Assembly: GCA_017645645.1 (NCBI GenBank)
Contig: JAGCOB010000022.1
Span: 1 to 64,000 of the forward strand
Reading direction: 5' to 3'
DNA from: Prevotella sp.
GTDB lineage: Bacteria > Bacteroidota > Bacteroidia > Bacteroidales > Bacteroidaceae
DNA length: 64,000 bases
Made by a program: the position numbers and the translations under genes. Below are positions 1 through 64,000 of the stretch, piece after piece. Position 1 is the stretch's first letter. Every line of letters begins with the position of its first letter. Below the pieces are notes generated by a model. It saw nothing but the letters and a program-made list of their open reading frames with translations, had not been told where the DNA came from and did not search any database.

Positions 1-21
1 ATTAGGAATTAGGAATTATTT
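1..21. repeat. Degenerate heptamer repeat at the window edge
   Basis: Two copies of the heptamer ATTAGGA followed by a diverged third unit; the array may extend to the left beyond the window. It belongs to the 7-bp-period repeats described across this window. Confidence 0.6.
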
Positions 22-33
22 GTGCGAACACAA
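20..33. promoter_or_regulatory. TTGTG-CGAA-CACAA dyad upstream of upp
   Basis: A 5-bp inverted repeat around CGAA, about 75 bases upstream of the upp -7 box. The core TGTGCGAACACA recurs at 63084-63095, the only other place I noticed it. It could be a regulator site; no function is known. Confidence 0.3.
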
Positions 34-107
34 CCTTTTTTAGGTTAAAGTATTTAAAAATCACATGGTCTTTCAACTTTTTGTAACGCGGAGTTGACAA
101 AACTTTG

Positions 108-115
108 TATCTTTG
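108..115 (+). promoter_or_regulatory. -7 box of the upp promoter
   Basis: TATCTTTG matches the Bacteroidota sigma factor -7 consensus TAnnTTTG. A TTTG at 80-83 is a possible -33 box, but the 24-base spacing is longer than usual. The box rules out the in-frame TTG at 113 as the upp start. Confidence 0.75.
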
Positions 116-139
116 TCATCAGAACTTAAAACAAGAATA

Positions 140-832
140 ATGGAAGTAATCGATTTTAGCAAAACCAACTCCATCATCAACCAATACATGTCGGAGTTAC
201 GTGACAAGAATTTCCAGAAGAATCGCCTGGTGTTCCGCCATAACATCAAGCGCATCGGAGAGATGATGGCGTATGAGATCTCCAAGACGCTGGATTATAA
301 GTCCAAGACTATCACCACGCCGCTCGGGACTATTGATATTCCCTTGCCGAAGGACGATATGGTGATAGCTACCGTACTGCGTGCCGGACTGCCTTTCCAC
401 GAGGGTTTCCTGAATGTGTTCGACAAGGCAGATAATGGTTTCGTATCGGCTTTCCGCATGTATATTAACCGTGAGCATACGGAGGTGGGCATCCATACCG
501 AGTATATCGCCACACAAAGTGTGAAACACAAGACACTGCTCGTCGTTGACCCTATGCTTGCCACGGGTGGCAGTCTTGCTGCAGCGATAGAGTCTTTGTT
601 ACAAACGGGCAAACCCAAGAAAATCCACCTTTGCTGTGTTATTGCCGCTCCTGAAGGTATTGAGGTCGTGAAACAGGTATTGCCGGAGGATTCTACCATC
701 TGGTGTGCCGCCGTCGACAAAGGAATGAATGAGCAGAAATACATCGTACCAGGCTTCGGCGACTGCGGCGACCTCTGCTATGGCGAGAAGTTGCAAAGTT
801 TCCGTAAGATTGCCGAGAAACATGGAAAGTAA
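140..832 (+). CDS. upp: Uracil phosphoribosyltransferase
   Basis: Makes UMP from uracil and PRPP in the cytosol (pyrimidine salvage). The PRPP-binding loop DPMLATGGS lies near residues 137-145, and the C-terminal uracil-site stretch PGFGDCGDLCYG is present. At 230 residues it is slightly longer than the usual about 210. The open frame extends to a TTG at 113, but that codon overlaps the -7 box, so the ATG at 140 is chosen. The cytidylate-kinase-like gene follows after 35 bases on the same strand, probably in the same transcript, which ends at the terminator near 1513-1540. Confidence 0.95.
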   Translation: MEVIDFSKTNSIINQYMSELRDKNFQKNRLVFRHNIKRIGEMMAYEISKTLDYKSKTITTPLGTIDIPLPKDDMVIATVLRAGLPFHEGFLNVFDKADNGFVSAFRMYINREHTEVGIHTEYIATQSVKHKTLLVVDPMLATGGSLAAAIESLLQTGKPKKIHLCCVIAAPEGIEVVKQVLPEDSTIWCAAVDKGMNEQKYIVPGFGDCGDLCYGEKLQSFRKIAEKHGK

Positions 833-867
833 GAAACAAATAATATATTTACATAAAAACGAAAACA

Positions 868-1485
868 ATGAACAAGAACGAGAAATTTGTCATCACGATT
901 AACCGTGAGTTGGGAAGTGGTGGACGCACCATAGGCCGCAAACTGGCAGAAAAACTGAACGTGGGATTTTATGACAAGACACTCATCAGGGAATTGACGG
1001 AAAAATTCAATCTCACCGTCGAAGAGGTGGAAAAGATGAAAGGCAACAGCCGTTCATGGTGGAGTAACTTTGTAAATAAGATCAGCGTAACACCTACGGG
1101 ACAGGTTCCAGCAAAACTCGATATGCCCACTACTGAGGAGATGTTCAAGGTGGAGACAGAGATCCTGAAAGGCATTGCTGAGACAGCCTCATGTGTCATT
1201 GCAGGACGCAGTGGTTTCTATGTGTTCCGTGACGAGCCCAACTCCTTGAGCATCCTCATCCAGGCCTCTATGCCGTTCCGTATTGAACGCGTGATGCGTA
1301 AGCAGAACCTGTCAGAGGGAGAGGCCCGCAAGACTATCGAGAAGGTCGACAAAATGCGCGAAAACTATGTTAAGAAGTACACCGGTACTTCTCGTTATGA
1401 CACTCGCAACTACGACCTCATCATCTCTGCCGATGGCAAGACTGAAGATGAAATTGTGGATATCATCATGGAGTACATCGGATAG
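868..1485 (+). CDS. Cytidylate kinase-like protein (paralogue 1)
   Basis: A 205-residue member of the cytidylate kinase-like family (Cytidylate_kin2 type), P-loop kinases that probably phosphorylate a nucleoside monophosphate. The N-terminus FVITINRELGSGGRTIGRKL holds the glycine-rich nucleotide loop, and CVIAGRSGFYVF near the middle plus a C-terminal arginine-rich segment (TSRYDTRNYDL) fit the family. It sits directly behind upp, so UMP or CMP is a plausible substrate (inference). A paralogue with the same N-terminal block lies at 13603-14196 behind a nucleoside kinase. The true substrate is not shown by sequence. Confidence 0.85.
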   Translation: MNKNEKFVITINRELGSGGRTIGRKLAEKLNVGFYDKTLIRELTEKFNLTVEEVEKMKGNSRSWWSNFVNKISVTPTGQVPAKLDMPTTEEMFKVETEILKGIAETASCVIAGRSGFYVFRDEPNSLSILIQASMPFRIERVMRKQNLSEGEARKTIEKVDKMRENYVKKYTGTSRYDTRNYDLIISADGKTEDEIVDIIMEYIG

Positions 1486-1512
1486 GATTATTCCACTTGG
1501 AGGAAATAAAAG

Positions 1513-1540
1513 AAAGGCATCCGTTTTGGATGCCTTTTCT
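1513..1540. terminator. Bidirectional terminator between convergent genes
   Basis: Stem AAAGGCATCC / GGATGCCTTT with loop GTTT and A/T-rich flanks on both sides, between the convergent cytidylate-kinase-like and korB genes. Works for either strand. Confidence 0.85.
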
Positions 1541-1548
1541 TTTGGTCT

Positions 1549-2553
1549 TTATTTCACCTCCCAGATATCGTTGGTTTCCAACAACTCGGAGAAGTTATGA
1601 TACTTCTTTTGAGCAGAGACCTCATCCAGTTGGGCGTGTACTGCATCATTATACGTAGGAGCATCCACATCGCGGATGACGCCGAGGGCGATGGGGAAGC
1701 CATCACCATTACCCATGAGGGCGAGTTTCAACTGGAGGGTGTTATCCTCACAATGGGCATCATGGACGAGGACGTCGTCAAGGGTATAACCATCCTTGCC
1801 AATCTCCACGACCTTCAGACCAAAGCCCTGCTGGACAAGTCCGAACTCGTTATTCTCGCCAAAGACGAGTTTCTCACCATGACGCACATAGATGGCATTC
1901 TTCTTACGTCCCTCGTTATTATAGACTGCCTCATGACAACCATCGTTGAAGATGACACAGTTCTGTAATACCTCTGTGACAGAGGCACCCTTATGTGCAT
2001 AGGCAGCCTTCAACACCTCTACCGTTCCCTTCGCATCCGTAGCCACACAACGGGCAAAGAAATGTCCGCGGGCTCCGAAACAGAGTTCGGCAGGACGGAA
2101 AGGATCCTCCACAGTACCATAAGGACTTGACTTCGATACAAAGCCACGTGGAGAGGTAGGACTGTACTGACCTTTCGTCAGACCATAGATACGGTTGTTG
2201 AGCAGAATCATGTTCAGGTCGATATTACGACGATTGGCATGGATGAAATGGTTACCACCAATGGCAAGACCATCACCATCACCGCTCACCTGCCATACTG
2301 TCAGGTTGGGATTAGCCACCTTCGCACCAGTGGCAATAGCGGCGGCACGACCATGAATGGTGTTCATGCCGTATGTAGCCATATAGTGAGGAAGACGACT
2401 GGAACAGCCGATACCAGAAATAACTGCTATATCTTTAGGTGCTACACCAATCTCTGCCATTGCCTTATGGAGGGAGGCAAGGAAGAAATGGTCTCCGCAA
2501 CCCGGACACCAACGGGGTTGTCCTTTCTTATAATCTTGTGCTGTATATTCCAT
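1549..2553 (-). CDS. korB: 2-oxoacid:ferredoxin oxidoreductase, beta subunit (2-oxoglutarate type)
   Basis: The thiamine-diphosphate-binding beta subunit of a 2-oxoacid:ferredoxin oxidoreductase, which reversibly oxidises a 2-oxoacid (probably 2-oxoglutarate) to the acyl-CoA and CO2 with ferredoxin as acceptor. Visible marks: WCPGCGDH near residues 15-22, the ThDP/Mg motif GDGDGLAIGGNH near 91-102 and the NNRIYGLTKGQ stretch just after. The 334-residue length is typical. The start lies 6 bases after the korA stop, so the two subunits are one operon. Substrate assignment rests on the usual Bacteroidota KorAB pair and is not proven here. Confidence 0.9.
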   Translation of the reverse strand: MEYTAQDYKKGQPRWCPGCGDHFFLASLHKAMAEIGVAPKDIAVISGIGCSSRLPHYMATYGMNTIHGRAAAIATGAKVANPNLTVWQVSGDGDGLAIGGNHFIHANRRNIDLNMILLNNRIYGLTKGQYSPTSPRGFVSKSSPYGTVEDPFRPAELCFGARGHFFARCVATDAKGTVEVLKAAYAHKGASVTEVLQNCVIFNDGCHEAVYNNEGRKKNAIYVRHGEKLVFGENNEFGLVQQGFGLKVVEIGKDGYTLDDVLVHDAHCEDNTLQLKLALMGNGDGFPIALGVIRDVDAPTYNDAVHAQLDEVSAQKKYHNFSELLETNDIWEVK

Positions 2554-2559
2554 AACTCT

Positions 2560-4404
2560 TTACTTCTTTAAAATGTCCTCGAATGCATTGACTAACTCTT
2601 CTACCACGAAGGGCTGACCCTTGACCTGATTGAACTGATAAGGCACGAAATTGTCAACCTTCATACGCAGGTAGGCGGCAAGTTGTCCCATGTTCTGCTC
2701 AGCCACCACGACCTTCTTATATTTAGAGAGGACGGCAGCGGCATTCTTTGGCAGTGGGTTCAGATACTTGAACTGTGCCTGAGCCACCTTGTGACCTGCA
2801 GCACGAAGCTCATCCATCGCAGAGTGCAGATGACCATAGGTAGAACCGAAACCTACGATAAGCAGGTCGGCATCATTGACATCACCCTCCACCTCAAGGT
2901 CGGGAACTTGGATTTTTGCTATCTTTTCCTGACGCAGACGAGTCATCAGATCATGGTTCTCTGGATTCGTAGAGATAGCACCAGTGTTGCTGTCCTTCTC
3001 CAATCCTCCGAGGATATGTTCAAAGCCCTCACGACCAGGCACTGCCCAATAGCGGGTACCATTCTCAGCACGCATATAGGGAGTCCACTTTCCCTTGAGT
3101 TCCTCTGGAACATAAGGTGGATTGATGGCATCCAGCTTGTTGATGTCAGGTAGTCTGAAGGCACCAGAGCCGTTAGCGACATAGGCGTCTGTCAGTAAGA
3201 TGACAGGTGTCATGTGCTCCAATGCCATCTTCGATGCCTGATAGACAGCATCGAAACAGTCGGTAGGACTCAAGGCTGCCATGACAGGCATGGGGCTCTC
3301 ACCATTACGTCCGAAGAGTGCCTGCAGGAGGTCTGTCTGTTCTGACTTCGTGGGAAGACCTGTAGCAGGACCGCCACGCTGTACGTCGATGACCACCAAA
3401 GGTAACTCCATGATGACAGCGAGGTTCATCGCCTCGGACTTCAGACAGATACCAGGACCAGAAGTGGAGGTAGCTGCCAAGGCTCCTGCAAAAGAGGCTC
3501 CTAAGGCTGACGAACAACCAGCTATCTCATCCTCACACTGAACAGTGATGACACCACATGACTTATGCTTTGACAACTCATGCAGGATATCCGTAGCAGG
3601 CGTGATAGGATAAGAGCCGAGGTAGAGGCGCAGACCTGCTTTCTCAGCAGCGGCAATCAGACCATAGGCTGTCGCCTTGTTACCTGTGATATCCATATAA
3701 CGTCCGGGCACTTTCTCTTTGGATTCGATGCGATAGACATTGACGGCACTGCTATGGGTGTTATGTCCGTAGTCATAACCTGCCTGTACCACTTTGATGT
3801 TATTCTCTGCAATAGCAGGTTTCTTGGCGAACTTGTCGCGCAGGAAGTTATTGACCAGTTCCAAGTCACGATTGAAGAGCCAGCAGACCAGTCCGAGGGC
3901 GAACATGTTACGACACTTCAGCATCGCCTTGTTATCCATGCCAGAGTCTGCCAGACAGTCTTTCACCATCGTGGTCAACGGACACTGGATGACGCGATCG
4001 GGATCAACACCCATCTCGCCTAAGTAATCCTCACTCTTGAACTGTGCCTTCTCCAAGTCCTTGGGACCAAAGGAGTCGGTATCGATGATAATCGTTGCCT
4101 GGGACTTGGCATACTTCAACTGTGTCTTCAAGGCAGCGGCATTCATAGCTACCAGTACGTCACACTTGTCGCCAGGGGTATAGACCTTACCTGAACCGAT
4201 ATGTACCTGGAATCCTGAGACACCTGTCAGCGAACCTTGCGGGGCGCGGATATCGGCAGGATAGTCTGGAAATGTAGAAATACCATTACCCACAGTGGCA
4301 CTCACTGTAGAAAAGATGTTACCAGCGAGCTGCATACCATCGCCGGAGTCACCTGAAAAACGAACCACGACTTGCTCGAGTTCTTTTACTTCTAATTCAG
4401 CCAT
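2560..4404 (-). CDS. korA: 2-oxoacid:ferredoxin oxidoreductase, gamma-alpha fused subunit
   Basis: Partner of korB. The first about 190 residues are a gamma domain (VVVRFSGDSGDGMQLAGNIF), fused to the alpha pyrimidine-binding domain that begins near residue 225 and contains YPITPATDILHELSKH. This gamma-alpha fusion is normal for the KorAB type. Upstream ATGs exist at 4431 and 4470. The promoter boxes (TTTG at 4468-4471, TAACTTTG at 4440-4447, 20 bases apart) put the RNA start near 4433, so the ATG at 4404 (MAELEVKELEQ) is the most likely start, giving 614 residues. No separate delta or ferredoxin subunit gene is present here. Confidence 0.9.
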   Translation of the reverse strand: MAELEVKELEQVVVRFSGDSGDGMQLAGNIFSTVSATVGNGISTFPDYPADIRAPQGSLTGVSGFQVHIGSGKVYTPGDKCDVLVAMNAAALKTQLKYAKSQATIIIDTDSFGPKDLEKAQFKSEDYLGEMGVDPDRVIQCPLTTMVKDCLADSGMDNKAMLKCRNMFALGLVCWLFNRDLELVNNFLRDKFAKKPAIAENNIKVVQAGYDYGHNTHSSAVNVYRIESKEKVPGRYMDITGNKATAYGLIAAAEKAGLRLYLGSYPITPATDILHELSKHKSCGVITVQCEDEIAGCSSALGASFAGALAATSTSGPGICLKSEAMNLAVIMELPLVVIDVQRGGPATGLPTKSEQTDLLQALFGRNGESPMPVMAALSPTDCFDAVYQASKMALEHMTPVILLTDAYVANGSGAFRLPDINKLDAINPPYVPEELKGKWTPYMRAENGTRYWAVPGREGFEHILGGLEKDSNTGAISTNPENHDLMTRLRQEKIAKIQVPDLEVEGDVNDADLLIVGFGSTYGHLHSAMDELRAAGHKVAQAQFKYLNPLPKNAAAVLSKYKKVVVAEQNMGQLAAYLRMKVDNFVPYQFNQVKGQPFVVEELVNAFEDILKK

Positions 4405-4439
4405 AATTTCTTGTATAACCTTCTTTTTCATATTGGGTG

Positions 4440-4471
4440 CAAAGTTACAATTATACGAGCAGAACACCAAA
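4440..4471 (-). promoter_or_regulatory. Promoter of korAB
   Basis: On the minus strand: TTTG (4471-4468), 20 bases, TAACTTTG (4447-4440). This is a textbook Bacteroidota promoter and sets the korA start downstream at 4404. Confidence 0.85.
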
Positions 4472-4479
4472 TTAATTGC

Positions 4480-4530
4480 AATAAAAATGCAGTTTTAGAA
4501 TAAAAACACTTCTAAAGCTGTATTTTTATT
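4480..4530. terminator. Long-stem terminator behind the HhH gene
   Basis: A 21-bp stem (4480-4500 with 4510-4530) with only two G-U type wobbles and a 9-base loop; the arm ends in ATTTTTATT when read on the minus strand. It separates the helix-hairpin-helix gene from the korA promoter, whose -33 box begins 9 bases further. Confidence 0.75.
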
Positions 4531-4585
4531 CACCCTTTTTGGATTCTCGGGAATGCTTGTACTGTTTTAGCTCGCTATATCAATG

Positions 4586-6589
4586 TTAAAATTTCCACCT
4601 TACCTGCATATCCACTTCTGCCATGGAAGAGCCACTGATTTCTTGAAGACCACTGGAAATCCTCGCACGGTCGAAATAGTTAGTAACCCCAATCTTGGCA
4701 ATGAGCAGTAGATGTTTTCCGATGTCCGTACGGACCATCAGAGCATAACGGAGCCCTTTCCCATAGAGCATGAGGGAAGAGAAGTTATAGAGGACCGAAC
4801 GCTCATACAGGTAGAGACGACTCTCATAGTTGTCGGTATGGAAATAAGCGGCATTGGCGGAGAGTTGCAGCCATCGCCATTGGTAGGACGCCTGTTCGGA
4901 GGTCATCCATCCCCTAGCGTGTTCCCTGAAAGATACGGAGATTCCGTCGAACTGTGTCTGTAAAGAGAGTCCGAAGGTGGTGTCGTAATAAAGGCGCAGG
5001 TGTGCCCGATGTTCTATGTAATTGGAAAGCATCGTTTTTTCGGTATTATCCTTTTGACGTATATGCAACCGATAGCGACCTTCGAGCTTCCATTTGCTAT
5101 TAAATAAGGTACGCGCAGAAATCATGGTGTCAAAAGCATCACTGGGCATGCTAACCTGATAGCGCTTCCACGCGAAATGCGTATAGTCGGCATACCAGTT
5201 GATGGTATGTTTGTTAGAGGGTTGCCAGGTCAGTCCAAAATAGATACCATGCTCATTTTGTATACCGGAACCTTCCGAGAAACTTTGGGAACGAAGTGCC
5301 GTGTACCTCTTATCGTAATAGCGATGGAGTGTCATCAGAGAGAACGCAGGGCTCAATCGGTAACTGAGTTGATGGATGGTCGCCAAGGCTCCTTGACGAT
5401 TGACTGCCGTTTCTCCTGAGAAAGAGAACTTAACATTGGTATACCCGTAGTCGACACTCATGTTGAGGAAGTCCTTTCCTTCCGCAGCATAGCGACGATA
5501 GGGCGCATTCTCTTTTTGGGGAATCAATCGTCTGTCGAGACGTGTATAAAGTATATTGGCATGGGCATAGAGTGTTCCCTTGCGCCATCCTATACTTCCC
5601 CCCAGGTCTATCTCATGGGTGTTATTCTTCTTGGCCATCTCTGTCGTGGTACGATGGTAGTTGCTGTAATAGAGTGTTCGTGCAGTACTATCTTTGTTGA
5701 GGGTAGCATCCAAGGGACGATAGGAGGCAAAGGCTGTGAGTTCCCAGTTTCTGTGCAGGCGGATGGTAGTGGCTACTCCTTGTAGATATCCTTCTGTAGA
5801 GCGTGAGGAGTGAGGGCGGAGTATAGCTGTTGAACGTCCCATAGATTGCAAGGTGGCAAGTTTTCCGAGATAGAAGCCACCATTGATAATCAGTCCCATT
5901 CCGAGTTGTACACGATACATGCCCAGACAGAGATTCTGTATTCGTCCCACATCTTTTATTTGCAGGTAATAGGAATAATGGTCATAGCCCCATCGGTTCT
6001 GGTTGGCGAAGAAAGGCTCACCTGGATCCTGCGCTCCTGTCACTCCGAACTTCACACAATCGTGGTAATTGAACTGATAACGGAAAGTATGGCGATACCG
6101 CTGTCCCAGATAGTCGCTATCATCACCTTTCCGGGTATATAGAGGTATCTTTCCTGTCAGCAATAGTTGTTGCTTACCATGGCGTATCACAGAATCCAAT
6201 CGGAGTCTGTTGTCTTTGAATGCTGACTCTCCCACATAAGTGAAATACATGAGCAATTGTCGTCGTTCTGTGTCGAATGCCGTCAGCATCTGCAACTCTC
6301 CAAAGGAGCGTATCGGTCCATAGCGATCGGTGTATTCCAACAGTTGCTCTACTTGCTGTGCCGTGAGGAAGGGCAACTGTTCCAGTTCCTCCCTGGTGGC
6401 TTGATTCAAATTGATTGGTTGTTCTACTCTCTCCGACAGGATGTCGTAAAGCTCCTCCAACGAGGAAGATTCCATGTTCTCTGCCTCCACCCATTGGCGA
6501 AAAGCCTCCTCCCATTGATTGGTTGTTTGAGAAAACCCTGTCAGGGAGAACAATGAGATAAATACTAATAGTGTCTGTCTAAAATCCAT
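4586..6589 (-). CDS. Exported helix-hairpin-helix protein with beta-rich C-terminus
   Basis: 667 residues with a signal peptide (about 1-20, ending GFSQ) and a ComEA-like helix-hairpin-helix segment at about residues 57-105 (INLNQATREELEQLPFL, then YGPIRSFGELQML). The remaining about 550 residues are rich in alternating aromatic and polar residues and end in KF, which suggests an outer-membrane beta barrel (inference). ComEA-type domains bind DNA non-specifically; whether this one does is unknown. The -7 box ends 4 bases before the ATG, so the message may be leaderless. It is transcribed alone and ends at the 4480-4530 hairpin. Confidence 0.75.
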   Translation of the reverse strand: MDFRQTLLVFISLFSLTGFSQTTNQWEEAFRQWVEAENMESSSLEELYDILSERVEQPINLNQATREELEQLPFLTAQQVEQLLEYTDRYGPIRSFGELQMLTAFDTERRQLLMYFTYVGESAFKDNRLRLDSVIRHGKQQLLLTGKIPLYTRKGDDSDYLGQRYRHTFRYQFNYHDCVKFGVTGAQDPGEPFFANQNRWGYDHYSYYLQIKDVGRIQNLCLGMYRVQLGMGLIINGGFYLGKLATLQSMGRSTAILRPHSSRSTEGYLQGVATTIRLHRNWELTAFASYRPLDATLNKDSTARTLYYSNYHRTTTEMAKKNNTHEIDLGGSIGWRKGTLYAHANILYTRLDRRLIPQKENAPYRRYAAEGKDFLNMSVDYGYTNVKFSFSGETAVNRQGALATIHQLSYRLSPAFSLMTLHRYYDKRYTALRSQSFSEGSGIQNEHGIYFGLTWQPSNKHTINWYADYTHFAWKRYQVSMPSDAFDTMISARTLFNSKWKLEGRYRLHIRQKDNTEKTMLSNYIEHRAHLRLYYDTTFGLSLQTQFDGISVSFREHARGWMTSEQASYQWRWLQLSANAAYFHTDNYESRLYLYERSVLYNFSSLMLYGKGLRYALMVRTDIGKHLLLIAKIGVTNYFDRARISSGLQEISGSSMAEVDMQVRWKF

Positions 6590-6593
6590 GCTG

Positions 6594-6601
6594 CAAAGTT
6601 A
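6594..6601 (-). promoter_or_regulatory. -7 box immediately before the HhH start codon
   Basis: TAACTTTG read on the minus strand, followed by only 4 bases before the ATG. This places the RNA start at or next to the start codon. No convincing -33 box is seen. Confidence 0.5.
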
Positions 6602-6691
6602 CAAACAATGAATAAAAATGATTATCACATTTGAACTCAATGCATTCAAATTTGTTACATGAAAATGCTCTATATGCAAAAAAGCACAAAA

Positions 6692-6720
6692 AATCCGCAG
6701 GATTTAATCTCCTGCGGATT
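6692..6720. terminator. Terminator behind the TonB-dependent receptor gene
   Basis: Perfect 11-bp stem AATCCGCAGGA / TCCTGCGGATT with a 7-base loop; on the minus strand it is followed by T-rich sequence (TTTTTTGTGC). It ends the Na/Pi-TonB transcript. Confidence 0.9.
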
Positions 6721-6752
6721 AATATTCTGTAATCCTTAACGAGGATTAATAG

Positions 6753-9700
6753 TTAATTAAAGAGATAACGGATAGTAAACATGATCTGGTAGGTGGAGGC
6801 GGCTCCGACGAAGTTCTGATAGGTGGAGGTGTGGCGCTCGCCATTGACAAGGTTGTAGGTGTACTTGCCTTTCTTATAGGTCAACAGGGTGTTGCTGGTA
6901 ACCTGCTTGAAGACACCCCAGTCTTTACAGAGGAAGTTCGGGAGGTTCATGATGTCCAAACCTAACTGGAGGGTATGACGGGTCTGCCCGATCTTGATAC
7001 TCATATCACGCATGTACTTGAAGTCTATCTGGTGATGCCAGGGCATCTTCGCTCCACCACGCTCGGTATATTTTCCGAGGCGGTCTTTCAGATAGTCGTC
7101 CTGCTGGATGTACGCCCAGAAGTCGTCACGCTGCATGTCTGCTGTATAAGTCTCTCCATTGATCTTTCCGTTGTCGGCAAAGTCCCATGTGTCGAGTTCG
7201 GCACGTGAGGCAGGGATATACAGAAGGCTTGCCGGTGCGGTGGGGTCGCCGACGACATTGCTGTTGAAGACATACGAGTAGCGGTTGAAGGAATAGTCAC
7301 CGAGGAAGCCATACTGGTAGCCGTCATAGACGAGGCTGAAGGTGTTGGTGGCATATTTGCCCTCCTTGAGTCGATAACTGGCAGACAGCAAGAGGCGGTT
7401 GGGGGCGACATACGTCGCATAGCCCATCTCTTGGTCGTTGACGGCATTGATGGAGTGGCGGTAGTTGTTATACGCTGCCGACACCTGTTCACCGATTCCC
7501 TCGGAGTATGACTTAGCCATCGAGTAGGTATAGGAGGCAGAAAGGTCGAGACCAAAGTCGAAGGACTTCCGCAACTGGGCACTCAGTGAGAAGTAGTAGG
7601 CCTTAGAGCCTGCGTTCTCCAAGACGTAGGCGGAGTGGCTGTCGTCGTAGTACGATAGCTGGTGACGCACATCGCCATGACCGAGGTCGATGGTGGACGT
7701 GCCGTCCCAGTAGAGGTCTCTGTTAGATACGATGACAGGATTGAGGTCGCGGTTATAGATGCCCTCAAGGGTGAAATCGATGTCCCACGGCAGTTTGGCG
7801 TCGAACGCCAGTGATGTCTTCCACGTCTTCGGCATACGGAGGTCTTCACTGAGGATGGTGGGGCTTGCCGGAATGGATGTCGAACTGGTGGCGTTGATCT
7901 GTCGGAGCATATCCTCCTGACTCATGGTGAACGTCGGCAGTGTCTTGCCATTGGCAGGTGTGGCGATATAGGACGTCTGTCCCATACCTGAGTTGCCGAC
8001 GGCAGAAATCAGCCAGATGAACGGCATACGTCCAACGAAGAGACCTGTACCGCCTCGGAGGATGTACTTACGCTCGCCTGTGATGTCCCAGTTGAAACCG
8101 ATACGCGGTGAAAAGCTCACACTCGCCTTCGGCACATTATCCGTGCGGAAATGCTCGCCACCGAAGTCAATGTTATAATAATCTTCATTGAAATTATTCT
8201 TCAGCGACGGATAGGACGGCAGTTCAAAGCGCACACCGATAGAGGTGCGGAAGCGTTCCGACCATGTGATATTATCCTGCAGGTAAAACGACCATTGGTT
8301 GGTCTTCATCTCCGAGACAAACATCGAGTGGTTTTCGTTATTGCCATAGGTGGTGGCGAAGAGGCGTGGTGTTGAGCTCATGACAGTAGCCCATTCGCGG
8401 TTTCTTGCCTGTTCCTGTGTCACCTCATAGACCCAATAGCCTGAGGCGGCAGGTGCGTAGCCGTTGGCTGCGAAGTTATGCTCGTACTGGATGCCTGCGA
8501 AGAGGTTGTGTTTGCCGAAGGTGGCATTCAGTTCGTCGGTGATGACGGTATTCTTCGTCTGGGCGAGGTTGCCGAGGGTGTATATATCACCTGTTATCGC
8601 CCAAGAGGGATAGTGGTCCTGTCCGTCACTCATCACAAATTCGATGACAGGAGCGGCATCGTTATACTCGGTAGAACGTGGCTGGTCTTGGAAAGAATAG
8701 GTGCCACGCAGCGTGTTATGGAACTTGCCGAAGGTACTATTCAGCTCCGCCGCAAACGACGTGAACTTATACTCGGCATAATAGCGACTGCCGAGGGGTG
8801 CCATGGAGTAGTTCGTCTGTCCGCCATAGATATTCTGGTTGCCACCGAAGATGGTGTTCGACAGATTACTGCCGATGGTGCGCGATGCCGATGACGGCTT
8901 CGTCTCCTTACGCTTAGACCTCGTAAAGCGGATGTTGAACTTATGGTTGTCATTGATATTCCAGTCGACACGGGCGAGGAGGCGGTAGGCGGGCGTCTTG
9001 ATATTATATGCCTGCCAGGGACCTGTTGTCAGCCCATACGTCTTCTGCAGGAAGTCCGTCAAGCCCTCCAGTTCACTCAGTTGCGGACGATGGTTGGTGG
9101 TCGTCCAAGGTGGTGTCCCATTACCAGCACGAGCAGCGGGACCTGCTGTGACATTATCCTCTATCTCCGCATTGACGAAGAAGAACAACTTATCCTTCAG
9201 GATAGGACCGCCGAAGGTCAGTCCGTAAGTATCGGTATGTCCATCATCCACAGGCAGTGAGACATCGCCCACACGGGCACCCTTCAGACTCGTGGAGGTG
9301 ATATAGGTATAGACACTGCCTTTAAACTCGTTCGTACCGCTCTTCGTGACGGCATTGATGCCACCGCCAGTAAAACCACTCTGACGCACGTCATAGGGTG
9401 TGATACTGATCGTCATCTGGTCGAGGGCATCAAGGGAGATAGGTGTACCGCCGCCAGGCAGTGGTGAGTAACCCAAGCCGAAAGCATTATTAAACGAGGC
9501 ACCGTCGATGGTTACACTTGACTGACGGTAGTTACCGCCACCGATGGCCAAGCCACTGGCAGAACTACTCTGTGGCGTCATCTTCATCATATCCGTCATG
9601 CTACGTCCCACCGTCGGCACGACAGACATCGCCTGCGCGTTCAGGTTCGTGACAGCACCAGAGCGGTCGGAGCGCATGGTGTTATTCTTCTTCGCTACGA

Positions 9701-10055
9701 CGACTACTTCCTGCAACATCTCACCGCCTTCGTGGAGGGTGGCATCGATAACAGCATTCTGTCCCAGTTGCAATTGGATGTCCGTAAATTTCTCGGTTTG
9801 GAAACCAATATAGGAAATCTCTATCTCATAGGGACCACCAGAGCGCATTCCTGTAAGGGTATAACGTCCGTCGATGTTTGTGATGGCACGGTAGACGGTC
9901 CCTGAGGGAACATGCTTTGCCGTAATGGTTGCACCTATCGCTTCCTCGTCACCAGCCTTGACGATACCGTTGACACCGGAAGTGGTGACCTGTGCGAAAA
10001 CGGTCAGTGTTGCACTCAACACCATGACCGCTAAAAGGATTAGTTTCTTGCTCAT
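6753..10055 (-). CDS. TonB-dependent receptor, Oar-like, with carboxypeptidase-regulatory domain
   Basis: An 1100-residue outer-membrane receptor. Signal peptide at 1-21 (ending FAQ), a CarboxypepD_reg-like beta-sandwich at about 27-110 (GEAIGATITAKH..., then IDGRYTLTGM), a plug domain at about 125-240 (VTIDGASFNNAFGLG), and a long barrel ending in IRYLFN with a terminal aromatic/asparagine pair. No SusD-like partner is adjacent, so it is not a SusCD pair; the overall form resembles Oar-type receptors. The substrate cannot be told from sequence. It starts 21 bases behind the Na/Pi transporter gene and is probably co-transcribed with it. Confidence 0.9.
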   Translation of the reverse strand: MSKKLILLAVMVLSATLTVFAQVTTSGVNGIVKAGDEEAIGATITAKHVPSGTVYRAITNIDGRYTLTGMRSGGPYEIEISYIGFQTEKFTDIQLQLGQNAVIDATLHEGGEMLQEVVVVAKKNNTMRSDRSGAVTNLNAQAMSVVPTVGRSMTDMMKMTPQSSSASGLAIGGGNYRQSSVTIDGASFNNAFGLGYSPLPGGGTPISLDALDQMTISITPYDVRQSGFTGGGINAVTKSGTNEFKGSVYTYITSTSLKGARVGDVSLPVDDGHTDTYGLTFGGPILKDKLFFFVNAEIEDNVTAGPAARAGNGTPPWTTTNHRPQLSELEGLTDFLQKTYGLTTGPWQAYNIKTPAYRLLARVDWNINDNHKFNIRFTRSKRKETKPSSASRTIGSNLSNTIFGGNQNIYGGQTNYSMAPLGSRYYAEYKFTSFAAELNSTFGKFHNTLRGTYSFQDQPRSTEYNDAAPVIEFVMSDGQDHYPSWAITGDIYTLGNLAQTKNTVITDELNATFGKHNLFAGIQYEHNFAANGYAPAASGYWVYEVTQEQARNREWATVMSSTPRLFATTYGNNENHSMFVSEMKTNQWSFYLQDNITWSERFRTSIGVRFELPSYPSLKNNFNEDYYNIDFGGEHFRTDNVPKASVSFSPRIGFNWDITGERKYILRGGTGLFVGRMPFIWLISAVGNSGMGQTSYIATPANGKTLPTFTMSQEDMLRQINATSSTSIPASPTILSEDLRMPKTWKTSLAFDAKLPWDIDFTLEGIYNRDLNPVIVSNRDLYWDGTSTIDLGHGDVRHQLSYYDDSHSAYVLENAGSKAYYFSLSAQLRKSFDFGLDLSASYTYSMAKSYSEGIGEQVSAAYNNYRHSINAVNDQEMGYATYVAPNRLLLSASYRLKEGKYATNTFSLVYDGYQYGFLGDYSFNRYSYVFNSNVVGDPTAPASLLYIPASRAELDTWDFADNGKINGETYTADMQRDDFWAYIQQDDYLKDRLGKYTERGGAKMPWHHQIDFKYMRDMSIKIGQTRHTLQLGLDIMNLPNFLCKDWGVFKQVTSNTLLTYKKGKYTYNLVNGERHTSTYQNFVGAASTYQIMFTIRYLFN

Positions 10056-10076
10056 ATTTTATGATAAACTTAATTC

Positions 10077-11831
10077 TCAATTCAGATCCTTCTGTCTCGT
10101 ACCCATGCGAGCCTCGACGACGTTCACCACATAGTCGCCCAGTTTCTCACACTCCCTGATGATATCCATATAGATAGTTCCTACAGCATAGGTATACTCA
10201 TGGTTGTTGACATCATTGATGTTCTGCGACTTAAGTTGGTTACGGTAGTTGTTGATCTCGTTCTCCAGGTTGAAGGTACGGTTGACATCGTAAGCGTCCT
10301 TGCGTCCATTCATCAAACGGTTCATCTGTGACAGTGCCTCGTCAGTGAGTTCCATCATCTGGTGGAGATGCTCATACTGCTTGTCGGTGAAGTGGTCTTG
10401 CTTGCCTTGATATTTACGAGAGATGGTGCGGGCAATGTTATAGCAGGCATCACCGATACTTTCCAGTTCCGATATCTCACGCAGCATAGCGCGGATCTTC
10501 GCCTTGGTATCGTCTGACAAATGGGCATCGCCGACCTGGTCGAGATATTTTGCTATCTCCAGTTCCATGTTGTCGGAGATGCCTTCGTATTTCTCGATGC
10601 GTGTAAAGAGCTTATTGAAGTCACCCACCTGTGCACTGTTCTTCTTGGCCGTCTCACTACTACTCAGCGTCAGCAGTTCTCGTACCATGTTAAACATACG
10701 CTGCATGCGCTCGGAGAATGCCTGAATCTCCTTCTGTGCCTCGAGGACGGAAAGTTCTGGGGTCTTCATGAAACCTGCCGTAATGAAATGCAGGCGGAAA
10801 TCCTCTTCCTCGTCCACTTTCTTGGGCTTGATGACCCAGCACACCAGTTTCTCGATCTGAGGGATGAACCAGATGAGGATGAAGGTGTTCACCACATTAA
10901 AACACGTATGGAAGGCGGCCAGTACAAAACTCAGTTTGGCGGCATTGGCAATGAAGGCATGGGCACCTGCAGCTTCCTTCGTCATCGTGACATCATAGCC
11001 CACGAAGCCGCATACCATATCCACGAAGGGACGGAAGACAAACAGGATCCAGACGACACCGAAGACGTTGAAGAACATGTGGGCAAGGGCAGCCCTTCGT
11101 GCCTGGGTGTTAGCTGAGAGTGCAGCAAGATTAGAAGTCACCGTGGTACCGATATTCTCACCCATCACCAAGGCAATACCCTGATAAATAGGCAGGACAC
11201 CACTCGAACAGAGAATCATCGTGATGGCCATCACGGCAGCGCTCGACTGGACACAGAAGGTGAGGATACCGCCTAACAGTAGGAAGAGAAGCGTGGTACC
11301 GAAGGAGTTCGGGTCGAACGATGAGAAGAACTCCAGGACTGCCTGATTCTCTCCTAAGTTCATATCGATACCTGTCTGGCGCAGCGTTCCCAGTCCCAGA
11401 AACATAAAAGCGATACCAAAGAGGAAATCACCAATATAGCGTTTCTGTTTATAGTATATCAAAATGATGGCGATGAAGAAGGCAGGATAGACAAAATCTG
11501 TGATATTAAAGGAAAAGCCTGCCGACATAATCCATGCCGTCAGCGTCGTACCGATGTTGGCACCCATGATGACGGAGATAGCCTGCGCCAGCGTCAACAG
11601 TCCCGCATTGACGAACGAAACAGTCATCACCGTCGTTGCCGTACTGGATTGTACACTTGCCGTGACGAGCATTCCTGTCAGCATTCCTGTGAAACGGTTG
11701 GTGGTCATTGCACCAAGGACATGGCGCAGTTGTGGTCCCGCCATCTTCTGAAGTGATTCACTCATCGACTTCATACCGAACATCAACAAGGCGAGGGAGC
11801 CCAGAAGCTTGAAAAGTATCCAAATAGACAT
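10077..11831 (-). CDS. Na/Pi cotransporter family protein with PhoU-like C-terminus
   Basis: 584 residues. The N-terminal about 345 residues hold two inverted membrane repeats, each with the family's QSS motif (QSSTATTVMTVS near 60 and QSSAAVMAITM near 215). The C-terminal about 200 residues are charged, helical and PhoU-like (for example SISELESIGDAC-type segment near 455). Members of this family move phosphate with sodium, and the PhoU-like tail is thought to respond to phosphate state. The TonB receptor gene follows after 21 bases. No clear TAnnTTTG box precedes the start. Confidence 0.9.
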   Translation of the reverse strand: MSIWILFKLLGSLALLMFGMKSMSESLQKMAGPQLRHVLGAMTTNRFTGMLTGMLVTASVQSSTATTVMTVSFVNAGLLTLAQAISVIMGANIGTTLTAWIMSAGFSFNITDFVYPAFFIAIILIYYKQKRYIGDFLFGIAFMFLGLGTLRQTGIDMNLGENQAVLEFFSSFDPNSFGTTLLFLLLGGILTFCVQSSAAVMAITMILCSSGVLPIYQGIALVMGENIGTTVTSNLAALSANTQARRAALAHMFFNVFGVVWILFVFRPFVDMVCGFVGYDVTMTKEAAGAHAFIANAAKLSFVLAAFHTCFNVVNTFILIWFIPQIEKLVCWVIKPKKVDEEEDFRLHFITAGFMKTPELSVLEAQKEIQAFSERMQRMFNMVRELLTLSSSETAKKNSAQVGDFNKLFTRIEKYEGISDNMELEIAKYLDQVGDAHLSDDTKAKIRAMLREISELESIGDACYNIARTISRKYQGKQDHFTDKQYEHLHQMMELTDEALSQMNRLMNGRKDAYDVNRTFNLENEINNYRNQLKSQNINDVNNHEYTYAVGTIYMDIIRECEKLGDYVVNVVEARMGTRQKDLN

Positions 11832-11859
11832 AATTATGTTATAAAATCGTAAATCGTAC

Positions 11860-11888
11860 TTGTATTTCGAAAAACCTTCGTATCTTTG
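11860..11888 (+). promoter_or_regulatory. Promoter of the nucleoside kinase operon
   Basis: TTG at 11860-11862, 18 bases, then TATCTTTG at 11881-11888. The RNA would start inside or next to the palindrome at 11889-11902. Confidence 0.75.
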
Positions 11889-11902
11889 TACAAACGTTTG
11901 TA
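11889..11902. promoter_or_regulatory. Perfect 14-bp palindrome at the transcription start (candidate operator)
   Basis: TACAAACGTTTGTA is perfectly self-complementary and directly abuts the -7 box. The centre AAACGTTT resembles LacI/PurR-family operators. A repressor bound here would block transcription start of the nucleoside kinase operon (inference). Confidence 0.5.
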
Positions 11903-11905
11903 AAC

Positions 11906-13594
11906 ATGCTATCTATGGAAAAGAAAATCCTAATCCGTTGCAAAAATAATAAAAAAACTTTAGAAACCAACATCGGAAGCACACTTTCTGAAATATTTTC
12001 TCAAACAGGACTCCAAATGGAGTATGGTCCTGTCTGCGCACGTGTCAATAACAAGGTGGAGGGAATGCATTTCCAAGTATACAAACCGAAAGACATCGAG
12101 TTCCTCGACCTCCATTCCTCCAGCGGCCTGCGGACCTATACGCGCACCCTGTTCTTCGTTCTATGCAAGGCAGCCCACGACCTCTGGCCACAATGCCGTG
12201 TCATCATTGACATCCCTGTGTCTAACGGATATTTTGTGAATATAGAACGGAAGGATGACAATGGCAAACGGATAGAGATAACCCCTGATGATGTGCATGA
12301 ACTACAGTCAAAGATGCAGGAGATTGTCGATGCCGACCTGCCCGTCCATCGCTATGAGAAGACGACAGAGGAAGCCATCAAGAAATTCCGTGAGGCAGGC
12401 AGTCTCTCGAAAGTCAAGTTGCTGGAGAGTTCCGGAAGACTATATACTGTCTATTACGACATAGACGGCTACTTCGACTATTACTACGGTGCCTTGCTCA
12501 CCTCTACGGGACAGTTACACCTCTTCGGCTTAGAATATTATTTCGACGGTGTATTGTTACGCATCCCATCCAGGGAAGACCCCTCGAAACTGGAAACCTT
12601 CTTCCGGCAGGACAAGATGTTTGAGATTTTCAAGGAGCACCACCGCTGGCAGGAAATCGTGAGACTGCGCACGATAGGCGACCTCAATGATGCCATCGCC
12701 AAGGGTCATTCCAACCAGCTCATCCAAGTCGGTGAGGCACTACAGGAGAAGAAGATCGCCCAGATCGCCGACGAGATAGCACGCCGTCAAGGTGTCAGGA
12801 TGGTCCTTATCGCAGGACCGTCGAGCAGTGGTAAGACGACAACATGCAAGCGGCTCAGTGTTCAACTTGCCGTCAATAACATCTATCCCATCGCCATTTC
12901 CCTCGACGACTATTTCGTGAATCGTGACCAGACACCACGTGATGAGAACGGTGACTATGACTATGAGCACCTGCATGCGCTGAACATCCCCCTGCTCAAC
13001 GAACAGATGAATGCCCTGTTCAGGGGCGAGGAGGTGGAACTGCCACGCTATGACTTCCAGACAGGGACGAGTAGGCCGAGTGGTAGGAAACTGCGGTTGA
13101 AAGGCAATGAGATACTGGTGGTGGAGGGTATCCATGCCCTGAACCCTGAACTAACGGCACAGATACCGGAATCACAGATATTCCGTGTCTATGCCTCTGC
13201 ACTGACAACTATCCTGCTGGACAACCATAACTACATTCCGACAACGGACAACCGTCTGCTGCGACGTATCATCCGTGACCATAAATACCGTGGCGTCTCC
13301 GCACAGGAGTCAATTCACCGATGGGCTTCCGTGCGTCGTGGCGAGAACCGTTGGATATTCCCCTATCAGGAAAATGCCAATGCGATGTTCAATTCTGCGA
13401 TGCTCTTCGAACTGGCTGTCATCAAGAGTCAGGCTGAACCGTTGCTGGAGAATGTACCAGAAAACTGCGAGGAATATGCCGAGGCATACCGCCTGCGTAA
13501 GTTCCTACGATATATCAAACCGATTCCTGAGGATCAAATACCGCCAACGTCGTTGTTGAGGGAGTTCCTGGGAGGCAGTTCTTTTGAATATTAA
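11906..13594 (+). CDS. Nucleoside (uridine) kinase with ThrRS-like N-terminal domains
   Basis: A 562-residue protein. It begins with a TGS-like beta-grasp segment (about 4-60), then a threonyl-tRNA-synthetase-editing-like region (about 130-240; VHRYEKTTEEAIKKFREAG), and ends in a phosphoribulokinase/uridine kinase domain with P-loop GPSSSGKTT at about 304-312, SLDDYF and the phosphate-site VVEGIHALNP. The likely reaction is ATP-dependent phosphorylation of uridine or a related nucleoside. A second ATG at 11915 is also possible. The cytidylate-kinase-like paralogue 2 follows after 8 bases. Confidence 0.85.
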   Translation: MLSMEKKILIRCKNNKKTLETNIGSTLSEIFSQTGLQMEYGPVCARVNNKVEGMHFQVYKPKDIEFLDLHSSSGLRTYTRTLFFVLCKAAHDLWPQCRVIIDIPVSNGYFVNIERKDDNGKRIEITPDDVHELQSKMQEIVDADLPVHRYEKTTEEAIKKFREAGSLSKVKLLESSGRLYTVYYDIDGYFDYYYGALLTSTGQLHLFGLEYYFDGVLLRIPSREDPSKLETFFRQDKMFEIFKEHHRWQEIVRLRTIGDLNDAIAKGHSNQLIQVGEALQEKKIAQIADEIARRQGVRMVLIAGPSSSGKTTTCKRLSVQLAVNNIYPIAISLDDYFVNRDQTPRDENGDYDYEHLHALNIPLLNEQMNALFRGEEVELPRYDFQTGTSRPSGRKLRLKGNEILVVEGIHALNPELTAQIPESQIFRVYASALTTILLDNHNYIPTTDNRLLRRIIRDHKYRGVSAQESIHRWASVRRGENRWIFPYQENANAMFNSAMLFELAVIKSQAEPLLENVPENCEEYAEAYRLRKFLRYIKPIPEDQIPPTSLLREFLGGSSFEY

Positions 13595-13602
13595 TTATAA
13601 TT

Positions 13603-14196
13603 ATGGATAAGAATCAACAATTTGTCATCACGATCAATCGTGAACTAGGCTCCGGCGGACATACCGTTGGCAGAAAACTCGCCGAGAGACTTCAAGTAAA
13701 GTATTATGATAAACCCCTCGTTGAAGGGGTGACAGAGAAGTTCGGCCTCTCCCTTGAGGAGATAGAACGGCTAAAGGCACAGGAGAAAGAGTCGTGGTGG
13801 GACACGCTGAAGGGAAAGCCCACCACGGCAGCAATGTTTGAGACAGAGCGTAAGATCCTGCAGGGACTTGCCGAGGAGGGGTCGTGCGTCATCGCAGGAC
13901 GTAGTGCCTTCCTGATCTTCCGGGAGTGGAAGAACCATCTGCATGTATTCATCCAGGCATCAAGGGCAAAACGCATCGAACGGCTGCAGAAGAAGGGCAT
14001 GACGATGGCTGCGGCAATGGACACCATTGACGAGGTGGATGCCGGCAGAGAGACTTATCTCCAGAAATATTCGGACAAGTCACGCTATGACACCCGTCAT
14101 TACGACCTGGTGATCATGATGGACGAACTGACGGAGGATGATGCTGCCGATATCATCATGGAGTTTATCGACCGTACCACTAAGAATCATCAATGA
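13603..14196 (+). CDS. Cytidylate kinase-like protein (paralogue 2)
   Basis: 197 residues, homologous over its length to the protein at 868-1485 but without the about 10-residue insertion near residue 70. Shared marks are FVITINRELGSGGHTVGRKL, CVIAGRSAFLIF and SRYDTRHYDLVI. It lies between a nucleoside kinase (8 bases upstream) and the TPR/AraC regulator, whose ATG overlaps its stop codon. The context suggests UMP/CMP phosphorylation in salvage (inference). Confidence 0.85.
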   Translation: MDKNQQFVITINRELGSGGHTVGRKLAERLQVKYYDKPLVEGVTEKFGLSLEEIERLKAQEKESWWDTLKGKPTTAAMFETERKILQGLAEEGSCVIAGRSAFLIFREWKNHLHVFIQASRAKRIERLQKKGMTMAAAMDTIDEVDAGRETYLQKYSDKSRYDTRHYDLVIMMDELTEDDAADIIMEFIDRTTKNHQ

Positions 14197-15800
14197 TGAA
14201 TTTATCCAGTCTGTTGCTTATCACCCTTACCACCGTACTGGGTCAGTTTGACCAGAAACAGGAGGTGGCTACGGCAAACCAGTTCTTCCAAATGCTCGAC
14301 AAGGAAGGGTTTACGGAGGAAAGAATCCAGTTTAAGAATGACACGTCTGTTGACTCCCTGCGCCAGCAGGTATGGTATTGGGCGGCAGAGTGGTTGTACG
14401 ACCGTCAACAATATGAGCAGGCAGTCCAATACGGCAAGAAGGCTTTACCGCTGTTCCGCTATGACAATGATGACCGTGCCGGCTGTCTGAATATCCTGGG
14501 CTGTATCTATGTGCATATGGGGGATGTCAAACAGGCGGCAGACTATGCCAAACAGTGTCTCGCTATCGACATGAAGAGTGGTGATGACGACCGTATCTCT
14601 TCGTCGATGAATACGGTGGCTGGCATCTATATGGCTGGCTATCAGGCAAAGGAGGCGGAGCAGTATATCCTGCAGGCACTGGAACATGCCGATAAAGCCA
14701 AGAACCCTGCCCGTCAAGCTGTCATCCTCGGTATGGCATCGGAGATATACCATACGTTGGGGAACGACCAGAAGGCATTGCCTTATGCGGAACAGGCATA
14801 TCGCATTGACTCTACGCTGAACCGTCAGCCACAAGCTACCATCCGTCAGTCACAATGTGCCTCGGCACTCTTAGGATTGCATCGCTATCAGGAGGCAGAA
14901 AGAATCCTGCGCAAAGTGGTGCCCGCCCTGCGTGAGATAGGCGATACCCATGCCTATGCCATTGCCCTCAACCGTTTAGGAATGTCGTTATTATGTCAAA
15001 AACGGGAGCGTGAGGCTATACCTTACTATAAAGAGGCGGCAGGGTTATTCTCGAAGATGGGCGACCTGTATAACGAGATTCACTCACACCGTGGACTCTA
15101 TGAGAGTTATTGGACTGTCAATCCTGACTCTGCAAAGATTGAGCTCGACTATTTCGACCTGTTGAAAGACTCACTCTATACGCATGCCACTGCCGATGCC
15201 CTGTCACGCTATAATGCGGAGTTCGGCAATGACCAGTTACAACAGGAAAATGAGGAAGCACGACTGAAACACCACTATCTCATCGGGGCGATTATCGTCA
15301 TTTTGCTGTTGTGTGCCGTCGCTGCCTGGTATACAGTCCGTCAGATGCGCCTCCGTCAGCAACAGACTCAGGAACTCATCAAGGAAATCGAGCGACTGAA
15401 AAACGAGATGATGGAAAGGAAGGCAGAGACGGAGACGGAAACAGCACCTGTATCCGCTGTTCCTGATGAGGATCGCCTGTTCCTGATGCGTGTCATCGAG
15501 GTCGTCAACGAGGGCATGGCAAAGGGACAGCTCAACGTGGAGCATATTGCCTCCAAACTGAATATGAGTGTGCAGACGTTCCGTCGTCGCTTACAAAATA
15601 CCGCTGGTGAGACCCCCAAGGCATTCATCTCCGCCATCCAGATGGAGAAGGCTGTCAAGTTACTCAAGGAGAGTCCCGATATCCCTGTCCTGGAAGTGGC
15701 AAGCCGATGTGGCTTTGAGGAGTCAAGTTCCTTTACACATACCTTCAAACGCGTCTATGGTGTGTCGCCGAAAGAGTTTAGATACAATGTAAAAATGTAA
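14193..15800 (+). CDS. TPR-domain AraC-type transcription regulator, membrane-anchored
   Basis: 535 residues. After a hydrophobic N-terminus (about 1-17, possible signal peptide) come about eight TPR-like helices (30-330), a single membrane segment near 363-385 (LIGAIIVILLLCAVAAWY), a coiled-coil linker, and an AraC-type helix-turn-helix domain at about 430-533 (ASKLNMSVQTFRRRLQ, then VASRCGFEESSSFTHTFKR). The layout is that of a sensor with the TPR part in the periplasm and the DNA-binding part in the cytosol. ATGA overlap with the kinase gene shows translational coupling. Its targets are unknown; the exported-protein cluster just downstream is a candidate. Confidence 0.85.
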   Translation: MMNLSSLLLITLTTVLGQFDQKQEVATANQFFQMLDKEGFTEERIQFKNDTSVDSLRQQVWYWAAEWLYDRQQYEQAVQYGKKALPLFRYDNDDRAGCLNILGCIYVHMGDVKQAADYAKQCLAIDMKSGDDDRISSSMNTVAGIYMAGYQAKEAEQYILQALEHADKAKNPARQAVILGMASEIYHTLGNDQKALPYAEQAYRIDSTLNRQPQATIRQSQCASALLGLHRYQEAERILRKVVPALREIGDTHAYAIALNRLGMSLLCQKREREAIPYYKEAAGLFSKMGDLYNEIHSHRGLYESYWTVNPDSAKIELDYFDLLKDSLYTHATADALSRYNAEFGNDQLQQENEEARLKHHYLIGAIIVILLLCAVAAWYTVRQMRLRQQQTQELIKEIERLKNEMMERKAETETETAPVSAVPDEDRLFLMRVIEVVNEGMAKGQLNVEHIASKLNMSVQTFRRRLQNTAGETPKAFISAIQMEKAVKLLKESPDIPVLEVASRCGFEESSSFTHTFKRVYGVSPKEFRYNVKM

Positions 15801-15807
15801 TAATGAT

Positions 15808-15836
15808 AAAAAAGCAGGCTTTTTGCTTGCTTTTTT
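15808..15836 (+). terminator. Terminator of the nucleoside kinase operon
   Basis: Stem AAAAAAGCAGGC / GCTTGCTTTTTT (one G-U wobble) with loop TTTTT, ending in a T run. It lies just after the regulator's stop codon. Confidence 0.85.
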
Positions 15837-15900
15837 GCATTTTGGAAGAAAATAACAAATATTCATTGGAAGATTGGAAGAAATGAACAAATGACATAAC

Positions 15901-15939
15901 CTCATCTGGTTGTAACTTTGCAACCGAAAACAAGATGAG
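15901..15939. promoter_or_regulatory. -7 box enclosed in nested inverted repeats
   Basis: TAACTTTG (15913-15920) is bounded directly by GGTTG (15908-15912) and CAACC (15921-15925). A further pair, CTCATCT (15901-15907) and AGATGAG (15933-15939), encloses both. The nested dyad around the promoter suggests a regulator site; no -33 box is evident. Confidence 0.5.
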
Positions 15940-15942
15940 TTT

Positions 15943-16128
15943 ATGAACAAGACGGCACAACAACAAGAAGCCACAAAGTTCTCCTTCGACTACTTCAAAT
16001 ACCTTCTCCAACAGGAGCAGGTCATGGATCGTATGCTCGAACGGAAAATCAACCAGTTGGAGCCTCGCCTTGAGAAACTCATCGATGAGAAGATAGAAGA
16101 AAGATTAAACGCTAAACATTTATATTAA
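15943..16128 (+). CDS. Small coiled-coil protein
   Basis: 61 residues, no signal peptide, strongly charged with a helix-forming second half (MLERKINQLEPRLEKLIDEK). It lies 23 bases behind a clear -7 box and 19 bases before a lipoprotein gene. I do not recognise the family. The charged heptad pattern suggests a coiled coil and perhaps oligomer formation. Confidence 0.65.
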   Translation: MNKTAQQQEATKFSFDYFKYLLQQEQVMDRMLERKINQLEPRLEKLIDEKIEERLNAKHLY

Positions 16129-16147
16129 CCATTAAACAACAACTGGT

Positions 16148-16687
16148 ATGAAAAAAGTATTATTCAGTATCGCTATCGTAGCAGCAGGCCTGCTCGTAGC
16201 ATCATGTGGAAAAAAGAGTGTACAGAACACAGAAGGCGCAGACTCTACAGCAGTGGCAGAGGAACAGGCAGTCGCAGAAGAATTACCTGACACCATGATG
16301 GTGACAACATTCTTCTCTGCTAAAAGATTAGGCAGTGAGTGGCGCCAGGAAGAAAAGAACAGTGGTACCAGCCTCTACAAAAAGGACAAAGGCGATAGCT
16401 CTTCAGAGACATGGTTTATCAGATACTCCAGACTGTCATCCAGTTCCCTGGAGGAAGCAGTTGAGGCATACGCAAACTCTTCGTTCAAATGGAAGAAGGT
16501 TGCTGAGAACGACTTGGGCGACAACCACTATGTTGAGATGACATCATCAGAAGCCCAAAAACGCTTGTACCTGATTCAGTTAAAAGATCCGAAGTTTATT
16601 GGTCACATTGAGAGCAATCTTCCAGAGGATGACCCCGACCTGATGACAGCCCTTGAAAGTCTTTCCTTTGTATCAAAGAACAAATGA
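16148..16687 (+). CDS. Lipoprotein of unknown function
   Basis: 179 residues with a lipoprotein signal: hydrophobic stretch then LVASC, the cysteine at about residue 20. An acidic low-complexity linker (about 30-48) is followed by a compact domain with many serines and a terminal SLSFVSK-type strand. No family is recognised. The YARHG gene begins inside its last codons (ATGA overlap), so the two are translationally coupled. Confidence 0.75.
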   Translation: MKKVLFSIAIVAAGLLVASCGKKSVQNTEGADSTAVAEEQAVAEELPDTMMVTTFFSAKRLGSEWRQEEKNSGTSLYKKDKGDSSSETWFIRYSRLSSSSLEEAVEAYANSSFKWKKVAENDLGDNHYVEMTSSEAQKRLYLIQLKDPKFIGHIESNLPEDDPDLMTALESLSFVSKNK

Positions 16688-17625
16688 CAAAAACTATATT
16701 ATCAATCATAGCTCTGTGTCTGTGCACCATGCTTGGCGTACAGGCACAGATAAAAGCAGGCAACTGGTATAACGGTTGGCTCTGCTATACCGCTGAGGAG
16801 GAGCCTAACGGGGTTATCATGATGAATGCGATGGCGGAGGGCGAGGAACATGAGTTCGTGCTCGTACCTGTGGCTGGCAAGACGAACACCTATCGAGTGA
16901 CGGACGGACATAACGACTATGTCAACGAGTATAGTGACATTGCCACTGTCCGCCATCAGAAAGGGAGCGGTCTCGACGTGTTCTGCTTCTATGACGGCAA
17001 GAACCAATTGAAGGCGGTGATGTCGAACGAACGGGACTGGGATGCTGAGCAGGTCAGCAGGAAACGCTGGCTCGGACAATTCTATGCCAATTACACCTCG
17101 GTGGAAAACGACCTAAGGGTGGTGTGGGATGCTTATAACATCACCGTTGACGGTCATCAGGCAAATTATAAGGTAGAGACCTTCAACGGACTGGTGACAG
17201 GCTTCGTGACCATCACCCCTGTCGAAGGGGGCACCAACTTTCTGGAAGGGATATGGGAGGTGGAGCCCACCCTGCAAGGTATGGTGCTTCATGGTGCTGT
17301 TTTCAACCCGGAAGAGAACTGGTGGGTGCGTAATGGTGTTCACATCGCACTCGAGAAGACTGCCAGTGAGTATGGGCGTTTCAGTTTTGCCAGCACGATG
17401 CTGCTCAACACCCAGACACTCCGTAAGTACGACAAGAAGACGCTCCGCATCATGCGGAACGAAATCATGGCGCGCCATGGCTACCGCTTCCAGTCGAAGG
17501 ATTTGCAGGAGTATTTCGGCAAACAGTCTTGGTATAAGCCTGTTACCTCTAACAACCAAGTGAAACTCTCTTTTGTAGAGCAGTTGAACGTTGAACTCAT
17601 CAAATACACAGAGAATAGCGATTAA
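16684..17625 (+). CDS. Exported YARHG-domain protein (paralogue 1)
   Basis: 313 residues, signal peptide ending VQAQ near 22. The C-terminal region (about 250-312) is a YARHG domain: MRNEIMARHGYRFQSKDLQ, then YFGKQSWYKP. YARHG is an extracellular domain of unknown function common in secreted bacterial proteins. The preceding about 220 residues are not recognised. A shorter YARHG paralogue lies at 20135-20845. Its first about 60 bases resemble the start of the gene at 19584, which points to a shared signal-peptide region by duplication. Confidence 0.85.
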   Translation: MTKTILSIIALCLCTMLGVQAQIKAGNWYNGWLCYTAEEEPNGVIMMNAMAEGEEHEFVLVPVAGKTNTYRVTDGHNDYVNEYSDIATVRHQKGSGLDVFCFYDGKNQLKAVMSNERDWDAEQVSRKRWLGQFYANYTSVENDLRVVWDAYNITVDGHQANYKVETFNGLVTGFVTITPVEGGTNFLEGIWEVEPTLQGMVLHGAVFNPEENWWVRNGVHIALEKTASEYGRFSFASTMLLNTQTLRKYDKKTLRIMRNEIMARHGYRFQSKDLQEYFGKQSWYKPVTSNNQVKLSFVEQLNVELIKYTENSD

Positions 17626-17662
17626 ACAACTCATATTTAAATCATTAAAAAACTAAAAACGT

Positions 17663-19228
17663 ATGAAAACAAAATTCTTACTTTTCCTTTCCGCCCTGAT
17701 GCTGACGGCTACGAGAGCGAAGGCGGACGATAGTGGTACAATCGCAGGTGAAGATATTGCCTGGAACTATGTCGATGCCACCAAGACCCTCACTATTACT
17801 TATACCGGTAGTGCTTCCTCCAAGGCTATGCCAGACATCGAGTATTCTAAAGATTGGGATAAAACTACCGTTAGAGAAGTTGCCGAACATGTTGTCATTG
17901 GCGATAAGATTAGTTCTATCGGAAACAACGCCTTTCGCGGCTTTCAAAAATTACAAGATGTTACCTTCCCTGCAACAGGTTTTACAGGCGGTTTTGGTTC
18001 ATATTGTTTCTATAACTGCCAATGTCTGACCGCAATTAATATTCCCTCTACTGCCACAGGGGCTATCGGTTGGCTGGCTTTTAATGCGTGCAAAGCCCTG
18101 ACTGCCGTTACTATCCCAGTCGGCATTACCACCATTGATACGGATGCTTTTTCTAGTTGTACTTCTTTGGCAACTGTTACGATAAGTGCCGGCAGTGCAC
18201 TGGCCACTATCAATCTCAGAGCCTTCAATAAATGCAGTGCCCTCGCTGCAATCCATCTTGAAGATTGCGCCAGCCTGACCACCATTGGAGAGGATGCTTT
18301 CGCTTATTGTACCAGTTTGACAAGTCTCACGTTGCCTGCCAGCGTTACTTCAATCGGAGGAGGTTGGGTTTATGGTTGCAGTGCACTGCTCTATGTTGAT
18401 ATGTCTGCCATTACCAAGACAGATCTGGTGTCTGAATCAAATTTTGGATCTAACAAGATGTTCCCATATTCAGCCATGTATTATCTCGTTTATCTACCAC
18501 AGGGCAATGCGAAGATTGAAAGGAATAATGTTGTCTATTATGAAGAATCCAAATGGAAATGTTCTATGTTTTCCGCTAGTGATGAACATCCCGTTACTGT
18601 GCCCAGAGAATTTACGGCTGCACGCTGCAATTATTACCGCTCACTTGGGGCAGACGGCACCTATACCATCTGCCTGCCTTTCAACCCGACGGCTGAGACA
18701 GGTGTGACATATTACAAACTTAGTGGTGTCAGTGGCTCTACACTGACCTTTACGGAGGAGGCTGCCCCAGAACCTAACAAACCATATCTCATTACAACTA
18801 CAGGTACTGTTTCCTCTTTTGATACCTGGAAAGTCGGTGCTCTTGTCATTCCTGTAACACCTGCTTCAATGAATACTGCTGTCAGTGGTTATAAGATGGT
18901 AGGAACACTCCGTGATATCAGTCGTGCGGACGCTATCACCCTTGGTGCCTATATTCTTCAAACAGGTAATATATGGCAGCAGATGACTGATGCTGCTGCT
19001 GCCTCATCGAACATTCCTTCCTTCCGCGCCTATATCGTAGCAGATGGCGGTGGTGCTCGTAGTCTGGACATGAACCTTGGTCAGGATAATGGTGTGACAG
19101 CCGTCGAGAACATCCGTACCATCGACCGCAACGGCAATGAACAGTGGTATGACATCAATGGCAGACATATCTCAAATCCTACCAAAGGATTGTATATCAA
19201 GAATGGTAGAAAGGTAATTATTAAATAA
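17663..19228 (+). CDS. Secreted BspA-type leucine-rich repeat protein
   Basis: 521 residues, signal peptide at about 1-21. LRR_5/BspA-like repeats run from about 75 to 260 (units of the type ISSIGNNAFRGFQKLQDVTF and ITTIDTDAFSSCTSL). A beta-rich region of unknown type follows. The C-terminus WYDINGRHISNPTKGLYIKN plus a short basic tail is the form found at the end of many Prevotella secreted proteins, probably a sorting or anchoring signal. BspA-like repeats often mediate adhesion. The 52-residue peptide gene follows after 17 bases. Confidence 0.85.
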   Translation: MKTKFLLFLSALMLTATRAKADDSGTIAGEDIAWNYVDATKTLTITYTGSASSKAMPDIEYSKDWDKTTVREVAEHVVIGDKISSIGNNAFRGFQKLQDVTFPATGFTGGFGSYCFYNCQCLTAINIPSTATGAIGWLAFNACKALTAVTIPVGITTIDTDAFSSCTSLATVTISAGSALATINLRAFNKCSALAAIHLEDCASLTTIGEDAFAYCTSLTSLTLPASVTSIGGGWVYGCSALLYVDMSAITKTDLVSESNFGSNKMFPYSAMYYLVYLPQGNAKIERNNVVYYEESKWKCSMFSASDEHPVTVPREFTAARCNYYRSLGADGTYTICLPFNPTAETGVTYYKLSGVSGSTLTFTEEAAPEPNKPYLITTTGTVSSFDTWKVGALVIPVTPASMNTAVSGYKMVGTLRDISRADAITLGAYILQTGNIWQQMTDAAAASSNIPSFRAYIVADGGGARSLDMNLGQDNGVTAVENIRTIDRNGNEQWYDINGRHISNPTKGLYIKNGRKVIIK

Positions 19229-19245
19229 AAAAGGAGAACATAAAT

Positions 19246-19404
19246 ATGAAAAAGAAATATATCACCCCCAATATGGATGTTGTACTGCTGGGCACAAGCC
19301 AAAAACTTCTTGCAGGAAGTTATAGTAGTCCCATTGATCCTGGCATTCCTTCCGGACCTGCCCTTGGAAGAGATTTCGACGACGACACATTCTTCTTAGA
19401 ATAA
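19246..19404 (+). CDS. 52-residue peptide behind the LRR protein
   Basis: Starts MKKKYITPNMDVVLLGTSQK and ends in an acidic tail (RDFDDDTFFLE). It has a well-placed AAGGAG about 10 bases before the ATG, and a long hairpin follows at 19424. Short proteins of the K-Y-x-x-P-x-x-x-VV type are common in Prevotella and lack a known function. There is no classical signal peptide. The repeat-free, clearly bounded frame and its place behind the LRR gene support it as real. Confidence 0.65.
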   Translation: MKKKYITPNMDVVLLGTSQKLLAGSYSSPIDPGIPSGPALGRDFDDDTFFLE

Positions 19405-19423
19405 CACTTCCCTTATCCGAACC

Positions 19424-19465
19424 ATGACAGTGAGCCTCCATACACTGAAGGAGGCTCGCTGTCAT
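19424..19465 (+). terminator. Strong 16-bp hairpin behind the peptide gene
   Basis: Arms 19424-19439 and 19450-19465 pair over 16 bp with one wobble and a 10-base loop. No T run follows on either strand, so this may be a processing or stability hairpin instead of a simple intrinsic terminator. Confidence 0.6.
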
Positions 19466-19528
19466 AAAAGAACCGGGACTTCATCCCACCGATGGTGACG
19501 AGCCATTCGAAGAGTAAGATATTAATTA

Positions 19529-19560
19529 TTTGGCGGAATCAAAATAAATCCTTATCTTTG
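19529..19560 (+). promoter_or_regulatory. Promoter of the 19584 gene
   Basis: TTTG at 19529-19532, 20 bases, TATCTTTG at 19553-19560: a canonical promoter that starts a new transcript in the exported-protein cluster. Confidence 0.85.
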
Positions 19561-19583
19561 CAGCGACTAAATATCTAAACAAA

Positions 19584-20120
19584 ATGAAAAAAGTATTATC
19601 AATCATTGCCCTGTGTCTGTGTGTACAGTACAGTTTTGCCCTCGAGTTCTCCTTCGATAAGTTCGTAACCTTGCTGAAAAACGTGAATGCGGAAACAGCA
19701 AAAGGCTGTGGTTTCTCCTTCATCTATGCCGATGAAGACCAGCCAGAGGACGATCCAGGTACGAGCGTCACAGTGTATGGATGGGGCGTCGAGAAAGGTG
19801 AGAAGCAGGATTTCGGCTATGAGCTAAAATGTTTCTCCGACAATGCCTGTTATTTCTATTATCAGTTGGATACCTCCACGCAGGCTGCCATCTGTTTCAA
19901 GGACAAGGACGATGCCGACCGCTTCATCGAGAAAGCACTGGCATACGGCATCGTCATCATGAATGACGGCTATTATATTGCTGACGAGGAACTGCCTAAC
20001 GGTACTGTTAAGGTAGATTCGTTCAGCGACTATAGCATCCTTACTCAAATGATGAAACCCGAGTATGACGAGGATTTCCACAAAGGATTCTATGTTATCC
20101 GTTTCTATTACTTTGCATAA
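19584..20120 (+). CDS. Exported protein of unknown function
   Basis: 178 residues with a signal peptide (about 1-20, ending SFAL). The mature part is acidic with many aromatic residues and two internal cysteines; no family is recognised. It begins 24 bases after a canonical promoter, and the second YARHG gene follows after 14 bases. The signal-peptide coding region is nearly the same as that of the YARHG gene at 16684. Confidence 0.7.
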   Translation: MKKVLSIIALCLCVQYSFALEFSFDKFVTLLKNVNAETAKGCGFSFIYADEDQPEDDPGTSVTVYGWGVEKGEKQDFGYELKCFSDNACYFYYQLDTSTQAAICFKDKDDADRFIEKALAYGIVIMNDGYYIADEELPNGTVKVDSFSDYSILTQMMKPEYDEDFHKGFYVIRFYYFA

Positions 20121-20134
20121 AAAAACAAGAGAAT

Positions 20135-20845
20135 ATGAAAAAACTAATGACCATCGTGCTGATGCTGTTCTGCGCGACACTCGGCACACAAGCACAAACC
20201 ATCAAGAAGGGGGATAAGTTCTGGGACGGCTCCAACCTTTATACTGTAAAGGAAATTAGGATGGGAACCATCGTCTATATGACAACCTCACAGGACAATG
20301 AACTGACATTGGAGAAGATGGCAGGCAAGAACGGGGAGTATAAGCTGATTCCCAGTCGTCAGGCTGAGGACTGCCCCATCCGCTTTGCAGAGTTCGGCTG
20401 GCGTGTACAGTATATCCGTCAGGACGGCATGAACTTCCTCGCCGTTCGCAAGCCTAAGGGTGAAACGATGTGGACGATGGTGCTGACTCCTGATAATGAA
20501 GACAACTGTTATGGTCAGCAACAGACCTTGGAGAAAGCCAATTGGGAGGATGTCGTCAATAATACCTTATTGAATACACCCTATCTCTGGAACATTCCCC
20601 GTGAACAGTTGCGCCTGATGCGTAACGAGATCCTGGCACGTCATGGTTATGTCTTCCAGTCTAAAGACCTCCGTGAGTATTTCAGCAAGAAGAGTTGGTA
20701 TAAGCCTGTAGCAAATAACAGTGCCGTCAAACTTAATGTCATCGAGCAGACCAACGTCGAACTCATCAAGAGCGAGGAAGCTGTGGAGCCGGGACTCCAT
20801 CCTGCCGATGTCGCTGGTGATGTCGACCAGTCGGACGTAGAGTAA
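20135..20845 (+). CDS. Exported YARHG-domain protein (paralogue 2)
   Basis: 236 residues, signal peptide ending TQAQ near 21. The YARHG domain lies at about 150-210 (LRLMRNEILARHGYVFQSKD, then YFSKKSWYKP) and is closely similar to that of the protein at 16684-17625. The tail is acidic (about 212-236). Role unknown; the two paralogues frame an exported-protein cluster. The gene runs convergent to gtrA-like 20864-21301. Confidence 0.85.
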   Translation: MKKLMTIVLMLFCATLGTQAQTIKKGDKFWDGSNLYTVKEIRMGTIVYMTTSQDNELTLEKMAGKNGEYKLIPSRQAEDCPIRFAEFGWRVQYIRQDGMNFLAVRKPKGETMWTMVLTPDNEDNCYGQQQTLEKANWEDVVNNTLLNTPYLWNIPREQLRLMRNEILARHGYVFQSKDLREYFSKKSWYKPVANNSAVKLNVIEQTNVELIKSEEAVEPGLHPADVAGDVDQSDVE

Positions 20846-20863
20846 GTTGAGCATCCTGCCACC

Positions 20864-21301
20864 TTACTCATTGGACTGATTACTTTTTTCATATACGCTG
20901 TTTTTTGATTTCGTAAAGACGAAACGGAGGATGGTGAACTGTACGATCATTGCCACGAGCATGACCAGTGGAGGAGCGATGAGGCGATGGACACCCAGCC
21001 AAAGGAAGATGTTGAAGAGGACGATATGCAGGAAGTAATTCACACCATGACTGCCTGCAAAGCCTATGAAGTTCTTCCACGTCGGTGTGGTGTGGAAGGT
21101 GAAGTAATTGGTGGCAATGAAGTTATAGATGAAACTGACGATATAGCCAACGGTATAGGCGATGTTGACATCTATCCATAACTGCAGGAGGAAATACACA
21201 CCATAATGGATGGCAGCGGCGATGACTCCATTGATACAGAAGCGAAGAAACTGTCCTGTCCCACCCTTCTTTCTCGTTTCCTCAATAATCTTCGATAGCA
21301 T
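20864..21301 (-). CDS. GtrA-family membrane protein
   Basis: 145 residues with four membrane helices (about 20-40, 45-65, 85-105, 110-135). GtrA-family proteins are thought to flip polyprenyl-phosphate-linked sugars. The open frame reaches a TTG at 21313, but this lies in the -7 box, so the ATG at 21301 is used. It is divergent from the deacetylase-GT2 pair, and the GT2 (22184) is the expected donor-making partner. Confidence 0.85.
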   Translation of the reverse strand: MLSKIIEETRKKGGTGQFLRFCINGVIAAAIHYGVYFLLQLWIDVNIAYTVGYIVSFIYNFIATNYFTFHTTPTWKNFIGFAGSHGVNYFLHIVLFNIFLWLGVHRLIAPPLVMLVAMIVQFTILRFVFTKSKNSVYEKSNQSNE

Positions 21302-21310
21302 AATCCGATG

Positions 21311-21370
21311 CAAAGATACGAAGAAAATTGAAAATTGAAAGTTGAAAATTGAAAATTAATTGTATCTTTG
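21311..21370. promoter_or_regulatory. Divergent promoters with a heptamer array between them
   Basis: TATCTTTG on the minus strand (21318-21311, for the GtrA-like gene) and on the plus strand (21363-21370, for the deacetylase gene). The -33 regions of both fall inside the heptamer array 21323-21357. Confidence 0.75.
21323..21357. repeat. Heptamer array (GAAARTT)5
   Basis: Five consecutive 7-bp units, four GAAAATT and one GAAAGTT, exactly between the divergent -7 boxes of the GtrA-like gene and the deacetylase gene. Confidence 0.9.
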
Positions 21371-21387
21371 CAAAAAGATTTGCAAAG

Positions 21388-22170
21388 ATGATTCTGCTAA
21401 GTTTCGACACGGAGGAGTTTGACGTGCCTCGCGAACACGGGGTGGTGTTCTCGTTGGAGGAAGGGATGAAAGTCTCTGTTGAGGGGACTAACCGTATTTT
21501 GGACGTACTGAAAGAGAATGGCGTAAAGGCGACCTTCTTCTGTACGGGCAATTTTGCGGAGAACGCCCCAGCGGTGATGCAGCGCATCATGGACGAGGGA
21601 CATGAGATAGCGTGTCACGGGGTGGACCACTGGCAACCCCAAGAAACGGACTTCGAACGCTCGAAAGAGATCGTGGAGCGTGTATGCGGACGGAAGGTCT
21701 ATGGCTATCGCCAGCCTCGTATGTTTCCTGTGAGCGATAGCGAGATAGCACGGGTGGGCTACACCTATAACTCTTCTTTGAATCCTGCATTCATCCCCGG
21801 GCGTTATATGCATCTGACAGCCCCACGTACCTGGTTTATGAAGGGTGATGTGATGCAGATTCCTGCCTCGGTGAGTCCCTGGATTCGTTTCCCGCTGTTC
21901 TGGCTCTCCCTGCATAACCTGCCAGAAGGGTTATACCACTGGCTGGTTCGTCGCACCCTGAAGCACGACGGCTATTTCGTCACTTATTTCCATCCGTGGG
22001 AGTTCTACGACCTGAAGGAGCACCCTGAGTTCAAGATGCCGTTTATCATCAAGAACCATAGCGGCAGGGAGATGATGCAACGGCTGGACAGCCTCATCAA
22101 GATGCTTAAAGAAAAGGGGAATAAGTTTGGCACCTTCACGGAATTCGTAACGCTACACACTAAACACTAA
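21388..22170 (+). CDS. Polysaccharide deacetylase family protein
   Basis: 260 residues of the NodB-homology fold. Visible metal/catalytic motifs: FDTEEFD near 5-11, TFFCTGNF, GHEIACHGVDHW (metal histidines) and FHPWEF near the C-terminus. It removes an N-linked acyl group from a sugar; the exact substrate is unknown. The frame extends to a TTG at 21349, but the -7 box at 21363-21370 lies downstream of that, so the ATG at 21388 is chosen. A GT2 gene follows after 13 bases. ArnD-type deformylases are in the same superfamily, which is relevant to the neighbouring operon. Confidence 0.85.
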   Translation: MILLSFDTEEFDVPREHGVVFSLEEGMKVSVEGTNRILDVLKENGVKATFFCTGNFAENAPAVMQRIMDEGHEIACHGVDHWQPQETDFERSKEIVERVCGRKVYGYRQPRMFPVSDSEIARVGYTYNSSLNPAFIPGRYMHLTAPRTWFMKGDVMQIPASVSPWIRFPLFWLSLHNLPEGLYHWLVRRTLKHDGYFVTYFHPWEFYDLKEHPEFKMPFIIKNHSGREMMQRLDSLIKMLKEKGNKFGTFTEFVTLHTKH

Positions 22171-22178
22171 ACGCTACA
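22151..22178. repeat. Heptamer array across a stop-to-start junction
   Basis: Four 7-bp units in mirror order (CGCTACA, CACTAAA twice, CGCTACA). They contain the deacetylase stop codon and end just before the GT2 start at 22184. Confidence 0.8.
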
Positions 22179-22183
22179 CTCAT

Positions 22184-23125
22184 ATGATAAAACTTGCAAC
22201 TGTATCACCCTGTTATAACGAGGAGGAGGTGCTGCACCAGTCGGTGGAGCGACTGACGGTACTCTTCGAGCGTATGATTGCCGAAGGGCTTATCTCGGAC
22301 GACAGTATGATGGTGTTCGTGAATGACGGCAGTCGTGACCATACGTGGGACATCATCCGTGAACTGCATGCCCAGAACCGTTTCGTACGGGGCATCAACC
22401 TGGCACGTAACGTAGGGCACCAGAATGCTATCATGGCAGGTATGATGACTGCCAAGGAATGGGCAGATGCCGTAGTGACTATCGATGCCGACCTGCAGGA
22501 CGATATTGAGTGTATCCCCCAGATGGTGAAACATTTCGAGACAGGCAACGATATTGTCTATGGCGTAAAGGTGTCGAGGAAGGCAGACCCGCTGATGAAA
22601 CGTATGTCGGCAATGGCTTTTTATAAGATGCAGCGTTCAATGGGTGTGGAGAGCATCTACAATCATGCCGACTTCCGTTTGATGAGTAAGCGGGCTCTCC
22701 AGATGTTATCGGGTTTTGAGGAGCGTAACCTCTACCTGCGTGGACTGATTCCAATGATTGGTCTGCCATCAACGACGGTGGATGACGTGATTAGCGAGCG
22801 TCAGGCAGGAGTCTCAAAATACACGCTGAAGAAGATGCTGAACCTAGCCATGGACGGCATCACCTCATTCAGTACACGGCCTATGCAGGCCATCTTCCAT
22901 CTTGGCATCGTCTTCCTGTTGATTGCCTTCGGCATCGCCGTCTATGTCATTCACGCCTTGATTGCAGGAACGGCAGTCCCTGGTTGGTCATCCCTTATCC
23001 TGTCAATCTGGTTGGTGGGTGGTTTTATCCTCATCTCCTTAGGTGTCACTGGCACGTATATCGGCAAGATCTATACGGAGGTAAAGCGGAGACCGCTGTA
23101 CAATATTCAGGAGATTCTGAGTTAA
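22184..23125 (+). CDS. GT2 polyprenyl-phosphate sugar transferase (DPM1/GtrB/ArnC type)
   Basis: 313 residues. The catalytic domain (1-220) has SPCYNEEE near 9-16, FVNDGS, and the metal-binding DADLQDD near 106-112. Two C-terminal membrane helices follow at about 235-260 and 270-295, as in GtrB and ArnC. It transfers a sugar from a nucleotide donor to undecaprenyl phosphate at the inner face of the membrane. It shares a transcript with the deacetylase and ends at a convergent terminator. Confidence 0.9.
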   Translation: MIKLATVSPCYNEEEVLHQSVERLTVLFERMIAEGLISDDSMMVFVNDGSRDHTWDIIRELHAQNRFVRGINLARNVGHQNAIMAGMMTAKEWADAVVTIDADLQDDIECIPQMVKHFETGNDIVYGVKVSRKADPLMKRMSAMAFYKMQRSMGVESIYNHADFRLMSKRALQMLSGFEERNLYLRGLIPMIGLPSTTVDDVISERQAGVSKYTLKKMLNLAMDGITSFSTRPMQAIFHLGIVFLLIAFGIAVYVIHALIAGTAVPGWSSLILSIWLVGGFILISLGVTGTYIGKIYTEVKRRPLYNIQEILS

Positions 23126-23141
23126 ACATTGATTAGTAACA

Positions 23142-23176
23142 AAAATCATCCACATGAATTCCATGCGGATGATTTT
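23142..23176. terminator. Bidirectional terminator
   Basis: Stem AAAATCATCC / GGATGATTTT plus an inner CATG/CATG pair and an AATTC loop. It lies between the convergent GT2 gene and the 23192 gene. Confidence 0.9.
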
Positions 23177-23191
23177 ATTGTTGGTAATGTC

Positions 23192-23686
23192 TTAGTCTCT
23201 GGAAATAGGAATGTTGCTAATCTTGAGGGGCTTTTTTCTATAATCCAGTCCCCAGGCTGCGCAATTAAAGCAAAGAGATAAGCGGGCGATTGCTTCGGCA
23301 GATGTGGGGACACCTTCTATTTTGATAGAGACTTTGATGGGTACTCCGGCAGGAATATTAAATTCATCTGTCCGATTTTCTTTCCATTCATTAGTGTTGG
23401 CTACACAGATTCTAATTTTCTCGTCTTTGTAGATATTACCCTCGTCATCGTAGGCCTCATGCCAAGCACCAGTCCAGCTGGAGCCAAAATAGACTTTTTC
23501 AACATCGTTAGTACCTTCATTATTTAAAATCAAGTCAACGATAACAGTCTTGTCGCTGGCAACACAACGCTTAACCTTAACCTTGAAATCAGGATGGTTG
23601 GTGATAATCTTGATAGGTTTCTCATCCTGTGCATAGATACCTGTGACAATGAACATTGCCATCATCATCAATAAAAACTTTTTCAT
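23192..23686 (-). CDS. Exported protein, tandem paralogue B of the caspase operon
   Basis: 164 residues, signal peptide at about 1-20 (ending IYAQ). It is clearly homologous to the neighbour at 23707-24207: both have TNHPDF followed by VKVKRC, EIYDDEGN-like or EAYDDEGN, and the C-terminal NIPI(S/T)RD. Family not recognised; the beta-rich pattern suggests an immunoglobulin-like fold. An upstream frame extension to 23746 overlaps the neighbour, so the signal-peptide ATG at 23686 is used. It is the last gene of a three-gene operon. Confidence 0.75.
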   Translation of the reverse strand: MKKFLLMMMAMFIVTGIYAQDEKPIKIITNHPDFKVKVKRCVASDKTVIVDLILNNEGTNDVEKVYFGSSWTGAWHEAYDDEGNIYKDEKIRICVANTNEWKENRTDEFNIPAGVPIKVSIKIEGVPTSAEAIARLSLCFNCAAWGLDYRKKPLKISNIPISRD

Positions 23687-23706
23687 AATGCTTGTTGTTT
23701 TAGTTA

Positions 23707-24207
23707 TTAATCTCTTGTGATAGGAATATTTCTGATGATAAGCCATTTGTCCTTATCAGGCAGTCCCCAGGCATCACATATGACAACGCCTTCAAAATAG
23801 GCAATGCTTTCTGCTGTCTCTGAGAAGTTGTTGACAGAGAAACTGACTTTTGCAGGAACTCCGGGAATCAGCCGATAGCCACTCACCGCACCCTCATACG
23901 CTTTGCTGTTGGCGACTTTTACCTTGACGGTGCTATTCTCATTTCCCTTATAGGTATTGCCCTCGTCATCATATATCTCCGTCCAGTATCTCCAATTACC
24001 AGCAATGACATCAATGATGACATCCTGAGTTCCCTTGTTTATAAAGACCATATCGAGGATAAGGGATTTCCCGCTTGTCGCACAACGCTTTACCTTAACA
24101 TCAAAGTCCGGATGGTTCGTCACTATTTTCATTGGATTTTCCTGGGCATTCACATGCTGTAAGCCTAAGGCGAACATCGCCATCAAAACCAATAGAGTCT
24201 TTTTCAT
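23707..24207 (-). CDS. Exported protein, tandem paralogue A of the caspase operon
   Basis: 166 residues with a signal peptide (1-21, ending VNAQ). Paralogue of 23192-23686 with the same TNHPDF and VKVKRC blocks and two cysteines in the same places. It lies 31 bases behind the caspase-like gene and 20 bases before its paralogue. Its close linkage suggests that it is a partner or substrate of the caspase-like protein (inference only). Confidence 0.75.
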   Translation of the reverse strand: MKKTLLVLMAMFALGLQHVNAQENPMKIVTNHPDFDVKVKRCATSGKSLILDMVFINKGTQDVIIDVIAGNWRYWTEIYDDEGNTYKGNENSTVKVKVANSKAYEGAVSGYRLIPGVPAKVSFSVNNFSETAESIAYFEGVVICDAWGLPDKDKWLIIRNIPITRD

Positions 24208-24238
24208 ATTACAAATGTTTTTAATGTTATTAGTATGA

Positions 24239-25528
24239 TTATTTATTCAAACTGAGCAGTCGCCTGCGAGCCTCCTCATGTCCTGCGCCGGCAGCCAAGC
24301 GGAGCCATTTGCGTGCCGTGTCTTTGTCACGTCCGATATAGAGCAGTCCAAGTTGGTATTGTGCCTCGACATGGGACGACGTAGCAGCCTTAAGGAAATA
24401 GTTCTTTGCCGTCTCTCGATTGTGTCCGTCGTAGTTGCTGTTGATGTAGAGCATACCCATCTGGTAGTTTGCCTCGACACTGCCAGAGTCAACAGCCTCC
24501 AGGAAGTAGCCGCGCGCCTTCTCATACTGCATGGCGCGCATCTGTTTCTTTCCCTGATTGATTAAAGCCTTTACCTGTTCACTCTGATTGTCCTTCTTCA
24601 CCCTGTCGTCACTCTTGGCAACAGGTTTCTGAGCTGGAACATCCAAGACATTACGTGTCTCGATCTTCTTGGCAGCTTTGGCAGCAAGTTGCCAACTCTT
24701 CCAATCGTTGTTAACTGCCACAACACTGGGGGTCTGGCTCTTGCCGTTCTCCACCACCGACTTACGTTTCACCTGCGTGGTGACATAGTCACTCAGGTCG
24801 CCCATTGTAACAGCACCGCCTGTCTGTTGTAACTTATCCAGAAGATAATAGGTGAACATGCCATGCTTCATCGACTTATAGGGATAGGCGGTCTCATTTC
24901 CCTGGGCTGCAGAGAACACCACGGTATTGCTGCCTACAGGATTAGAGTTAGGCTTGATGGCGACACCACGCGACGAAGCCAGCATCTTGCCGTCGCGCTT
25001 GGCTCCACTGAAGCAAGCATCGAGAAAAACCATGATACTCTTGGAGTTCATCTTTCCCAATTTGTCATAAAGCACCTTGGTACTGAGGGCACTGGTGGCT
25101 GGCGACTTGCTGAAGCCGTCAACAGGCAGGAGATAGGCTTCCTTGCTATTCTCATCGGGCATACCATGACCCGTATAGTAGATGATGGCACGAGCCGTTC
25201 CATCATACGCTTTCAACGCATCTTCGAGCCAACTGAACTGATAGTTCATCTCGTTGAGAGTGGCATCAGCTACAAACCTGATATTACTCTCTGAAATGCC
25301 TAATGTTTTCTGGCAATAGATACGGAACACCTCACCATCACTCCTGGCAAAGGGGACACTCTCCTCGTACTTGTAGTTCTCGTTGGAGATAATAATGACA
25401 AAGGTATTCTCATCCTTTACGTCATTGACGAAGATCTTGGTATCCACACTATCCTGAGCCCTCACACTTCCGAGGCACAGCATCATTCCTATTACATATA
25501 ATAAGGTATATCTCATTATACTATTCAT
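24239..25528 (-). CDS. Exported caspase-like (C14) peptidase with Sel1-type repeats
   Basis: 429 residues. Signal peptide up to about 25 (SVRAQ), caspase-like domain at about 35-255 with the catalytic histidine in YYTGHG and the catalytic cysteine in FLDACFSG, then an LPxDG substrate-loop-like segment (LLPVDG). The C-terminal about 110 residues hold three or four Sel1-like repeats (YEKARGYFLEAVDSGSVEAN). Caspase-like enzymes cut after basic or acidic residues. The frame reaches 25555, but the -7 box at 25552-25559 shows that the ATG at 25528 (or 25516) is the start. It leads an operon with two exported paralogues. Confidence 0.85.
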   Translation of the reverse strand: MNSIMRYTLLYVIGMMLCLGSVRAQDSVDTKIFVNDVKDENTFVIIISNENYKYEESVPFARSDGEVFRIYCQKTLGISESNIRFVADATLNEMNYQFSWLEDALKAYDGTARAIIYYTGHGMPDENSKEAYLLPVDGFSKSPATSALSTKVLYDKLGKMNSKSIMVFLDACFSGAKRDGKMLASSRGVAIKPNSNPVGSNTVVFSAAQGNETAYPYKSMKHGMFTYYLLDKLQQTGGAVTMGDLSDYVTTQVKRKSVVENGKSQTPSVVAVNNDWKSWQLAAKAAKKIETRNVLDVPAQKPVAKSDDRVKKDNQSEQVKALINQGKKQMRAMQYEKARGYFLEAVDSGSVEANYQMGMLYINSNYDGHNRETAKNYFLKAATSSHVEAQYQLGLLYIGRDKDTARKWLRLAAGAGHEEARRRLLSLNK

Positions 25529-25551
25529 ATCAATATTCAGGTTAGTACGCC

Positions 25552-25584
25552 ACAAAAATAAGTAATATTTGTGAAACCAACAAA
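25552..25584 (-). promoter_or_regulatory. Promoter of the caspase operon
   Basis: On the minus strand: TTTG (25584-25581), 21 bases, TATTTTTG (25559-25552). It is divergent from the glycosyltransferase promoter. Confidence 0.8.
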
Positions 25585-25601
25585 TTTTAAAAATGAATTT
25601 C

Positions 25602-25632
25602 TTTGTTCTGCTCTCGATTTTTTGTACTTTTG
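25602..25632 (+). promoter_or_regulatory. Promoter of the GT1 gene
   Basis: TTTG at 25602-25605, 19 bases, TACTTTTG at 25625-25632. The GT1 start at 25655 follows 22 bases later. Confidence 0.8.
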
Positions 25633-25654
25633 CAAAGTAAAAAGGAGTAAAGAG

Positions 25655-26761
25655 ATGAAGTTAACCGTTGGTTTTGACGCGAAGCGCATTGTTCGTAACG
25701 GGACTGGGTTAGGAAGCTACGGAAGGACACTGGTGAACGACCTCATTAGACAGGGGGATGACGACATCGCCCTGCACCTCTATGTCCCCGACAAAGGACG
25801 CGACGATCTCCGCCACCAAATCCTCGACGGTGCCACCTTCTGCTACCCAACAGCCAACTGCCAACTGCTAACCGCTATTTGGCGCACCCACGGTATCGTC
25901 AAAGACCTTCAGAAAGATGGTATACAGGTCTATCACGGTCTCTCTGGCGAACTCCCTATAGGACTTAAGAAGGCAGGCATCAAAGGTGTCGTCACCATCC
26001 ACGACCTTATCTTCATGCGCCACCCGGAATACTACCATTGGATAGATACGAAGATCTACGAATGGAAGTTCCGTCAGACTGTCAAGGAGGCAGACCGTAT
26101 CATTGCCATCAGTGAGCGCACCAAACAGGACATCATGGAGTTAGGGGGAGTTAGCGAAGACAAGATAACGGTCATTTATCAGAGTTATGCGCCCCGATTC
26201 TCCGAAAAACCGTCTCCAGAACAAGTGGCGGCAATATGTGAACGTTATCAGTTGCCTGAACGTTTCATCCTGAACGTAGGAACTATCGAGCAACGGAAGA
26301 ACCTACGACTGGTTGTGGATGCTCTGAACGACTTGCCAGAGGACATCCATTTGGTTGCCGTAGGACGACAGACGAAATATGCGGCACAACTGCCTAAGAA
26401 TCCTCGTGTCCATCTGTTGAGTGGTGTCAACGATGAGGCCTTGACTGCTATTTACAGTTTAGCCGAGGTCTTTGTCTATCCCTCCCGTTATGAGGGTTTC
26501 GGCATTCCCATCATCGAAGCGATTGCAGCAGGGCTCCCTGTGGTGGCATGTACAGGTTCTTGTCTAGAAGAGGCTGGCGGACCAGCCAGTATGTATGTAG
26601 ATCCGGATGATGCCAAAGGAATGGCATCTGCCGTCCTGTCGATGCTCAAGGGAAACACAGACCGAGAGCAGCGTATCCGTCAAAGTCAACAATATATCGA
26701 GCGTTTCAAGGGCACTGATGTAGCAGGACAGGTGTTGGAAGTGTATCGCTCATTATTATAA
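25655..26761 (+). CDS. Glycosyltransferase family 1/4 (GT-B)
   Basis: 368 residues with a GT-B fold: an N-terminal acceptor half and a C-terminal nucleotide-sugar half with the motif PSRYEGFGIPIIEAIAAGLP. The frame extends to 25571, but the promoter boxes place the start at 25655 (MKLTVGFDAKR). A heptamer repeat array (25847-25881) lies inside the coding sequence at residues 65-76 in the N-terminal domain. The sugar and acceptor are unknown. The LtaS-like gene follows after 15 bases. Confidence 0.85.
   Translation: MKLTVGFDAKRIVRNGTGLGSYGRTLVNDLIRQGDDDIALHLYVPDKGRDDLRHQILDGATFCYPTANCQLLTAIWRTHGIVKDLQKDGIQVYHGLSGELPIGLKKAGIKGVVTIHDLIFMRHPEYYHWIDTKIYEWKFRQTVKEADRIIAISERTKQDIMELGGVSEDKITVIYQSYAPRFSEKPSPEQVAAICERYQLPERFILNVGTIEQRKNLRLVVDALNDLPEDIHLVAVGRQTKYAAQLPKNPRVHLLSGVNDEALTAIYSLAEVFVYPSRYEGFGIPIIEAIAAGLPVVACTGSCLEEAGGPASMYVDPDDAKGMASAVLSMLKGNTDREQRIRQSQQYIERFKGTDVAGQVLEVYRSLL
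25847..25881. repeat. In-gene heptamer array (CYAACNG type) in the GT1 gene
   Basis: Five 7-bp units (CCAACAG, CCAACTG twice, then diverged units) within the GT1 coding sequence. Confidence 0.85.
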
Positions 26762-26776
26762 ACTTATGAAAACGGT

Positions 26777-28663
26777 ATGATTGAATTTGGTTTGATAGTC
26801 TTGTTTTTATTAGTCCTCTATGGAATCGGCTTATTAGGATTATCACTTTTCCGACTTATCGAATATCTTGCACTTCATGGTATGATGTCCAATCAAGCAG
26901 ACGGACATCCAATAGAGGCTTTTCTTCGAGGACTTTGGTTCGATAATGTAGTAAACTGCTATATCTTTATCATTCCCTTGGCTGTCGTTCTTCTTGCCGC
27001 CTGTTTCGGGAATTTCCATAAAGGATGGCGTAAGTTTGCTACTTGGTGGATAGGAACACTTACTGTCCTGGTCTTTGCGCTTTCAGCCTCCAACATCCCC
27101 TATTACGCCTATTTTGCAAAGGACATCAATTCTTCGATCTTCAATTGGTTTTCGTACGTAGGAACTACTACTGGGATGGTCTTTGGCGAGCGTTCATGGT
27201 GGTTATATATAGCACTTTTTCTCATCATTGCAGGACTTTATGTGTGGATTATCAGCACCATCTATCTATGGAGTAATAAAAAGCTATCATCCGTACCAGG
27301 CAAAAGATTCAAATGGCAGGATTTAATCGTTTCTATGGCACTCATTGGTCTTTGTGTCTTTGGTATAAGAGGTCGTATAGGCTATAACCCCATCAAGATC
27401 AGTCAGGCATACTATTGTAATGATGCCTTTCTCAACCAACTGGGCATCGCCCCTGCTTTCAATCTCTTAACCAGTATCATGGATGATATGCGGCCAGAAA
27501 ATGAGGAACTACAACTAATGCCTTACCCAGAGGCTATCTCTCTTGCCCGCAAGAGCCTTGGCATATCAGGATGCGCAGACTCTGCCCACGTCCTCAGACA
27601 AGTGATTGCCGAGGAGAACGTACAACGTCCCAATATTGTATTTATACTTATGGAGTCCATGTCGGCAGCATTACTCCATCAAGGACAGACTCCCACTCTT
27701 GATAGTCTGGCCAATCACTCGCTCTATTTTCCATATTTCTATTCTGCCGGTATCCATACCAACCATGGCATCATTGCTTCACTCTATAGTTTTCCTGCAC
27801 TCATGAAACGTAATCTCATGAAAGGAACTGTCACGCCTCATCGTAACGGAATACCCACTATCTTGAAGAAATACGGTTATCACAATATGTTTTTCATGAC
27901 CCATGAGGCACAATATGACAACATGCAGGCTTTCTTACTGACAAACGGTTACGACGAGGTCTATTCACAGACAGACTATCCCATGTCGGAAAGAGTGAAT
28001 GCTTTCGGAGTAAGCGACCATTTTCTCTTTGACTACGGATTGAAGACCATCAACCAAGTAGCCAAGAAAGACACACCATGGATGGCAACATTGCTGACTA
28101 TCAGCAACCATCCCCCTTATGTCATCCCCGACTGGTTTCACCCACATTCTTCCGAACAAGAATCACAGATTGTAGAATATACAGACTGGTGTGTTGGAGA
28201 TTTTATAAAGAAAGCCAAGCAACAGGCATGGTGGAAGAACACAGTCTTCATCATTGTGGCAGATCATGGAATGCTAGTAGGCAAAGTGAATAGCGAACTC
28301 CCAGCGTCCTATAACCACATCCCACTTTACATCTTTGGTCATGGCATTCAGCATGAGACCTGTCAAGGATTGGGGACTCAGGTAGACATCATGCCTACCC
28401 TCCTTTCCCTTTTGGGTATGGGGTATGATTATGACGGATTTGGCATTAATCTTCTCAAAAAACAGAGGGAAATGGTTTTCTATACTGCTGATGACCAGAT
28501 TGTCGGACGTGACGCAAAAGGATATTACATCTTCAAGCCTGCCACTGGACAACATTTTTATTATGGCAATGATCCCAAGTCTCAGGAAGCATTGCATCGC
28601 TATGCTACATCGATGATACAAACAGCAGAATATTTACAACGAAAAGAAAAAAGAGAGCCTTAA
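26777..28663 (+). CDS. LtaS-like phosphoglycerol/phosphoethanolamine transferase
   Basis: 628 residues. Five membrane helices in the first about 200 residues are followed by a periplasmic alkaline-phosphatase-superfamily domain: FILMESMS (metal), the nucleophile region SAGIHTNHGIIASLYSFPAL with a threonine, and VADHGM near the C-terminus. Such enzymes transfer phosphoglycerol or phosphoethanolamine from phospholipids to a glycan or lipid A. In a Gram-negative host the target is probably LPS or a surface glycan. Its stop codon overlaps that of the convergent GT39 gene inside a shared terminator. Confidence 0.85.
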   Translation: MIEFGLIVLFLLVLYGIGLLGLSLFRLIEYLALHGMMSNQADGHPIEAFLRGLWFDNVVNCYIFIIPLAVVLLAACFGNFHKGWRKFATWWIGTLTVLVFALSASNIPYYAYFAKDINSSIFNWFSYVGTTTGMVFGERSWWLYIALFLIIAGLYVWIISTIYLWSNKKLSSVPGKRFKWQDLIVSMALIGLCVFGIRGRIGYNPIKISQAYYCNDAFLNQLGIAPAFNLLTSIMDDMRPENEELQLMPYPEAISLARKSLGISGCADSAHVLRQVIAEENVQRPNIVFILMESMSAALLHQGQTPTLDSLANHSLYFPYFYSAGIHTNHGIIASLYSFPALMKRNLMKGTVTPHRNGIPTILKKYGYHNMFFMTHEAQYDNMQAFLLTNGYDEVYSQTDYPMSERVNAFGVSDHFLFDYGLKTINQVAKKDTPWMATLLTISNHPPYVIPDWFHPHSSEQESQIVEYTDWCVGDFIKKAKQQAWWKNTVFIIVADHGMLVGKVNSELPASYNHIPLYIFGHGIQHETCQGLGTQVDIMPTLLSLLGMGYDYDGFGINLLKKQREMVFYTADDQIVGRDAKGYYIFKPATGQHFYYGNDPKSQEALHRYATSMIQTAEYLQRKEKREP

Positions 28664-28675
28664 AGACTCTCTTTT
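28649..28675. terminator. Bidirectional terminator over overlapping stop codons
   Basis: Perfect 9-bp stem AAAAGAGAG / CTCTCTTTT with a 9-base loop that contains both stop codons of the convergent genes. Confidence 0.8.
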
Positions 28676-30360
28676 GTAAATTCATATATTTGCATCTCCC
28701 GCTTCGGTTCTTCATAGAGCTGCTTAAAGCGATAACCTTCTTTCTGGAACTCAGGGAAATTTCGTTCCACATCACTTTTGAGAATCAGCAGGAATCCTTT
28801 TTCAGGTTTTTGCTGATGGAAACTCTCAATACGGTTCCCCATATAGAAATTGACCTCAAAGAAATGAACCGGATCGCCCTTTGCCTTCACTCCATATTCG
28901 ATATATTCATATAGCACTCCTTTACTAGCTGGAGCAACCTGTTCCATGGCTGCAATTTCTCCTTTGATAGACTTGGCATTCAATACCGTCGGGGTATAGA
29001 AACCGTCAAGTGACAGATATAAGCCTATAATAAGAACAAGAGCTGTCACGATAGCATGCTGGGGACGCTTTACCCAATACCAACACCCCAAAATGCCAGG
29101 CAGAATAATCAACGGCCACTGCCACCACGCTCCTCCGTCCTCTAAATGATGCAACATGGCTATATTAACTGTTGCATGACGACCATGGAAGATGTCTTCC
29201 GGCACTATGCCCGTCTTCACAACGAAAAGACATATTGGTAATACAATTGATAAGGTTGCCAATACTCCACAAAAGACATGAACGGCCTTTTTACCTGTCG
29301 TCGTCAGCCATTGCATATAACGGGTGATGAAAAATGCCAGGAAAGGATAAATGGGCATCAAATAGACAGAGCGCTTACTCTGGGGGATACAATAGAACAC
29401 GAAGATAACGATAACCGCACAGAGGGAAAAAAGTGTTGTAGGATTCGTCTCACGGATCCATCGGGTAATTTGCTGCCACTTTCCTTGTAGGACAGGTTTC
29501 TTCCATGTGAGTGAAAATAGGGATATCAACAACATCAATGTCCAGGGAATATATCCCAGAATCACCGTAATAAAATTGTAATACCACGGCTCCACACATG
29601 ACTCATACCCCATGGTACTCGTCATACGTCCTATATTCTCTTCGTACATGAGATCAAGGAACTCTGTACCCCCCTGTTGCCAAGCAAAATAGAACCAGAG
29701 AGCATAGGGTATCAGTGAAAGAAGTCCCCATGCAAACATCAAAAAGAATACCTTGAAGAAGTTCACCCGTCTTAAGAGCAGGAAAATGCCTGTAACCAAA
29801 CAAGGAATAAGGCTCCCTACCGGACCCTTTGTCAGTGTACCGAGACCCATCAGGATAATTGCCAAGAGAGGAATACCTTTCATCCCTTGCTCATACCATC
29901 TGAATAATAAATAAAGAGAACATACCGTAGCTGCTGTCAAAACCATGTCCACACGACAGTTTGCTCCAGCCCTATGCAGTTCAAAACTCGTAAAGGCGAC
30001 TAATGCAGTGACAATAGCGGTCTCCGTATTTTTCCTGCGCAGATAGAAAGCAAACGTTGACATGATCATCACAATAAGAGCGATTGCTGAAGGCAGACGT
30101 GAGGAAGCCTCCGTCACCTTACCCCTGATAGCACTGACCGCTGCCACACACCAATGAAAGAAGGGGGGCTTATAAGCCATCTCACCACCGTTGTTACGAG
30201 GCAAAGTCCAATTATCTGTTGCTAACATAGAATATGACACTACAGACTCACGAGGCTCTCCTTTGGTGTGATACTCAGAGAGTCCGATGAAAGGTAATAG
30301 CGTGAGACAGCAGATGATGAGCAACAACCAGAATACGCGATTTGTGAAAAACTTCTTCAT
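28660..30360 (-). CDS. GT39 (ArnT/PMT-like) membrane glycosyltransferase
   Basis: 566 residues with about 11-12 membrane helices. The first periplasmic loop holds the E-x-R type element GEPRESV instead of the usual D-E pair, followed by KPPFFHW, as in ArnT-type transferases that use polyprenyl-phosphate sugars as donors. A frame extension to 30384 overlaps the upstream gene; the ATG at 30360 (MKKFFTNRVFW) lies 5 bases behind it. It is the last gene of a five-gene operon with aminotransferase, cytidylyltransferase, SDR and UDP-sugar dehydrogenase. Confidence 0.85.
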   Translation of the reverse strand: MKKFFTNRVFWLLLIICCLTLLPFIGLSEYHTKGEPRESVVSYSMLATDNWTLPRNNGGEMAYKPPFFHWCVAAVSAIRGKVTEASSRLPSAIALIVMIMSTFAFYLRRKNTETAIVTALVAFTSFELHRAGANCRVDMVLTAATVCSLYLLFRWYEQGMKGIPLLAIILMGLGTLTKGPVGSLIPCLVTGIFLLLRRVNFFKVFFLMFAWGLLSLIPYALWFYFAWQQGGTEFLDLMYEENIGRMTSTMGYESCVEPWYYNFITVILGYIPWTLMLLISLFSLTWKKPVLQGKWQQITRWIRETNPTTLFSLCAVIVIFVFYCIPQSKRSVYLMPIYPFLAFFITRYMQWLTTTGKKAVHVFCGVLATLSIVLPICLFVVKTGIVPEDIFHGRHATVNIAMLHHLEDGGAWWQWPLIILPGILGCWYWVKRPQHAIVTALVLIIGLYLSLDGFYTPTVLNAKSIKGEIAAMEQVAPASKGVLYEYIEYGVKAKGDPVHFFEVNFYMGNRIESFHQQKPEKGFLLILKSDVERNFPEFQKEGYRFKQLYEEPKREMQIYEFTKESL

Positions 30361-30365
30361 AATAT

Positions 30366-31628
30366 TTACAGCATGTATCTGCAATCTATAACCTTTTTCT
30401 GAGTACGCTCACGTATATTCCTGAACTCTGGCCATGCAGTGGTAATGACCAACGAATCAGACCTTTGTATTAACTCCTCATAGCTGGCAATGTAGGTAAC
30501 GGGCAAATCACCATAATAGCGACGGAACTCATTGATGGCAACGGGGTCGTAACCCAAAATATTCTTGTAACCTAATGAAACGAGAGCCCTAATAATCTTT
30601 GCACTTGGCGTATCTCGAACATCGTCGCTTCCTGGCTTGAATGACAGACCTAGGATGCCAATAGCTTGACTGCGGTCTGCTCCTATAGCACGAACAATCT
30701 TTTGGGCTATTGCCTGAGGCATACCATCGTTGGTGTCTATCACATTTTTCAGAATCTTTGCGTCGAAACCTGCTGTGTGACTCACGGCATAGAGCGCATT
30801 GGTGTCTTTGGGAAGACAATAACCTCCATAACCACAGCCTGGATATACGTAACTTGCCATCGTTGCACCGTTCCAGCGTTTGTCCATGTGGAGGATACGG
30901 AAAGCCTCAGCCACATCAATACCGCCAATGGTATCGGCTACGAGACTCATCTCATTGCTATAGCTGATGAGGGTGGCCAGAAGTGTGTTAGACAGGTACT
31001 TGATGAACTCGCCGGTGTTGAGCGATACACAATAAACAGGCTCACTAACGGTAGCATATACCTGGCGGAGGATCTGTGCGGAATGCTCATCGCTAACGCC
31101 TAATACAATGCGATCGGCATGGATAAAATCGTCCCAGCAGTGACCCTCACGCAGAAACTCGGGGTTGTTGGCTACGCCAATCGTGCGACCCACTTGTACA
31201 CCTTTCCCTTCCAGGTAGGGGATAATCTTGCCAGAGGTGGTCGATGGCGGGATGGTACTCTTTACGACCATTACCTTATATGCTGCGCCATTTGGTATTG
31301 CTTCGAGTGTCTGGTCGATTGCCGAGAACAAATAGGTCAAATCGGCCTGTCCGTCGCGTCCGTAAGGTGTTCCGACGCAATAATATATACATTCACTTTC
31401 CTTGACGGCCTCAGCCAACCCGTCGGTGCCGATAGGGAAGAACCTATGGCCGAGATGACGCGTCAGGGCCTCGTCGAGTCCTGGCTCTAGAAAGGGAAGG
31501 CTTCCGCCTTTGATCGTTGCGAGACGCTCAGGATTGATTTCCACGCCATACACAGTATGGCCGTATTCTGCAAATCCAAGGCTTGTGGTCAATCCCACGA
31601 AACCCAAACCAAAAACTGTTATCGTCAT
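30366..31628 (-). CDS. UDP-glucose/UDP-sugar 6-dehydrogenase
   Basis: 420 residues. N-terminal Rossmann motif VFGLGFVGLTTSLG at 4-17; the catalytic-cysteine segment reads YPGCGYGGYCLPKD in place of the usual GPGFGGSCFPKD, with the cysteine kept; C-terminal LGLSFKPGSDDVRDTPS. The reaction is NAD-dependent oxidation of a UDP-sugar to the uronate, probably UDP-glucose to UDP-glucuronate. It lies 17 bases behind the SDR gene and 5 bases before the GT39 gene. The changed active-site flank could mean a different sugar (see findings). Confidence 0.9.
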   Translation of the reverse strand: MTITVFGLGFVGLTTSLGFAEYGHTVYGVEINPERLATIKGGSLPFLEPGLDEALTRHLGHRFFPIGTDGLAEAVKESECIYYCVGTPYGRDGQADLTYLFSAIDQTLEAIPNGAAYKVMVVKSTIPPSTTSGKIIPYLEGKGVQVGRTIGVANNPEFLREGHCWDDFIHADRIVLGVSDEHSAQILRQVYATVSEPVYCVSLNTGEFIKYLSNTLLATLISYSNEMSLVADTIGGIDVAEAFRILHMDKRWNGATMASYVYPGCGYGGYCLPKDTNALYAVSHTAGFDAKILKNVIDTNDGMPQAIAQKIVRAIGADRSQAIGILGLSFKPGSDDVRDTPSAKIIRALVSLGYKNILGYDPVAINEFRRYYGDLPVTYIASYEELIQRSDSLVITTAWPEFRNIRERTQKKVIDCRYML

Positions 31629-31645
31629 ATTTTTATTGTTTTATT

Positions 31646-32734
31646 CTACCAAGCATATTCACCCTGATCGCTCTCCTTCAGATATTGGAGGAAACGACTG
31701 ACTCCCTCCTCCACATGGATGGTGGGATTGTAGCCTAACAAACGACGTGCTTTGTCAATCTTAGGACAACGGCGTTGTGGATTATTGGTGAGATATTCCT
31801 TATCCTCTGAAACAGCATACTTCACCTGTCCTGTATAACCAAAGATTTCACGACCGGCCTTGGCATAGATTTCTGCCAACTGGGCAATCGTAATCTCTGG
31901 AGTTTCGATGCCGATATTGAAATAGTCGTACTTCCCGTGGAGCATTATTTTGAAATAGCCGCAAACCGAGTCAGCGATGTAGCAGAAGGTGCGGGTAGGT
32001 GTACCATTGGAGAGAATCTCTATATCGCGGTTCTGCATGACGGCTAAGGCGAAGTCTGCGGGTACACGTTTGTCACCAATGCGCATGCCTGGACCATAGT
32101 TATTGAACGGACGGGCTACACCGATAGGCATCTGGTATTTCTGGGCAAATAGCATACACATGGTTTCACCAAAGCGCTTCGATTCGTCGTAGCAAGCACG
32201 TGGACCAGTGGCACAAACGTTGCCGTTATAGTCTTCAGAAGTTGGTACATGAGCAGGATCGGGATCTCCGTAAAGCTCACTTGACGAGAAGAACAAGAAT
32301 CCTTTCACACCACGTGGAGCGTAAAAGTCAAGCAGTGAACGCAGTCCCCAGATATTGGCATCAAGGGTCTCAATAGGATACTTGCGATAGAACATCGGCG
32401 AAGCGATAGAGGCCATGTGGATAATGAAGTCTGCTTCGGCAGCACCCTCAACGTCGGCAATGTTATCCTTGATGATATCGAACTTACGAAGTACGACCTT
32501 GGGATTCTGTTCCAACTTTAATATCCAGCCGGGCTGACCCAACATAAAATTGTCGAGGCCGATGATTTTCTTGATGCCCAACTCTTCAGCCTCTGCGGCA
32601 AAGAACTGCATCATATAATAACCTAAAAATCCAGCGCAGCCCGTAATCAATACGGTAGAGCCGTTGAACTTGGCACGCTCTTCTGCGGTAAGACCATTGA
32701 GCGTGTGCTTGATGTCGTTTTGTAAGATATTCAT
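31646..32734 (-). CDS. SDR family sugar enzyme, UDP-glucuronate decarboxylase-like
   Basis: 362 residues. Extended SDR with an NAD-binding glycine motif TGCAGFLG near 31-38 and the catalytic YDESK near 185. The stretch SSSELYGDPDP and PFNNYGPGM resemble UDP-xylose synthase more than dTDP-glucose dehydratase. If correct it turns UDP-glucuronate, the product of the next gene, into UDP-xylose or the 4-keto pentose. Alternative: a 4,6-dehydratase of the CDP-hexose formed by the upstream cytidylyltransferase. Confidence 0.75.
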   Translation of the reverse strand: MNILQNDIKHTLNGLTAEERAKFNGSTVLITGCAGFLGYYMMQFFAAEAEELGIKKIIGLDNFMLGQPGWILKLEQNPKVVLRKFDIIKDNIADVEGAAEADFIIHMASIASPMFYRKYPIETLDANIWGLRSLLDFYAPRGVKGFLFFSSSELYGDPDPAHVPTSEDYNGNVCATGPRACYDESKRFGETMCMLFAQKYQMPIGVARPFNNYGPGMRIGDKRVPADFALAVMQNRDIEILSNGTPTRTFCYIADSVCGYFKIMLHGKYDYFNIGIETPEITIAQLAEIYAKAGREIFGYTGQVKYAVSEDKEYLTNNPQRRCPKIDKARRLLGYNPTIHVEEGVSRFLQYLKESDQGEYAW

Positions 32735-32763
32735 TTTCGTTTGTTATTATTATTCCTATTTTC

Positions 32764-33537
32764 TTATTTTATCAGTCGCCAAGGTGCTCTGTTCTCATCC
32801 CACATCTTGTTTAACTTTTCACGGTCTCTGACGGTGTCCATGCACTGCCAGAATCCTTCGTGACGATAGGTCTTCAATTGTCCCTCTGCGGCCAGTCGCT
32901 CCAAAGGCTCTGCCTCGAATGCTGTCTGATCATTTTCAATATAATCAAACACCTTAGGGCTAAGAACAAAGAAACCACCGTTAATCCAGCCTTGGTTTAC
33001 CTGAGGTTTTTCCTTGAAGGAGCGGACATAGTCCTCATCGTCTATCTGCAGTTCACCAAAACGAGCTGTCGGATGTACTGCTGTTACCATTGCCAAACAC
33101 CCTGCCTGACGATAATTGCTTACCAACTGGGCGATATTGACGTCGCTGACAGCATCACCATAGGTCATCATGAAGTCCTCCTGACCTATAACATCCTTCA
33201 GCCTTCGAACTCGTCCGCCTGTAAGTGAATCAGGACCTGTATCAACAAGTGTTACCCGCCAGTCTCGGGCGTTCTCATTAATATATTGAATAGAACCATT
33301 GCTAAGGTCAATGGTGAAGTCGTTGTTGCGAGCATAGTACTGCAGGAAATAGTCCTTGATAACCTCACCTTTATAGCCTAAGGCTATCACGAAATCCTTA
33401 TAGCCATAATGGGCGTAGTGGTTCATGATATGCCATAAGATGGGTTTTCCGCCAATTTCAACCATTGGCTTGGGAATGAGTTTTGTGTACTCGGAAAGAC
33501 GAGTGCCGAAACCTCCGGCTAGAATGATGGTTTTCAT
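32764..33537 (-). CDS. rfbF: Glucose-1-phosphate cytidylyltransferase
   Basis: 257 residues. Motifs of the RfbF family: LAGGFGTRLSEYTKLIPKPM at the N-terminus, IGGKPILWHIM, TLVDTGPDSLTGGR and TYGDAVSD. Makes CDP-glucose from glucose-1-phosphate and CTP. It overlaps the aminotransferase stop by 4 bases. No typical RfbG/RfbH pair is present, so the fate of the CDP-sugar is unclear. Confidence 0.85.
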   Translation of the reverse strand: MKTIILAGGFGTRLSEYTKLIPKPMVEIGGKPILWHIMNHYAHYGYKDFVIALGYKGEVIKDYFLQYYARNNDFTIDLSNGSIQYINENARDWRVTLVDTGPDSLTGGRVRRLKDVIGQEDFMMTYGDAVSDVNIAQLVSNYRQAGCLAMVTAVHPTARFGELQIDDEDYVRSFKEKPQVNQGWINGGFFVLSPKVFDYIENDQTAFEAEPLERLAAEGQLKTYRHEGFWQCMDTVRDREKLNKMWDENRAPWRLIK

Positions 33538-34643
33538 AAGCTGTTGATAAGTTTACAGATTAATAATATGTCATCTTCACTGAGTTCCGGATGCATAGGT
33601 ATGGAAATGATGTGGGCATAGACCTCATCGGTAACAGGCAGGTCTACGTCTTCATGGAAGTATGTGAGATGATGGTTGGGGGCATATTGTATGCCATATT
33701 GTATATCATGTTCCTTCAGTTTTTGCTCCAATAGCGGACGTTTGCCGTCAAGAATCTGGAGAGCAAAAATATGGGGAACGATATCATGCTCGTAATCCAT
33801 AGGTGTCAGTCTGACATAGGGCGTATTTTTCAGAAGCTCAGTATAGCGCTGGGCAATGTAACAGCGGCGAGGTGCGAATTCTTTTTCAAAGCGGGAAAGC
33901 TGCACTTGTCCGATAGCAGCAAAGATGTTACTCATATGATAGCGATAACCTTGCTCCACGACATCGAATTGCCAACTACGCTGACCGGCATAGCGTTTCT
34001 CGGAATCTTTCTGGACGCCTAATAGTCGGGCATCGCTCACCTTCTGGATAATTTCCTCGTCAGCAGTAAGGATTGCACCTCCTTCTCCTGTGGTAATGTT
34101 TTTTATTCCATCGAACGAGAAACAGACGACATCGCCCATAGCACCTATTTTCTGCCCATGATGAGTACAACCAAAACAATGGGCAGCATCTTCTACCAAA
34201 CGCAGTCCATACTCATGGGCAAAAGCCTGATAATCATGAGCAAGACTACAGTTACTTGCATAATAGACAGGCATAATGGCTGTAGTACGGGGAGTGATGC
34301 GACGCTTAGCATCTTCAAGGTCGAGTGTCAGCGTATCTGGGCGGATATCGCAGCTGACAGGTTTACAACCAGCTGCCGTGATGGCCTGATAAGTTGCTAC
34401 AAATGTAAATGAAGGAACCAAAACTTCGTCACCAGGTTTTGTTACAGCCCCTATAGCGAGATGCAACGCTGCCGTTCCACTGTTGACACAGATGGCACGA
34501 CGACCTCCACCAATATACTGTTCTAATTGGCGTTCAAACTCACCTACGGTGGCTCCCATGCCTAAGTAACCAATATCCTCAATGACGTGTGCTACGGCCT
34601 CTGATTCAGCCTTGCCTACAACCGATTTAGATAATCTAATCAT
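33534..34643 (-). CDS. DegT/DnrJ/EryC1/StrS sugar aminotransferase
   Basis: 369 residues. PLP-dependent fold type I; the Schiff-base lysine lies in SFDGIKNITTGEGG near residue 175, and DAAHCFG (DAAH) binds PLP. The kept lysine argues for an aminotransferase, not an RfbH-type dehydrase. ArnB, which aminates UDP-4-keto-pentose, is in the same family. The frame extends to 34763, but the promoter at 34665-34696 sets the start at 34643. It leads the five-gene operon. Confidence 0.85.
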   Translation of the reverse strand: MIRLSKSVVGKAESEAVAHVIEDIGYLGMGATVGEFERQLEQYIGGGRRAICVNSGTAALHLAIGAVTKPGDEVLVPSFTFVATYQAITAAGCKPVSCDIRPDTLTLDLEDAKRRITPRTTAIMPVYYASNCSLAHDYQAFAHEYGLRLVEDAAHCFGCTHHGQKIGAMGDVVCFSFDGIKNITTGEGGAILTADEEIIQKVSDARLLGVQKDSEKRYAGQRSWQFDVVEQGYRYHMSNIFAAIGQVQLSRFEKEFAPRRCYIAQRYTELLKNTPYVRLTPMDYEHDIVPHIFALQILDGKRPLLEQKLKEHDIQYGIQYAPNHHLTYFHEDVDLPVTDEVYAHIISIPMHPELSEDDILLICKLINSL

Positions 34644-34664
34644 ATAGTATTTACTTTTTCGGTA

Positions 34665-34696
34665 CAAAGATACAGAAAAAAGAATAAAAGTACAAA
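34665..34696 (-). promoter_or_regulatory. Promoter of the aminotransferase operon
   Basis: On the minus strand: TTTG (34696-34693), 20 bases, TATCTTTG (34672-34665). Confidence 0.85.
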
Positions 34697-34705
34697 AAAT
34701 TATTG

Positions 34706-34713
34706 TATCTTTG
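34706..34713 (+). promoter_or_regulatory. -7 box of the LicD gene
   Basis: TATCTTTG, 20 bases before the LicD start; divergent to the aminotransferase promoter. Confidence 0.7.
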
Positions 34714-34733
34714 CAACCAAAGAGATTGAAATT

Positions 34734-35561
34734 ATGACAGATTACAAAATTGAAGACATACAAAAATGTATTTTAAACATTCTTGTGGCTGTTGATAAGG
34801 TATGCCGTGAAAACGGTATTCGCTATTGGCTTTCCGATGGAACCATGTTAGGTGCTGTACGACATGGAGGTTTCATACCATGGGATGATGATGCAGATAT
34901 AGCCATGCCCCGTCCTGACTATGAGCGATTCGTTAAACATGCTGACGAATGGCTTCCGAAACCTTTCGAGTTGCAGACCTTTGAGAAAGATGAGAACTGT
35001 ACCAGTGAATTTCTGAAAGTAATCGACGGAAGCACCACACTCATTGAACGCTGGTCGCTTAACCAAGTAGGAGGTGTCTATATTGACGTATGTCCTATTG
35101 ATGGTATTCCCGCACAAAAATGGCGTCGTAAGTTGCGTATCAATTTATATCACATGCTGAAGAGCTGGGTTTATCTGCGAAGCCGTGATCCTTACAAGCG
35201 AGGTCATGGGTATACATCATGGCTTCCTCGATTGCTACAGGCTACAGTTAAAAATATTACTTTGCAACGTTTGAAGAAACGAATCCAAACCGTTTATGAT
35301 TACGAGACGGCACCACTCGTTGCTGATTACGATAGCGGTGACCGCAGCACTATGCCACGAGAAGTCATGGGAAAACCGACCCCTATCATGTTCGAAGGGT
35401 GTGAGTTGATGGGTGTGGAGCATCCTGATACATATCTGAAGTGTCTGTATGGTGATTATATGAAGTTACCGCCAGAAAATCAACGCCATATCCACGGTTT
35501 TGATTATGTAGATTTTGAACACTCTTTTCACGATTACCACGACACTAGAGTCTTCAAATGA
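34734..35561 (+). CDS. LicD family phosphotransferase
   Basis: 275 residues of the LicD type, nucleotidyltransferase-fold proteins that attach phosphocholine or similar phospho-groups to glycans. Seen here: YWLSDGTMLGAVRHGGFIPW followed by DDDADIAMP, the metal site near 48-56. No choline-activation gene (LicC) is present. The following GT4 gene overlaps by 4 bases. Confidence 0.85.
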   Translation: MTDYKIEDIQKCILNILVAVDKVCRENGIRYWLSDGTMLGAVRHGGFIPWDDDADIAMPRPDYERFVKHADEWLPKPFELQTFEKDENCTSEFLKVIDGSTTLIERWSLNQVGGVYIDVCPIDGIPAQKWRRKLRINLYHMLKSWVYLRSRDPYKRGHGYTSWLPRLLQATVKNITLQRLKKRIQTVYDYETAPLVADYDSGDRSTMPREVMGKPTPIMFEGCELMGVEHPDTYLKCLYGDYMKLPPENQRHIHGFDYVDFEHSFHDYHDTRVFK

Positions 35562-36619
35562 AGCATGTACTGGTAGATTTCTCACACCTGGCCGATATGA
35601 ATGGCTTTGGCGAGATTGCCCGCAACTACGCCCCATTGTTAGCCAAGGCTCCGTTGGATGATATCCATCTGATTTTTATAGTACCAGATGCACTGGTGGG
35701 TAGTTATGGATCGCATATCGATTATATCCGCCGTAGCAAAAAGCGGGAGGACCTGCGGAAGTTAGGCAAGCATATCGACTTATGGCACGCTACCGACCAG
35801 CAGTACCATCTTCGTGGGGGCGATAAACGGACTATCCAACTGTTGACCGTTCACGACCTGAACTTCCTGCGTGAGAAGACGGGGTTGCACCGTTGGCGCC
35901 ATATCGTTCAGTTGAACTGGCGAATGCGTAAGAGTGATTACCTGACGTGTATCTCCCAGTATGTGAAGGACGATATTCTCCAGCACTACCACTTAGGCGA
36001 TAAACCGCTGGATGTGATCTATAATGGTATCGCGAGTCACGAAGACGAGCCTAAGGTGCGCCCAGCCTTTATCGGCGATGACAACGAGCAGTTCTTCTTT
36101 ACCATCGGACAGATCCGTGAGAAGAAAAACTTCCAGACCTTAGTGCCTATGATGCACTATTTCCCTGATAAAAAACTCTATATTTGTGGTGACGACCACT
36201 TCGCCTTTGCCCAGGAGTTGCGGAAACTGATTGATGAACAAGGAGAGGGCCGCGTGGTAATGACGGGCAAGATTAAGGACGAGGAGAAACGCTGGTTGTA
36301 TGCCCATGCCCAAGCCTTTCTCTTCCCCAGTCGTCTGGAGGGTTTCGGCATTCCTGTGTTGGAGGCTATGCGCTACCGTTGTAAGGTGTTCTCGTCGCGC
36401 TATAGTAGTCTGCCCGAGGTTTGCAGCAAATATGCCTCATATTTCGACGACTACACCCCAGAAGCCATGGCCAAAGTGGTACGCAAGGAGGTAGAAGTCT
36501 GGGATAAGCAGGGATCTCTGGCTACAGCTGCCCTTCAGTACTCCAAGGGCTTTAACTACGAATCGTATACGGAAGCATATATCCGGTTATACCGCAAGCT
36601 GCTTACAGAAGGTAAGTAG
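35558..36619 (+). CDS. Glycosyltransferase family 4 (GT-B)
   Basis: 353 residues. C-terminal nucleotide-sugar half with GQIREKKNFQTL and FPSRLEGFGIPVLEAM. Translationally coupled to LicD (ATGA). Its 3' end overlaps the convergent GT9 gene by 33 bases without a terminator in between. Likely adds a core or surface-glycan sugar; acceptor unknown. Confidence 0.85.
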   Translation: MKHVLVDFSHLADMNGFGEIARNYAPLLAKAPLDDIHLIFIVPDALVGSYGSHIDYIRRSKKREDLRKLGKHIDLWHATDQQYHLRGGDKRTIQLLTVHDLNFLREKTGLHRWRHIVQLNWRMRKSDYLTCISQYVKDDILQHYHLGDKPLDVIYNGIASHEDEPKVRPAFIGDDNEQFFFTIGQIREKKNFQTLVPMMHYFPDKKLYICGDDHFAFAQELRKLIDEQGEGRVVMTGKIKDEEKRWLYAHAQAFLFPSRLEGFGIPVLEAMRYRCKVFSSRYSSLPEVCSKYASYFDDYTPEAMAKVVRKEVEVWDKQGSLATAALQYSKGFNYESYTEAYIRLYRKLLTEGK

Positions 36620-37582
36620 CTTTTCCCATACTACTTCTATAGTCGCCTCGTTGGCTTCGATACCTTGAGCCACGATATCCATATCCTGAGGCAGCCATGT
36701 GGTCTTGCTGGCATAGGGCGAACAGATGACCAGCGAGGGCTTGCCCATGGCATAGACGATATGGCGCCCCCCACCCTCGTTGCCAAAATAGGCGGTGCAG
36801 TTAGCTGCCATAGCGGCGAGCTGACGAGGGCTCTTGGCCTCAATATTGAGAAAGAGAGGTGAAGGACAAGGAGCAAGAGGCAAGAGGTTAGAATATATAC
36901 GTTGGGCGTTTTCTGCCTCGCGACCAGGAGCGAAATTAAAGATGAGTTGCAACTGGGGAAAGGTCGTGATTATACGACGCAGCACTTCCGTCATACGGTC
37001 TTCTGGCCATGTTTTGTGTTCCAGCTTTGCTGTTACGCCTACCAGCATCACTGGACGACAGAAGTCGATGCCTTGTTGCTGCATATATTCCCTAAAATCA
37101 GCCTTCTCCTTTTCCGATATATAGAGCGAGAGATTTCTGTCTGTAATGGTTGGTTTCAGAGACGAGATTAACTTCAGGTTATGATCTATCATGCTCTCAT
37201 CGTCTTCACAACCCTTTATGAGGTAATTAAAAATGCCTCGGGTATAAGGCTTGCGAATACCGATGCGCCACTTGCTCCGAATCGAGAAAAGGGCAAAGAA
37301 CATGGTGTTTAAGGTAGAACGCATATCGATAATAGCATCGTAACGTGTCTGGTGAACGATATGCCATACCTTTTTAATATAAATAAAGAAAGAATGGCGC
37401 TCGTCGTCACTGAAAGTGATGATACGACTAATGGCAGGATGACCTTCGAATAAGGGTGCAATACGCTCGTTGAGCACAAAATGGATCTCCGCATCGGGGA
37501 AGCTCTTCTTCAGCGTGCTCAGCATAGAGGTGGCCAGGATGGCATCACCCATCTGTCGGAATCGTACAACGAGTATCTTCAT
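36587..37582 (-). CDS. Glycosyltransferase family 9 (heptosyltransferase-like)
   Basis: 331 residues. GT9 marks: N-terminal VVRFRQMGDAILATSML and the donor-site glycine segment NEGGGRHIVYAMGKPSLVI. GT9 enzymes add heptose or a related sugar to LPS inner core. A heptamer array (36855-36889) lies in frame near residues 232-243. It is the last gene of the miaB operon and overlaps the sugar/lipid kinase-like gene by 4 bases. Confidence 0.85.
   Translation of the reverse strand: MKILVVRFRQMGDAILATSMLSTLKKSFPDAEIHFVLNERIAPLFEGHPAISRIITFSDDERHSFFIYIKKVWHIVHQTRYDAIIDMRSTLNTMFFALFSIRSKWRIGIRKPYTRGIFNYLIKGCEDDESMIDHNLKLISSLKPTITDRNLSLYISEKEKADFREYMQQQGIDFCRPVMLVGVTAKLEHKTWPEDRMTEVLRRIITTFPQLQLIFNFAPGREAENAQRIYSNLLPLAPCPSPLFLNIEAKSPRQLAAMAANCTAYFGNEGGGRHIVYAMGKPSLVICSPYASKTTWLPQDMDIVAQGIEANEATIEVVWEKLLTFCKQLAV
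36855..36889. repeat. In-gene heptamer array (AGAGGYA type) in the GT9 gene
   Basis: Five 7-bp units read on the plus strand (AGAGGTG, AAGGACA, AGGAGCA, AGAGGCA, AGAGGTT). The unit resembles the array at 43863-43897. Confidence 0.75.
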
Positions 37583-38343
37583 AATTCCAGTTTGAATTCT
37601 ATTTCACGTTTCTTCTGATAGTGCTGCCAGAAGTTGGCCCGAGCCTTCATGGTGATATCGACACAAGTGGCAGGATCGAAATGTCGCTCGCGGGCGTATG
37701 CCTCTACGAGAAGCTGGATAAAACGTTTTGGCCCCCACAGACGACAAAAGCTCTTGCATCCGTTCTCCATATCCACCACTCCAAAACGCATACGGTTGAT
37801 ATCAACAATCGAGAAATGATACGTTCCGTCAACATCCTGATCCCAAAGAACATTCCCAGGAGAGAAGTCTAGATGGAGCACTTCCTGATCATGCATATAG
37901 GCCACATATCTGGCCAAGGATTTGGCAATGGGTTCATAGACATCTGGGGTGGCATCGCCCAACTCATAGAGCAGATGACGATAAGGACATTGTAAACTGA
38001 TGAAATAGCTTTGTTGCAAAAGTCCGATGACATTGCGATCCTCGATATAGGCGACGGCTTCAGGTGTCTCGATGCCCTTGGACAACAACCGTTCGGGATA
38101 GGTGAAGGCACGGATACCTTTGGGCTTTCGGATTCCCGTAGAATAGATGATGTTGTTCAGGAAGTTGGGCTTCTTGAAGCGTTTCACGTTAATCTGCGTA
38201 CCATTGGGAGCCTCGAAACATTTGATGAGATTTCGTCGTCCACCATAGATATAAATGCCACCTTCATCCATGATGGCAGGGAGTTGTGCGATAAACTCGC
38301 GCAAATGCTCATATCGTGGATTTATGCTGATTTTTCTGCTCAT
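37579..38343 (-). CDS. Lipopolysaccharide core kinase-like protein (InaA/Kdo kinase type)
   Basis: 254 residues of the protein-kinase-like fold. The catalytic loop reads HLDFSPGNVLW near residue 157 and the metal segment IVDINRM near 173. Such enzymes phosphorylate Kdo or heptose in the LPS core. It sits between the LpxL-like acyltransferase and a GT9, both overlapping it by 4 bases, which supports a role in LPS core assembly. Confidence 0.8.
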   Translation of the reverse strand: MSRKISINPRYEHLREFIAQLPAIMDEGGIYIYGGRRNLIKCFEAPNGTQINVKRFKKPNFLNNIIYSTGIRKPKGIRAFTYPERLLSKGIETPEAVAYIEDRNVIGLLQQSYFISLQCPYRHLLYELGDATPDVYEPIAKSLARYVAYMHDQEVLHLDFSPGNVLWDQDVDGTYHFSIVDINRMRFGVVDMENGCKSFCRLWGPKRFIQLLVEAYARERHFDPATCVDITMKARANFWQHYQKKREIEFKLEL

Positions 38344-39293
38344 GATTCCTTGAATTCTTCTCGGAGGATAGCCTTTCCTTTTACCATGATATACTGACGG
38401 TCGAACTCCTCGTGGGTACGCTTCCAGCGGTTGTGTGTCCAGAGATAGTAAGAGGGTTCACGCGTGATGGTAGCCTCCAACATCTGAAAGAAACGACGGG
38501 TAATTTCGTTCTCGGGCTCTTGTGAGGCATGAGGCGACACGAGTTTGAAGGTACAGATGTATTGTCCGCGCTTGGGACGCTCCATCTCCACATAAAATAC
38601 TGCATCGTCCATCTTCCTCATGATACGTTCGCCACCTGTAAACACAGGGGTATCATGGTTGAGGAAGGGCAACCATAGGTGGATATTATGCCAACGGGGA
38701 GCCTGATCGCTGATATAGCCGAAGAGCGAACGACGGTTCTCGCGCTTATAGGTGACAAGGTGGCGCAGGATCTCCTGCTTGGGGATACAGACACCGCCAT
38801 GGGCCTTACGGATATCGATAAACAACTGGTCGAAGGCATCGTTGTAAAGTGGGTGATAGATGAGTCCTGTAACGGTATCGGGATGACGTTGATAAGCCAG
38901 TTCTGTGGCCGACAGCCACTCCCAGTTACAGTAATGACCAAGGATAGCGGCACAGTCCTGTCCCTTGTCAAAGCACTGCTCCAACTGTTCAACACCACGG
39001 AACTCAATATGACGAAGCAACTTCTCGTTACTGATGTTCAGCAACTTTATCGTCTCGAAGATATAGTCGCATAACCAATGATAGAACTGTCTCTCCGTCT
39101 GTCGAAGGGTGGCCTCGTCTTGCCCAGGGAAGGACGTGGTAAGGTTGCGCCAAACCAATTTGCGGCGATACCGTACTATATAATATACTAGTACAAATAT
39201 CATGTCCGACAAAGCATAGAGTAATGCGAAAGGCAGGGCTGCCAACATTCGAAATAAGGTATAGAACAGTATATATTGGATTTTTGTCATCAT
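38340..39293 (-). CDS. Lipid A acyltransferase (LpxL/HtrB family)
   Basis: 317 residues with an N-terminal membrane anchor (about 10-45) and the acyltransferase motif H-x4-E: GHYCNWEWL. It adds a secondary acyl chain to lipid A. A frame extension to 39347 overlaps the upstream ABC gene; the ATGATG at 39293/39290 just behind that stop is taken as the start. The neighbours (MsbA-like exporter, core kinase, GT9) make a coherent LPS operon. Confidence 0.85.
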   Translation of the reverse strand: MMTKIQYILFYTLFRMLAALPFALLYALSDMIFVLVYYIVRYRRKLVWRNLTTSFPGQDEATLRQTERQFYHWLCDYIFETIKLLNISNEKLLRHIEFRGVEQLEQCFDKGQDCAAILGHYCNWEWLSATELAYQRHPDTVTGLIYHPLYNDAFDQLFIDIRKAHGGVCIPKQEILRHLVTYKRENRRSLFGYISDQAPRWHNIHLWLPFLNHDTPVFTGGERIMRKMDDAVFYVEMERPKRGQYICTFKLVSPHASQEPENEITRRFFQMLEATITREPSYYLWTHNRWKRTHEEFDRQYIMVKGKAILREEFKES

Positions 39294-39309
39294 ACCGAAT
39301 TCTCTGCGT

Positions 39310-41136
39310 TTAACTTTGTAGCTCATGTAACTTCCTGTAATAACCACTAGCTGCTAGCAATTCCTCATGGGTACCACGCTCCACTATCTGTCCCTCATGC
39401 AACACACATATCTCATCGGCATTTTTGATGGTAGAAAGACGGTGGGCAATAGCTACGGTCGTACGCGTCTTCATCAGTCGCTCTAAAGCATCCTGTACCA
39501 AGCGCTCGCTCTCTGTATCAAGGGCCGACGTTGCCTCATCGAGAATAAGGATTGGTGGGTTCTTCAAGATAGCACGGGCAATGGATACACGCTGACGCTG
39601 TCCACCCGAAAGTCGTCCGCCACGATCACCGATATTTGTATCGAAGCCATGCTCGCTCTGCATGATGAAGTCGTAGGCATTGGCAATCTTTGCCGCCTCC
39701 TCAATCTGCTCCTGTGTGGCATTTTCCACACCGAAGGAGATATTATTTCTAAAGGAGTCGTTGAAGAGGATGGCTTCTTGGTTAACATTACCAATCAACT
39801 GGCGCAGGTCGTGAATACCAAGATTCTTCACGTTGATGTCATCAATCAACACCTCACCCTCCTGTACATCGTAATAACGGGGAATGAGGTCGACCATCGT
39901 CGACTTACCACTACCAGACTGTCCTACAATCGCTATCGTCTTGCCCTTCGGAATAATCAAGTTGATATGACGGAGGATCCATTTTTCTCCATAGCGGAAG
40001 GAAACATCACGGAACTCAATCTGATGATCGAAAGAAGCAATTTGCTTGGGCTGTGCAGATTCCTTGATGGTATTTTCTGCCTTTAGAATCTTATCGATAC
40101 GCTCCATGGAAGCCAATCCCTTCGGAATATTGTATCCTGCCTTAGAGAACTCTTTCAGCGGCTGGATAATGGAGTAAAGGATTACCATATAATAGATGAA
40201 GGTAGGACCTGTGATTGTCTGGGTGTTCAGCACGAGGATACCACCAAACCACAACACAATGATAATCATCACTGTACCAAGGAACTCACTCATCGGATGG
40301 GCCATCGACTGACGGATGTTTACTCGCATTATATCATTACGGTACGACGAGTTGATCTTGTCAAAGCGCTTGTTCATCTTCTCTTCAGCACAGAAAGCCT
40401 TAATGATACGGAGTCCCCCCAGCGTCTCTTCCACCTGACTCATCGTGTCGCTCCAAAGAGCCTGAGCCTTGATACTCTTCTGCTTCAGCTTACGACCCAC
40501 CAACCCCATGAACCATCCGAAGATCGGCACGAAGATAATCGTAAACAGAGTGAGCTGCCAGGATACTAAGAGAAGAGTAGAGAAATAGACAATGATAAGG
40601 ATAGGATTCTTGAACAGCATGTCCAGACTCGACATGATGCTCGACTCTACCTCTTGCACGTCGCCACTCATACGGGCAATAATATCGCCCTTACGCTCCT
40701 CAGAGAAAAAACCTAAAGGTAGGGCGTTGATTTTCTGATAGAGCTGGTTGCGGATATCGCGTACCACACCTGTACGGATGGGGATAATGGTAGCTGAAGA
40801 TAAAAAATAAGCACCAGTCTTCAGGGCTGTAGTCAGGGCAAGGAACAAGCCAATAAGCAACAACGTGGTCGTCTGTCCGTACTCAGCGATGAGCAGGGTC
40901 ACATAATAGTTCAGATTGTTCATCAGTACATCCTGAATATTACTCCAGTCCCATTCCATCAGAGCCGTTGCCGCCTCTGCATTGCCCGTCTGAAAGAGAA
41001 TCTGCAAGATAGGTATCAGGGCGGCAAACGAGAAGATGTTCAATACCGCTGACAAAAAGTTGAAAATAACCGACAATACTAGGTATTTCTTATATGGCGG
41101 CACAAACCGCCTGAGTACGTTTAGAAATTCTTTCAT
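39310..41136 (-). CDS. MsbA-like lipid ABC exporter
   Basis: 608 residues: six membrane helices (about 15-340) and a complete ATPase domain with GQSGSGKST, RLSGGQRQR, the catalytic glutamate in LILDEATSALD and the switch histidine in IAHRLST. Homodimeric exporters of this type flip lipid A-core across the inner membrane. It is coupled to miaB by a 4-base overlap and followed by the LpxL-like gene. Confidence 0.85.
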   Translation of the reverse strand: MKEFLNVLRRFVPPYKKYLVLSVIFNFLSAVLNIFSFAALIPILQILFQTGNAEAATALMEWDWSNIQDVLMNNLNYYVTLLIAEYGQTTTLLLIGLFLALTTALKTGAYFLSSATIIPIRTGVVRDIRNQLYQKINALPLGFFSEERKGDIIARMSGDVQEVESSIMSSLDMLFKNPILIIVYFSTLLLVSWQLTLFTIIFVPIFGWFMGLVGRKLKQKSIKAQALWSDTMSQVEETLGGLRIIKAFCAEEKMNKRFDKINSSYRNDIMRVNIRQSMAHPMSEFLGTVMIIIVLWFGGILVLNTQTITGPTFIYYMVILYSIIQPLKEFSKAGYNIPKGLASMERIDKILKAENTIKESAQPKQIASFDHQIEFRDVSFRYGEKWILRHINLIIPKGKTIAIVGQSGSGKSTMVDLIPRYYDVQEGEVLIDDINVKNLGIHDLRQLIGNVNQEAILFNDSFRNNISFGVENATQEQIEEAAKIANAYDFIMQSEHGFDTNIGDRGGRLSGGQRQRVSIARAILKNPPILILDEATSALDTESERLVQDALERLMKTRTTVAIAHRLSTIKNADEICVLHEGQIVERGTHEELLAASGYYRKLHELQS

Positions 41137-42452
41137 ACTTCTTCGCCTAATAAAGTTGCACTTGTAGAACCGACAATACGAACACGCACGATTTCACCAA
41201 TATGATGACAGCCCTTATCAAACACCACCATCTTATTCTGCTCGGTACGACCACAGAGTTGGCTGCGACTGCGCTTCGAGAAGCCTTCCACCAAGACATC
41301 AAACTCCTTCTCTTCATCCTTCTTGTTCTGTCGGGCGGAAATCTCCGTCTGCAAGGCTATCAATTCGTTGAGTCTGCGAATCTTCTCCTCCTCAGGGACA
41401 TTATCGGGCAGATGTTTTGAGGCATACGTGCCCGGGCGCTCCGAGTATTTAAACATAAAGGCAGAGTCATAGCCTACCTCACGCATCAGATCAAGTGACA
41501 ACCGATGGTCTTCCTCCGTCTCTGAGTGATAGCCTACGAAGATATCCGTAGAGAGTCCGCTGTCAGGAATGATACGCCGGATAGCCGCCACGCGGTCAAG
41601 ATACCATTCACGGGTATATTTGCGGTTCATCAGTTTCAGGATCCTGTCTGATCCACTCTGTACGGGCAGATGGATATGCTTGCAGACATTCGGCATCTCC
41701 GCGATGACATGCAGTGTTTCGTCACTCATATCCTTGGGATGGGAAGTCGTGAAACGGATGCGCATCTCAGGAGCCTCTTCAGCAACCCTTCTAAGTAATC
41801 TGGGAAAGTCTAGAGATTCTAGAGTATCTAGATCTTCTAGACGATAGCTGTTCACGTTCTGACCCAACAATGTTACCTCCTTGAAACCTCGATCCCTCAG
41901 GTCACGCACTTCGCGCAGAATACTCTCTACATCTCTGGAACGTTCCCTACCACGGGTATAGGGTACAATACAATAATGACAGAAATTGTTACAGCCGCGC
42001 ATAATGCTGACAAAACCGCCTATCCTTGCTCCATGCAAACGCTGGGGAACGATGTCCTTATAGGTCTCAGATGTCGACAACTCGATGTTCATGGCCTTAT
42101 GTCCCGTCTCTGCTTGTGCTATCAGGTCGGGCAAAGAGAGATAAGCATCGGGGCCTGCCACCAAGTCGCAATGATGGTTTTCGAGCAAGTCGTCTTTGAC
42201 CCGTTCTGCCATACATCCTAAGACACCGATAATGAGTGGACGCTTACGCTTAATAGCATCCAAAGCCTCCAAGCGGTGGTAGATCTTCTGTTCGGCATTG
42301 TCACGTACCGAACAGGTATTCAGAAAGACAGCATCCGCCTCGTCAAGATTCTCCGTAGTCTCATAGCCTGCCATCTGCATCACGCTCGCCACGACTTCCG
42401 AGTCGGCGACATTCATCTGACAGCCATACGTCTCTATATAGAGTTTTTTCAT
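41133..42452 (-). CDS. miaB: tRNA-2-methylthio-N6-dimethylallyladenosine synthase
   Basis: 439 residues, a radical-SAM methylthiotransferase that modifies A37 in tRNAs. N-terminal UPF0004 domain with TYGCQMN (Cys), the radical-SAM cluster site CNNFCHYCIVPYTRG, and a C-terminal TRAM domain. An array of four TCTAGA palindromes with 9-bp period adds the repeat LED-LDT-LES-LDF to the protein behind LGQNVNSYR. First gene of an LPS operon. Confidence 0.95.
   Translation of the reverse strand: MKKLYIETYGCQMNVADSEVVASVMQMAGYETTENLDEADAVFLNTCSVRDNAEQKIYHRLEALDAIKRKRPLIIGVLGCMAERVKDDLLENHHCDLVAGPDAYLSLPDLIAQAETGHKAMNIELSTSETYKDIVPQRLHGARIGGFVSIMRGCNNFCHYCIVPYTRGRERSRDVESILREVRDLRDRGFKEVTLLGQNVNSYRLEDLDTLESLDFPRLLRRVAEEAPEMRIRFTTSHPKDMSDETLHVIAEMPNVCKHIHLPVQSGSDRILKLMNRKYTREWYLDRVAAIRRIIPDSGLSTDIFVGYHSETEEDHRLSLDLMREVGYDSAFMFKYSERPGTYASKHLPDNVPEEEKIRRLNELIALQTEISARQNKKDEEKEFDVLVEGFSKRSRSQLCGRTEQNKMVVFDKGCHHIGEIVRVRIVGSTSATLLGEEV
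41809..41841. repeat. Four TCTAGA palindromes at exact 9-bp period inside miaB
   Basis: TCTAGA starts at 41809, 41818, 41827 and 41836. In the gene's frame it codes for leucine-acidic tripeptides, so copy-number change would keep the frame. Confidence 0.9.
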
Positions 42453-42471
42453 CTTTTTTCCTTTTTGCTTG

Positions 42472-42479
42472 CAAAGTTA
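42472..42479 (-). promoter_or_regulatory. -7 box of the miaB operon
   Basis: TAACTTTG on the minus strand, 20 bases before the miaB start; divergent from the box at 42492. Confidence 0.7.
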
Positions 42480-42491
42480 CAAAGATTTTTG

Positions 42492-42499
42492 TATTTTTG
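42492..42499 (+). promoter_or_regulatory. -7 box of the 17-residue-repeat gene
   Basis: TATTTTTG with TTG at 42469-42471, 20 bases upstream, as a possible -33 box. Confidence 0.65.
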
Positions 42500-42531
42500 C
42501 ACCGTTATAAACCTTAAAACTTCAAGAAAGG

Positions 42532-42942
42532 ATGAAATTACTACGAGTTTTATTCGCCGCTTTGATGGTGATGATGGTATCAGGAGCAACTGCCCAAACG
42601 GTCTATAACAGCAATGGAAGCAGTTGCGGAAAGATTGAGAGCAACGGTACTGTCCGTAACGGCAGCGGGAGCAGTATTGGAAAGATTGAGAGTGATGGTA
42701 CCGTTCGCAATGGCAACGGTTCCTGCATCGGTAAGATTGACCGTGACGGAACAATCCGTAATAGCAGCGGTTCCAGCATCGGTAAGGTAGACAGCAACGG
42801 TACTGTACGCAATGGCAACGGCTCCAGCATCGGTAAGGTGGAGAGTGACGGCACTGTCCGTAACGGTAACGGTTCCAGCATCGGTAAGGTATCTGGAGTA
42901 CCCAAAGAGTGGGCTGCCGCCTATTTCTTCTTTTTCTTCTAA
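42532..42942 (+). CDS. Exported 17-residue-repeat protein (five-fold beta-flower type)
   Basis: 136 residues: signal peptide at 1-22 (ATAQ), then five 17-residue repeats of the type GKIESDGTVRNGNGSSI (about residues 33-117), coded by 51-bp repeats, and a hydrophobic tail WAAAYFFFFF. The repeat suits a small closed beta structure. I recall similar proteins being called 'five-fold beta-flower'; that name is from memory. Role unknown. The gene has its own terminator. Confidence 0.85.
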   Translation: MKLLRVLFAALMVMMVSGATAQTVYNSNGSSCGKIESNGTVRNGSGSSIGKIESDGTVRNGNGSCIGKIDRDGTIRNSSGSSIGKVDSNGTVRNGNGSSIGKVESDGTVRNGNGSSIGKVSGVPKEWAAAYFFFFF

Positions 42943-42962
42943 GAGAAGGGCATCAAATACAA

Positions 42963-42999
42963 AAAAATCCTGCAAAGTATGGTGCTTTGCAGGATTTTT
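42963..42999 (+). terminator. Perfect 15-bp terminator directly before the next promoter
   Basis: Stem AAAAATCCTGCAAAG / CTTTGCAGGATTTTT with a 7-base loop. The -7 box of the DUF3737 gene starts 2 bases after its T run. Confidence 0.95.
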
Positions 43000-43001
43000 C
43001 G

Positions 43002-43009
43002 TACCTTTG
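43002..43009 (+). promoter_or_regulatory. -7 box of the DUF3737 gene
   Basis: TACCTTTG, 23 bases before the start at 43033. Its -33 region would lie in the upstream terminator hairpin. Confidence 0.65.
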
Positions 43010-43032
43010 ACGGCACCTAACACAATAAGAAC

Positions 43033-43884
43033 ATGGAACTAATTAAAGACAAAGAATTTGGCGGAGAACGCCCTTTATTCACCATTCACGATACGCGACT
43101 GGAGAATATTACCATCACAGATGGTGAAAGCGGTATCAAACAATGTCAGAACATCGAGGCAAGTCACTGCCGCTTTTATGGGAAGTACCCCTGGTGGCAT
43201 GTTGACGGTGCCCTGATAGAAGACTGCTATTTCGCCTTGGATTCCCGTTCCGCCATCTGGTATACTAATGATCTGGTAATGCGTCGTTGTCGTATTGATG
43301 CTCCCAAGTTCTTCCGTGAAATGAGAAACGTCGAACTGGAGGACGTACAGATTTTAGATGCTGACGAGACGTTCTGGAAGGTCGATGGACTGAAACTGAA
43401 AAATGTCTGTCTGCATGGCGGGACGTATCCGTTCATGTTCTCGAAGAACATCTATATCGACGGACTGGAGAGTGATTCGAAATACGTATTCCAGTATTGT
43501 CAGAATGTGGAGGTGCATCATGCCAAGATCGTGACCAAAGACTCTTTCTGGGAATGCGAAAACGTGACAGTATATGATTCCGTCTTAGACGGTGAATATC
43601 TTGCATGGCACTCGAAGAACGTACGACTGGTGAACTGTCATCTGACTGGTGAGCAACTGCTTTGCTACACTGACAACCTCATTTTGGAAAACTGTACAAT
43701 CGACAAGGCCTGTGACCGTATGTTTGAGTATTCCACTGTGAAGGCGGATATCCGCGGACATATTGAAAACATCAAGAATCCTACCAGTGGACATATTGTT
43801 GCGGACAGCATCGGTTCGATTACCATTGACGAAAACGTACGACAACCGAATGACTGTATGATAGAGGTGAGAGGTATGAAGTAA
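43033..43884 (+). CDS. DUF3737 family protein
   Basis: 283 residues, no signal peptide. Repeating short strands with the form ...NV-x-L-x-D-x-x-I (for example MRNVELEDVQILDADETFW) suggest a right-handed beta helix. It matches the DUF3737 family as I know it; function unknown. The stop codon and the start of the next gene lie inside a heptamer array (43863-43897). Confidence 0.8.
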   Translation: MELIKDKEFGGERPLFTIHDTRLENITITDGESGIKQCQNIEASHCRFYGKYPWWHVDGALIEDCYFALDSRSAIWYTNDLVMRRCRIDAPKFFREMRNVELEDVQILDADETFWKVDGLKLKNVCLHGGTYPFMFSKNIYIDGLESDSKYVFQYCQNVEVHHAKIVTKDSFWECENVTVYDSVLDGEYLAWHSKNVRLVNCHLTGEQLLCYTDNLILENCTIDKACDRMFEYSTVKADIRGHIENIKNPTSGHIVADSIGSITIDENVRQPNDCMIEVRGMK

Positions 43885-43897
43885 GAGGTATGAAATA
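43863..43897. repeat. Heptamer array spanning the DUF3737 stop and the MalY start
   Basis: Five 7-bp units (AGAGGTG, AGAGGTA, TGAAGTA, AGAGGTA, TGAAATA), which also read as a 14-bp duplication. The stop TAA (43882-43884) and the ATG at 43890 lie within it. Confidence 0.9.
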
Positions 43898-45041
43898 TAA
43901 CTTTGACGAACTCATTGAGAGAAGAGGCACTGGGTGTGTGAAATGGGATGAAAGTCATGCTGATGACATCATCCCTTTGTGGGTGGCCGACATGGACTTT
44001 GCGGTGGCTCCTGCGATACAGGAAGCCATACAACAGCGTGCAGCACATCCTGTCTTTGGCTACACCTATGTGCAAGATGACTACTACGATGCTATCATCT
44101 CGTGGTTTCAGCGTCGCCACCAGTGGGCCATCCAACGGGAGTGGATGCTCTATACCACAGGTGTCGTTCCTGCGATGTCGTGTACCATCAAGGCATTGAC
44201 GATGCCTGGCGAGAAAGTGTTGATTCTCTCGCCTGACTATAACTGTTTCTTCTCCTCTATCCGCAACAACGGCTGTGAGGTGCTAGAGACTGTGCTACGA
44301 CTCAATAACAGATCACAAGGACAAAGGTTTGAGGTGGATTGGCAGGATTTTGAGACAAAATGTGCGGATGAGAAAACGACCGCCTTCTTGCTTTGTAACC
44401 CTCATAACCCGACTGGACGTGTATGGACGAAAGAGGAATTAGGACAGATGCGTGATATCTGTCATCGGCATCATGTCCGTATTGTCAGTGACGAGATACA
44501 TTGCGAACTCATCATGCCAGGGTATCAGTTCTGTCCGATGGGTATCGTAGATGCTGAGGCCATCATTCTCAACTCACCATCCAAATCGTTCAATATCGCA
44601 GGACTGCAGATAGCGAATATCATCTGTCAGGATGCAGCTACTCGTCGACACATCAATCGCGCCATCAATATCAACGAAGTCTGCGATGTCAATCCCTTTG
44701 CTCCTGAGGCTGTCAAAGCAGCCTATAATGAAAGTGAGGAATGGATAGATGCCTTAAACCAATATCTGTATGATAATTACCAGACCCTATACGACTATGT
44801 CGTACAACATCTTCCCCAGTGGCGTGTGATGCCTTTGGAAGGCACCTATCTGGTCTGGGTGGATGTCTCTGCGTGTTGCAGCTCCGTTTCAACCTACACG
44901 GAACGACTATTGGAAGAAGCACGTGTATGGATAAACCCAGGTACGATGTATGGGGCAGAAAGCGGTAAGGGCTATATCCGTATCAATATCGCCTGTCCAC
45001 GCAGTCGCTTAGTTGAAGCATTGGAAAGAATAAAAAATTGA
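43890..45041 (+). CDS. MalY/PatB-type aminotransferase (cystathionine beta-lyase-like)
   Basis: 383 residues, PLP fold type I. The start contains KWDESHADDIIPLWVADMDF, typical of MalY/PatB proteins; the PLP lysine lies in SPSKSFNIAGLQ near 234 and the NPHNPTGRVW stretch near 169. Such enzymes cleave C-S bonds (cystathionine, cysteine). It starts 5 bases behind the DUF3737 stop, so it is probably coupled to it, and the OPT transporter follows after 4 bases. Confidence 0.9.
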   Translation: MKYNFDELIERRGTGCVKWDESHADDIIPLWVADMDFAVAPAIQEAIQQRAAHPVFGYTYVQDDYYDAIISWFQRRHQWAIQREWMLYTTGVVPAMSCTIKALTMPGEKVLILSPDYNCFFSSIRNNGCEVLETVLRLNNRSQGQRFEVDWQDFETKCADEKTTAFLLCNPHNPTGRVWTKEELGQMRDICHRHHVRIVSDEIHCELIMPGYQFCPMGIVDAEAIILNSPSKSFNIAGLQIANIICQDAATRRHINRAININEVCDVNPFAPEAVKAAYNESEEWIDALNQYLYDNYQTLYDYVVQHLPQWRVMPLEGTYLVWVDVSACCSSVSTYTERLLEEARVWINPGTMYGAESGKGYIRINIACPRSRLVEALERIKN

Positions 45042-45045
45042 AGAT

Positions 45046-46938
45046 ATGAAGAAAAATGAAGTAAACACATGGTCAGTGACCTGGGGTGTACTGATGGCAG
45101 TACTCTTCTCTGCGGCTGCTGCCTATTTAGGTTTGAAAGTAGGACAAGTATTTGAAGCAGCCATTCCCATTGCCATCATTGCGGTTGGTGTCTCTGCCGC
45201 AGCCAAGCGCTCCAACGCCCTACGTGAGAATGTCATTATCCAGAGTATTGGTGCCTGTTCCGGTGCCGTGGTGGCTGGAGCCATCTTCACCCTGCCTGCC
45301 ATCTATATCTTACAGGCAAAATATCCTGAGATGTCTGCCGACTTCCTAAAAATCTTTATCGCCTCGTTGTTAGGCGGTGTCCTTGGCATCCTGTTCCTCA
45401 TCCCCTTCCGAAAGTATTTTGTGGAGGCACCCCAGGAGCAATTCCCCTTCCCAGAGGCGACGGCAACGACACAGGTATTGAAGAGTGGCGACAATGCAAA
45501 CGGTTCGTCACAGGCCAAGCCTTTACTCTTTGCCGGTCTTATCGGTGGACTCTATGACTTTATCGTAGCCACCTTCGGCTGGTGGAACGAGAATGTCACC
45601 AGCCGAATGATTCCCTATGGCGAGGATCTTGCAGAAAAGGCGAAGCTGGTGTTCAAAAACAATACAGGTGCGGCTGTCTTGGGTTTAGGTTATATCGTCG
45701 GTTTCCGCTATGCCCTTATCATTACCCTCGGCTCGCTGTTTGTCTGGTGGTTGTTCGTCCCAGCAATGGCATTTATCTTCCCTGACACTGTTCTTAACCA
45801 GTGGAACCCTGCCATTGATACGGCGGTAGGTGCTATGTCACCAGAGCAGATATTCACGTCGTATGGCAAGTCGATAGGTATTGGAGCCATTGCTATGGCA
45901 GGAATCATCGGTATCATTAAGTCGTGGAGTGTTATCAAGAGTGCGATAGGACTGGCTGCAAAGGCTGGGGAAAGCCAACAGTCAACAGCTAATGGGCAAA
46001 AACCAATAGCTACCGACCTGCCTTTCAAATTCATCGCCATTGCTTCCGTCGTCACCATCATCATCATCTTCCTCTTTTTCTGGTTCGGGGTGATGAATGG
46101 TAATCTGCTATTTGCTGCTGTCGCTATCATCCTGACGGCTGTCATTGCCTTTCTGTTTACGACAGTGGCTGCCAATGCCATCGCCATTGTGGGCAGCAAC
46201 CCTGTCAGTGGTATGACACTGATGACACTGATTCTCGCCTCTGTCGTCATGGTGGCAGTAGGGCTGAAAGGGACGGGGGGCATGGTCGCTGCCCTTATTA
46301 TGGGCGGTGTAGTATGTACAGCACTCTCTATGGCAGGCTCTTTCATTACTGACCTGAAAATTGGTTATTGGACAGGGACACTTCCTAAGAAACAGGAGAC
46401 GTGGAAGTTTCTGGGAACGTTGGTGTCTGCTGCCACTGTCGGTGGTGTGATGATGCTGCTGAACGAGACCTATGGTTTTGCTTCAGGAACTCTTGCAGCC
46501 CCACAGGCGAATGCTATGGCTGCTGTTATCGACCCGTTGATGAATGGAGTAGGTGCTCCTTGGATCTTATATGCTATCGGTGCTGCTATCGCTATCATCC
46601 TGACGCTTTGTAAGGTTCCTGCCCTCGCCTTCGCTTTGGGTATGTTCATTCCTTTGGAACTCAATGTGCCGTTGGTGATTGGCGGAGCCGTCAACTGGTA
46701 TGTCACCACTCGTAGTAAAGACGAAACCACCAACAAAGAACGTGGTGAGAAAGGTAACCTCATCGCCTCCGGCTTTATTGCCGGCGGTGCCCTGATGGGT
46801 GTTATCAGTGCCCTGCTACGTTTTGGCGGAATCCAGTTTGACTACGCGGAATGGTGGAGCAATCCTCTGAGTGAACTGCTCTCTCTGTTAGCGTATATCC
46901 TGTTGATTATCTATTTCGTCAGGGCAACAAAGAAGTAA
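45046..46938 (+). CDS. OPT family oligopeptide transporter
   Basis: 630 residues with about 14-16 membrane helices (start [20 protein letters not shown]; conserved [11 protein letters not shown]). Members move oligopeptides or metal chelates with protons. A heptamer array (45974-46015) inserts about 14 polar residues ([11 protein letters not shown] region, about 310-324) in a cytosolic or periplasmic loop. Linkage to the MalY enzyme suggests uptake of sulphur-containing peptides (inference). Its 3' end overlaps the convergent GH95 gene by 28 bases. Confidence 0.85.
45974..46015. repeat. In-gene heptamer array (GYCAAYA type) in the OPT transporter gene
   Basis: Six 7-bp units (GCCAACA, GTCAACA, GCTAATG, GGCAAAA, ACCAATA, GCTACCG). 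The total of 42 bases keeps the reading frame. Confidence 0.85.
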
Positions 46939-49370
46939 CGTTTCCCCGGCTCTGTCACAATGTCATACTCATAGACTTTGCGGATAACGAGGGAAGGAGT
47001 TTCCTTGAGTTCCTCCGACAACAAAGGAGTCTTGATCAATGCAGGGGCATAGAGTGCATTCGGACAGGCACCCTGTGCCTCTTTCAAATTCTTGCCTTTC
47101 AAGGGAACATAGGAACGGATACGGAGGACACCACCGATGGTGGAGAGTACCTCTGCCTGCTGCAACGCTCCATCCTTCCACTGCATGCTGACCTCAAAGC
47201 CGCCACGGGCCCGCAAACCTTTTACTTGTCCTTCCGACCAAACATCAGGGAGGGCAGGCAACAGATGAACGGCACCGTCATGACTCTGCAACAACATCTC
47301 GGCAATACCTGCGGCACAGCCGAAATTACCATCAATCTGGAAGGGTGGATGAGCGTCAAACAGGTTCGGATAGGTACGTCCGTCAGGATATTCCCTCATC
47401 TGCGAGTCATCGGGCAGCAGATGAAGCATATTAGAAAGGATGCGAAAAGCATGGTTGCCGTCTAACATACGTGCCCAAAAATTAATCTTCCAACCTAAAC
47501 TCCATCCCGTTGCCATATCGCCACGCTGATTCAATGTGTTGGCTGCTGCGGCAAAAAGTTCTGGATGAGTGTAGGGGGATATCTGATTGGAAGGATAAAG
47601 TCCATAAAGATGGGAGATATGACGATGCTCGTCTTTGGGATCATCCCCATCTTGCAACCATTCTTGCAATTGACCATATCGTCCTATCTGCATAGGCGGC
47701 AACTGACTGATGACCTGCTGAAGTTTTTGGGCATAAACCTCATCATTCTCTCCTAATATACGCATCGCCTTTAAAGTATTCGACAATACGTCAAATACTA
47801 TCTGATTATCCATTGTGGAACCTGCGGTCACTGTGGTTTGCTTACCCATCGGACCATGTTCTGGAGAGACGGTAGGTACTGTCATTAGCCATCCATATTG
47901 AGGGTGACGCTGCATATAGTCTATCAGGAAGTCCGCTGCGCCCTTCATCACAGGATAATTCTCGCGTAGGAACTCCTTGTCGCCTGTAAACAGATAATGT
48001 TGCCACAGGTGTGTTGTCAACCAGGCTCCACCTGTTGGAAACATACCCCATGTGGTGCCATCGATTGGACCTGCTACACGCCACAGGTCTGTATTATGAT
48101 GGGCTACCCATCCATCACAACCATACATTACCTGAGCCGTCTCTGCACCCGTATGACTCAGGTCGCGGATCATAGAGAACAGCGGTTGTTGCGTCTCTGC
48201 GAGATTACCCACCAAAGCAGGCCAGTAGTTCATCTCAGCATTGATATTGATAGTATATTTCGAATCCCAAGGTGCATTGAATTTATCATTCCATACGCCT
48301 TGCAGGTTGGCAGGCTGTCCTCCTGGCTGGGAAGACGAGATGAGCAGATAACGTCCGTACTGGAACATCAATGCTACCATACCCATATCCTTGCTGCCAG
48401 CAAAATGAGCCAGACGCTCATCAGTAGGAAGGTTAGAGGCATCCTTTCCTCCTAACGACAGACTGACGCGCCGGTATTGCTCTTGGTATTTCTTTAGGTG
48501 ACGAGCATACAACTCCTTGTAGTTCTTGTCGCTGACAGAGGCAATGGTCTGCTGCGTCAGTTCTGAAGGATGACCACTAATATCTTGATAATTTACAAAA
48601 TTAGTGGCAGCGGTGATATAGATGGTTGCCTCAGTAGCGCCTTTGACTACTATCATATCAGGTGTGTTATCCCATTGACCGTCGCTCTTTACCAATGCAC
48701 GGATTTCTGCTGTCAGTCCACCTGGGATTCCTTCTTGCTCTACGTTCTGCACAGTAGCAACTAACTCTCCATTTTTCACATGACTACTGTTCTTGAGTCC
48801 CGAGCACCAATGGGCTAACGAGAAGTCCAATTTTCCTTTTTTGTCTGCCTTCAGACGCATCACGATGACATTGTCAGTTTGTGAGGCAAAGACCTCACGC
48901 GTATAAGTAACACCATTCAGATTGTTTTTGAAAGTTGTGGTACAAACGGCATCTTCCAGATTCAATTCACGACGAAAATGGGAGGTCTGTTCGAAATCAA
49001 TGCCACCATATAATTCCAGTTTTCCCAACGGCAAGAAGCGCATGCCGTGAGGACCTTTGAAGAAATACTTGTCAATGATGGCATGCGCCTCCTCTTCCTT
49101 GCCTTCGAAAATCAGATCACGTACCTCTTGCAAATGTGCCTTCGCTTCAGGGCTGTTATTGTTGTGAGGTGAGCCACTCCAGAAAGTTTCCTCGTTCAAC
49201 TGGATGGTCTCACCGTCTGTCTGTCCATATATCATCGCACCCAAATGGGAGTTACCGATGGGTAATGCCTCCAGCCAGTTTGTTGCAGGTTTGTCATACC
49301 AAAGCATTTCTTGCGCTTCCGCTGTCCCAAGCGTAGTTGATAATAATAAGGTTAGCAGGATTTTTTTCAT
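46911..49370 (-). CDS. GH95 alpha-L-fucosidase
   Basis: 819 residues with a signal peptide (1-19, ending AEAQ). GH95 marks are the N-terminal [20 protein letters not shown], the catalytic region near [14 protein letters not shown], and [18 protein letters not shown] near residue 690. It removes alpha-1,2-linked fucose from host or plant glycans. It sits as the last gene of the GNAT-parE-S41 operon, not in a polysaccharide-utilisation locus with SusCD. Confidence 0.9.
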
Positions 49371-49378
49371 ATCTGAGT

Positions 49379-50956
49379 TTATTGATTCATTAATTCCAAT
49401 GCACGTAATACTATGTCATTCTTTTCATTGATAATGGAAAAATACTGACTGGTCTCCCACATATCACGAGCCACCAATGCTTTGAGTTGCAGACGCAGAT
49501 AAGACAGTGTCTGTTGCAGTTCCTTGTCATCATTAGGTTTGATATTCTTTTCCGCTGCCTTTGCGATAATCTCGTCTATGACTTTCTGTGGAATCTCAAA
49601 CTGTTGTTTGAAAAGTTCAAATGTGGGATATTGCTTCTTCAACTGCTTACGATGCTGATCAACATAATGCAGACTAGCATTAATGATGAACGAATGAGCT
49701 GAAAGTTCACGATGAAAACGGGTATATTTCGTTGTATCCAACGGCACGTAATAGTCAGGCATGATACCACCTCCTCCATAGACCACTCGATGTTCTTTCA
49801 GCGTATAATATTCAAGAGAATCTGCAAAATGGATACTATCGGCATGCATCAACTCACCACTCTTCAGACGGTTCATCACATCCATCGCATAGTCTTTTGT
49901 CTTTCCTTTCTCGTAAGGTTTCTGTATGCAACGCCCCGATGGTGTATAATAATGTGCTATTGTCAGACGTATCATGGAGCCATCTGGCATATCGATAGGT
50001 CGCTGTACCAATCCCTTTCCAAAGGTGCGCCGCCCCACCACGATACCGCGGTCATGGTCTTGTATGGCACCTGTGACAATCTCTGCAGCAGAAGCAGAAT
50101 AACTATCCACCAAAACGATGACTTTTCCTTCTTCAAAAAGTCCATCCCCTTGTGCATGATAATCATTACGAGGAGCACGACGTCCTTGAGTATAGACAAT
50201 CAAGTCATCTTTACGAAGAAATTCATTAGCAATTTTGACTGCAGATTGAAGATAACCGCCACCATTCTCCTGCAAGTCGAGGATGAGTGACTGCATGCCT
50301 TCGCCAGAGAGTTTCATCAGACTCTCACAAAATTCTTCATGTGTCTGAGCCCCAAAATTGCCGATACGGATATAACCCACACCTGGACGAATCATATAGG
50401 TGGCATCTATCGATTTCACTGGAATCTTATCACGAGTGATGACAAAACGAAGGGTATCAGCAATTCCACGACGAACGATACCCAAATTCACTTTCGTGCC
50501 TTTTGGACCGCGCAAGCGACGCATGATCTCTTCCTTTGACATCGAAACACCAGCGATGGCGGTATCATTGACAGACACAATACGGTCACCAGCAAGGATG
50601 CCACGCTTTTCTGAAGGACCACCCACCACAGGCTGTACCACCAATAGCGTATCCTCCACCATATTAAACTGTACACCAATACCTTCGAAATTGCCTTGCA
50701 ACGGCTCATTGGCTGCTTTCACCTCCTTCGCCGTCATATAACTGCTATGAGGATCCAGTTTCTCTATCATCCCACGGATGCCGTCTTCTACCAGCTTCTG
50801 CTCGTCGACACTGTCCACATAGAGATTACTGATGGCCATTTCTGCTATCTGTAATTTCCGCATGGGACTATCCTCACCCATGTTGATACGAATCTGGGCG
50901 GTTAAAGGTAAAATGGGGAAAAGACAAAAAAGTAAAAAAAGTATCTTTTTAATCAT
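49379..50956 (-). CDS. S41 family C-terminal processing peptidase
   Basis: 525 residues. Signal peptide about 1-20 (PLTAQ), PDZ domain at about 85-165 ([16 protein letters not shown]), and the S41 catalytic domain with the serine in [14 protein letters not shown] and the lysine in [12 protein letters not shown] periplasmic protease that trims C-termini. The frame extends to 51070, but the ATG at 50956 is favoured by the signal peptide; it overlaps the parE stop by 8 bases. The GH95 gene follows after 8 bases. Confidence 0.85.
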
Positions 50957-52913
50957 ATTCTTCCTCCTCAGGACGGTCTTCTTCGATAACAAGGTTATCA
51001 ATAATAAAATTCTGACGCTCCATGGTGTTCTTACCCATATAGTAGTCGAGCAGTTTCTGTACCTGATCATTCTTTTGAAGTGTCACCTGCTCCAGACGAA
51101 TGTCGGGACCGATAAAGCCGGCAAACTCCTCTGGTGATATCTCACCAAGACCTTTGAACCTGGTAATCTCAGGATCGGGTCCTAATTCCTGTATCGCCTT
51201 CATACGCTCCTCCTCACTATAGCAATAGCGCGTGATGAAATCACTTTTGGCTTTTGGCTGTTTGCTATTAGCTATTTTCTCGTCTTCCTGTGCCAACACC
51301 TTCTTGTTCTTGACTTTCGTCCTGCGGTTACGAACACGGAACAAAGGTGTTTGTAACACATATACATGTCCTTTTTTCACGAGTTCCGGGAAGAACTGCA
51401 AAAAGAAAGTGATAATCAGCAGACGGATATGCATACCGTCATCATCAGCATCAGTAGCTACTATCACCTTATTATATCTAAGAGTGTCCAGCCCTTCCTC
51501 GATATCCAAAGCAGCCTGCAGCAAATTAAACTCCTCATTCTCATATACCACCTTCTTCGTCAGTCCATAGCAGTTCAAGGGTTTTCCTCGCAGTGAGAAT
51601 ACAGCCTGTGTATTCACGTCACGACTCTTGGTGATGCTTCCACTGGCAGAGTCACCCTCCGTAATAAAGATACTTGACTCCTCCTTACGGTCATTCTTTG
51701 CATCAGAAAAATGGATACGACAATCGCGCAGTTTACGATTATGCAGGTTAGCCTTTTTTGCACGTTCACGGGCGAGCTTTGTCACACCAGCCATTGCCTT
51801 ACGCTCACGCTCACTTTCCTTAATCTTCTGCTCCAACACCTCTACGACATCCGCATGAATATGCAAGTAGTTGTCCACCTCTTGTTTGACAAAGTCACCG
51901 ATATATTTATTGATGCTGACACCATCGGGCGACATCGTCGTAGAGCCGAGTTTGATCTTCGTCTGACTCTCAAAGATAGGTTCTTCCACATTGATGGAGA
52001 TAGCAGCAACGATTCCTGTACGGATATCCCCATATTCATACTTGTTGAAAAAGTCCTTGATAGTACGGGCTATATGCTCCTTAAAGGCACTCTGGTGTGT
52101 TCCGCCCTGAGTGGTATGCTGACCGTTGACAAAAGAGTAGTATTCCTCACCATACTGGTTGGCATGAGTAAAGGCTATCTCGATGTCCTCGCCCTGAAGA
52201 TGCACGATAGGATAGAGGGCATCATTCGTCATACGGTCTTTCAGCAGATCCTCCAGTCCATGACGGGAGAGGATACGACGACCATTATACATAATCGTCA
52301 GGCCGATATTCAAATAGGTATAGTTACGGAGCATGTTCTCCACTATCTCGTCATGGAACTGGTAGTTCTGGAACTTCGTATTGTCTGGTTCGAAATAGAT
52401 ATAGGTACCGTTCTCGTCCTGCGAAGGCTCTGTTACATCACTAATAAGTTCACCACACTCAAAGACCGCCTTGCGCACCTTCCCCTCACGATAACTATGT
52501 ACTTCGAAACGACTACTCAGCGCATTGACAGCCTTCACACCGACTCCATTCAGTCCGATGGATTTCTTAAATGCCTTAGAGTCAAACTTACCACTAGTGT
52601 TCAGGATACTTACCGATTCGATGAGTTTTCCCTGTGGGATGCCTCGCCCATAGTCACGGACAGAAATACGAAGGTTGTCTTCCACCATTACCTCAATACG
52701 GTCGCCTGCCTTCATCTTGAACTCGTCTATCGAGTTGTCGAACACTTCCTTCAGCAACACATAGATACCATCCTCTGCGGAGGAACCGTCACCCAGTCTA
52801 CCGATATACATACCAGGACGCAGCCGGATATGCTGTAGTCCCGTGAGGGTTTGTATATTACCTTCGTCGTAGTTGACGACATTCTCTTCCATGATATTCT
52901 TATCTCCTGCCAT
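50949..52913 (-). CDS. parE: DNA topoisomerase IV subunit B (ParE type)
   Basis: 654 residues. GHKL ATPase motifs VFDNSIDEF and [14 protein letters not shown] motifs ITEGDSASG and DADDDGMH, and [10 protein letters not shown] at the C-terminus. With the A subunit (not in this window) it decatenates chromosomes. A heptamer array at 51244-51278 lies in the variable linker before [13 protein letters not shown]. It starts 8 bases behind the GNAT gene. Confidence 0.9.
51244..51278. repeat. In-gene heptamer array in parE
   Basis: Five 7-bp units, CTTTTGG twice then diverged. Read on the minus strand the units (CCAAAAG, CTAATAG) match the family in the GT1 and OPT genes. They code for the linker [14 protein letters not shown]. 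Confidence 0.85.
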
Positions 52914-52921
52914 ATCTCTGT

Positions 52922-54076
52922 TTAAATTCTTTTCTTAAAACAACGACGACGCTTATGCTGCTCATGCTCTAAGTACTGCCATTGGCTCTGTACTTTCTCA
53001 TTCGTCTCCATCTCGACATTCGTCTCACCCCACTTGAAACCATATTTCTGATACCATGGGATGAGGTCATAGAAAAGAAGGGCATTGGCACCTTTCTGCT
53101 GATATTCCGGGAGGATACCCACCAGCATCAGGTCGACACACTCGGCCTTATGGAACTTCAAGGCGCGCAGACAATGCCACCAGCCGAAAGGGAATAGTCT
53201 GCCATTTTTGCATTTCTGCAAGGCTCTTGTCATGGAGGAGATACTGATACCCACGCCTACCACCTCATGATTGGGCGTGTTCCAGTCTTCTATCAAGCAT
53301 AACAGGTTCATGTCAAGCAAGGGGAAATACATTTTCAGGTATTCGTCTATCTGCGCCTCCGTCATCTGTGAATAGCCATAGAGATTGCTGAAGGTCTTGT
53401 TGACGACATCAAGAACCTTGCGTCCTATCTGTTCCTTGCCAAAGACCTGACTGCGCTTGGGGTGTACGGGATGGAGGTTATAGCGCTTCATCACCATCTC
53501 GGCAATCTTCTTATATTTCTCAGGCATGTCACCTTTGGGGACGATGAGCTTGAACTCCACATAATCATTGTCTTTCTCCCAACCACCCAACTGTTCCATG
53601 TGCTTGGGATAATAGTCGTAGTTATAGATAGTAGCCATAGTACCCAACTGGTCGAAACCTTCAATCAGCATACCTTCCGGATCCATATCCGTGAAGCCCA
53701 ATGGTCCTACCATCTCAGTCATGCCTTTCTCTTTCCCCCATTGCTCCACAGCAGTCATCAAGGCACGTGACACTTCCATATCATCAATAAAATCTATCCA
53801 CCCAAAACGCACACTCTTACGCTCCCATCGTTCGTTGGCACGATGATTGATAATACCAGCGATACGCCCTACCACCTTCCCATCCTTATAGGCGAGGAAA
53901 TACTCTGCCTCACAAAATTCGAAGGCAGCATTCTTATCTTTTCTCAACGTATGCACTTCATCGGTATGCAAGTTGGGGGCATCATAAGGGTTATTCCGAT
54001 ATAAGTCGTAATGAAACTGGATGAAGGTTTCCAGGCTTTTCTTGTCGGTGACTTTCCTTATTTCTACTGATGACAT
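52922..54076 (-). CDS. GNAT-like N-acyltransferase family protein
   Basis: 384 residues. An N-terminal GNAT-like half ([13 protein letters not shown] strand near 68-80) and a second half with [18 protein letters not shown], the typical acyl-CoA-binding pattern, near 319-336. The substrate is unknown. First gene of the operon with parE, S41 and GH95; its promoter is at 54104-54135. Confidence 0.75.
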
Positions 54077-54103
54077 GTTGATTCCTTGCTAATAATTATT
54101 TGG

Positions 54104-54135
54104 CAAAGATACGAAAAAACAAGAAAAACCCCAAA
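54104..54135 (-). promoter_or_regulatory. Promoter of the GNAT-parE-S41-GH95 operon
   Basis: On the minus strand: TTTG (54135-54132), 20 bases, TATCTTTG (54111-54104). Confidence 0.85.
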
Positions 54136-54138
54136 TAT

Positions 54139-55395
54139 TTAACCTATTTTACGGCAAACAAACAATTTATGGGAATCGTCTGGCAGCGTCGTCGCAAAGA
54201 TATACACGTCTCCACCATCCTTCAGTTTGAGTTTTTTACGCAACGCCTCTACACTCATAGGGAAGTTACGTATAGCGATATTCGCCCTTTCAATTCCTTG
54301 TAACGCTGTTTTGAGTCCTTGTTTGTTCATCGAGGTCACAGCCTCAACGCGGAACTGTCTACCAGGGAAATCCCTGACTTCATGGTCGGAAATGAAGAGA
54401 TGGGAGTTCATCGACAACTGTCTGACACCAAACCTTTCCTCCACTTGGGCGAAACATCCTGCCTTCATGATACTGGCATTCGGTTCAAAGAGTAAAACTT
54501 TCTCTTTTGTTCCACCCCATGGAACACTTTGTTCCACCCCATGGAACATTTCGTTCCACCCCATGGAACACTTTGTTCCACCCCATGGAACAACCCGGAA
54601 CTTCTGATCATTGTTCACACAAGTCAATGAAATCTGCTCCGTAGACCCCTTCCTAATGACCAAAACAAGTTCTTTGCATTCGTTATCGACACTGACTATA
54701 TGGACTTCATGAACATGATTTCCTAAATCCCTCACCGCCTTCTGCCAGTCGAGCATGGGAGAGAGTTTCAAGAGGATGGTATCTGCCTTTTCCAATAACA
54801 AAGGCATCAGTTCGATGACATTGGGCGTACAGTCCTTGATATCATACGTACGACAGCCGTGTTCATCCCTTCGTGCAGGATCGAGGAAAACCACATCGGC
54901 ATGATCCATCTTCTTCAAATATTCCTCTGCCTCGCCATTCACAACCTCTGCCTCCAACCCCAACACCTGGAAATTATGCCGTGCCATCTCACAAAGTCCT
55001 GAATTGCGCTCAACATAGATCCTCTTCATAAACGAGCAGGACATAAAAGAGAAGTCAACACCAAAGCCGCCTGTAAGGTCAACGAAACTCTGATTGCCGC
55101 CATTTATTTCGTTATGACGGTATAACGTTATATCGTTATCACGAAAGGCGGCAAGTTGTGCCTTATACCTCGCCGTCTGTTCCGAGGAACATTGTTCCAT
55201 ATTTAAGTGAGGTGGATAGATGATACCATCGACTGCTGCCCATGACGGCAACTTCTTGCGTGCCGTCTGCCATCCCGCAATCTGTTGGAGAGCCATTGGC
55301 ATATCTACTCCCTCGACTTTGCCTCTAAGGGCAAGCCGATGCACATCCTCATTGCGATGTTGCTCAAAAAACTGCCATGTCAAATCATTCATCAT
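54139..55395 (-). CDS. Class I SAM-dependent methyltransferase with THUMP-like C-terminus, carrying a repeat insertion
   Basis: 418 residues. SAM motif I LTGGFGVDFSFM near 126-137 and VVFLDPARRDEHG near 172-184; the C-terminal part (about 320-418; EPNASIMKAGCFAQ) fits the THUMP-like domain. The target (probably RNA) is unknown. Between the two domains an array of 22-bp repeats adds about 28 residues (VPWGGTKCSMGWNEM...). The gene starts at 55395 or 55392, just behind the -7 box at 55401-55408. The promoter is divergent from the ABC exporter operon and shares an 18-bp inverted repeat with it. Confidence 0.85.
   Translation of the reverse strand: MMNDLTWQFFEQHRNEDVHRLALRGKVEGVDMPMALQQIAGWQTARKKLPSWAAVDGIIYPPHLNMEQCSSEQTARYKAQLAAFRDNDITLYRHNEINGGNQSFVDLTGGFGVDFSFMSCSFMKRIYVERNSGLCEMARHNFQVLGLEAEVVNGEAEEYLKKMDHADVVFLDPARRDEHGCRTYDIKDCTPNVIELMPLLLEKADTILLKLSPMLDWQKAVRDLGNHVHEVHIVSVDNECKELVLVIRKGSTEQISLTCVNNDQKFRVVPWGGTKCSMGWNEMFHGVEQSVPWGGTKEKVLLFEPNASIMKAGCFAQVEERFGVRQLSMNSHLFISDHEVRDFPGRQFRVEAVTSMNKQGLKTALQGIERANIAIRNFPMSVEALRKKLKLKDGGDVYIFATTLPDDSHKLFVCRKIG
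54509..54591. repeat. 22-bp palindromic tandem array, four dyads, inside the methyltransferase gene
   Basis: Four copies of GTTCCACCCCATGGAAC (54509, 54531, 54553, 54575), each with arms GTTCCA / TGGAAC, spaced by 5 bases (ACTTT, ATTTC, ACTTT). The 22-bp unit is read in all three frames along the array without a stop. Confidence 0.95.
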
Positions 55396-55400
55396 CGTTG

Positions 55401-55480
55401 CAAAAGTACGAATAAGTAAGCGAGTTTCCAAGAAAAAGTATTTATTTATTTTGTTATTTACATACTTATTCGTACTTTTG
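55401..55480. promoter_or_regulatory. Divergent promoters in a perfect 18-bp inverted repeat
   Basis: 55401-55418 and 55463-55480 are exact reverse complements (TACTTATTCGTACTTTTG at 55463). Each half ends in the -7 box TACTTTTG of one gene (methyltransferase on the left, ABC exporter on the right). TTTG at 55450-55453, 19 bases before the right box, and CTTG (minus strand, 55432-55429), 20 bases from the left box, serve as -33 boxes. Confidence 0.75.
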
Positions 55481-55503
55481 TAACCGATATCAATATTGCT
55501 GAT

Positions 55504-57285
55504 ATGCTAAAAACCCTTTATCAACAAATCAAACAATACAGGACGGCAGCCTTGCTCACGCCAGCTTTCACGGCGTTGGAGGTGCTGATGGATGTGCTGA
55601 TTCCCTATGTCACTGCCTCGCTCATCGACAAGGGTATCAATGCCGGGGATATGGAGAACGTCTATTTCTATGGAGCCATCATGCTCGGCATGGCGTTCCT
55701 GAGTCTCGCCTTCGGCATCATCGGAGGACGTTTCTCTGCCTACGCCTCTACGGGTTTTGCCGCCAATTTGCGCTTGGCGATGTATCAGAACATCCAGCGT
55801 TTTGCCTTCTCGGACATCGACAAGTACGCCACGTCTGGACTGATTACCCGTATGACGACAGATGTCAACTCGTTGCAGAGTGCCTTCCAGCAGGTTCTGG
55901 GTATCAGCGTGCGAGCCCCCTTCAAACTCGTACTGTCTATCCTGATGTGCCTGGTCATCGATGCCCGTCTGTCGCTGATATTCCTCGTCGCCCTCATCAT
56001 CCTGAGTTTCTCCTTGTACCATATCATCTCACGCGTGGCGAGACTGTTCCAACAGGTGTTTGTGAAGTACGACGAACTGAACCAGAGTGTGCAGGAGAAC
56101 GTGACAGGTATCCGCTTGGTGAAGGCGTTTGTGCGTGAGGACTACGAGAACGAGAAGTTCGCCCGTGCTGCCGAGAATCTCTATAAGTTATATGTCAAGG
56201 CAGAGAGTCTCATGGCATGGAATCACCCCATCATGAACATGGTGGTATATGGCTGTATCATCGCCCTCTCGTGGATGGGCGCCCATTATATCGTGGATGG
56301 CACGTTGACAACGGGTGAGTTGACTTCCCTCTTCACGTATATCATGTCGATTCTGATGTCGCTGATGATGCTCTCGATGGTGTTTGTGATGCTGACCCAG
56401 AGTGCAGCCTCTGCCAAGCGTGTCGCAGAGATTATCGAGGAAGAGCCTGACATCGTGAATCCTGAGCATCCCGTCTTTGAGATTGCCGACGGAAGCCTTG
56501 AGTTCCGAAACGTCCGCTTCGACTATGTGACGAATAAAGATAGAAAGACTAAGGTCGAAGGCCACAAGCGCAGCGCCCTCTTCAATATCAACTTCAATAT
56601 TCAAAGTGGTGAGACCATCGGTGTCATTGGTGGTACTGGCTCTGGTAAGTCCACGCTCATCAGTCTCATCAGTCGCCTCTACGACCCCACCCAGGGAGAG
56701 GTCTTCGTGGGAGGACGTAACGTGAAAGACTACGACCTCACCGCCCTGCGTCATGCCGTATCGGTGGTGTTGCAACAGAATATCCTGTTTAGCGGCAGTG
56801 TCCTTGACAACCTGCGTTGGGGTAATCCCGATGCGACGTTGGAGGAGTGTCGCAAGGCTTGTCAGATGGCACAGGCGGACGACTTTGTCAGTGCGATGCC
56901 CGAAGGCTACGATACCCATATCGAACAAGGCGGTACGAATGTCAGTGGCGGTCAGAAACAACGTCTGTGTATCGCCCGTGCCTTGCTCAAGCATCCGAAG
57001 ATACTCATCCTCGACGACTCCACCTCTGCCTGTGATACCGCTACCGATGCGAAGATACGCGAAGCGTTCCATACCCAACTGCCTGACATGACGAAGGTCA
57101 TCATCGCCCAGCGCATCCTCAGCGTCAAGGACTGTGACCGCATCCTCGTCATGGACAACGGTGTCGTGACAGGCTTCGATACCCACGAGAACCTGCTCAA
57201 GAACAACACGCTCTATCAGGAGATATATGCTATCCAGAACGAGAATGTCGGAGACTTCGACGAAGTGAAAGGAGGTGCCGCATGA
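55504..57285 (+). CDS. ABC exporter subunit with degenerate ATPase site
   Basis: 593 residues: six membrane helices (15-310) and an ATPase domain with GGTGSGKST and VSGGQKQRL. The Walker B end reads LILDDSTSACD (Asp in place of the catalytic Glu) and the switch reads IIAQRILSV (Gln in place of His). These are the hallmarks of the inactive half of heterodimeric multidrug exporters such as TM287/288. The second subunit overlaps by 4 bases. Exported substrate unknown. Confidence 0.9.
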   Translation: MLKTLYQQIKQYRTAALLTPAFTALEVLMDVLIPYVTASLIDKGINAGDMENVYFYGAIMLGMAFLSLAFGIIGGRFSAYASTGFAANLRLAMYQNIQRFAFSDIDKYATSGLITRMTTDVNSLQSAFQQVLGISVRAPFKLVLSILMCLVIDARLSLIFLVALIILSFSLYHIISRVARLFQQVFVKYDELNQSVQENVTGIRLVKAFVREDYENEKFARAAENLYKLYVKAESLMAWNHPIMNMVVYGCIIALSWMGAHYIVDGTLTTGELTSLFTYIMSILMSLMMLSMVFVMLTQSAASAKRVAEIIEEEPDIVNPEHPVFEIADGSLEFRNVRFDYVTNKDRKTKVEGHKRSALFNINFNIQSGETIGVIGGTGSGKSTLISLISRLYDPTQGEVFVGGRNVKDYDLTALRHAVSVVLQQNILFSGSVLDNLRWGNPDATLEECRKACQMAQADDFVSAMPEGYDTHIEQGGTNVSGGQKQRLCIARALLKHPKILILDDSTSACDTATDAKIREAFHTQLPDMTKVIIAQRILSVKDCDRILVMDNGVVTGFDTHENLLKNNTLYQEIYAIQNENVGDFDEVKGGAA

Positions 57286-59111
57286 GACAACCGTCATTCG
57301 GACCGCCACGCGAACGGTCACAAGCGGGTTTCCAGAAAGTAGACAAGCAGAAGCGTGCCACCCTCCTCAGGATGTTCTCCTTCGTCTTCAAACACTACAA
57401 ATGGGCTATCGTCGTGGTCCTTGCCTGTGTTCTCATCTCCTCGCTGACCTCGCTGGTGTCCTCGCTGTTTACCAAGACACTCATCGACGACTATATCGTG
57501 CCACTGACACAGGTGGACAACCCCGAATACCACTCGTTGGCACAGACCTTGTTTATCTTAGGGCTTATCCTGTTCTTCGGCACCATCTGCTCCTACACCT
57601 ACAACCGACTGATGATACATGTCAGTCAGGGTACGATGCTGCGCCTCCGCAAGACTATCTTCGAGAAGATGCAACACCTGCCCGTCAGTTACTTCGACCA
57701 GCGGTCACACGGTGATATCATGTCCGTCTATACCAACGATGTGGACTCCCTGCGTCAGATGATTTCCACGGCGATGGCACAGGTCTTCTCGTCCGTCATC
57801 ACCATCGTCGCCACCTTCACCTCCATGATTGTGCTGAGCGTTCCCCTGACGCTGGTGAGTATCCTCATGGCTGTCGTGATGATGATTGCCACCACCCAAC
57901 TCGGCAAACGTTCACGCAGTCATTTTCGTACCCAACAGCAACGCTTGGCAAGTGTCAACGGCTTCATCGAGGAGATGATGACAGGTCAGAAGGTCGTCAA
58001 GATATTCTGTCATGAACAACAGGCGCTCCGCGACTTCGAGGACATCAACGAACAACTGCGTTCCTCTGCCTATCACGCCAACCGCATCGCGAACATCGTC
58101 ATGCCCGTCAATGGGGGTATCAGCAACTTCGGCTTCGTCCTCCTCGCCACCGTCGGAGCAGCCATAGCCCTCAGTCAATGTTCAATGTTCTATGTTCAAT
58201 GTTCAATTTCTTTAGGTACCATCGTTGCGTTCTTGCAACTCAACAAAAGTTTCACCCGTCCTATCTCTCAAGTCAGCCAACAGATCAACAGCGTGCTCAA
58301 CGCCTCCGTAGGTGCCGAGCGTGTCTTCGCCTTAGGCGATGCGGAGCCAGAGGTGGACGAGGGAACCACCGAACTCACCGACCCGAAGGGTGATGTGGAC
58401 TTCACAGACGTGGACTTCGGATATATCCCTGAGAAACAGGTACTCTTCGACATCGACATCAACACCAATCCGGGACAGAAGATTGCCTTCGTGGGAGGCA
58501 CAGGTGCTGGCAAGACCACCATCATCAACCTCATCAACCGCTTCTACGAGATACAGAACGGGCGTATCCTCTACGACGGCATCCCCATCACCGACATCCG
58601 CAAAGAGTCGCTGCGTAAGGGCATGAGCATCGTCCTTCAAGAGACACACCTCTTCACGGGTACTGTCTTGGAGAATATCCGTTACGGCAAACTCGATGCC
58701 ACCGACGAGGAATGTATCAAGGCAGCTCAGTTGGTCGGTGCCGACGACTTCATCCGCCGTCTCCCCAACGGCTATCAGACACCACTCAGCGGTGACGGTG
58801 GCAATCTCAGTCAGGGCGAACGCCAGTTACTCGCTATTGCCCGCGCTGCCGTTGCCAATCCCCCTGTCCTCATCCTCGACGAGGCGACATCCAGTATCGA
58901 CACCCGTACCGAACAACTCGTACAACGGGGCATGGACACCATCATGCAGGGGCGCACCACCTTTGTCATCGCCCACCGCCTCTCCACTGTCCGTAATGCC
59001 GACCAGATCATCGTCCTCGACCACGGACACATCATCGAGCAGGGCACCCACGACCAACTCATCGCCCTCAAAGGCAAATACTATCAACTCTATACAGGAA
59101 ATACAATTTAA
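57282..59111 (+). CDS. ABC exporter subunit with active ATPase site
   Basis: 609 residues. Partner of the preceding gene (ATGA overlap). Walker A GGTGAGKTT, catalytic LILDEATSSID and switch IAHRLSTV are intact, while the signature reads NLSQGERQ, deviating from LSGGQ. This fits the degenerate composite site formed with the partner's Walker motifs. A heptamer array at 58175-58209 lies in the membrane domain (LSQCSMFYVQCSISLG), an odd place for a repeat. Confidence 0.9.
   Translation: MRQPSFGPPRERSQAGFQKVDKQKRATLLRMFSFVFKHYKWAIVVVLACVLISSLTSLVSSLFTKTLIDDYIVPLTQVDNPEYHSLAQTLFILGLILFFGTICSYTYNRLMIHVSQGTMLRLRKTIFEKMQHLPVSYFDQRSHGDIMSVYTNDVDSLRQMISTAMAQVFSSVITIVATFTSMIVLSVPLTLVSILMAVVMMIATTQLGKRSRSHFRTQQQRLASVNGFIEEMMTGQKVVKIFCHEQQALRDFEDINEQLRSSAYHANRIANIVMPVNGGISNFGFVLLATVGAAIALSQCSMFYVQCSISLGTIVAFLQLNKSFTRPISQVSQQINSVLNASVGAERVFALGDAEPEVDEGTTELTDPKGDVDFTDVDFGYIPEKQVLFDIDINTNPGQKIAFVGGTGAGKTTIINLINRFYEIQNGRILYDGIPITDIRKESLRKGMSIVLQETHLFTGTVLENIRYGKLDATDEECIKAAQLVGADDFIRRLPNGYQTPLSGDGGNLSQGERQLLAIARAAVANPPVLILDEATSSIDTRTEQLVQRGMDTIMQGRTTFVIAHRLSTVRNADQIIVLDHGHIIEQGTHDQLIALKGKYYQLYTGNTI
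58175..58209. repeat. In-gene heptamer array (TCAATGT type) in an ABC exporter gene
   Basis: Five 7-bp units: TCAATGT, TCAATGT, TCTATGT, TCAATGT, TCAATTT. On the minus strand the units resemble the GAAAATT array at 21323. Confidence 0.9.
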
Positions 59112-59115
59112 GCAA

Positions 59116-60408
59116 ATGGAACAACTATTACATTATGTATGGAAACACAAGATGTTTCCATTACAAGAACTAAGGACTACCGACGACCGTGTCGTGGAAG
59201 TAATTGACCCCGGACTGCACAATCACAATAGCGGTCCCGACTTCTTTAATGCGAAGGTGAAGATTAACCAAACACTCTGGGTTGGCAATGTAGAGATTCA
59301 CGACAAGTCGAGTGACTGGTATCAGCACGGACATGACAAAGACAAGGCTTATGACAATGTCGTCCTTCATGTCACGGGCAATGCCGATGCGGAAGTGATG
59401 AATACCCAAGGACAGTTTATCCCACAAATGTTATTGGAAGTGCCTTCGCACGTTAGGGAGAATTACGAGGAACTGCTACGTACAGACCAGTATCCACCTT
59501 GTTATCAAATCATTCCCTCACTGACAGCACTCACTGTTCACTCATGGATGGCTGCCTTGCAGACAGAACGGCTGGAACAGAAGATGGAGGCGATACGCCG
59601 TCGCGCTGAACGGATGAACGGCTCATGGGAGGATGCTTATTTCATGACCCTTGCCCGCAACTACGGTTTCGGCATCAACGGGGATGCCTTTGAGGAATGG
59701 GCAACACACATCCCTTTCTCTGCCATCGCCCATCACCGTGACGATCTTTTTCAAATTGAGGCGATCTTCTTAGGACAGGCAGGACTGTTGGATGTCGAGG
59801 CGATTCCTGAGCATTATCAGCAACAGGCACTCAACGAGGGATATTTCGCCAAACTGCGCAACGAATATTTGTATCTTGCTCATAAGTTTTCGCTACAGCC
59901 GATGGACTATAAGTTATGGAAGTTCTTACGATTGCGCCCCCAAAATTTTCCGCATATCCGTCTGGCACAACTCGCCAATCTTTACTACGAACATAAGACA
60001 GGACTCTCGCAACTGATAGCATGCAAAAATGTCTTTGCCCTACAAGACCTGATGGGCACAAAGGTGACACCTTACTGGGAGACCCATTATACTTTCGGGT
60101 CTATGAGTGACCCCAACGAGAAGAATCTCTCTCCCTTTTCCCTCAACTTGCTGATGATTAATACCTGTATCCCTATGTTCTTTGCATACGGACGACATAC
60201 GGCACAGGAAGAACTTTGTGACCGTGCCTTCGCCTTGTTAGAACAACTCAAGGCAGAGAACAACTATATCATCCGTCTCTGGAAAGAATGTGGACTGGAA
60301 GTTAAGAATGCTGGAGACTCCCAAGCATTGATACAACTGAAAAAAGAATATTGCGACAAAAAGGACTGTCTCCGTTGTCGCATCGGCTATGAATATTTAA
60401 AAAGATAA
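59116..60408 (+). CDS. DUF2851 family protein
   Basis: 430 residues. The open frame runs back to 58696 inside the ABC gene, but that part is a shadow of the ABC coding sequence; the ATG at 59116 begins 4 bases behind the ABC stop (MEQLLHYVWKHKMF). The marks I know for DUF2851 are HNHNSGPDFFNAKVKI and the C-terminal cysteine cluster YCDKKDCLRCRIGYEYL. Function unknown. Confidence 0.8.
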   Translation: MEQLLHYVWKHKMFPLQELRTTDDRVVEVIDPGLHNHNSGPDFFNAKVKINQTLWVGNVEIHDKSSDWYQHGHDKDKAYDNVVLHVTGNADAEVMNTQGQFIPQMLLEVPSHVRENYEELLRTDQYPPCYQIIPSLTALTVHSWMAALQTERLEQKMEAIRRRAERMNGSWEDAYFMTLARNYGFGINGDAFEEWATHIPFSAIAHHRDDLFQIEAIFLGQAGLLDVEAIPEHYQQQALNEGYFAKLRNEYLYLAHKFSLQPMDYKLWKFLRLRPQNFPHIRLAQLANLYYEHKTGLSQLIACKNVFALQDLMGTKVTPYWETHYTFGSMSDPNEKNLSPFSLNLLMINTCIPMFFAYGRHTAQEELCDRAFALLEQLKAENNYIIRLWKECGLEVKNAGDSQALIQLKKEYCDKKDCLRCRIGYEYLKR

Positions 60409-60411
60409 GAT

Positions 60412-60819
60412 ATGAAAAAGTACTGTTTCGAAACAAAAATGGAGGTGCGCGACTACGAATGCGACATCGAAGGAATTGTGAATAATGCCAATTACGTACA
60501 TTATTGCGAACATACACGTCATCTTTTTCTGCAACAATGCGGACTGAGTTTCGCAGAAATGCATGAGAAAGGAGTAGATGCCGTCGTGGCACGAATGAAA
60601 CTGGAATACAAAGTACCTTTGCGCCCAGACGACGAGTTCTATTCCCGTCTGTGGTTAGAGAAGCAAGGCATCAAGTATATCTTCCATCAAGACCTTTTCC
60701 GAGCATCCGATGAGGCACTGTGTTTCCGAGGGGAGATCATACTGGTATGCTTAGTGAACGGTCAACTTTCAAATAGTGAAGAGTACGACAAGGCTTTTGC
60801 CAAATATATTGAAGGATGA
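60412..60819 (+). CDS. Hotdog-fold acyl-CoA thioesterase
   Basis: 135 residues of the 4-hydroxybenzoyl-CoA thioesterase type (YbgC-like). The active-site segment reads DIEGIVNNANYVHY near residues 18-31, with Asp in the catalytic position followed by the conserved N-x-x-Y. Substrate unknown. It overlaps dprA by 4 bases. Confidence 0.85.
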   Translation: MKKYCFETKMEVRDYECDIEGIVNNANYVHYCEHTRHLFLQQCGLSFAEMHEKGVDAVVARMKLEYKVPLRPDDEFYSRLWLEKQGIKYIFHQDLFRASDEALCFRGEIILVCLVNGQLSNSEEYDKAFAKYIEG

Positions 60820-61895
60820 CAAGTGAAGAGATATACTATACCATTGCGCTGACGCGGATGACGGGCTTCAACCAGGCAATGGCTCTGCAACTGTATCAGA
60901 CATTGGGCAGTGGTAAGGCTGTTTATGAGCAACGTCAGGACTTAGGCAACTGGGACGATGCACTGCGACGGGCTGCTACTGAGATGGAGTTCATCGAGAA
61001 GAACGGTATCCAGACACTGACACTGAACGACGCAGCCTATCCCCAACGATTGAAGGAGTGTGCAGATGCACCCATCATCTTATATTATAAAGGTGTAGCA
61101 GACCTAAATAGGCAAAAGGTCATCAATATCGTGGGAACGCGACAATGTACCACTTACGGACAGGATCTTGTACGCCGCTTTGTGAGTGACCTGCGTCGTC
61201 TGTGTCCTGACGTACTGATTGTCAGTGGACTCGCCTACGGTATCGATATTTGCGCCCATCGTCAAGCATTGGCAGAAGGCTATGAGACTGTGGGAGTATT
61301 AGCACACGGACTGGACCAAATATACCCGCACCACCATCGTGACACGGCGGTGGAGATGGTGCGAAAGGGTGGATTATTGACAGAGTATATGAGTCAGACG
61401 GAGGCGCTACCTAACAACTTCCGACTGCGCAACCGTATCGTGGCAGGAATGTCGGATGCGACGATCCTCGTAGAGAGTGCATATAAGGGTGGTGGACTGA
61501 TTACCTGTCGCATTGCCCAAGAGTATGGACGTGACGTGTTTGCCTTTCCTGGTGCCGTAGGTGCGCCCTATAGCGAGGGATGCAATCGTATGATTCGCAA
61601 CAACACGGCAGCTCTCATCACATCGGCACAGGATTTCGTGGAGGCGATGGGTTGGGAAAATGGAAAGTTGAAAGTTGATAGTTTAAAGTTTAAAGAAGGA
61701 GACCTCTTTCCGGACCTCACACCAGAGGAACAAAGTATTGTAGGGTTGTTGCAAAAGACGAACGACCTGCAACTGAATATGATATCGGTACAAACGAATA
61801 TCCCTATCGGACAACTTACTGCCCTGTTGTTCTCGCTGGAGATGAAAGGGGTGGTAAGACCATTGGCAGGAGGTACGTATCATCTTTTAAATTAA
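60816..61895 (+). CDS. dprA: DNA-processing protein DprA
   Basis: 359 residues. DprA loads RecA on incoming single-stranded DNA in transformation. Rossmann-fold marks: GTRQCTTYG near 109, VSGLAYGIDICAH near 137, and FRLRNRIVAGMSDATILVES near 194. A C-terminal winged-helix part follows. A heptamer array (61655-61696) lies in the linker between the two (about residues 280-294). Coupled to the thioesterase by ATGA. Confidence 0.95.
   Translation: MTSEEIYYTIALTRMTGFNQAMALQLYQTLGSGKAVYEQRQDLGNWDDALRRAATEMEFIEKNGIQTLTLNDAAYPQRLKECADAPIILYYKGVADLNRQKVINIVGTRQCTTYGQDLVRRFVSDLRRLCPDVLIVSGLAYGIDICAHRQALAEGYETVGVLAHGLDQIYPHHHRDTAVEMVRKGGLLTEYMSQTEALPNNFRLRNRIVAGMSDATILVESAYKGGGLITCRIAQEYGRDVFAFPGAVGAPYSEGCNRMIRNNTAALITSAQDFVEAMGWENGKLKVDSLKFKEGDLFPDLTPEEQSIVGLLQKTNDLQLNMISVQTNIPIGQLTALLFSLEMKGVVRPLAGGTYHLLN
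61655..61696. repeat. In-gene heptamer array (TGAAAGT type) in dprA
   Basis: Six 7-bp units (GGAAAAT, GGAAAGT, TGAAAGT, TGATAGT, TTAAAGT, TTAAAGA). They code for the linker ENGKLKVDSLKFKEG between the DprA domains. Confidence 0.85.
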
Positions 61896-61908
61896 AAACG
61901 TTAAAATA

Positions 61909-62859
61909 ATGAAGATTGGTAATATAGAATTAGGAGAGCGTCCTGTGTTCCTGGCACCGATGGAGGATGTGACGGACATTGGGTTCCGACTGCTGTGTAA
62001 GCGGTTCGGGGCGTCGATGGTGTACACGGAGTTCGTATCGGCAGAGGCGTTGGTGAGAGATGTGAAGTCGACCATCAAGAAACTAACCATCGCTGAAGAG
62101 GAACGTCCTGTGGGTATTCAGATATACGGCAGGGACGTGGAGGCGATGGTGGAGGCTGCAAAGATAGTGGAACAGGCGGGTCCCGATGTGATAGACCTGA
62201 ATTTCGGCTGTCCTGTGAAGAAGGTGGCAGGAAAGGGTGCGGGTGCGGGGATGCTGCAGAATATCCCGAAGATGCTGGAGATAACACGGAAGGTGGTGGA
62301 TGCCGTGAGACTGCCTGTGACAGCGAAGACTCGCTTGGGATGGAACCACGAGCAACTGATCATCACGGAACTGGCAGAGCAGTTGCAAGACTGTGGTATT
62401 CAGGCGCTGACGATACATGGACGTACGCGTTCACAGATGTACACAGGAGAGGCGGACTGGACACTGATAGGCGAGGTGAAGCGGAACCCCCGTATCCATA
62501 TCCCTATCATCGGCAATGGAGATATCAAGTCGTTGGACGATGCCGACCGTGCCTTTGACACGTATGGCGTGGATGCGGTGATGATAGGGCGTGCCACCTT
62601 CGGTTGTCCGTGGATTTTCAGCAAGAAGCCGTTGACGTTGGACGAGAAGATAGATGTGTTGGAGGAGCAGTTGCGTATCAACGTGGAGCGCATCGACGAG
62701 TATCGGGGTATCCTGCATACCCGTCGCCATTTGGCTGCCTCACCAGTGTTTAAGGGGATTCCTAACTTCCGACAGACGAGGATTGCGATGCTTCGTGCCG
62801 AGACCATGGACGGACTCATCGGCATTCTCGAGGAATGTCGAAGGGAGTTAAAGAGTTAA
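61909..62859 (+). CDS. dusB: tRNA-dihydrouridine synthase (DusB type)
   Basis: 316 residues. FMN-dependent reduction of uridines in tRNA. Motifs: APMEDVTDIGFR near 17-28, the catalytic cysteine in NFGCPVKKVAGKGAG near 99-113, IIGNGDIKS and MIGRATFGCPW. Last gene of the six-gene operon (starts 13 bases behind dprA); the terminator lies at 62873. Confidence 0.95.
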   Translation: MKIGNIELGERPVFLAPMEDVTDIGFRLLCKRFGASMVYTEFVSAEALVRDVKSTIKKLTIAEEERPVGIQIYGRDVEAMVEAAKIVEQAGPDVIDLNFGCPVKKVAGKGAGAGMLQNIPKMLEITRKVVDAVRLPVTAKTRLGWNHEQLIITELAEQLQDCGIQALTIHGRTRSQMYTGEADWTLIGEVKRNPRIHIPIIGNGDIKSLDDADRAFDTYGVDAVMIGRATFGCPWIFSKKPLTLDEKIDVLEEQLRINVERIDEYRGILHTRRHLAASPVFKGIPNFRQTRIAMLRAETMDGLIGILEECRRELKS

Positions 62860-62872
62860 GACATAAACTATG

Positions 62873-62910
62873 AAGAATCCCTGCGAGTCTTTCGACTGGC
62901 AGGGATTCTT
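62873..62910 (+). terminator. Terminator of the ABC-dprA-dus operon
   Basis: Stem AAGAATCCCTGC / GCAGGGATTCTT with an inner AGTC/GACT pair; T-rich sequence follows. Between 62911 and 63168 no gene is seen. Confidence 0.95.
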
Positions 62911-62944
62911 TTATCCTCTCAATCTTTCTAACTTTCAAAAACAA

Positions 62945-62988
62945 GCTCGCGTTATTTCTTAAGCATTGAAATAGCTTTTGAAGCGAGC
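62945..62988. repeat. Two-part inverted repeat in the gene-free stretch
   Basis: GCTCGC (62945-62950) with GCGAGC (62983-62988), and inside it TATTTC (62953-62958) with GAAATA (62968-62973). Could fold in RNA; no matching RNA family is known to me. The surrounding 62911-63168 holds no convincing ORF. Confidence 0.35.
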
Positions 62989-63083
62989 GATACGACGACA
63001 TAATTCAAAATAATCATAATCTTCCTTTTTTTGTTATACCTGAAATCTTTTTCTGTCTTTTGACGATGCAAAATTACTAATTG

Positions 63084-63095
63084 TGTGCGAACACA
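63084..63095. promoter_or_regulatory. Second copy of the TGTG-CGAA-CACA dyad
   Basis: The same 12 bases as in the upp upstream region (21-32), here in the stretch between dusB and the C_GCAxxG_C_C gene. Function unknown. Confidence 0.3.
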
Positions 63096-63168
63096 GCAAG
63101 GGCCCCTATAAAAAATATTCAGAAAATATGTTCTTCTTGATATAGGTCAAAGGGAAAGAGAGAAAGAG

Positions 63169-63651
63169 TTACTTATTCTTGAGATAAGTGGCAAAAATAC
63201 GAGCCGCACTCTCAACCTTGGCAGCACAAGGACGCGTCTTGTAATATTCTGCAGTACGCGGAGAGGCAACATAACTCGATACGGCTTTCTCGACGCCCTT
63301 CAGACCTAATATCTCCGAGCAAATTAGACTACCGTTTTCTGCCTTTGATTGGGCTAACAGCTCTTGGACGACCTTATAGCATGCCGATTTACCTTCACGG
63401 TCACTGCCTTCCGTCTGACCACAATCCAGTCCGACGAGGATAACCAATGCTGAGACAGCCCCACACATCATCCGCATACGACCCACACCGCCGCCAAAGC
63501 CAGCCGCCACACGCAAGGCTGTCTCCTTATCCAACCCATACAGGTCGGCAAAGGCTGCCACGACACTCTGACAACAGCCATAGCCCTCCATGAAATTATC
63601 TACGGCACGAGATACGCGTTGCTCTAAATGCTCATTGCTTAACTCAACCAT
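63169..63651 (-). CDS. C_GCAxxG_C_C family redox protein
   Basis: 160 residues. Conserved cysteines in CCQSV, the MMCGAVSAL block, CGQ, SACYK and LICSEI, with FGGGVGRM preceding the core, match the C_GCAxxG_C_C family, thought to bind metal or act in redox chemistry. Monocistronic; promoter at 63676-63707. Confidence 0.85.
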   Translation of the reverse strand: MVELSNEHLEQRVSRAVDNFMEGYGCCQSVVAAFADLYGLDKETALRVAAGFGGGVGRMRMMCGAVSALVILVGLDCGQTEGSDREGKSACYKVVQELLAQSKAENGSLICSEILGLKGVEKAVSSYVASPRTAEYYKTRPCAAKVESAARIFATYLKNK

Positions 63652-63675
63652 GAACTATTTGTCATTTTCAGTTGG

Positions 63676-63707
63676 CAAAGTTACAAAGATTCCAGTAACA
63701 TCACAAA
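63676..63707 (-). promoter_or_regulatory. Promoter of the C_GCAxxG_C_C gene
   Basis: On the minus strand: TTTG (63707-63704), 20 bases, TAACTTTG (63683-63676). Confidence 0.85.
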
Positions 63708-63755
63708 TAATAGGTATTTTTCTCTGTTAATTGTTCTTAAATAGGAGGTTTCGGG

Positions 63756-63788
63756 TTTGGATAGTTGAAATTATCAGCGTAAATTTGC
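63756..63788 (+). promoter_or_regulatory. Promoter of the 63831 gene
   Basis: TTTG at 63756-63759, 21 bases, TAAATTTG at 63781-63788. Leader of about 40 bases. Confidence 0.75.
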
Positions 63789-63830
63789 AAAATATAGACA
63801 CATTTATTTAATTCTAATTAGAAATAACAA

Positions 63831-64000
63831 TGATTTATTCAACGGAAGTGAAGAACATGTGTAGCGTCTGTAAAGGCGCATACCATGGACCTGCACCCAT
63901 TCCCGAGGAGGGCAAATGGATTCAGGCAAAGGAGATTAAGGACATTTCGGGTTACACACATGGTATTGGCTGGTGTGCACCTCAGCAGGGTGCTTGTAAG
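63831..64000 (+). CDS. Start of a probable Fe-S cluster scaffold-related protein (partial)
   Basis: Only the first 56 residues lie in the window; the gene runs off the right edge. Visible: MIYSTEVKNMCSVCKGAYHG, then ISGYTHGIGWCAPQQGACK, with four cysteines in two pairs. I recall similar starts in Bacteroidota NifU-like scaffold proteins; this is from memory and the core domain is not in view. The leader from the promoter at 63756-63788 fits. Confidence 0.5.

Follow-up and report, generated by a model that had tools for sequence, protein, structure and literature searches.

A dispersed family of seven-base tandem repeats in a Prevotella genome and its relatives

What gives rise to short tandem arrays with a common step of seven bases at unrelated places of one bacterial chromosome? 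The question is raised by a 64,000-nt stretch of a Prevotella sp. contig (JAGCOB010000022.1; the window), in which a reading of the letters had suggested a family of 7-bp-period repeats at ten dispersed sites (the original prediction). The family is real. When lag-7 self-match was scored in 60-bp segments, nine of the ten sites scored above all 6398 control segments of a fourth-order Markov model; the site at 45974 scored 7, a value reached by 56 of the 6398, and is therefore not significant alone. TRF returned period-7 rows at seven of the ten sites (1, 21323, 22149, 25847, 51244, 58175 and 61663), a short piece only at 36873, and no period-7 row at 43863 or 45974. It also returned two further period-7 rows of 2.1 copies, at 11844 and 13137, that were absent from the original list. 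ORF calls, translations and Pfam matches agree with the predicted placement of the arrays, in intergenic DNA and at linkers within genes (Table 1).

Table 1. Period-7 arrays of the window, with the genes in or near which they lie
Position	Strand	Units	Motif form	Location	Basis
1..18	+	ATTAGGA x2.6	TTAGGAA	Contig edge	TRF; score 11, 0/6398 Markov segments
21323..21357	+	GAAAATT/GAAAGTT x5	TTGAAAA	Upstream of polysaccharide-deacetylase ORF; flanked by inverted boxes GCAAAGATAC / GTATCTTTGC	TRF, flanks; ORF call, Pfam
22149..22176	-	CTACACA/CTAAACA x4	TTTAGTG	3' end of polysaccharide-deacetylase ORF; next ORF right after	TRF; Pfam
25847..25877	-	CCAACAG/CCAACTG/CTAACCG	TTGGCTG	Within glycosyltransferase gene (Glycos_transf_1 + Glyco_transf_4); encodes PTANCQLLTA	TRF; Pfam
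36855..36892	+	AGAGGTG AAGGACA AGGAGCA AGAGGCA AGAGGTT (degenerate)		Within glycosyltransferase family 9 gene (minus strand); encodes LAPCPSPL	Score 11, 0/6398; Pfam
43863..43897	+	AGAGGTG AGAGGTA TGAAGTA AGAGGTA TGAAATA (degenerate)		Spans DUF3737 stop and start of aminotransferase gene (MalY in the original prediction)	Score 13, 0/6398; Pfam
45975..46012	-	CYAANAG-like, weak run		Within OPT transporter gene	Not significant alone; Pfam OPT
51244..51276	+	CTTTTGG/CTATTAG	TTGGCTN	GyrB/ParE-like gene (minus strand); encodes part of variable linker	TRF
58175..58207	+	TCAATGT x4.7		ABC exporter membrane domain	TRF; Pfam
61653..61695	+	TTGAAAG/TTGATAG/TTTAAAG		dprA, between DprA core and winged-helix domains	TRF; Pfam

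Is seven really the preferred step? The window has 13 exact lag-7 runs of 8 or more where 1.45 are expected; lag 8 stays near expectation (1 vs. 0.7), but lags 6 (9 vs. 0.8) and 9 (8 vs. 1.0) are raised, and therefore the window alone does not single out seven. The original prediction had proposed a comparison with six and eight on a larger scale. In 756,222 bp of the same assembly (the window and further stretches, about 36% of the whole), 54 arrays of period 7 reach score 11, compared with 5 of period 6, 16 of period 8, 17 of period 9 and 1 of period 10, and one Markov copy of the same DNA yields no period-7 array. Seven is thus enriched over both six and eight. Periods 8, 9 and 22 have array families of their own.

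The arrays make up one dispersed family, whose units fit the loose motif TTNANAR on either strand. The few related unit groups of the original prediction are indeed related, but they all fall under this one motif. For 72 arrays of the own genome (G000) the motif likelihood is 65.6 vs. 24.0±3.9 with shuffling, and for 179 arrays from genus DNA taken without regard to repeat hits it is 119.8 vs. 47.3±2.8. With hit-chosen stretches included, two further sets reach 123 vs. 42.8±2.6 (106 arrays) and 167.5 vs. 53.3±1.5 (195 arrays, 19 of 22 genomes). It should be noted that 16 genus stretches (L075-L079 and L116-L126, 320 kb) had been taken because of pattern hits; the motif, position, polarity and distance tests were rerun without them, and motif and polarity stand. 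Markov controls were used for the repeat patterns, since a motif read backwards still matches most of the same arrays, which makes a reversed-pattern control of little use. Unit groups are also common to several loci, as had been proposed for checking: 40 pairs of unrelated loci among the 54 own arrays share identical units, against 2.9 for letter-shuffled units (maximum 12 in 1000 trials) and 1.4 for random genomic heptamers (maximum 5 in 500). The commonest unit classes of the own genome are AACAGCC, AAACTCT, AAAATTG, AAAGTTG and AAATGAG; TAACTGA, the word of a known heptamer family, is not among them, so that membership of that family is not indicated by the units.

Within arrays, units agree far more than between arrays (similarity at four positions 0.77 vs. 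0.39). The agreement does not fall with distance (0.772, 0.767 and 0.82 at distances 1, 2 and 3), and adjacent-unit matches (1326) equal those with unit order shuffled (1329±7), although the arrays are short and the power limited. Inside own-genome arrays, motif positions 3 and 5 are substituted most often (13.1 and 12.4% vs. 4.3-8.7% elsewhere, p 4e-5), and a pooled set that includes stretches chosen by a degenerate pattern agrees (p 1e-16). The effect loses significance in genus DNA taken without regard to hits (7.1-11.0%, p 0.06), and no weight is therefore placed on free positions 3 and 5. A universal rule for bacterial heptamers is not claimed either: seven published heptamers scatter from the 39th to the 96th percentile of the motif matrix, and arrays from cyanobacteria (3.33 vs. 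2.21±0.37 shuffled) and other phyla (3.55 vs. 2.17±0.48) score only moderately above shuffled ones. A mini-hairpin in each unit, considered by hand, was rejected, as the common words TTGGCTG, GTAAGAG and ATGAGAA do not pair in this way.

How stable are the arrays? Pattern hits, which are overlapping matches and not arrays, range from 0 (20 of 200 genus genomes) to 519 per species. The original prediction named, as one finding that would refute it, arrays identical in position and sequence in all distant relatives; the aligned sites look otherwise, as orthologous sites mostly have no array or have a different heptamer. A similar array is found at 43863 in one of four relatives (G035; G167, G162 and G149 have none), none at 45974 in four, and the same word at 51244 in one of seven. 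At 58175 and 61655 the one relative aligned, G167, has another heptamer (CTCACAT/CATACAT x6 and an ATGTGAG-type array, respectively). The GyrB/ParE-like linker holds an array in 2 of the 29 cases read (from 30 loci, own included), namely in the own genome and G138. Between sister species, 17 comparisons of array loci (some loci enter twice, once from each side, and one anchor is probably wrong) gave 4 equal lengths, 2 differing by 1 bp, 5 by a multiple of seven and 6 otherwise, whereas 85 random segments gave 75, 1 (multiple of seven) and 9 (otherwise). The five multiples of seven come from three loci, at which copy number has thus changed by whole units (14, 21 and 42 bp).

In a pooled set of genus stretches, some hit-chosen, and two Okeania stretches, 106 oriented arrays lie outside and 68 inside ORFs predicted by a simple caller. 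The motif points away from the nearest predicted gene end in 60 cases vs. 16 within 60 bp, and in-gene arrays are antisense in 47 and sense in 21. Part of this bias arises because the motif strand carries stop codons.

Beyond the first reading, neighbouring arrays are found to be convergent, and in several relatives arrays serve as the arms of inverted-repeat elements, dispersed and roughly 100-130 bp long, two copies of which lie in frame within one gene. Neighbours within 250 bp form 12 convergent pairs and no divergent one (p 5e-4) in the 1.99 Mb taken without regard to hits; in the 0.32 Mb chosen by hits the counts are 9 and 1, respectively. A shared end, RTTATGATTAC following NANAR, is present in 132 of the 200 genus genomes, with 74 occurrences in G146 and 66 in G132; its reversed control, which is valid here, occurs at most 3 times per genome. 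Inverted terminal repeats with a shared interior and many copies are seen in G085/G141, G146 and Pseudoflavonifractor, the last having several copies of an element, palindromic and about 120-130 bp long, whose arms are (TTGACAR)4. The 131-bp element of G085/G141 has 79 and 85 matching rows, many of which cover a single arm, and six rows cover at least 119 bases among the matches listed. One gene, open over 539 codons in G085 and 505 in G141, holds two elements in frame in both species, the centre of one being inverted between them. The own genome has no such elements in view: it lacks the RTTATGATTAC end, and the 756 kb searched hold a single neighbouring pair, which is tandem, so that the element reading comes from the relatives.

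The two arms of a convergent pair have different heptamers in 13 of 21 pairs, which speaks against simple copied terminal inverted repeats. Arms are tandem arrays of 7- or 8-nt units, and at one site the step differs between sister species. A genome-wide switch from 7 to 8 between G141 and G085 was considered and dropped; G141 matches 8-nt arms elsewhere too, and copying from another element therefore explains the site better. A 28-bp string common to four Parabacteroides loci is weak evidence for array copying, because the same loci also share an upstream block.

Reverse transcriptase, Y1 transposase and DinB-like polymerase were considered as engines, and none accounts for array abundance (all p-values ignore kinship). 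RVT_1 is present in 94 of the 200 genomes, with median hits of 43.5 vs. 36 (p 0.89); the profile has no match in 18 of the 35 rich genomes and does match in 11 of the 20 without hits. No RVT_1 match was found in G000 (64% complete), G007, G008 or G028, with the proviso that RVT_1 may miss distant reverse transcriptases. Y1_Tnp (110 of 200) goes with more hits (medians 60.5 vs. 16, p 2e-4) but is not necessary, being absent from 9 of the 35 rich genomes and present in 5 of the 20 hit-free ones. The DinB-like polymerase (PF00817, E 1e-47 or better; 111 of 200) goes with fewer hits (medians 23 vs. 63 without, p 0.015) and was dropped because p becomes 0.09 to 0.14 when genomes are restricted by completeness.

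We prefer, with moderate confidence, the view that the arrays are copy-spread heptamer-repeat DNA of the selfish type. A ready-made array or arm would be copied into a new place, by something like transposition or by capture during break repair. Thereafter 7-nt units may be gained or lost and sequence exchanged with other copies, and arrays would persist at sites that tolerate them, such sites being intergenic DNA, the ends of genes and the linkers of proteins; those of the own genome look like mostly solitary arms. The main competitor, which we regard as doubtful yet serious, is ordinary replication slippage, each array having grown in place, independently, by a polymerase slipping seven bases. 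Heptanucleotides are reported to outnumber every other class of long repeat in most genomes, and a polymerase-contact proposal for seven-base slippage is credited to Mrazek 2007, in the parts of PMC4679880 and PMC4692102 drawn on here. The whole-unit differences between sister species, a 21-bp higher-order repeat (L133, 7196), the likeness of units within arrays and the lead of period 7 in other phyla as well (at loci chosen by motif, with motif arrays excluded) all suit slippage. Less easily explained by it are identical units at unrelated loci, array ends common to several loci, the convergent polarity (12:0 and 9:1), the lack of decay along arrays, as far as such short arrays can tell, and hit-free species beside species with hundreds of hits. 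The fixed-step copying by slippage or an enzyme that the original prediction proposed is thus upheld as to whole-unit change and not as to a single enzyme with a 7-nt step; the evidence points to copying of ready-made arrays between loci as much as to slippage.

The same polarity, together with the different-unit arms, the fixed step and the absence of decay, would also follow if repeats were added to broken 3' ends, by polymerase stutter or a telomerase-like enzyme, before end joining, a single array marking one extended end and a convergent pair two. Bacterial telomerase-like repeat synthesis exists in DRT10, according to the part of PMC12632851 consulted. The missing RVT_1 association, within the reach of that profile, and the shared ends and repeated centres, which suggest copied elements, make end addition unlikely, and distinctly unlikely in the specific form that a Bacteroidales activity puts TTNANAR-type heptamers on the 3' ends of chromosome breaks, as telomerase would, the convergent scars spreading later as inverted-repeat elements. 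Unspaced 7-bp operator arrays are known for the omega repressor of pSM19035, and the arrays might likewise be selected sites, operators or intergenic marks, for a cooperative DNA- or RNA-binding protein. The substitution pattern in the own genome and the pooled set, with the latter's selection in mind, and the direction relative to gene ends would fit. Against this, the position effect fades in stretches not chosen by hits, the direction bias is partly due to stop codons, arrays occupy linkers in conserved genes that are unrelated to one another, whole species lack them, and the unit at one site changes between species; such selection is very unlikely. Chance, codon periodicity or assembly artefact is hardly credible: window lags 6, 9, 12 and 15 are raised as codon structure would raise them, but codons give no reason for seven, the Markov copy is empty of such arrays, and the one-contig genomes G117 and G045 carry arrays too.

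Seven is a known favoured repeat length in bacteria, for which polymerase contact has been proposed. The genus studied here is large, includes hit-free species as well as species with hundreds of pattern hits, and has a common unit motif, a strong polarity and turnover between sister species; slippage, element copying and end addition can therefore be told apart. The arrays also provide a route by which conserved proteins (the ParE-like protein, DprA, the ABC exporter) can acquire low-complexity linkers, and the G085/G141 gene, a single case, indicates that elements can sit inside a gene without breaking its reading frame.

Dispersed arrays of heterogeneous heptamers are known from cyanobacteria, including Calothrix, as STRR. 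The original prediction knew of no comparable family in the present group, and our search of the open-access literature found none for Prevotella or Bacteroidales; the claim must be qualified, since the part of PMC4679880 (MacGregor 2015) used here reports TAACTGA repeats in five Bacteroidetes, besides marine Beggiatoaceae and cyanobacteria. These are, like ours, short tandem heptamers with a patchy distribution across species; they are mostly intergenic, with some over stop codons or in ORFs, in the stop-free orientation and at protein edges. In that account, however, TAACTGA is one fixed word, related words being rare in the most-studied genome, whereas the present family comprises many words that loosely follow a single motif, and it has convergent pairs and shared ends. 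The long simple sequence repeats of Mrazek 2007, as cited in the same portions of PMC4679880 and PMC4692102, likewise have seven as the leading long period; unlike them, as so cited, our arrays share a unit motif, polarity and element structure. Xanthomonas GGGAATC and Nostoc GGGGATT/GGGGACT arrays, as presented in the portion of PMC4692102 used, are also dispersed and heterogeneous, include some inverted pairs and vary between close relatives, but their words are G-rich and agree badly with the TTNANAR matrix, ranking between the 39th and 77th percentiles of all heptamers. Rickettsia palindromic elements and other MITEs (PMC10969869, in part) resemble ours as short inverted-repeat elements in frame inside protein genes; the arms here differ in being tandem arrays of 7- or 8-nt units, with a step that at one site is not the same in sister species. 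Finally, DRT10 makes short tandem DNA with a set step, of 9 nt in the best studied case; in the part of PMC12632851 drawn on, its product is cDNA for phage defence, whereas the present arrays have no reverse transcriptase association and share with it the set step.

The roughly ten degenerate 7-bp arrays predicted across the 64 kb are real. When lag-7 self-match was scored in 60-bp segments, nine of the ten sites exceeded all 6398 Markov segments that served as control; the score at 45974 was matched by 56 of the 6398 and is not significant alone. TRF assigned period 7 to seven of the ten sites and also picked up a fragment at 36873. The window by itself is no proof that 7 is special, since lags 6 and 9 are also raised within it. 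In 756 kb of the genome (the assembly is 2.09 Mb in 29 contigs, 64% complete), 54 arrays of period 7 were counted against 5 of period 6 and 16 of period 8, the enrichment that had been anticipated; 17 had period 9 and one had period 10, and one Markov copy of the 756 kb had no period-7 array. Recurrent words also characterize periods 8, 9 and 22, each with its own set. The period-8 arrays are a separate dispersed family (CCGTAATA / CGGAATAC / ATTCCGGT), and those of period 9 (TCTAGAGAT / CTAGATATT-type) are a third short-repeat family. The 22-bp repeats carry GTTCCA...TGGAAC palindromes, and five tandem copies of a 51-bp unit, matching at 76%, lie on the upstream side of the DUF3737 ORF.

The heptamer units largely form one family. 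A common motif was fitted with one consensus unit per array, rotation and strand being left free and letter-shuffled units serving as control. The likelihood was 65.6 for 72 arrays of the genome (shuffled, 24.0±3.9) and 119.8 for 179 arrays in 1.99 Mb of genus DNA selected independently of repeat hits (47.3±2.8). Sets including hit-chosen stretches gave 123 (42.8±2.6) and 167.5 (53.3±1.5), and it is from the latter that the form TTNANAR was read. The unit groups of the original prediction turn out to be members or near members of this motif: GAAAGTT is TTGAAAG, rotating GTAAGAG gives AGAGGTA, and on the opposite strand CYAANAG reads as TTGGCTN-like units and GAACATT as TTCAATG. These groups do recur at different loci, with 40 identical-unit pairs at unrelated loci of the genome vs. 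2.9 expected. Variation within its arrays is highest at positions 3 and 5 (13.1 and 12.4% vs. 4.3-8.7%; p = 4e-5); in the genus DNA selected independently of hits, the effect was not significant (p = 0.06).

Array sites mostly do not persist between relatives. Most relatives aligned to the window have no array at the site or have another heptamer, rather than the same arrays at the same sites throughout (see the table). For example, one relative (G167) has CTCACAT/CATACAT instead of the window's TCAATGT at the ABC exporter site, and ATGTGAG-type units instead of GAAAGTT at the dprA site. In the ParE-like linker, only two of the 29 sequences read have the array, the window's own and that of G138, while closer relatives have none; because both carry the word CCAAAAG, descent or exchange may explain the shared array. 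Five pairs of sister species (mean identity 85-95%) yielded 17 array comparisons, with a locus entering twice when viewed from both sides: 4 were equal in length, 2 were off by 1 bp, 5 (at three loci) differed by whole multiples of seven, namely 14, 21 and 42 bp, and 6 differed otherwise, including a 521-bp difference that is probably a wrong anchor. In 85 random segments the corresponding numbers were 75 equal, 1 multiple of seven and 9 otherwise.

Coordinates of arrays and other repeats. L numbers are DNA stretches of the window's genome or, where a G number is given, of a genus relative; the last column counts relatives, aligned at ~66-84% identity, that have an array at the site.
Feature	Location	Relatives with array
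Array, DUF3737/aminotransferase junction	window 43863	1/4
Array, OPT gene	window 45974	0/4
Array, ParE-like gene	window 51244	1/7
Array, ABC exporter	window 58175	1/1
Array, dprA	window 61655	1/1
Arrays with CAAAGRTAC box (examples)	window 21323; L016 8391, 10472, 19430; L019 7603, 16638	
Period-8 family	L005, L010, L011, L012, L014, L015	
Period-9 arrays	window 41809-41841; L007 19578; L010 985	
22-bp repeats	window 54506-54592 (four copies, within predicted ORF 54139-55431); L003 10826; L006 15288	
51-bp unit	window 42627-42888	
Orthologous arrays in PG_1098/THUMP-like gene	L281 (G085) 13891-14830; L282 (G141) 5808-6624	

When arrays are oriented by the motif, neighbours tend to point at each other. 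Of the pairs within 250 bp, 12 were convergent, none divergent and 5 tandem in the 1.99 Mb selected independently of hits (p = 5e-4); the hit-chosen 0.32 Mb gave 9, 1 and 7. At least one of the convergent cases is a single locus seen in two sister species (L277 12206, L279 11718). The two arms carry different words in 13 of 21 convergent pairs. In 116 motif-chosen loci the ratio of convergent to divergent was 35 to 9. In the pooled set, 76 arrays lie no more than 60 bp from a predicted gene end, and 60 of them are oriented away from it, a bias due in part to stop codons in the motif strand; arrays inside genes are antisense in 47 cases and sense in 21. The A+T rich intergenic arrays of the window's genome directly adjoin CAAAGRTAC boxes, often with a second, inverted box on the far side. 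These boxes resemble the Bacteroidetes -7 promoter element.

In some species the array pairs are clearly elements. One array class in two relatives, G132 and G146, has TTATGATTAC, or a sequence close to it, as its end. Of 200 genus genomes, 132 have this end after NANAR, with 74 occurrences in G146 and 66 in G132, against at most 3 in any genome for the reversed control; by arithmetic the chance level is ~0.2 per genome, and single matches are expected in some genomes. In Pseudoflavonifractor, palindromes of ~120-130 bp have (TTGACAR)4 arms flanking two short inverted repeats. A 131-bp element has at least 79 matching rows in G085 and at least 85 in G141; the candidates scored were 40 of 66 and 40 of 73, respectively. 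Many rows match one arm only, and six among the matches listed cover at least 119 bases. A single gene, with PG_1098 and THUMP-like domains, contains two such elements and stays open through both in both species (539 codons in G085, 505 in G141). The second site has a 7-nt unit in G141 but an 8-nt unit in G085, and the variants keep their order. At the first, the two species carry the element centre in opposite orientations, and that of G141 resembles a chimera of both. The simplest account of the differences in step, inversion and chimera is exchange between element copies. Separately, the array in Parabacteroides acidifaciens follows one upstream block, GCGTTTTATACAATAAGCCCCCC, at five loci (L257-L260, L262), and so belongs to a longer dispersed repeat.

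How do the arrays arise? The original prediction invoked copying with a fixed step, perhaps related to slippage during replication or to an enzyme. The 7-bp step and the unit-wise indels do fit slippage, but slippage alone does not explain why the same units turn up elsewhere, nor the shared array ends and the polarity. Nor does it account for unit similarity that stays flat with distance inside arrays (0.772, 0.767, 0.82), a comparison of limited power in such short arrays. We consider slippage an unlikely sole source. We somewhat favor selfish repeat DNA that is copied and then altered unit by unit: ready-made arrays would be copied to new loci, where units would later be gained or lost. For the window's genome the element reading is an analogy with relatives, since the inverted form was not seen there. 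Copying of ready arrays explains unit recurrence and shared ends, but not the often different words on paired arms. Repeat addition to ends would account for both the polarity and the differing arm words, but it wants an enzyme, and reverse transcriptase genes showed no association with array abundance in 200 genus genomes (p = 0.89); we regard it as quite improbable. Copied selfish DNA stays our preferred, if provisional, reading.

Abundance of the family varies among genomes. Overlapping (NRNWRTT)4 matches range from 0 to 519 per genome in 200 genus genomes (median 37), with 20 genomes at 0 and 55 at 100 or more. A (TTNANAR)4 match is present in 80 of 198 phylum genomes and 45 of 103 genera, and in at least 116 stretches of a named genome collection; 80 of these, hand-classed by title, comprise 46 Bacteroidota, 12 cyanobacteria and 22 others. 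Heptamer repeats as a kind are already known. Two papers credit Mrazek (2007) with heptamers as the leading class of long repeats and with a proposal of polymerase contact (PMC4679880, PMC4692102). Our search of the open-access literature turned up no description of the TTNANAR motif family, its array polarity or its inverted elements. TAACTGA repeats, found in Beggiatoaceae, cyanobacteria and five Bacteroidetes, have in common with TTNANAR arrays a placement at stop codons and ORF edges (PMC4679880), and Rickettsia palindromic elements share with TTNANAR elements insertion in frame (PMC10969869).
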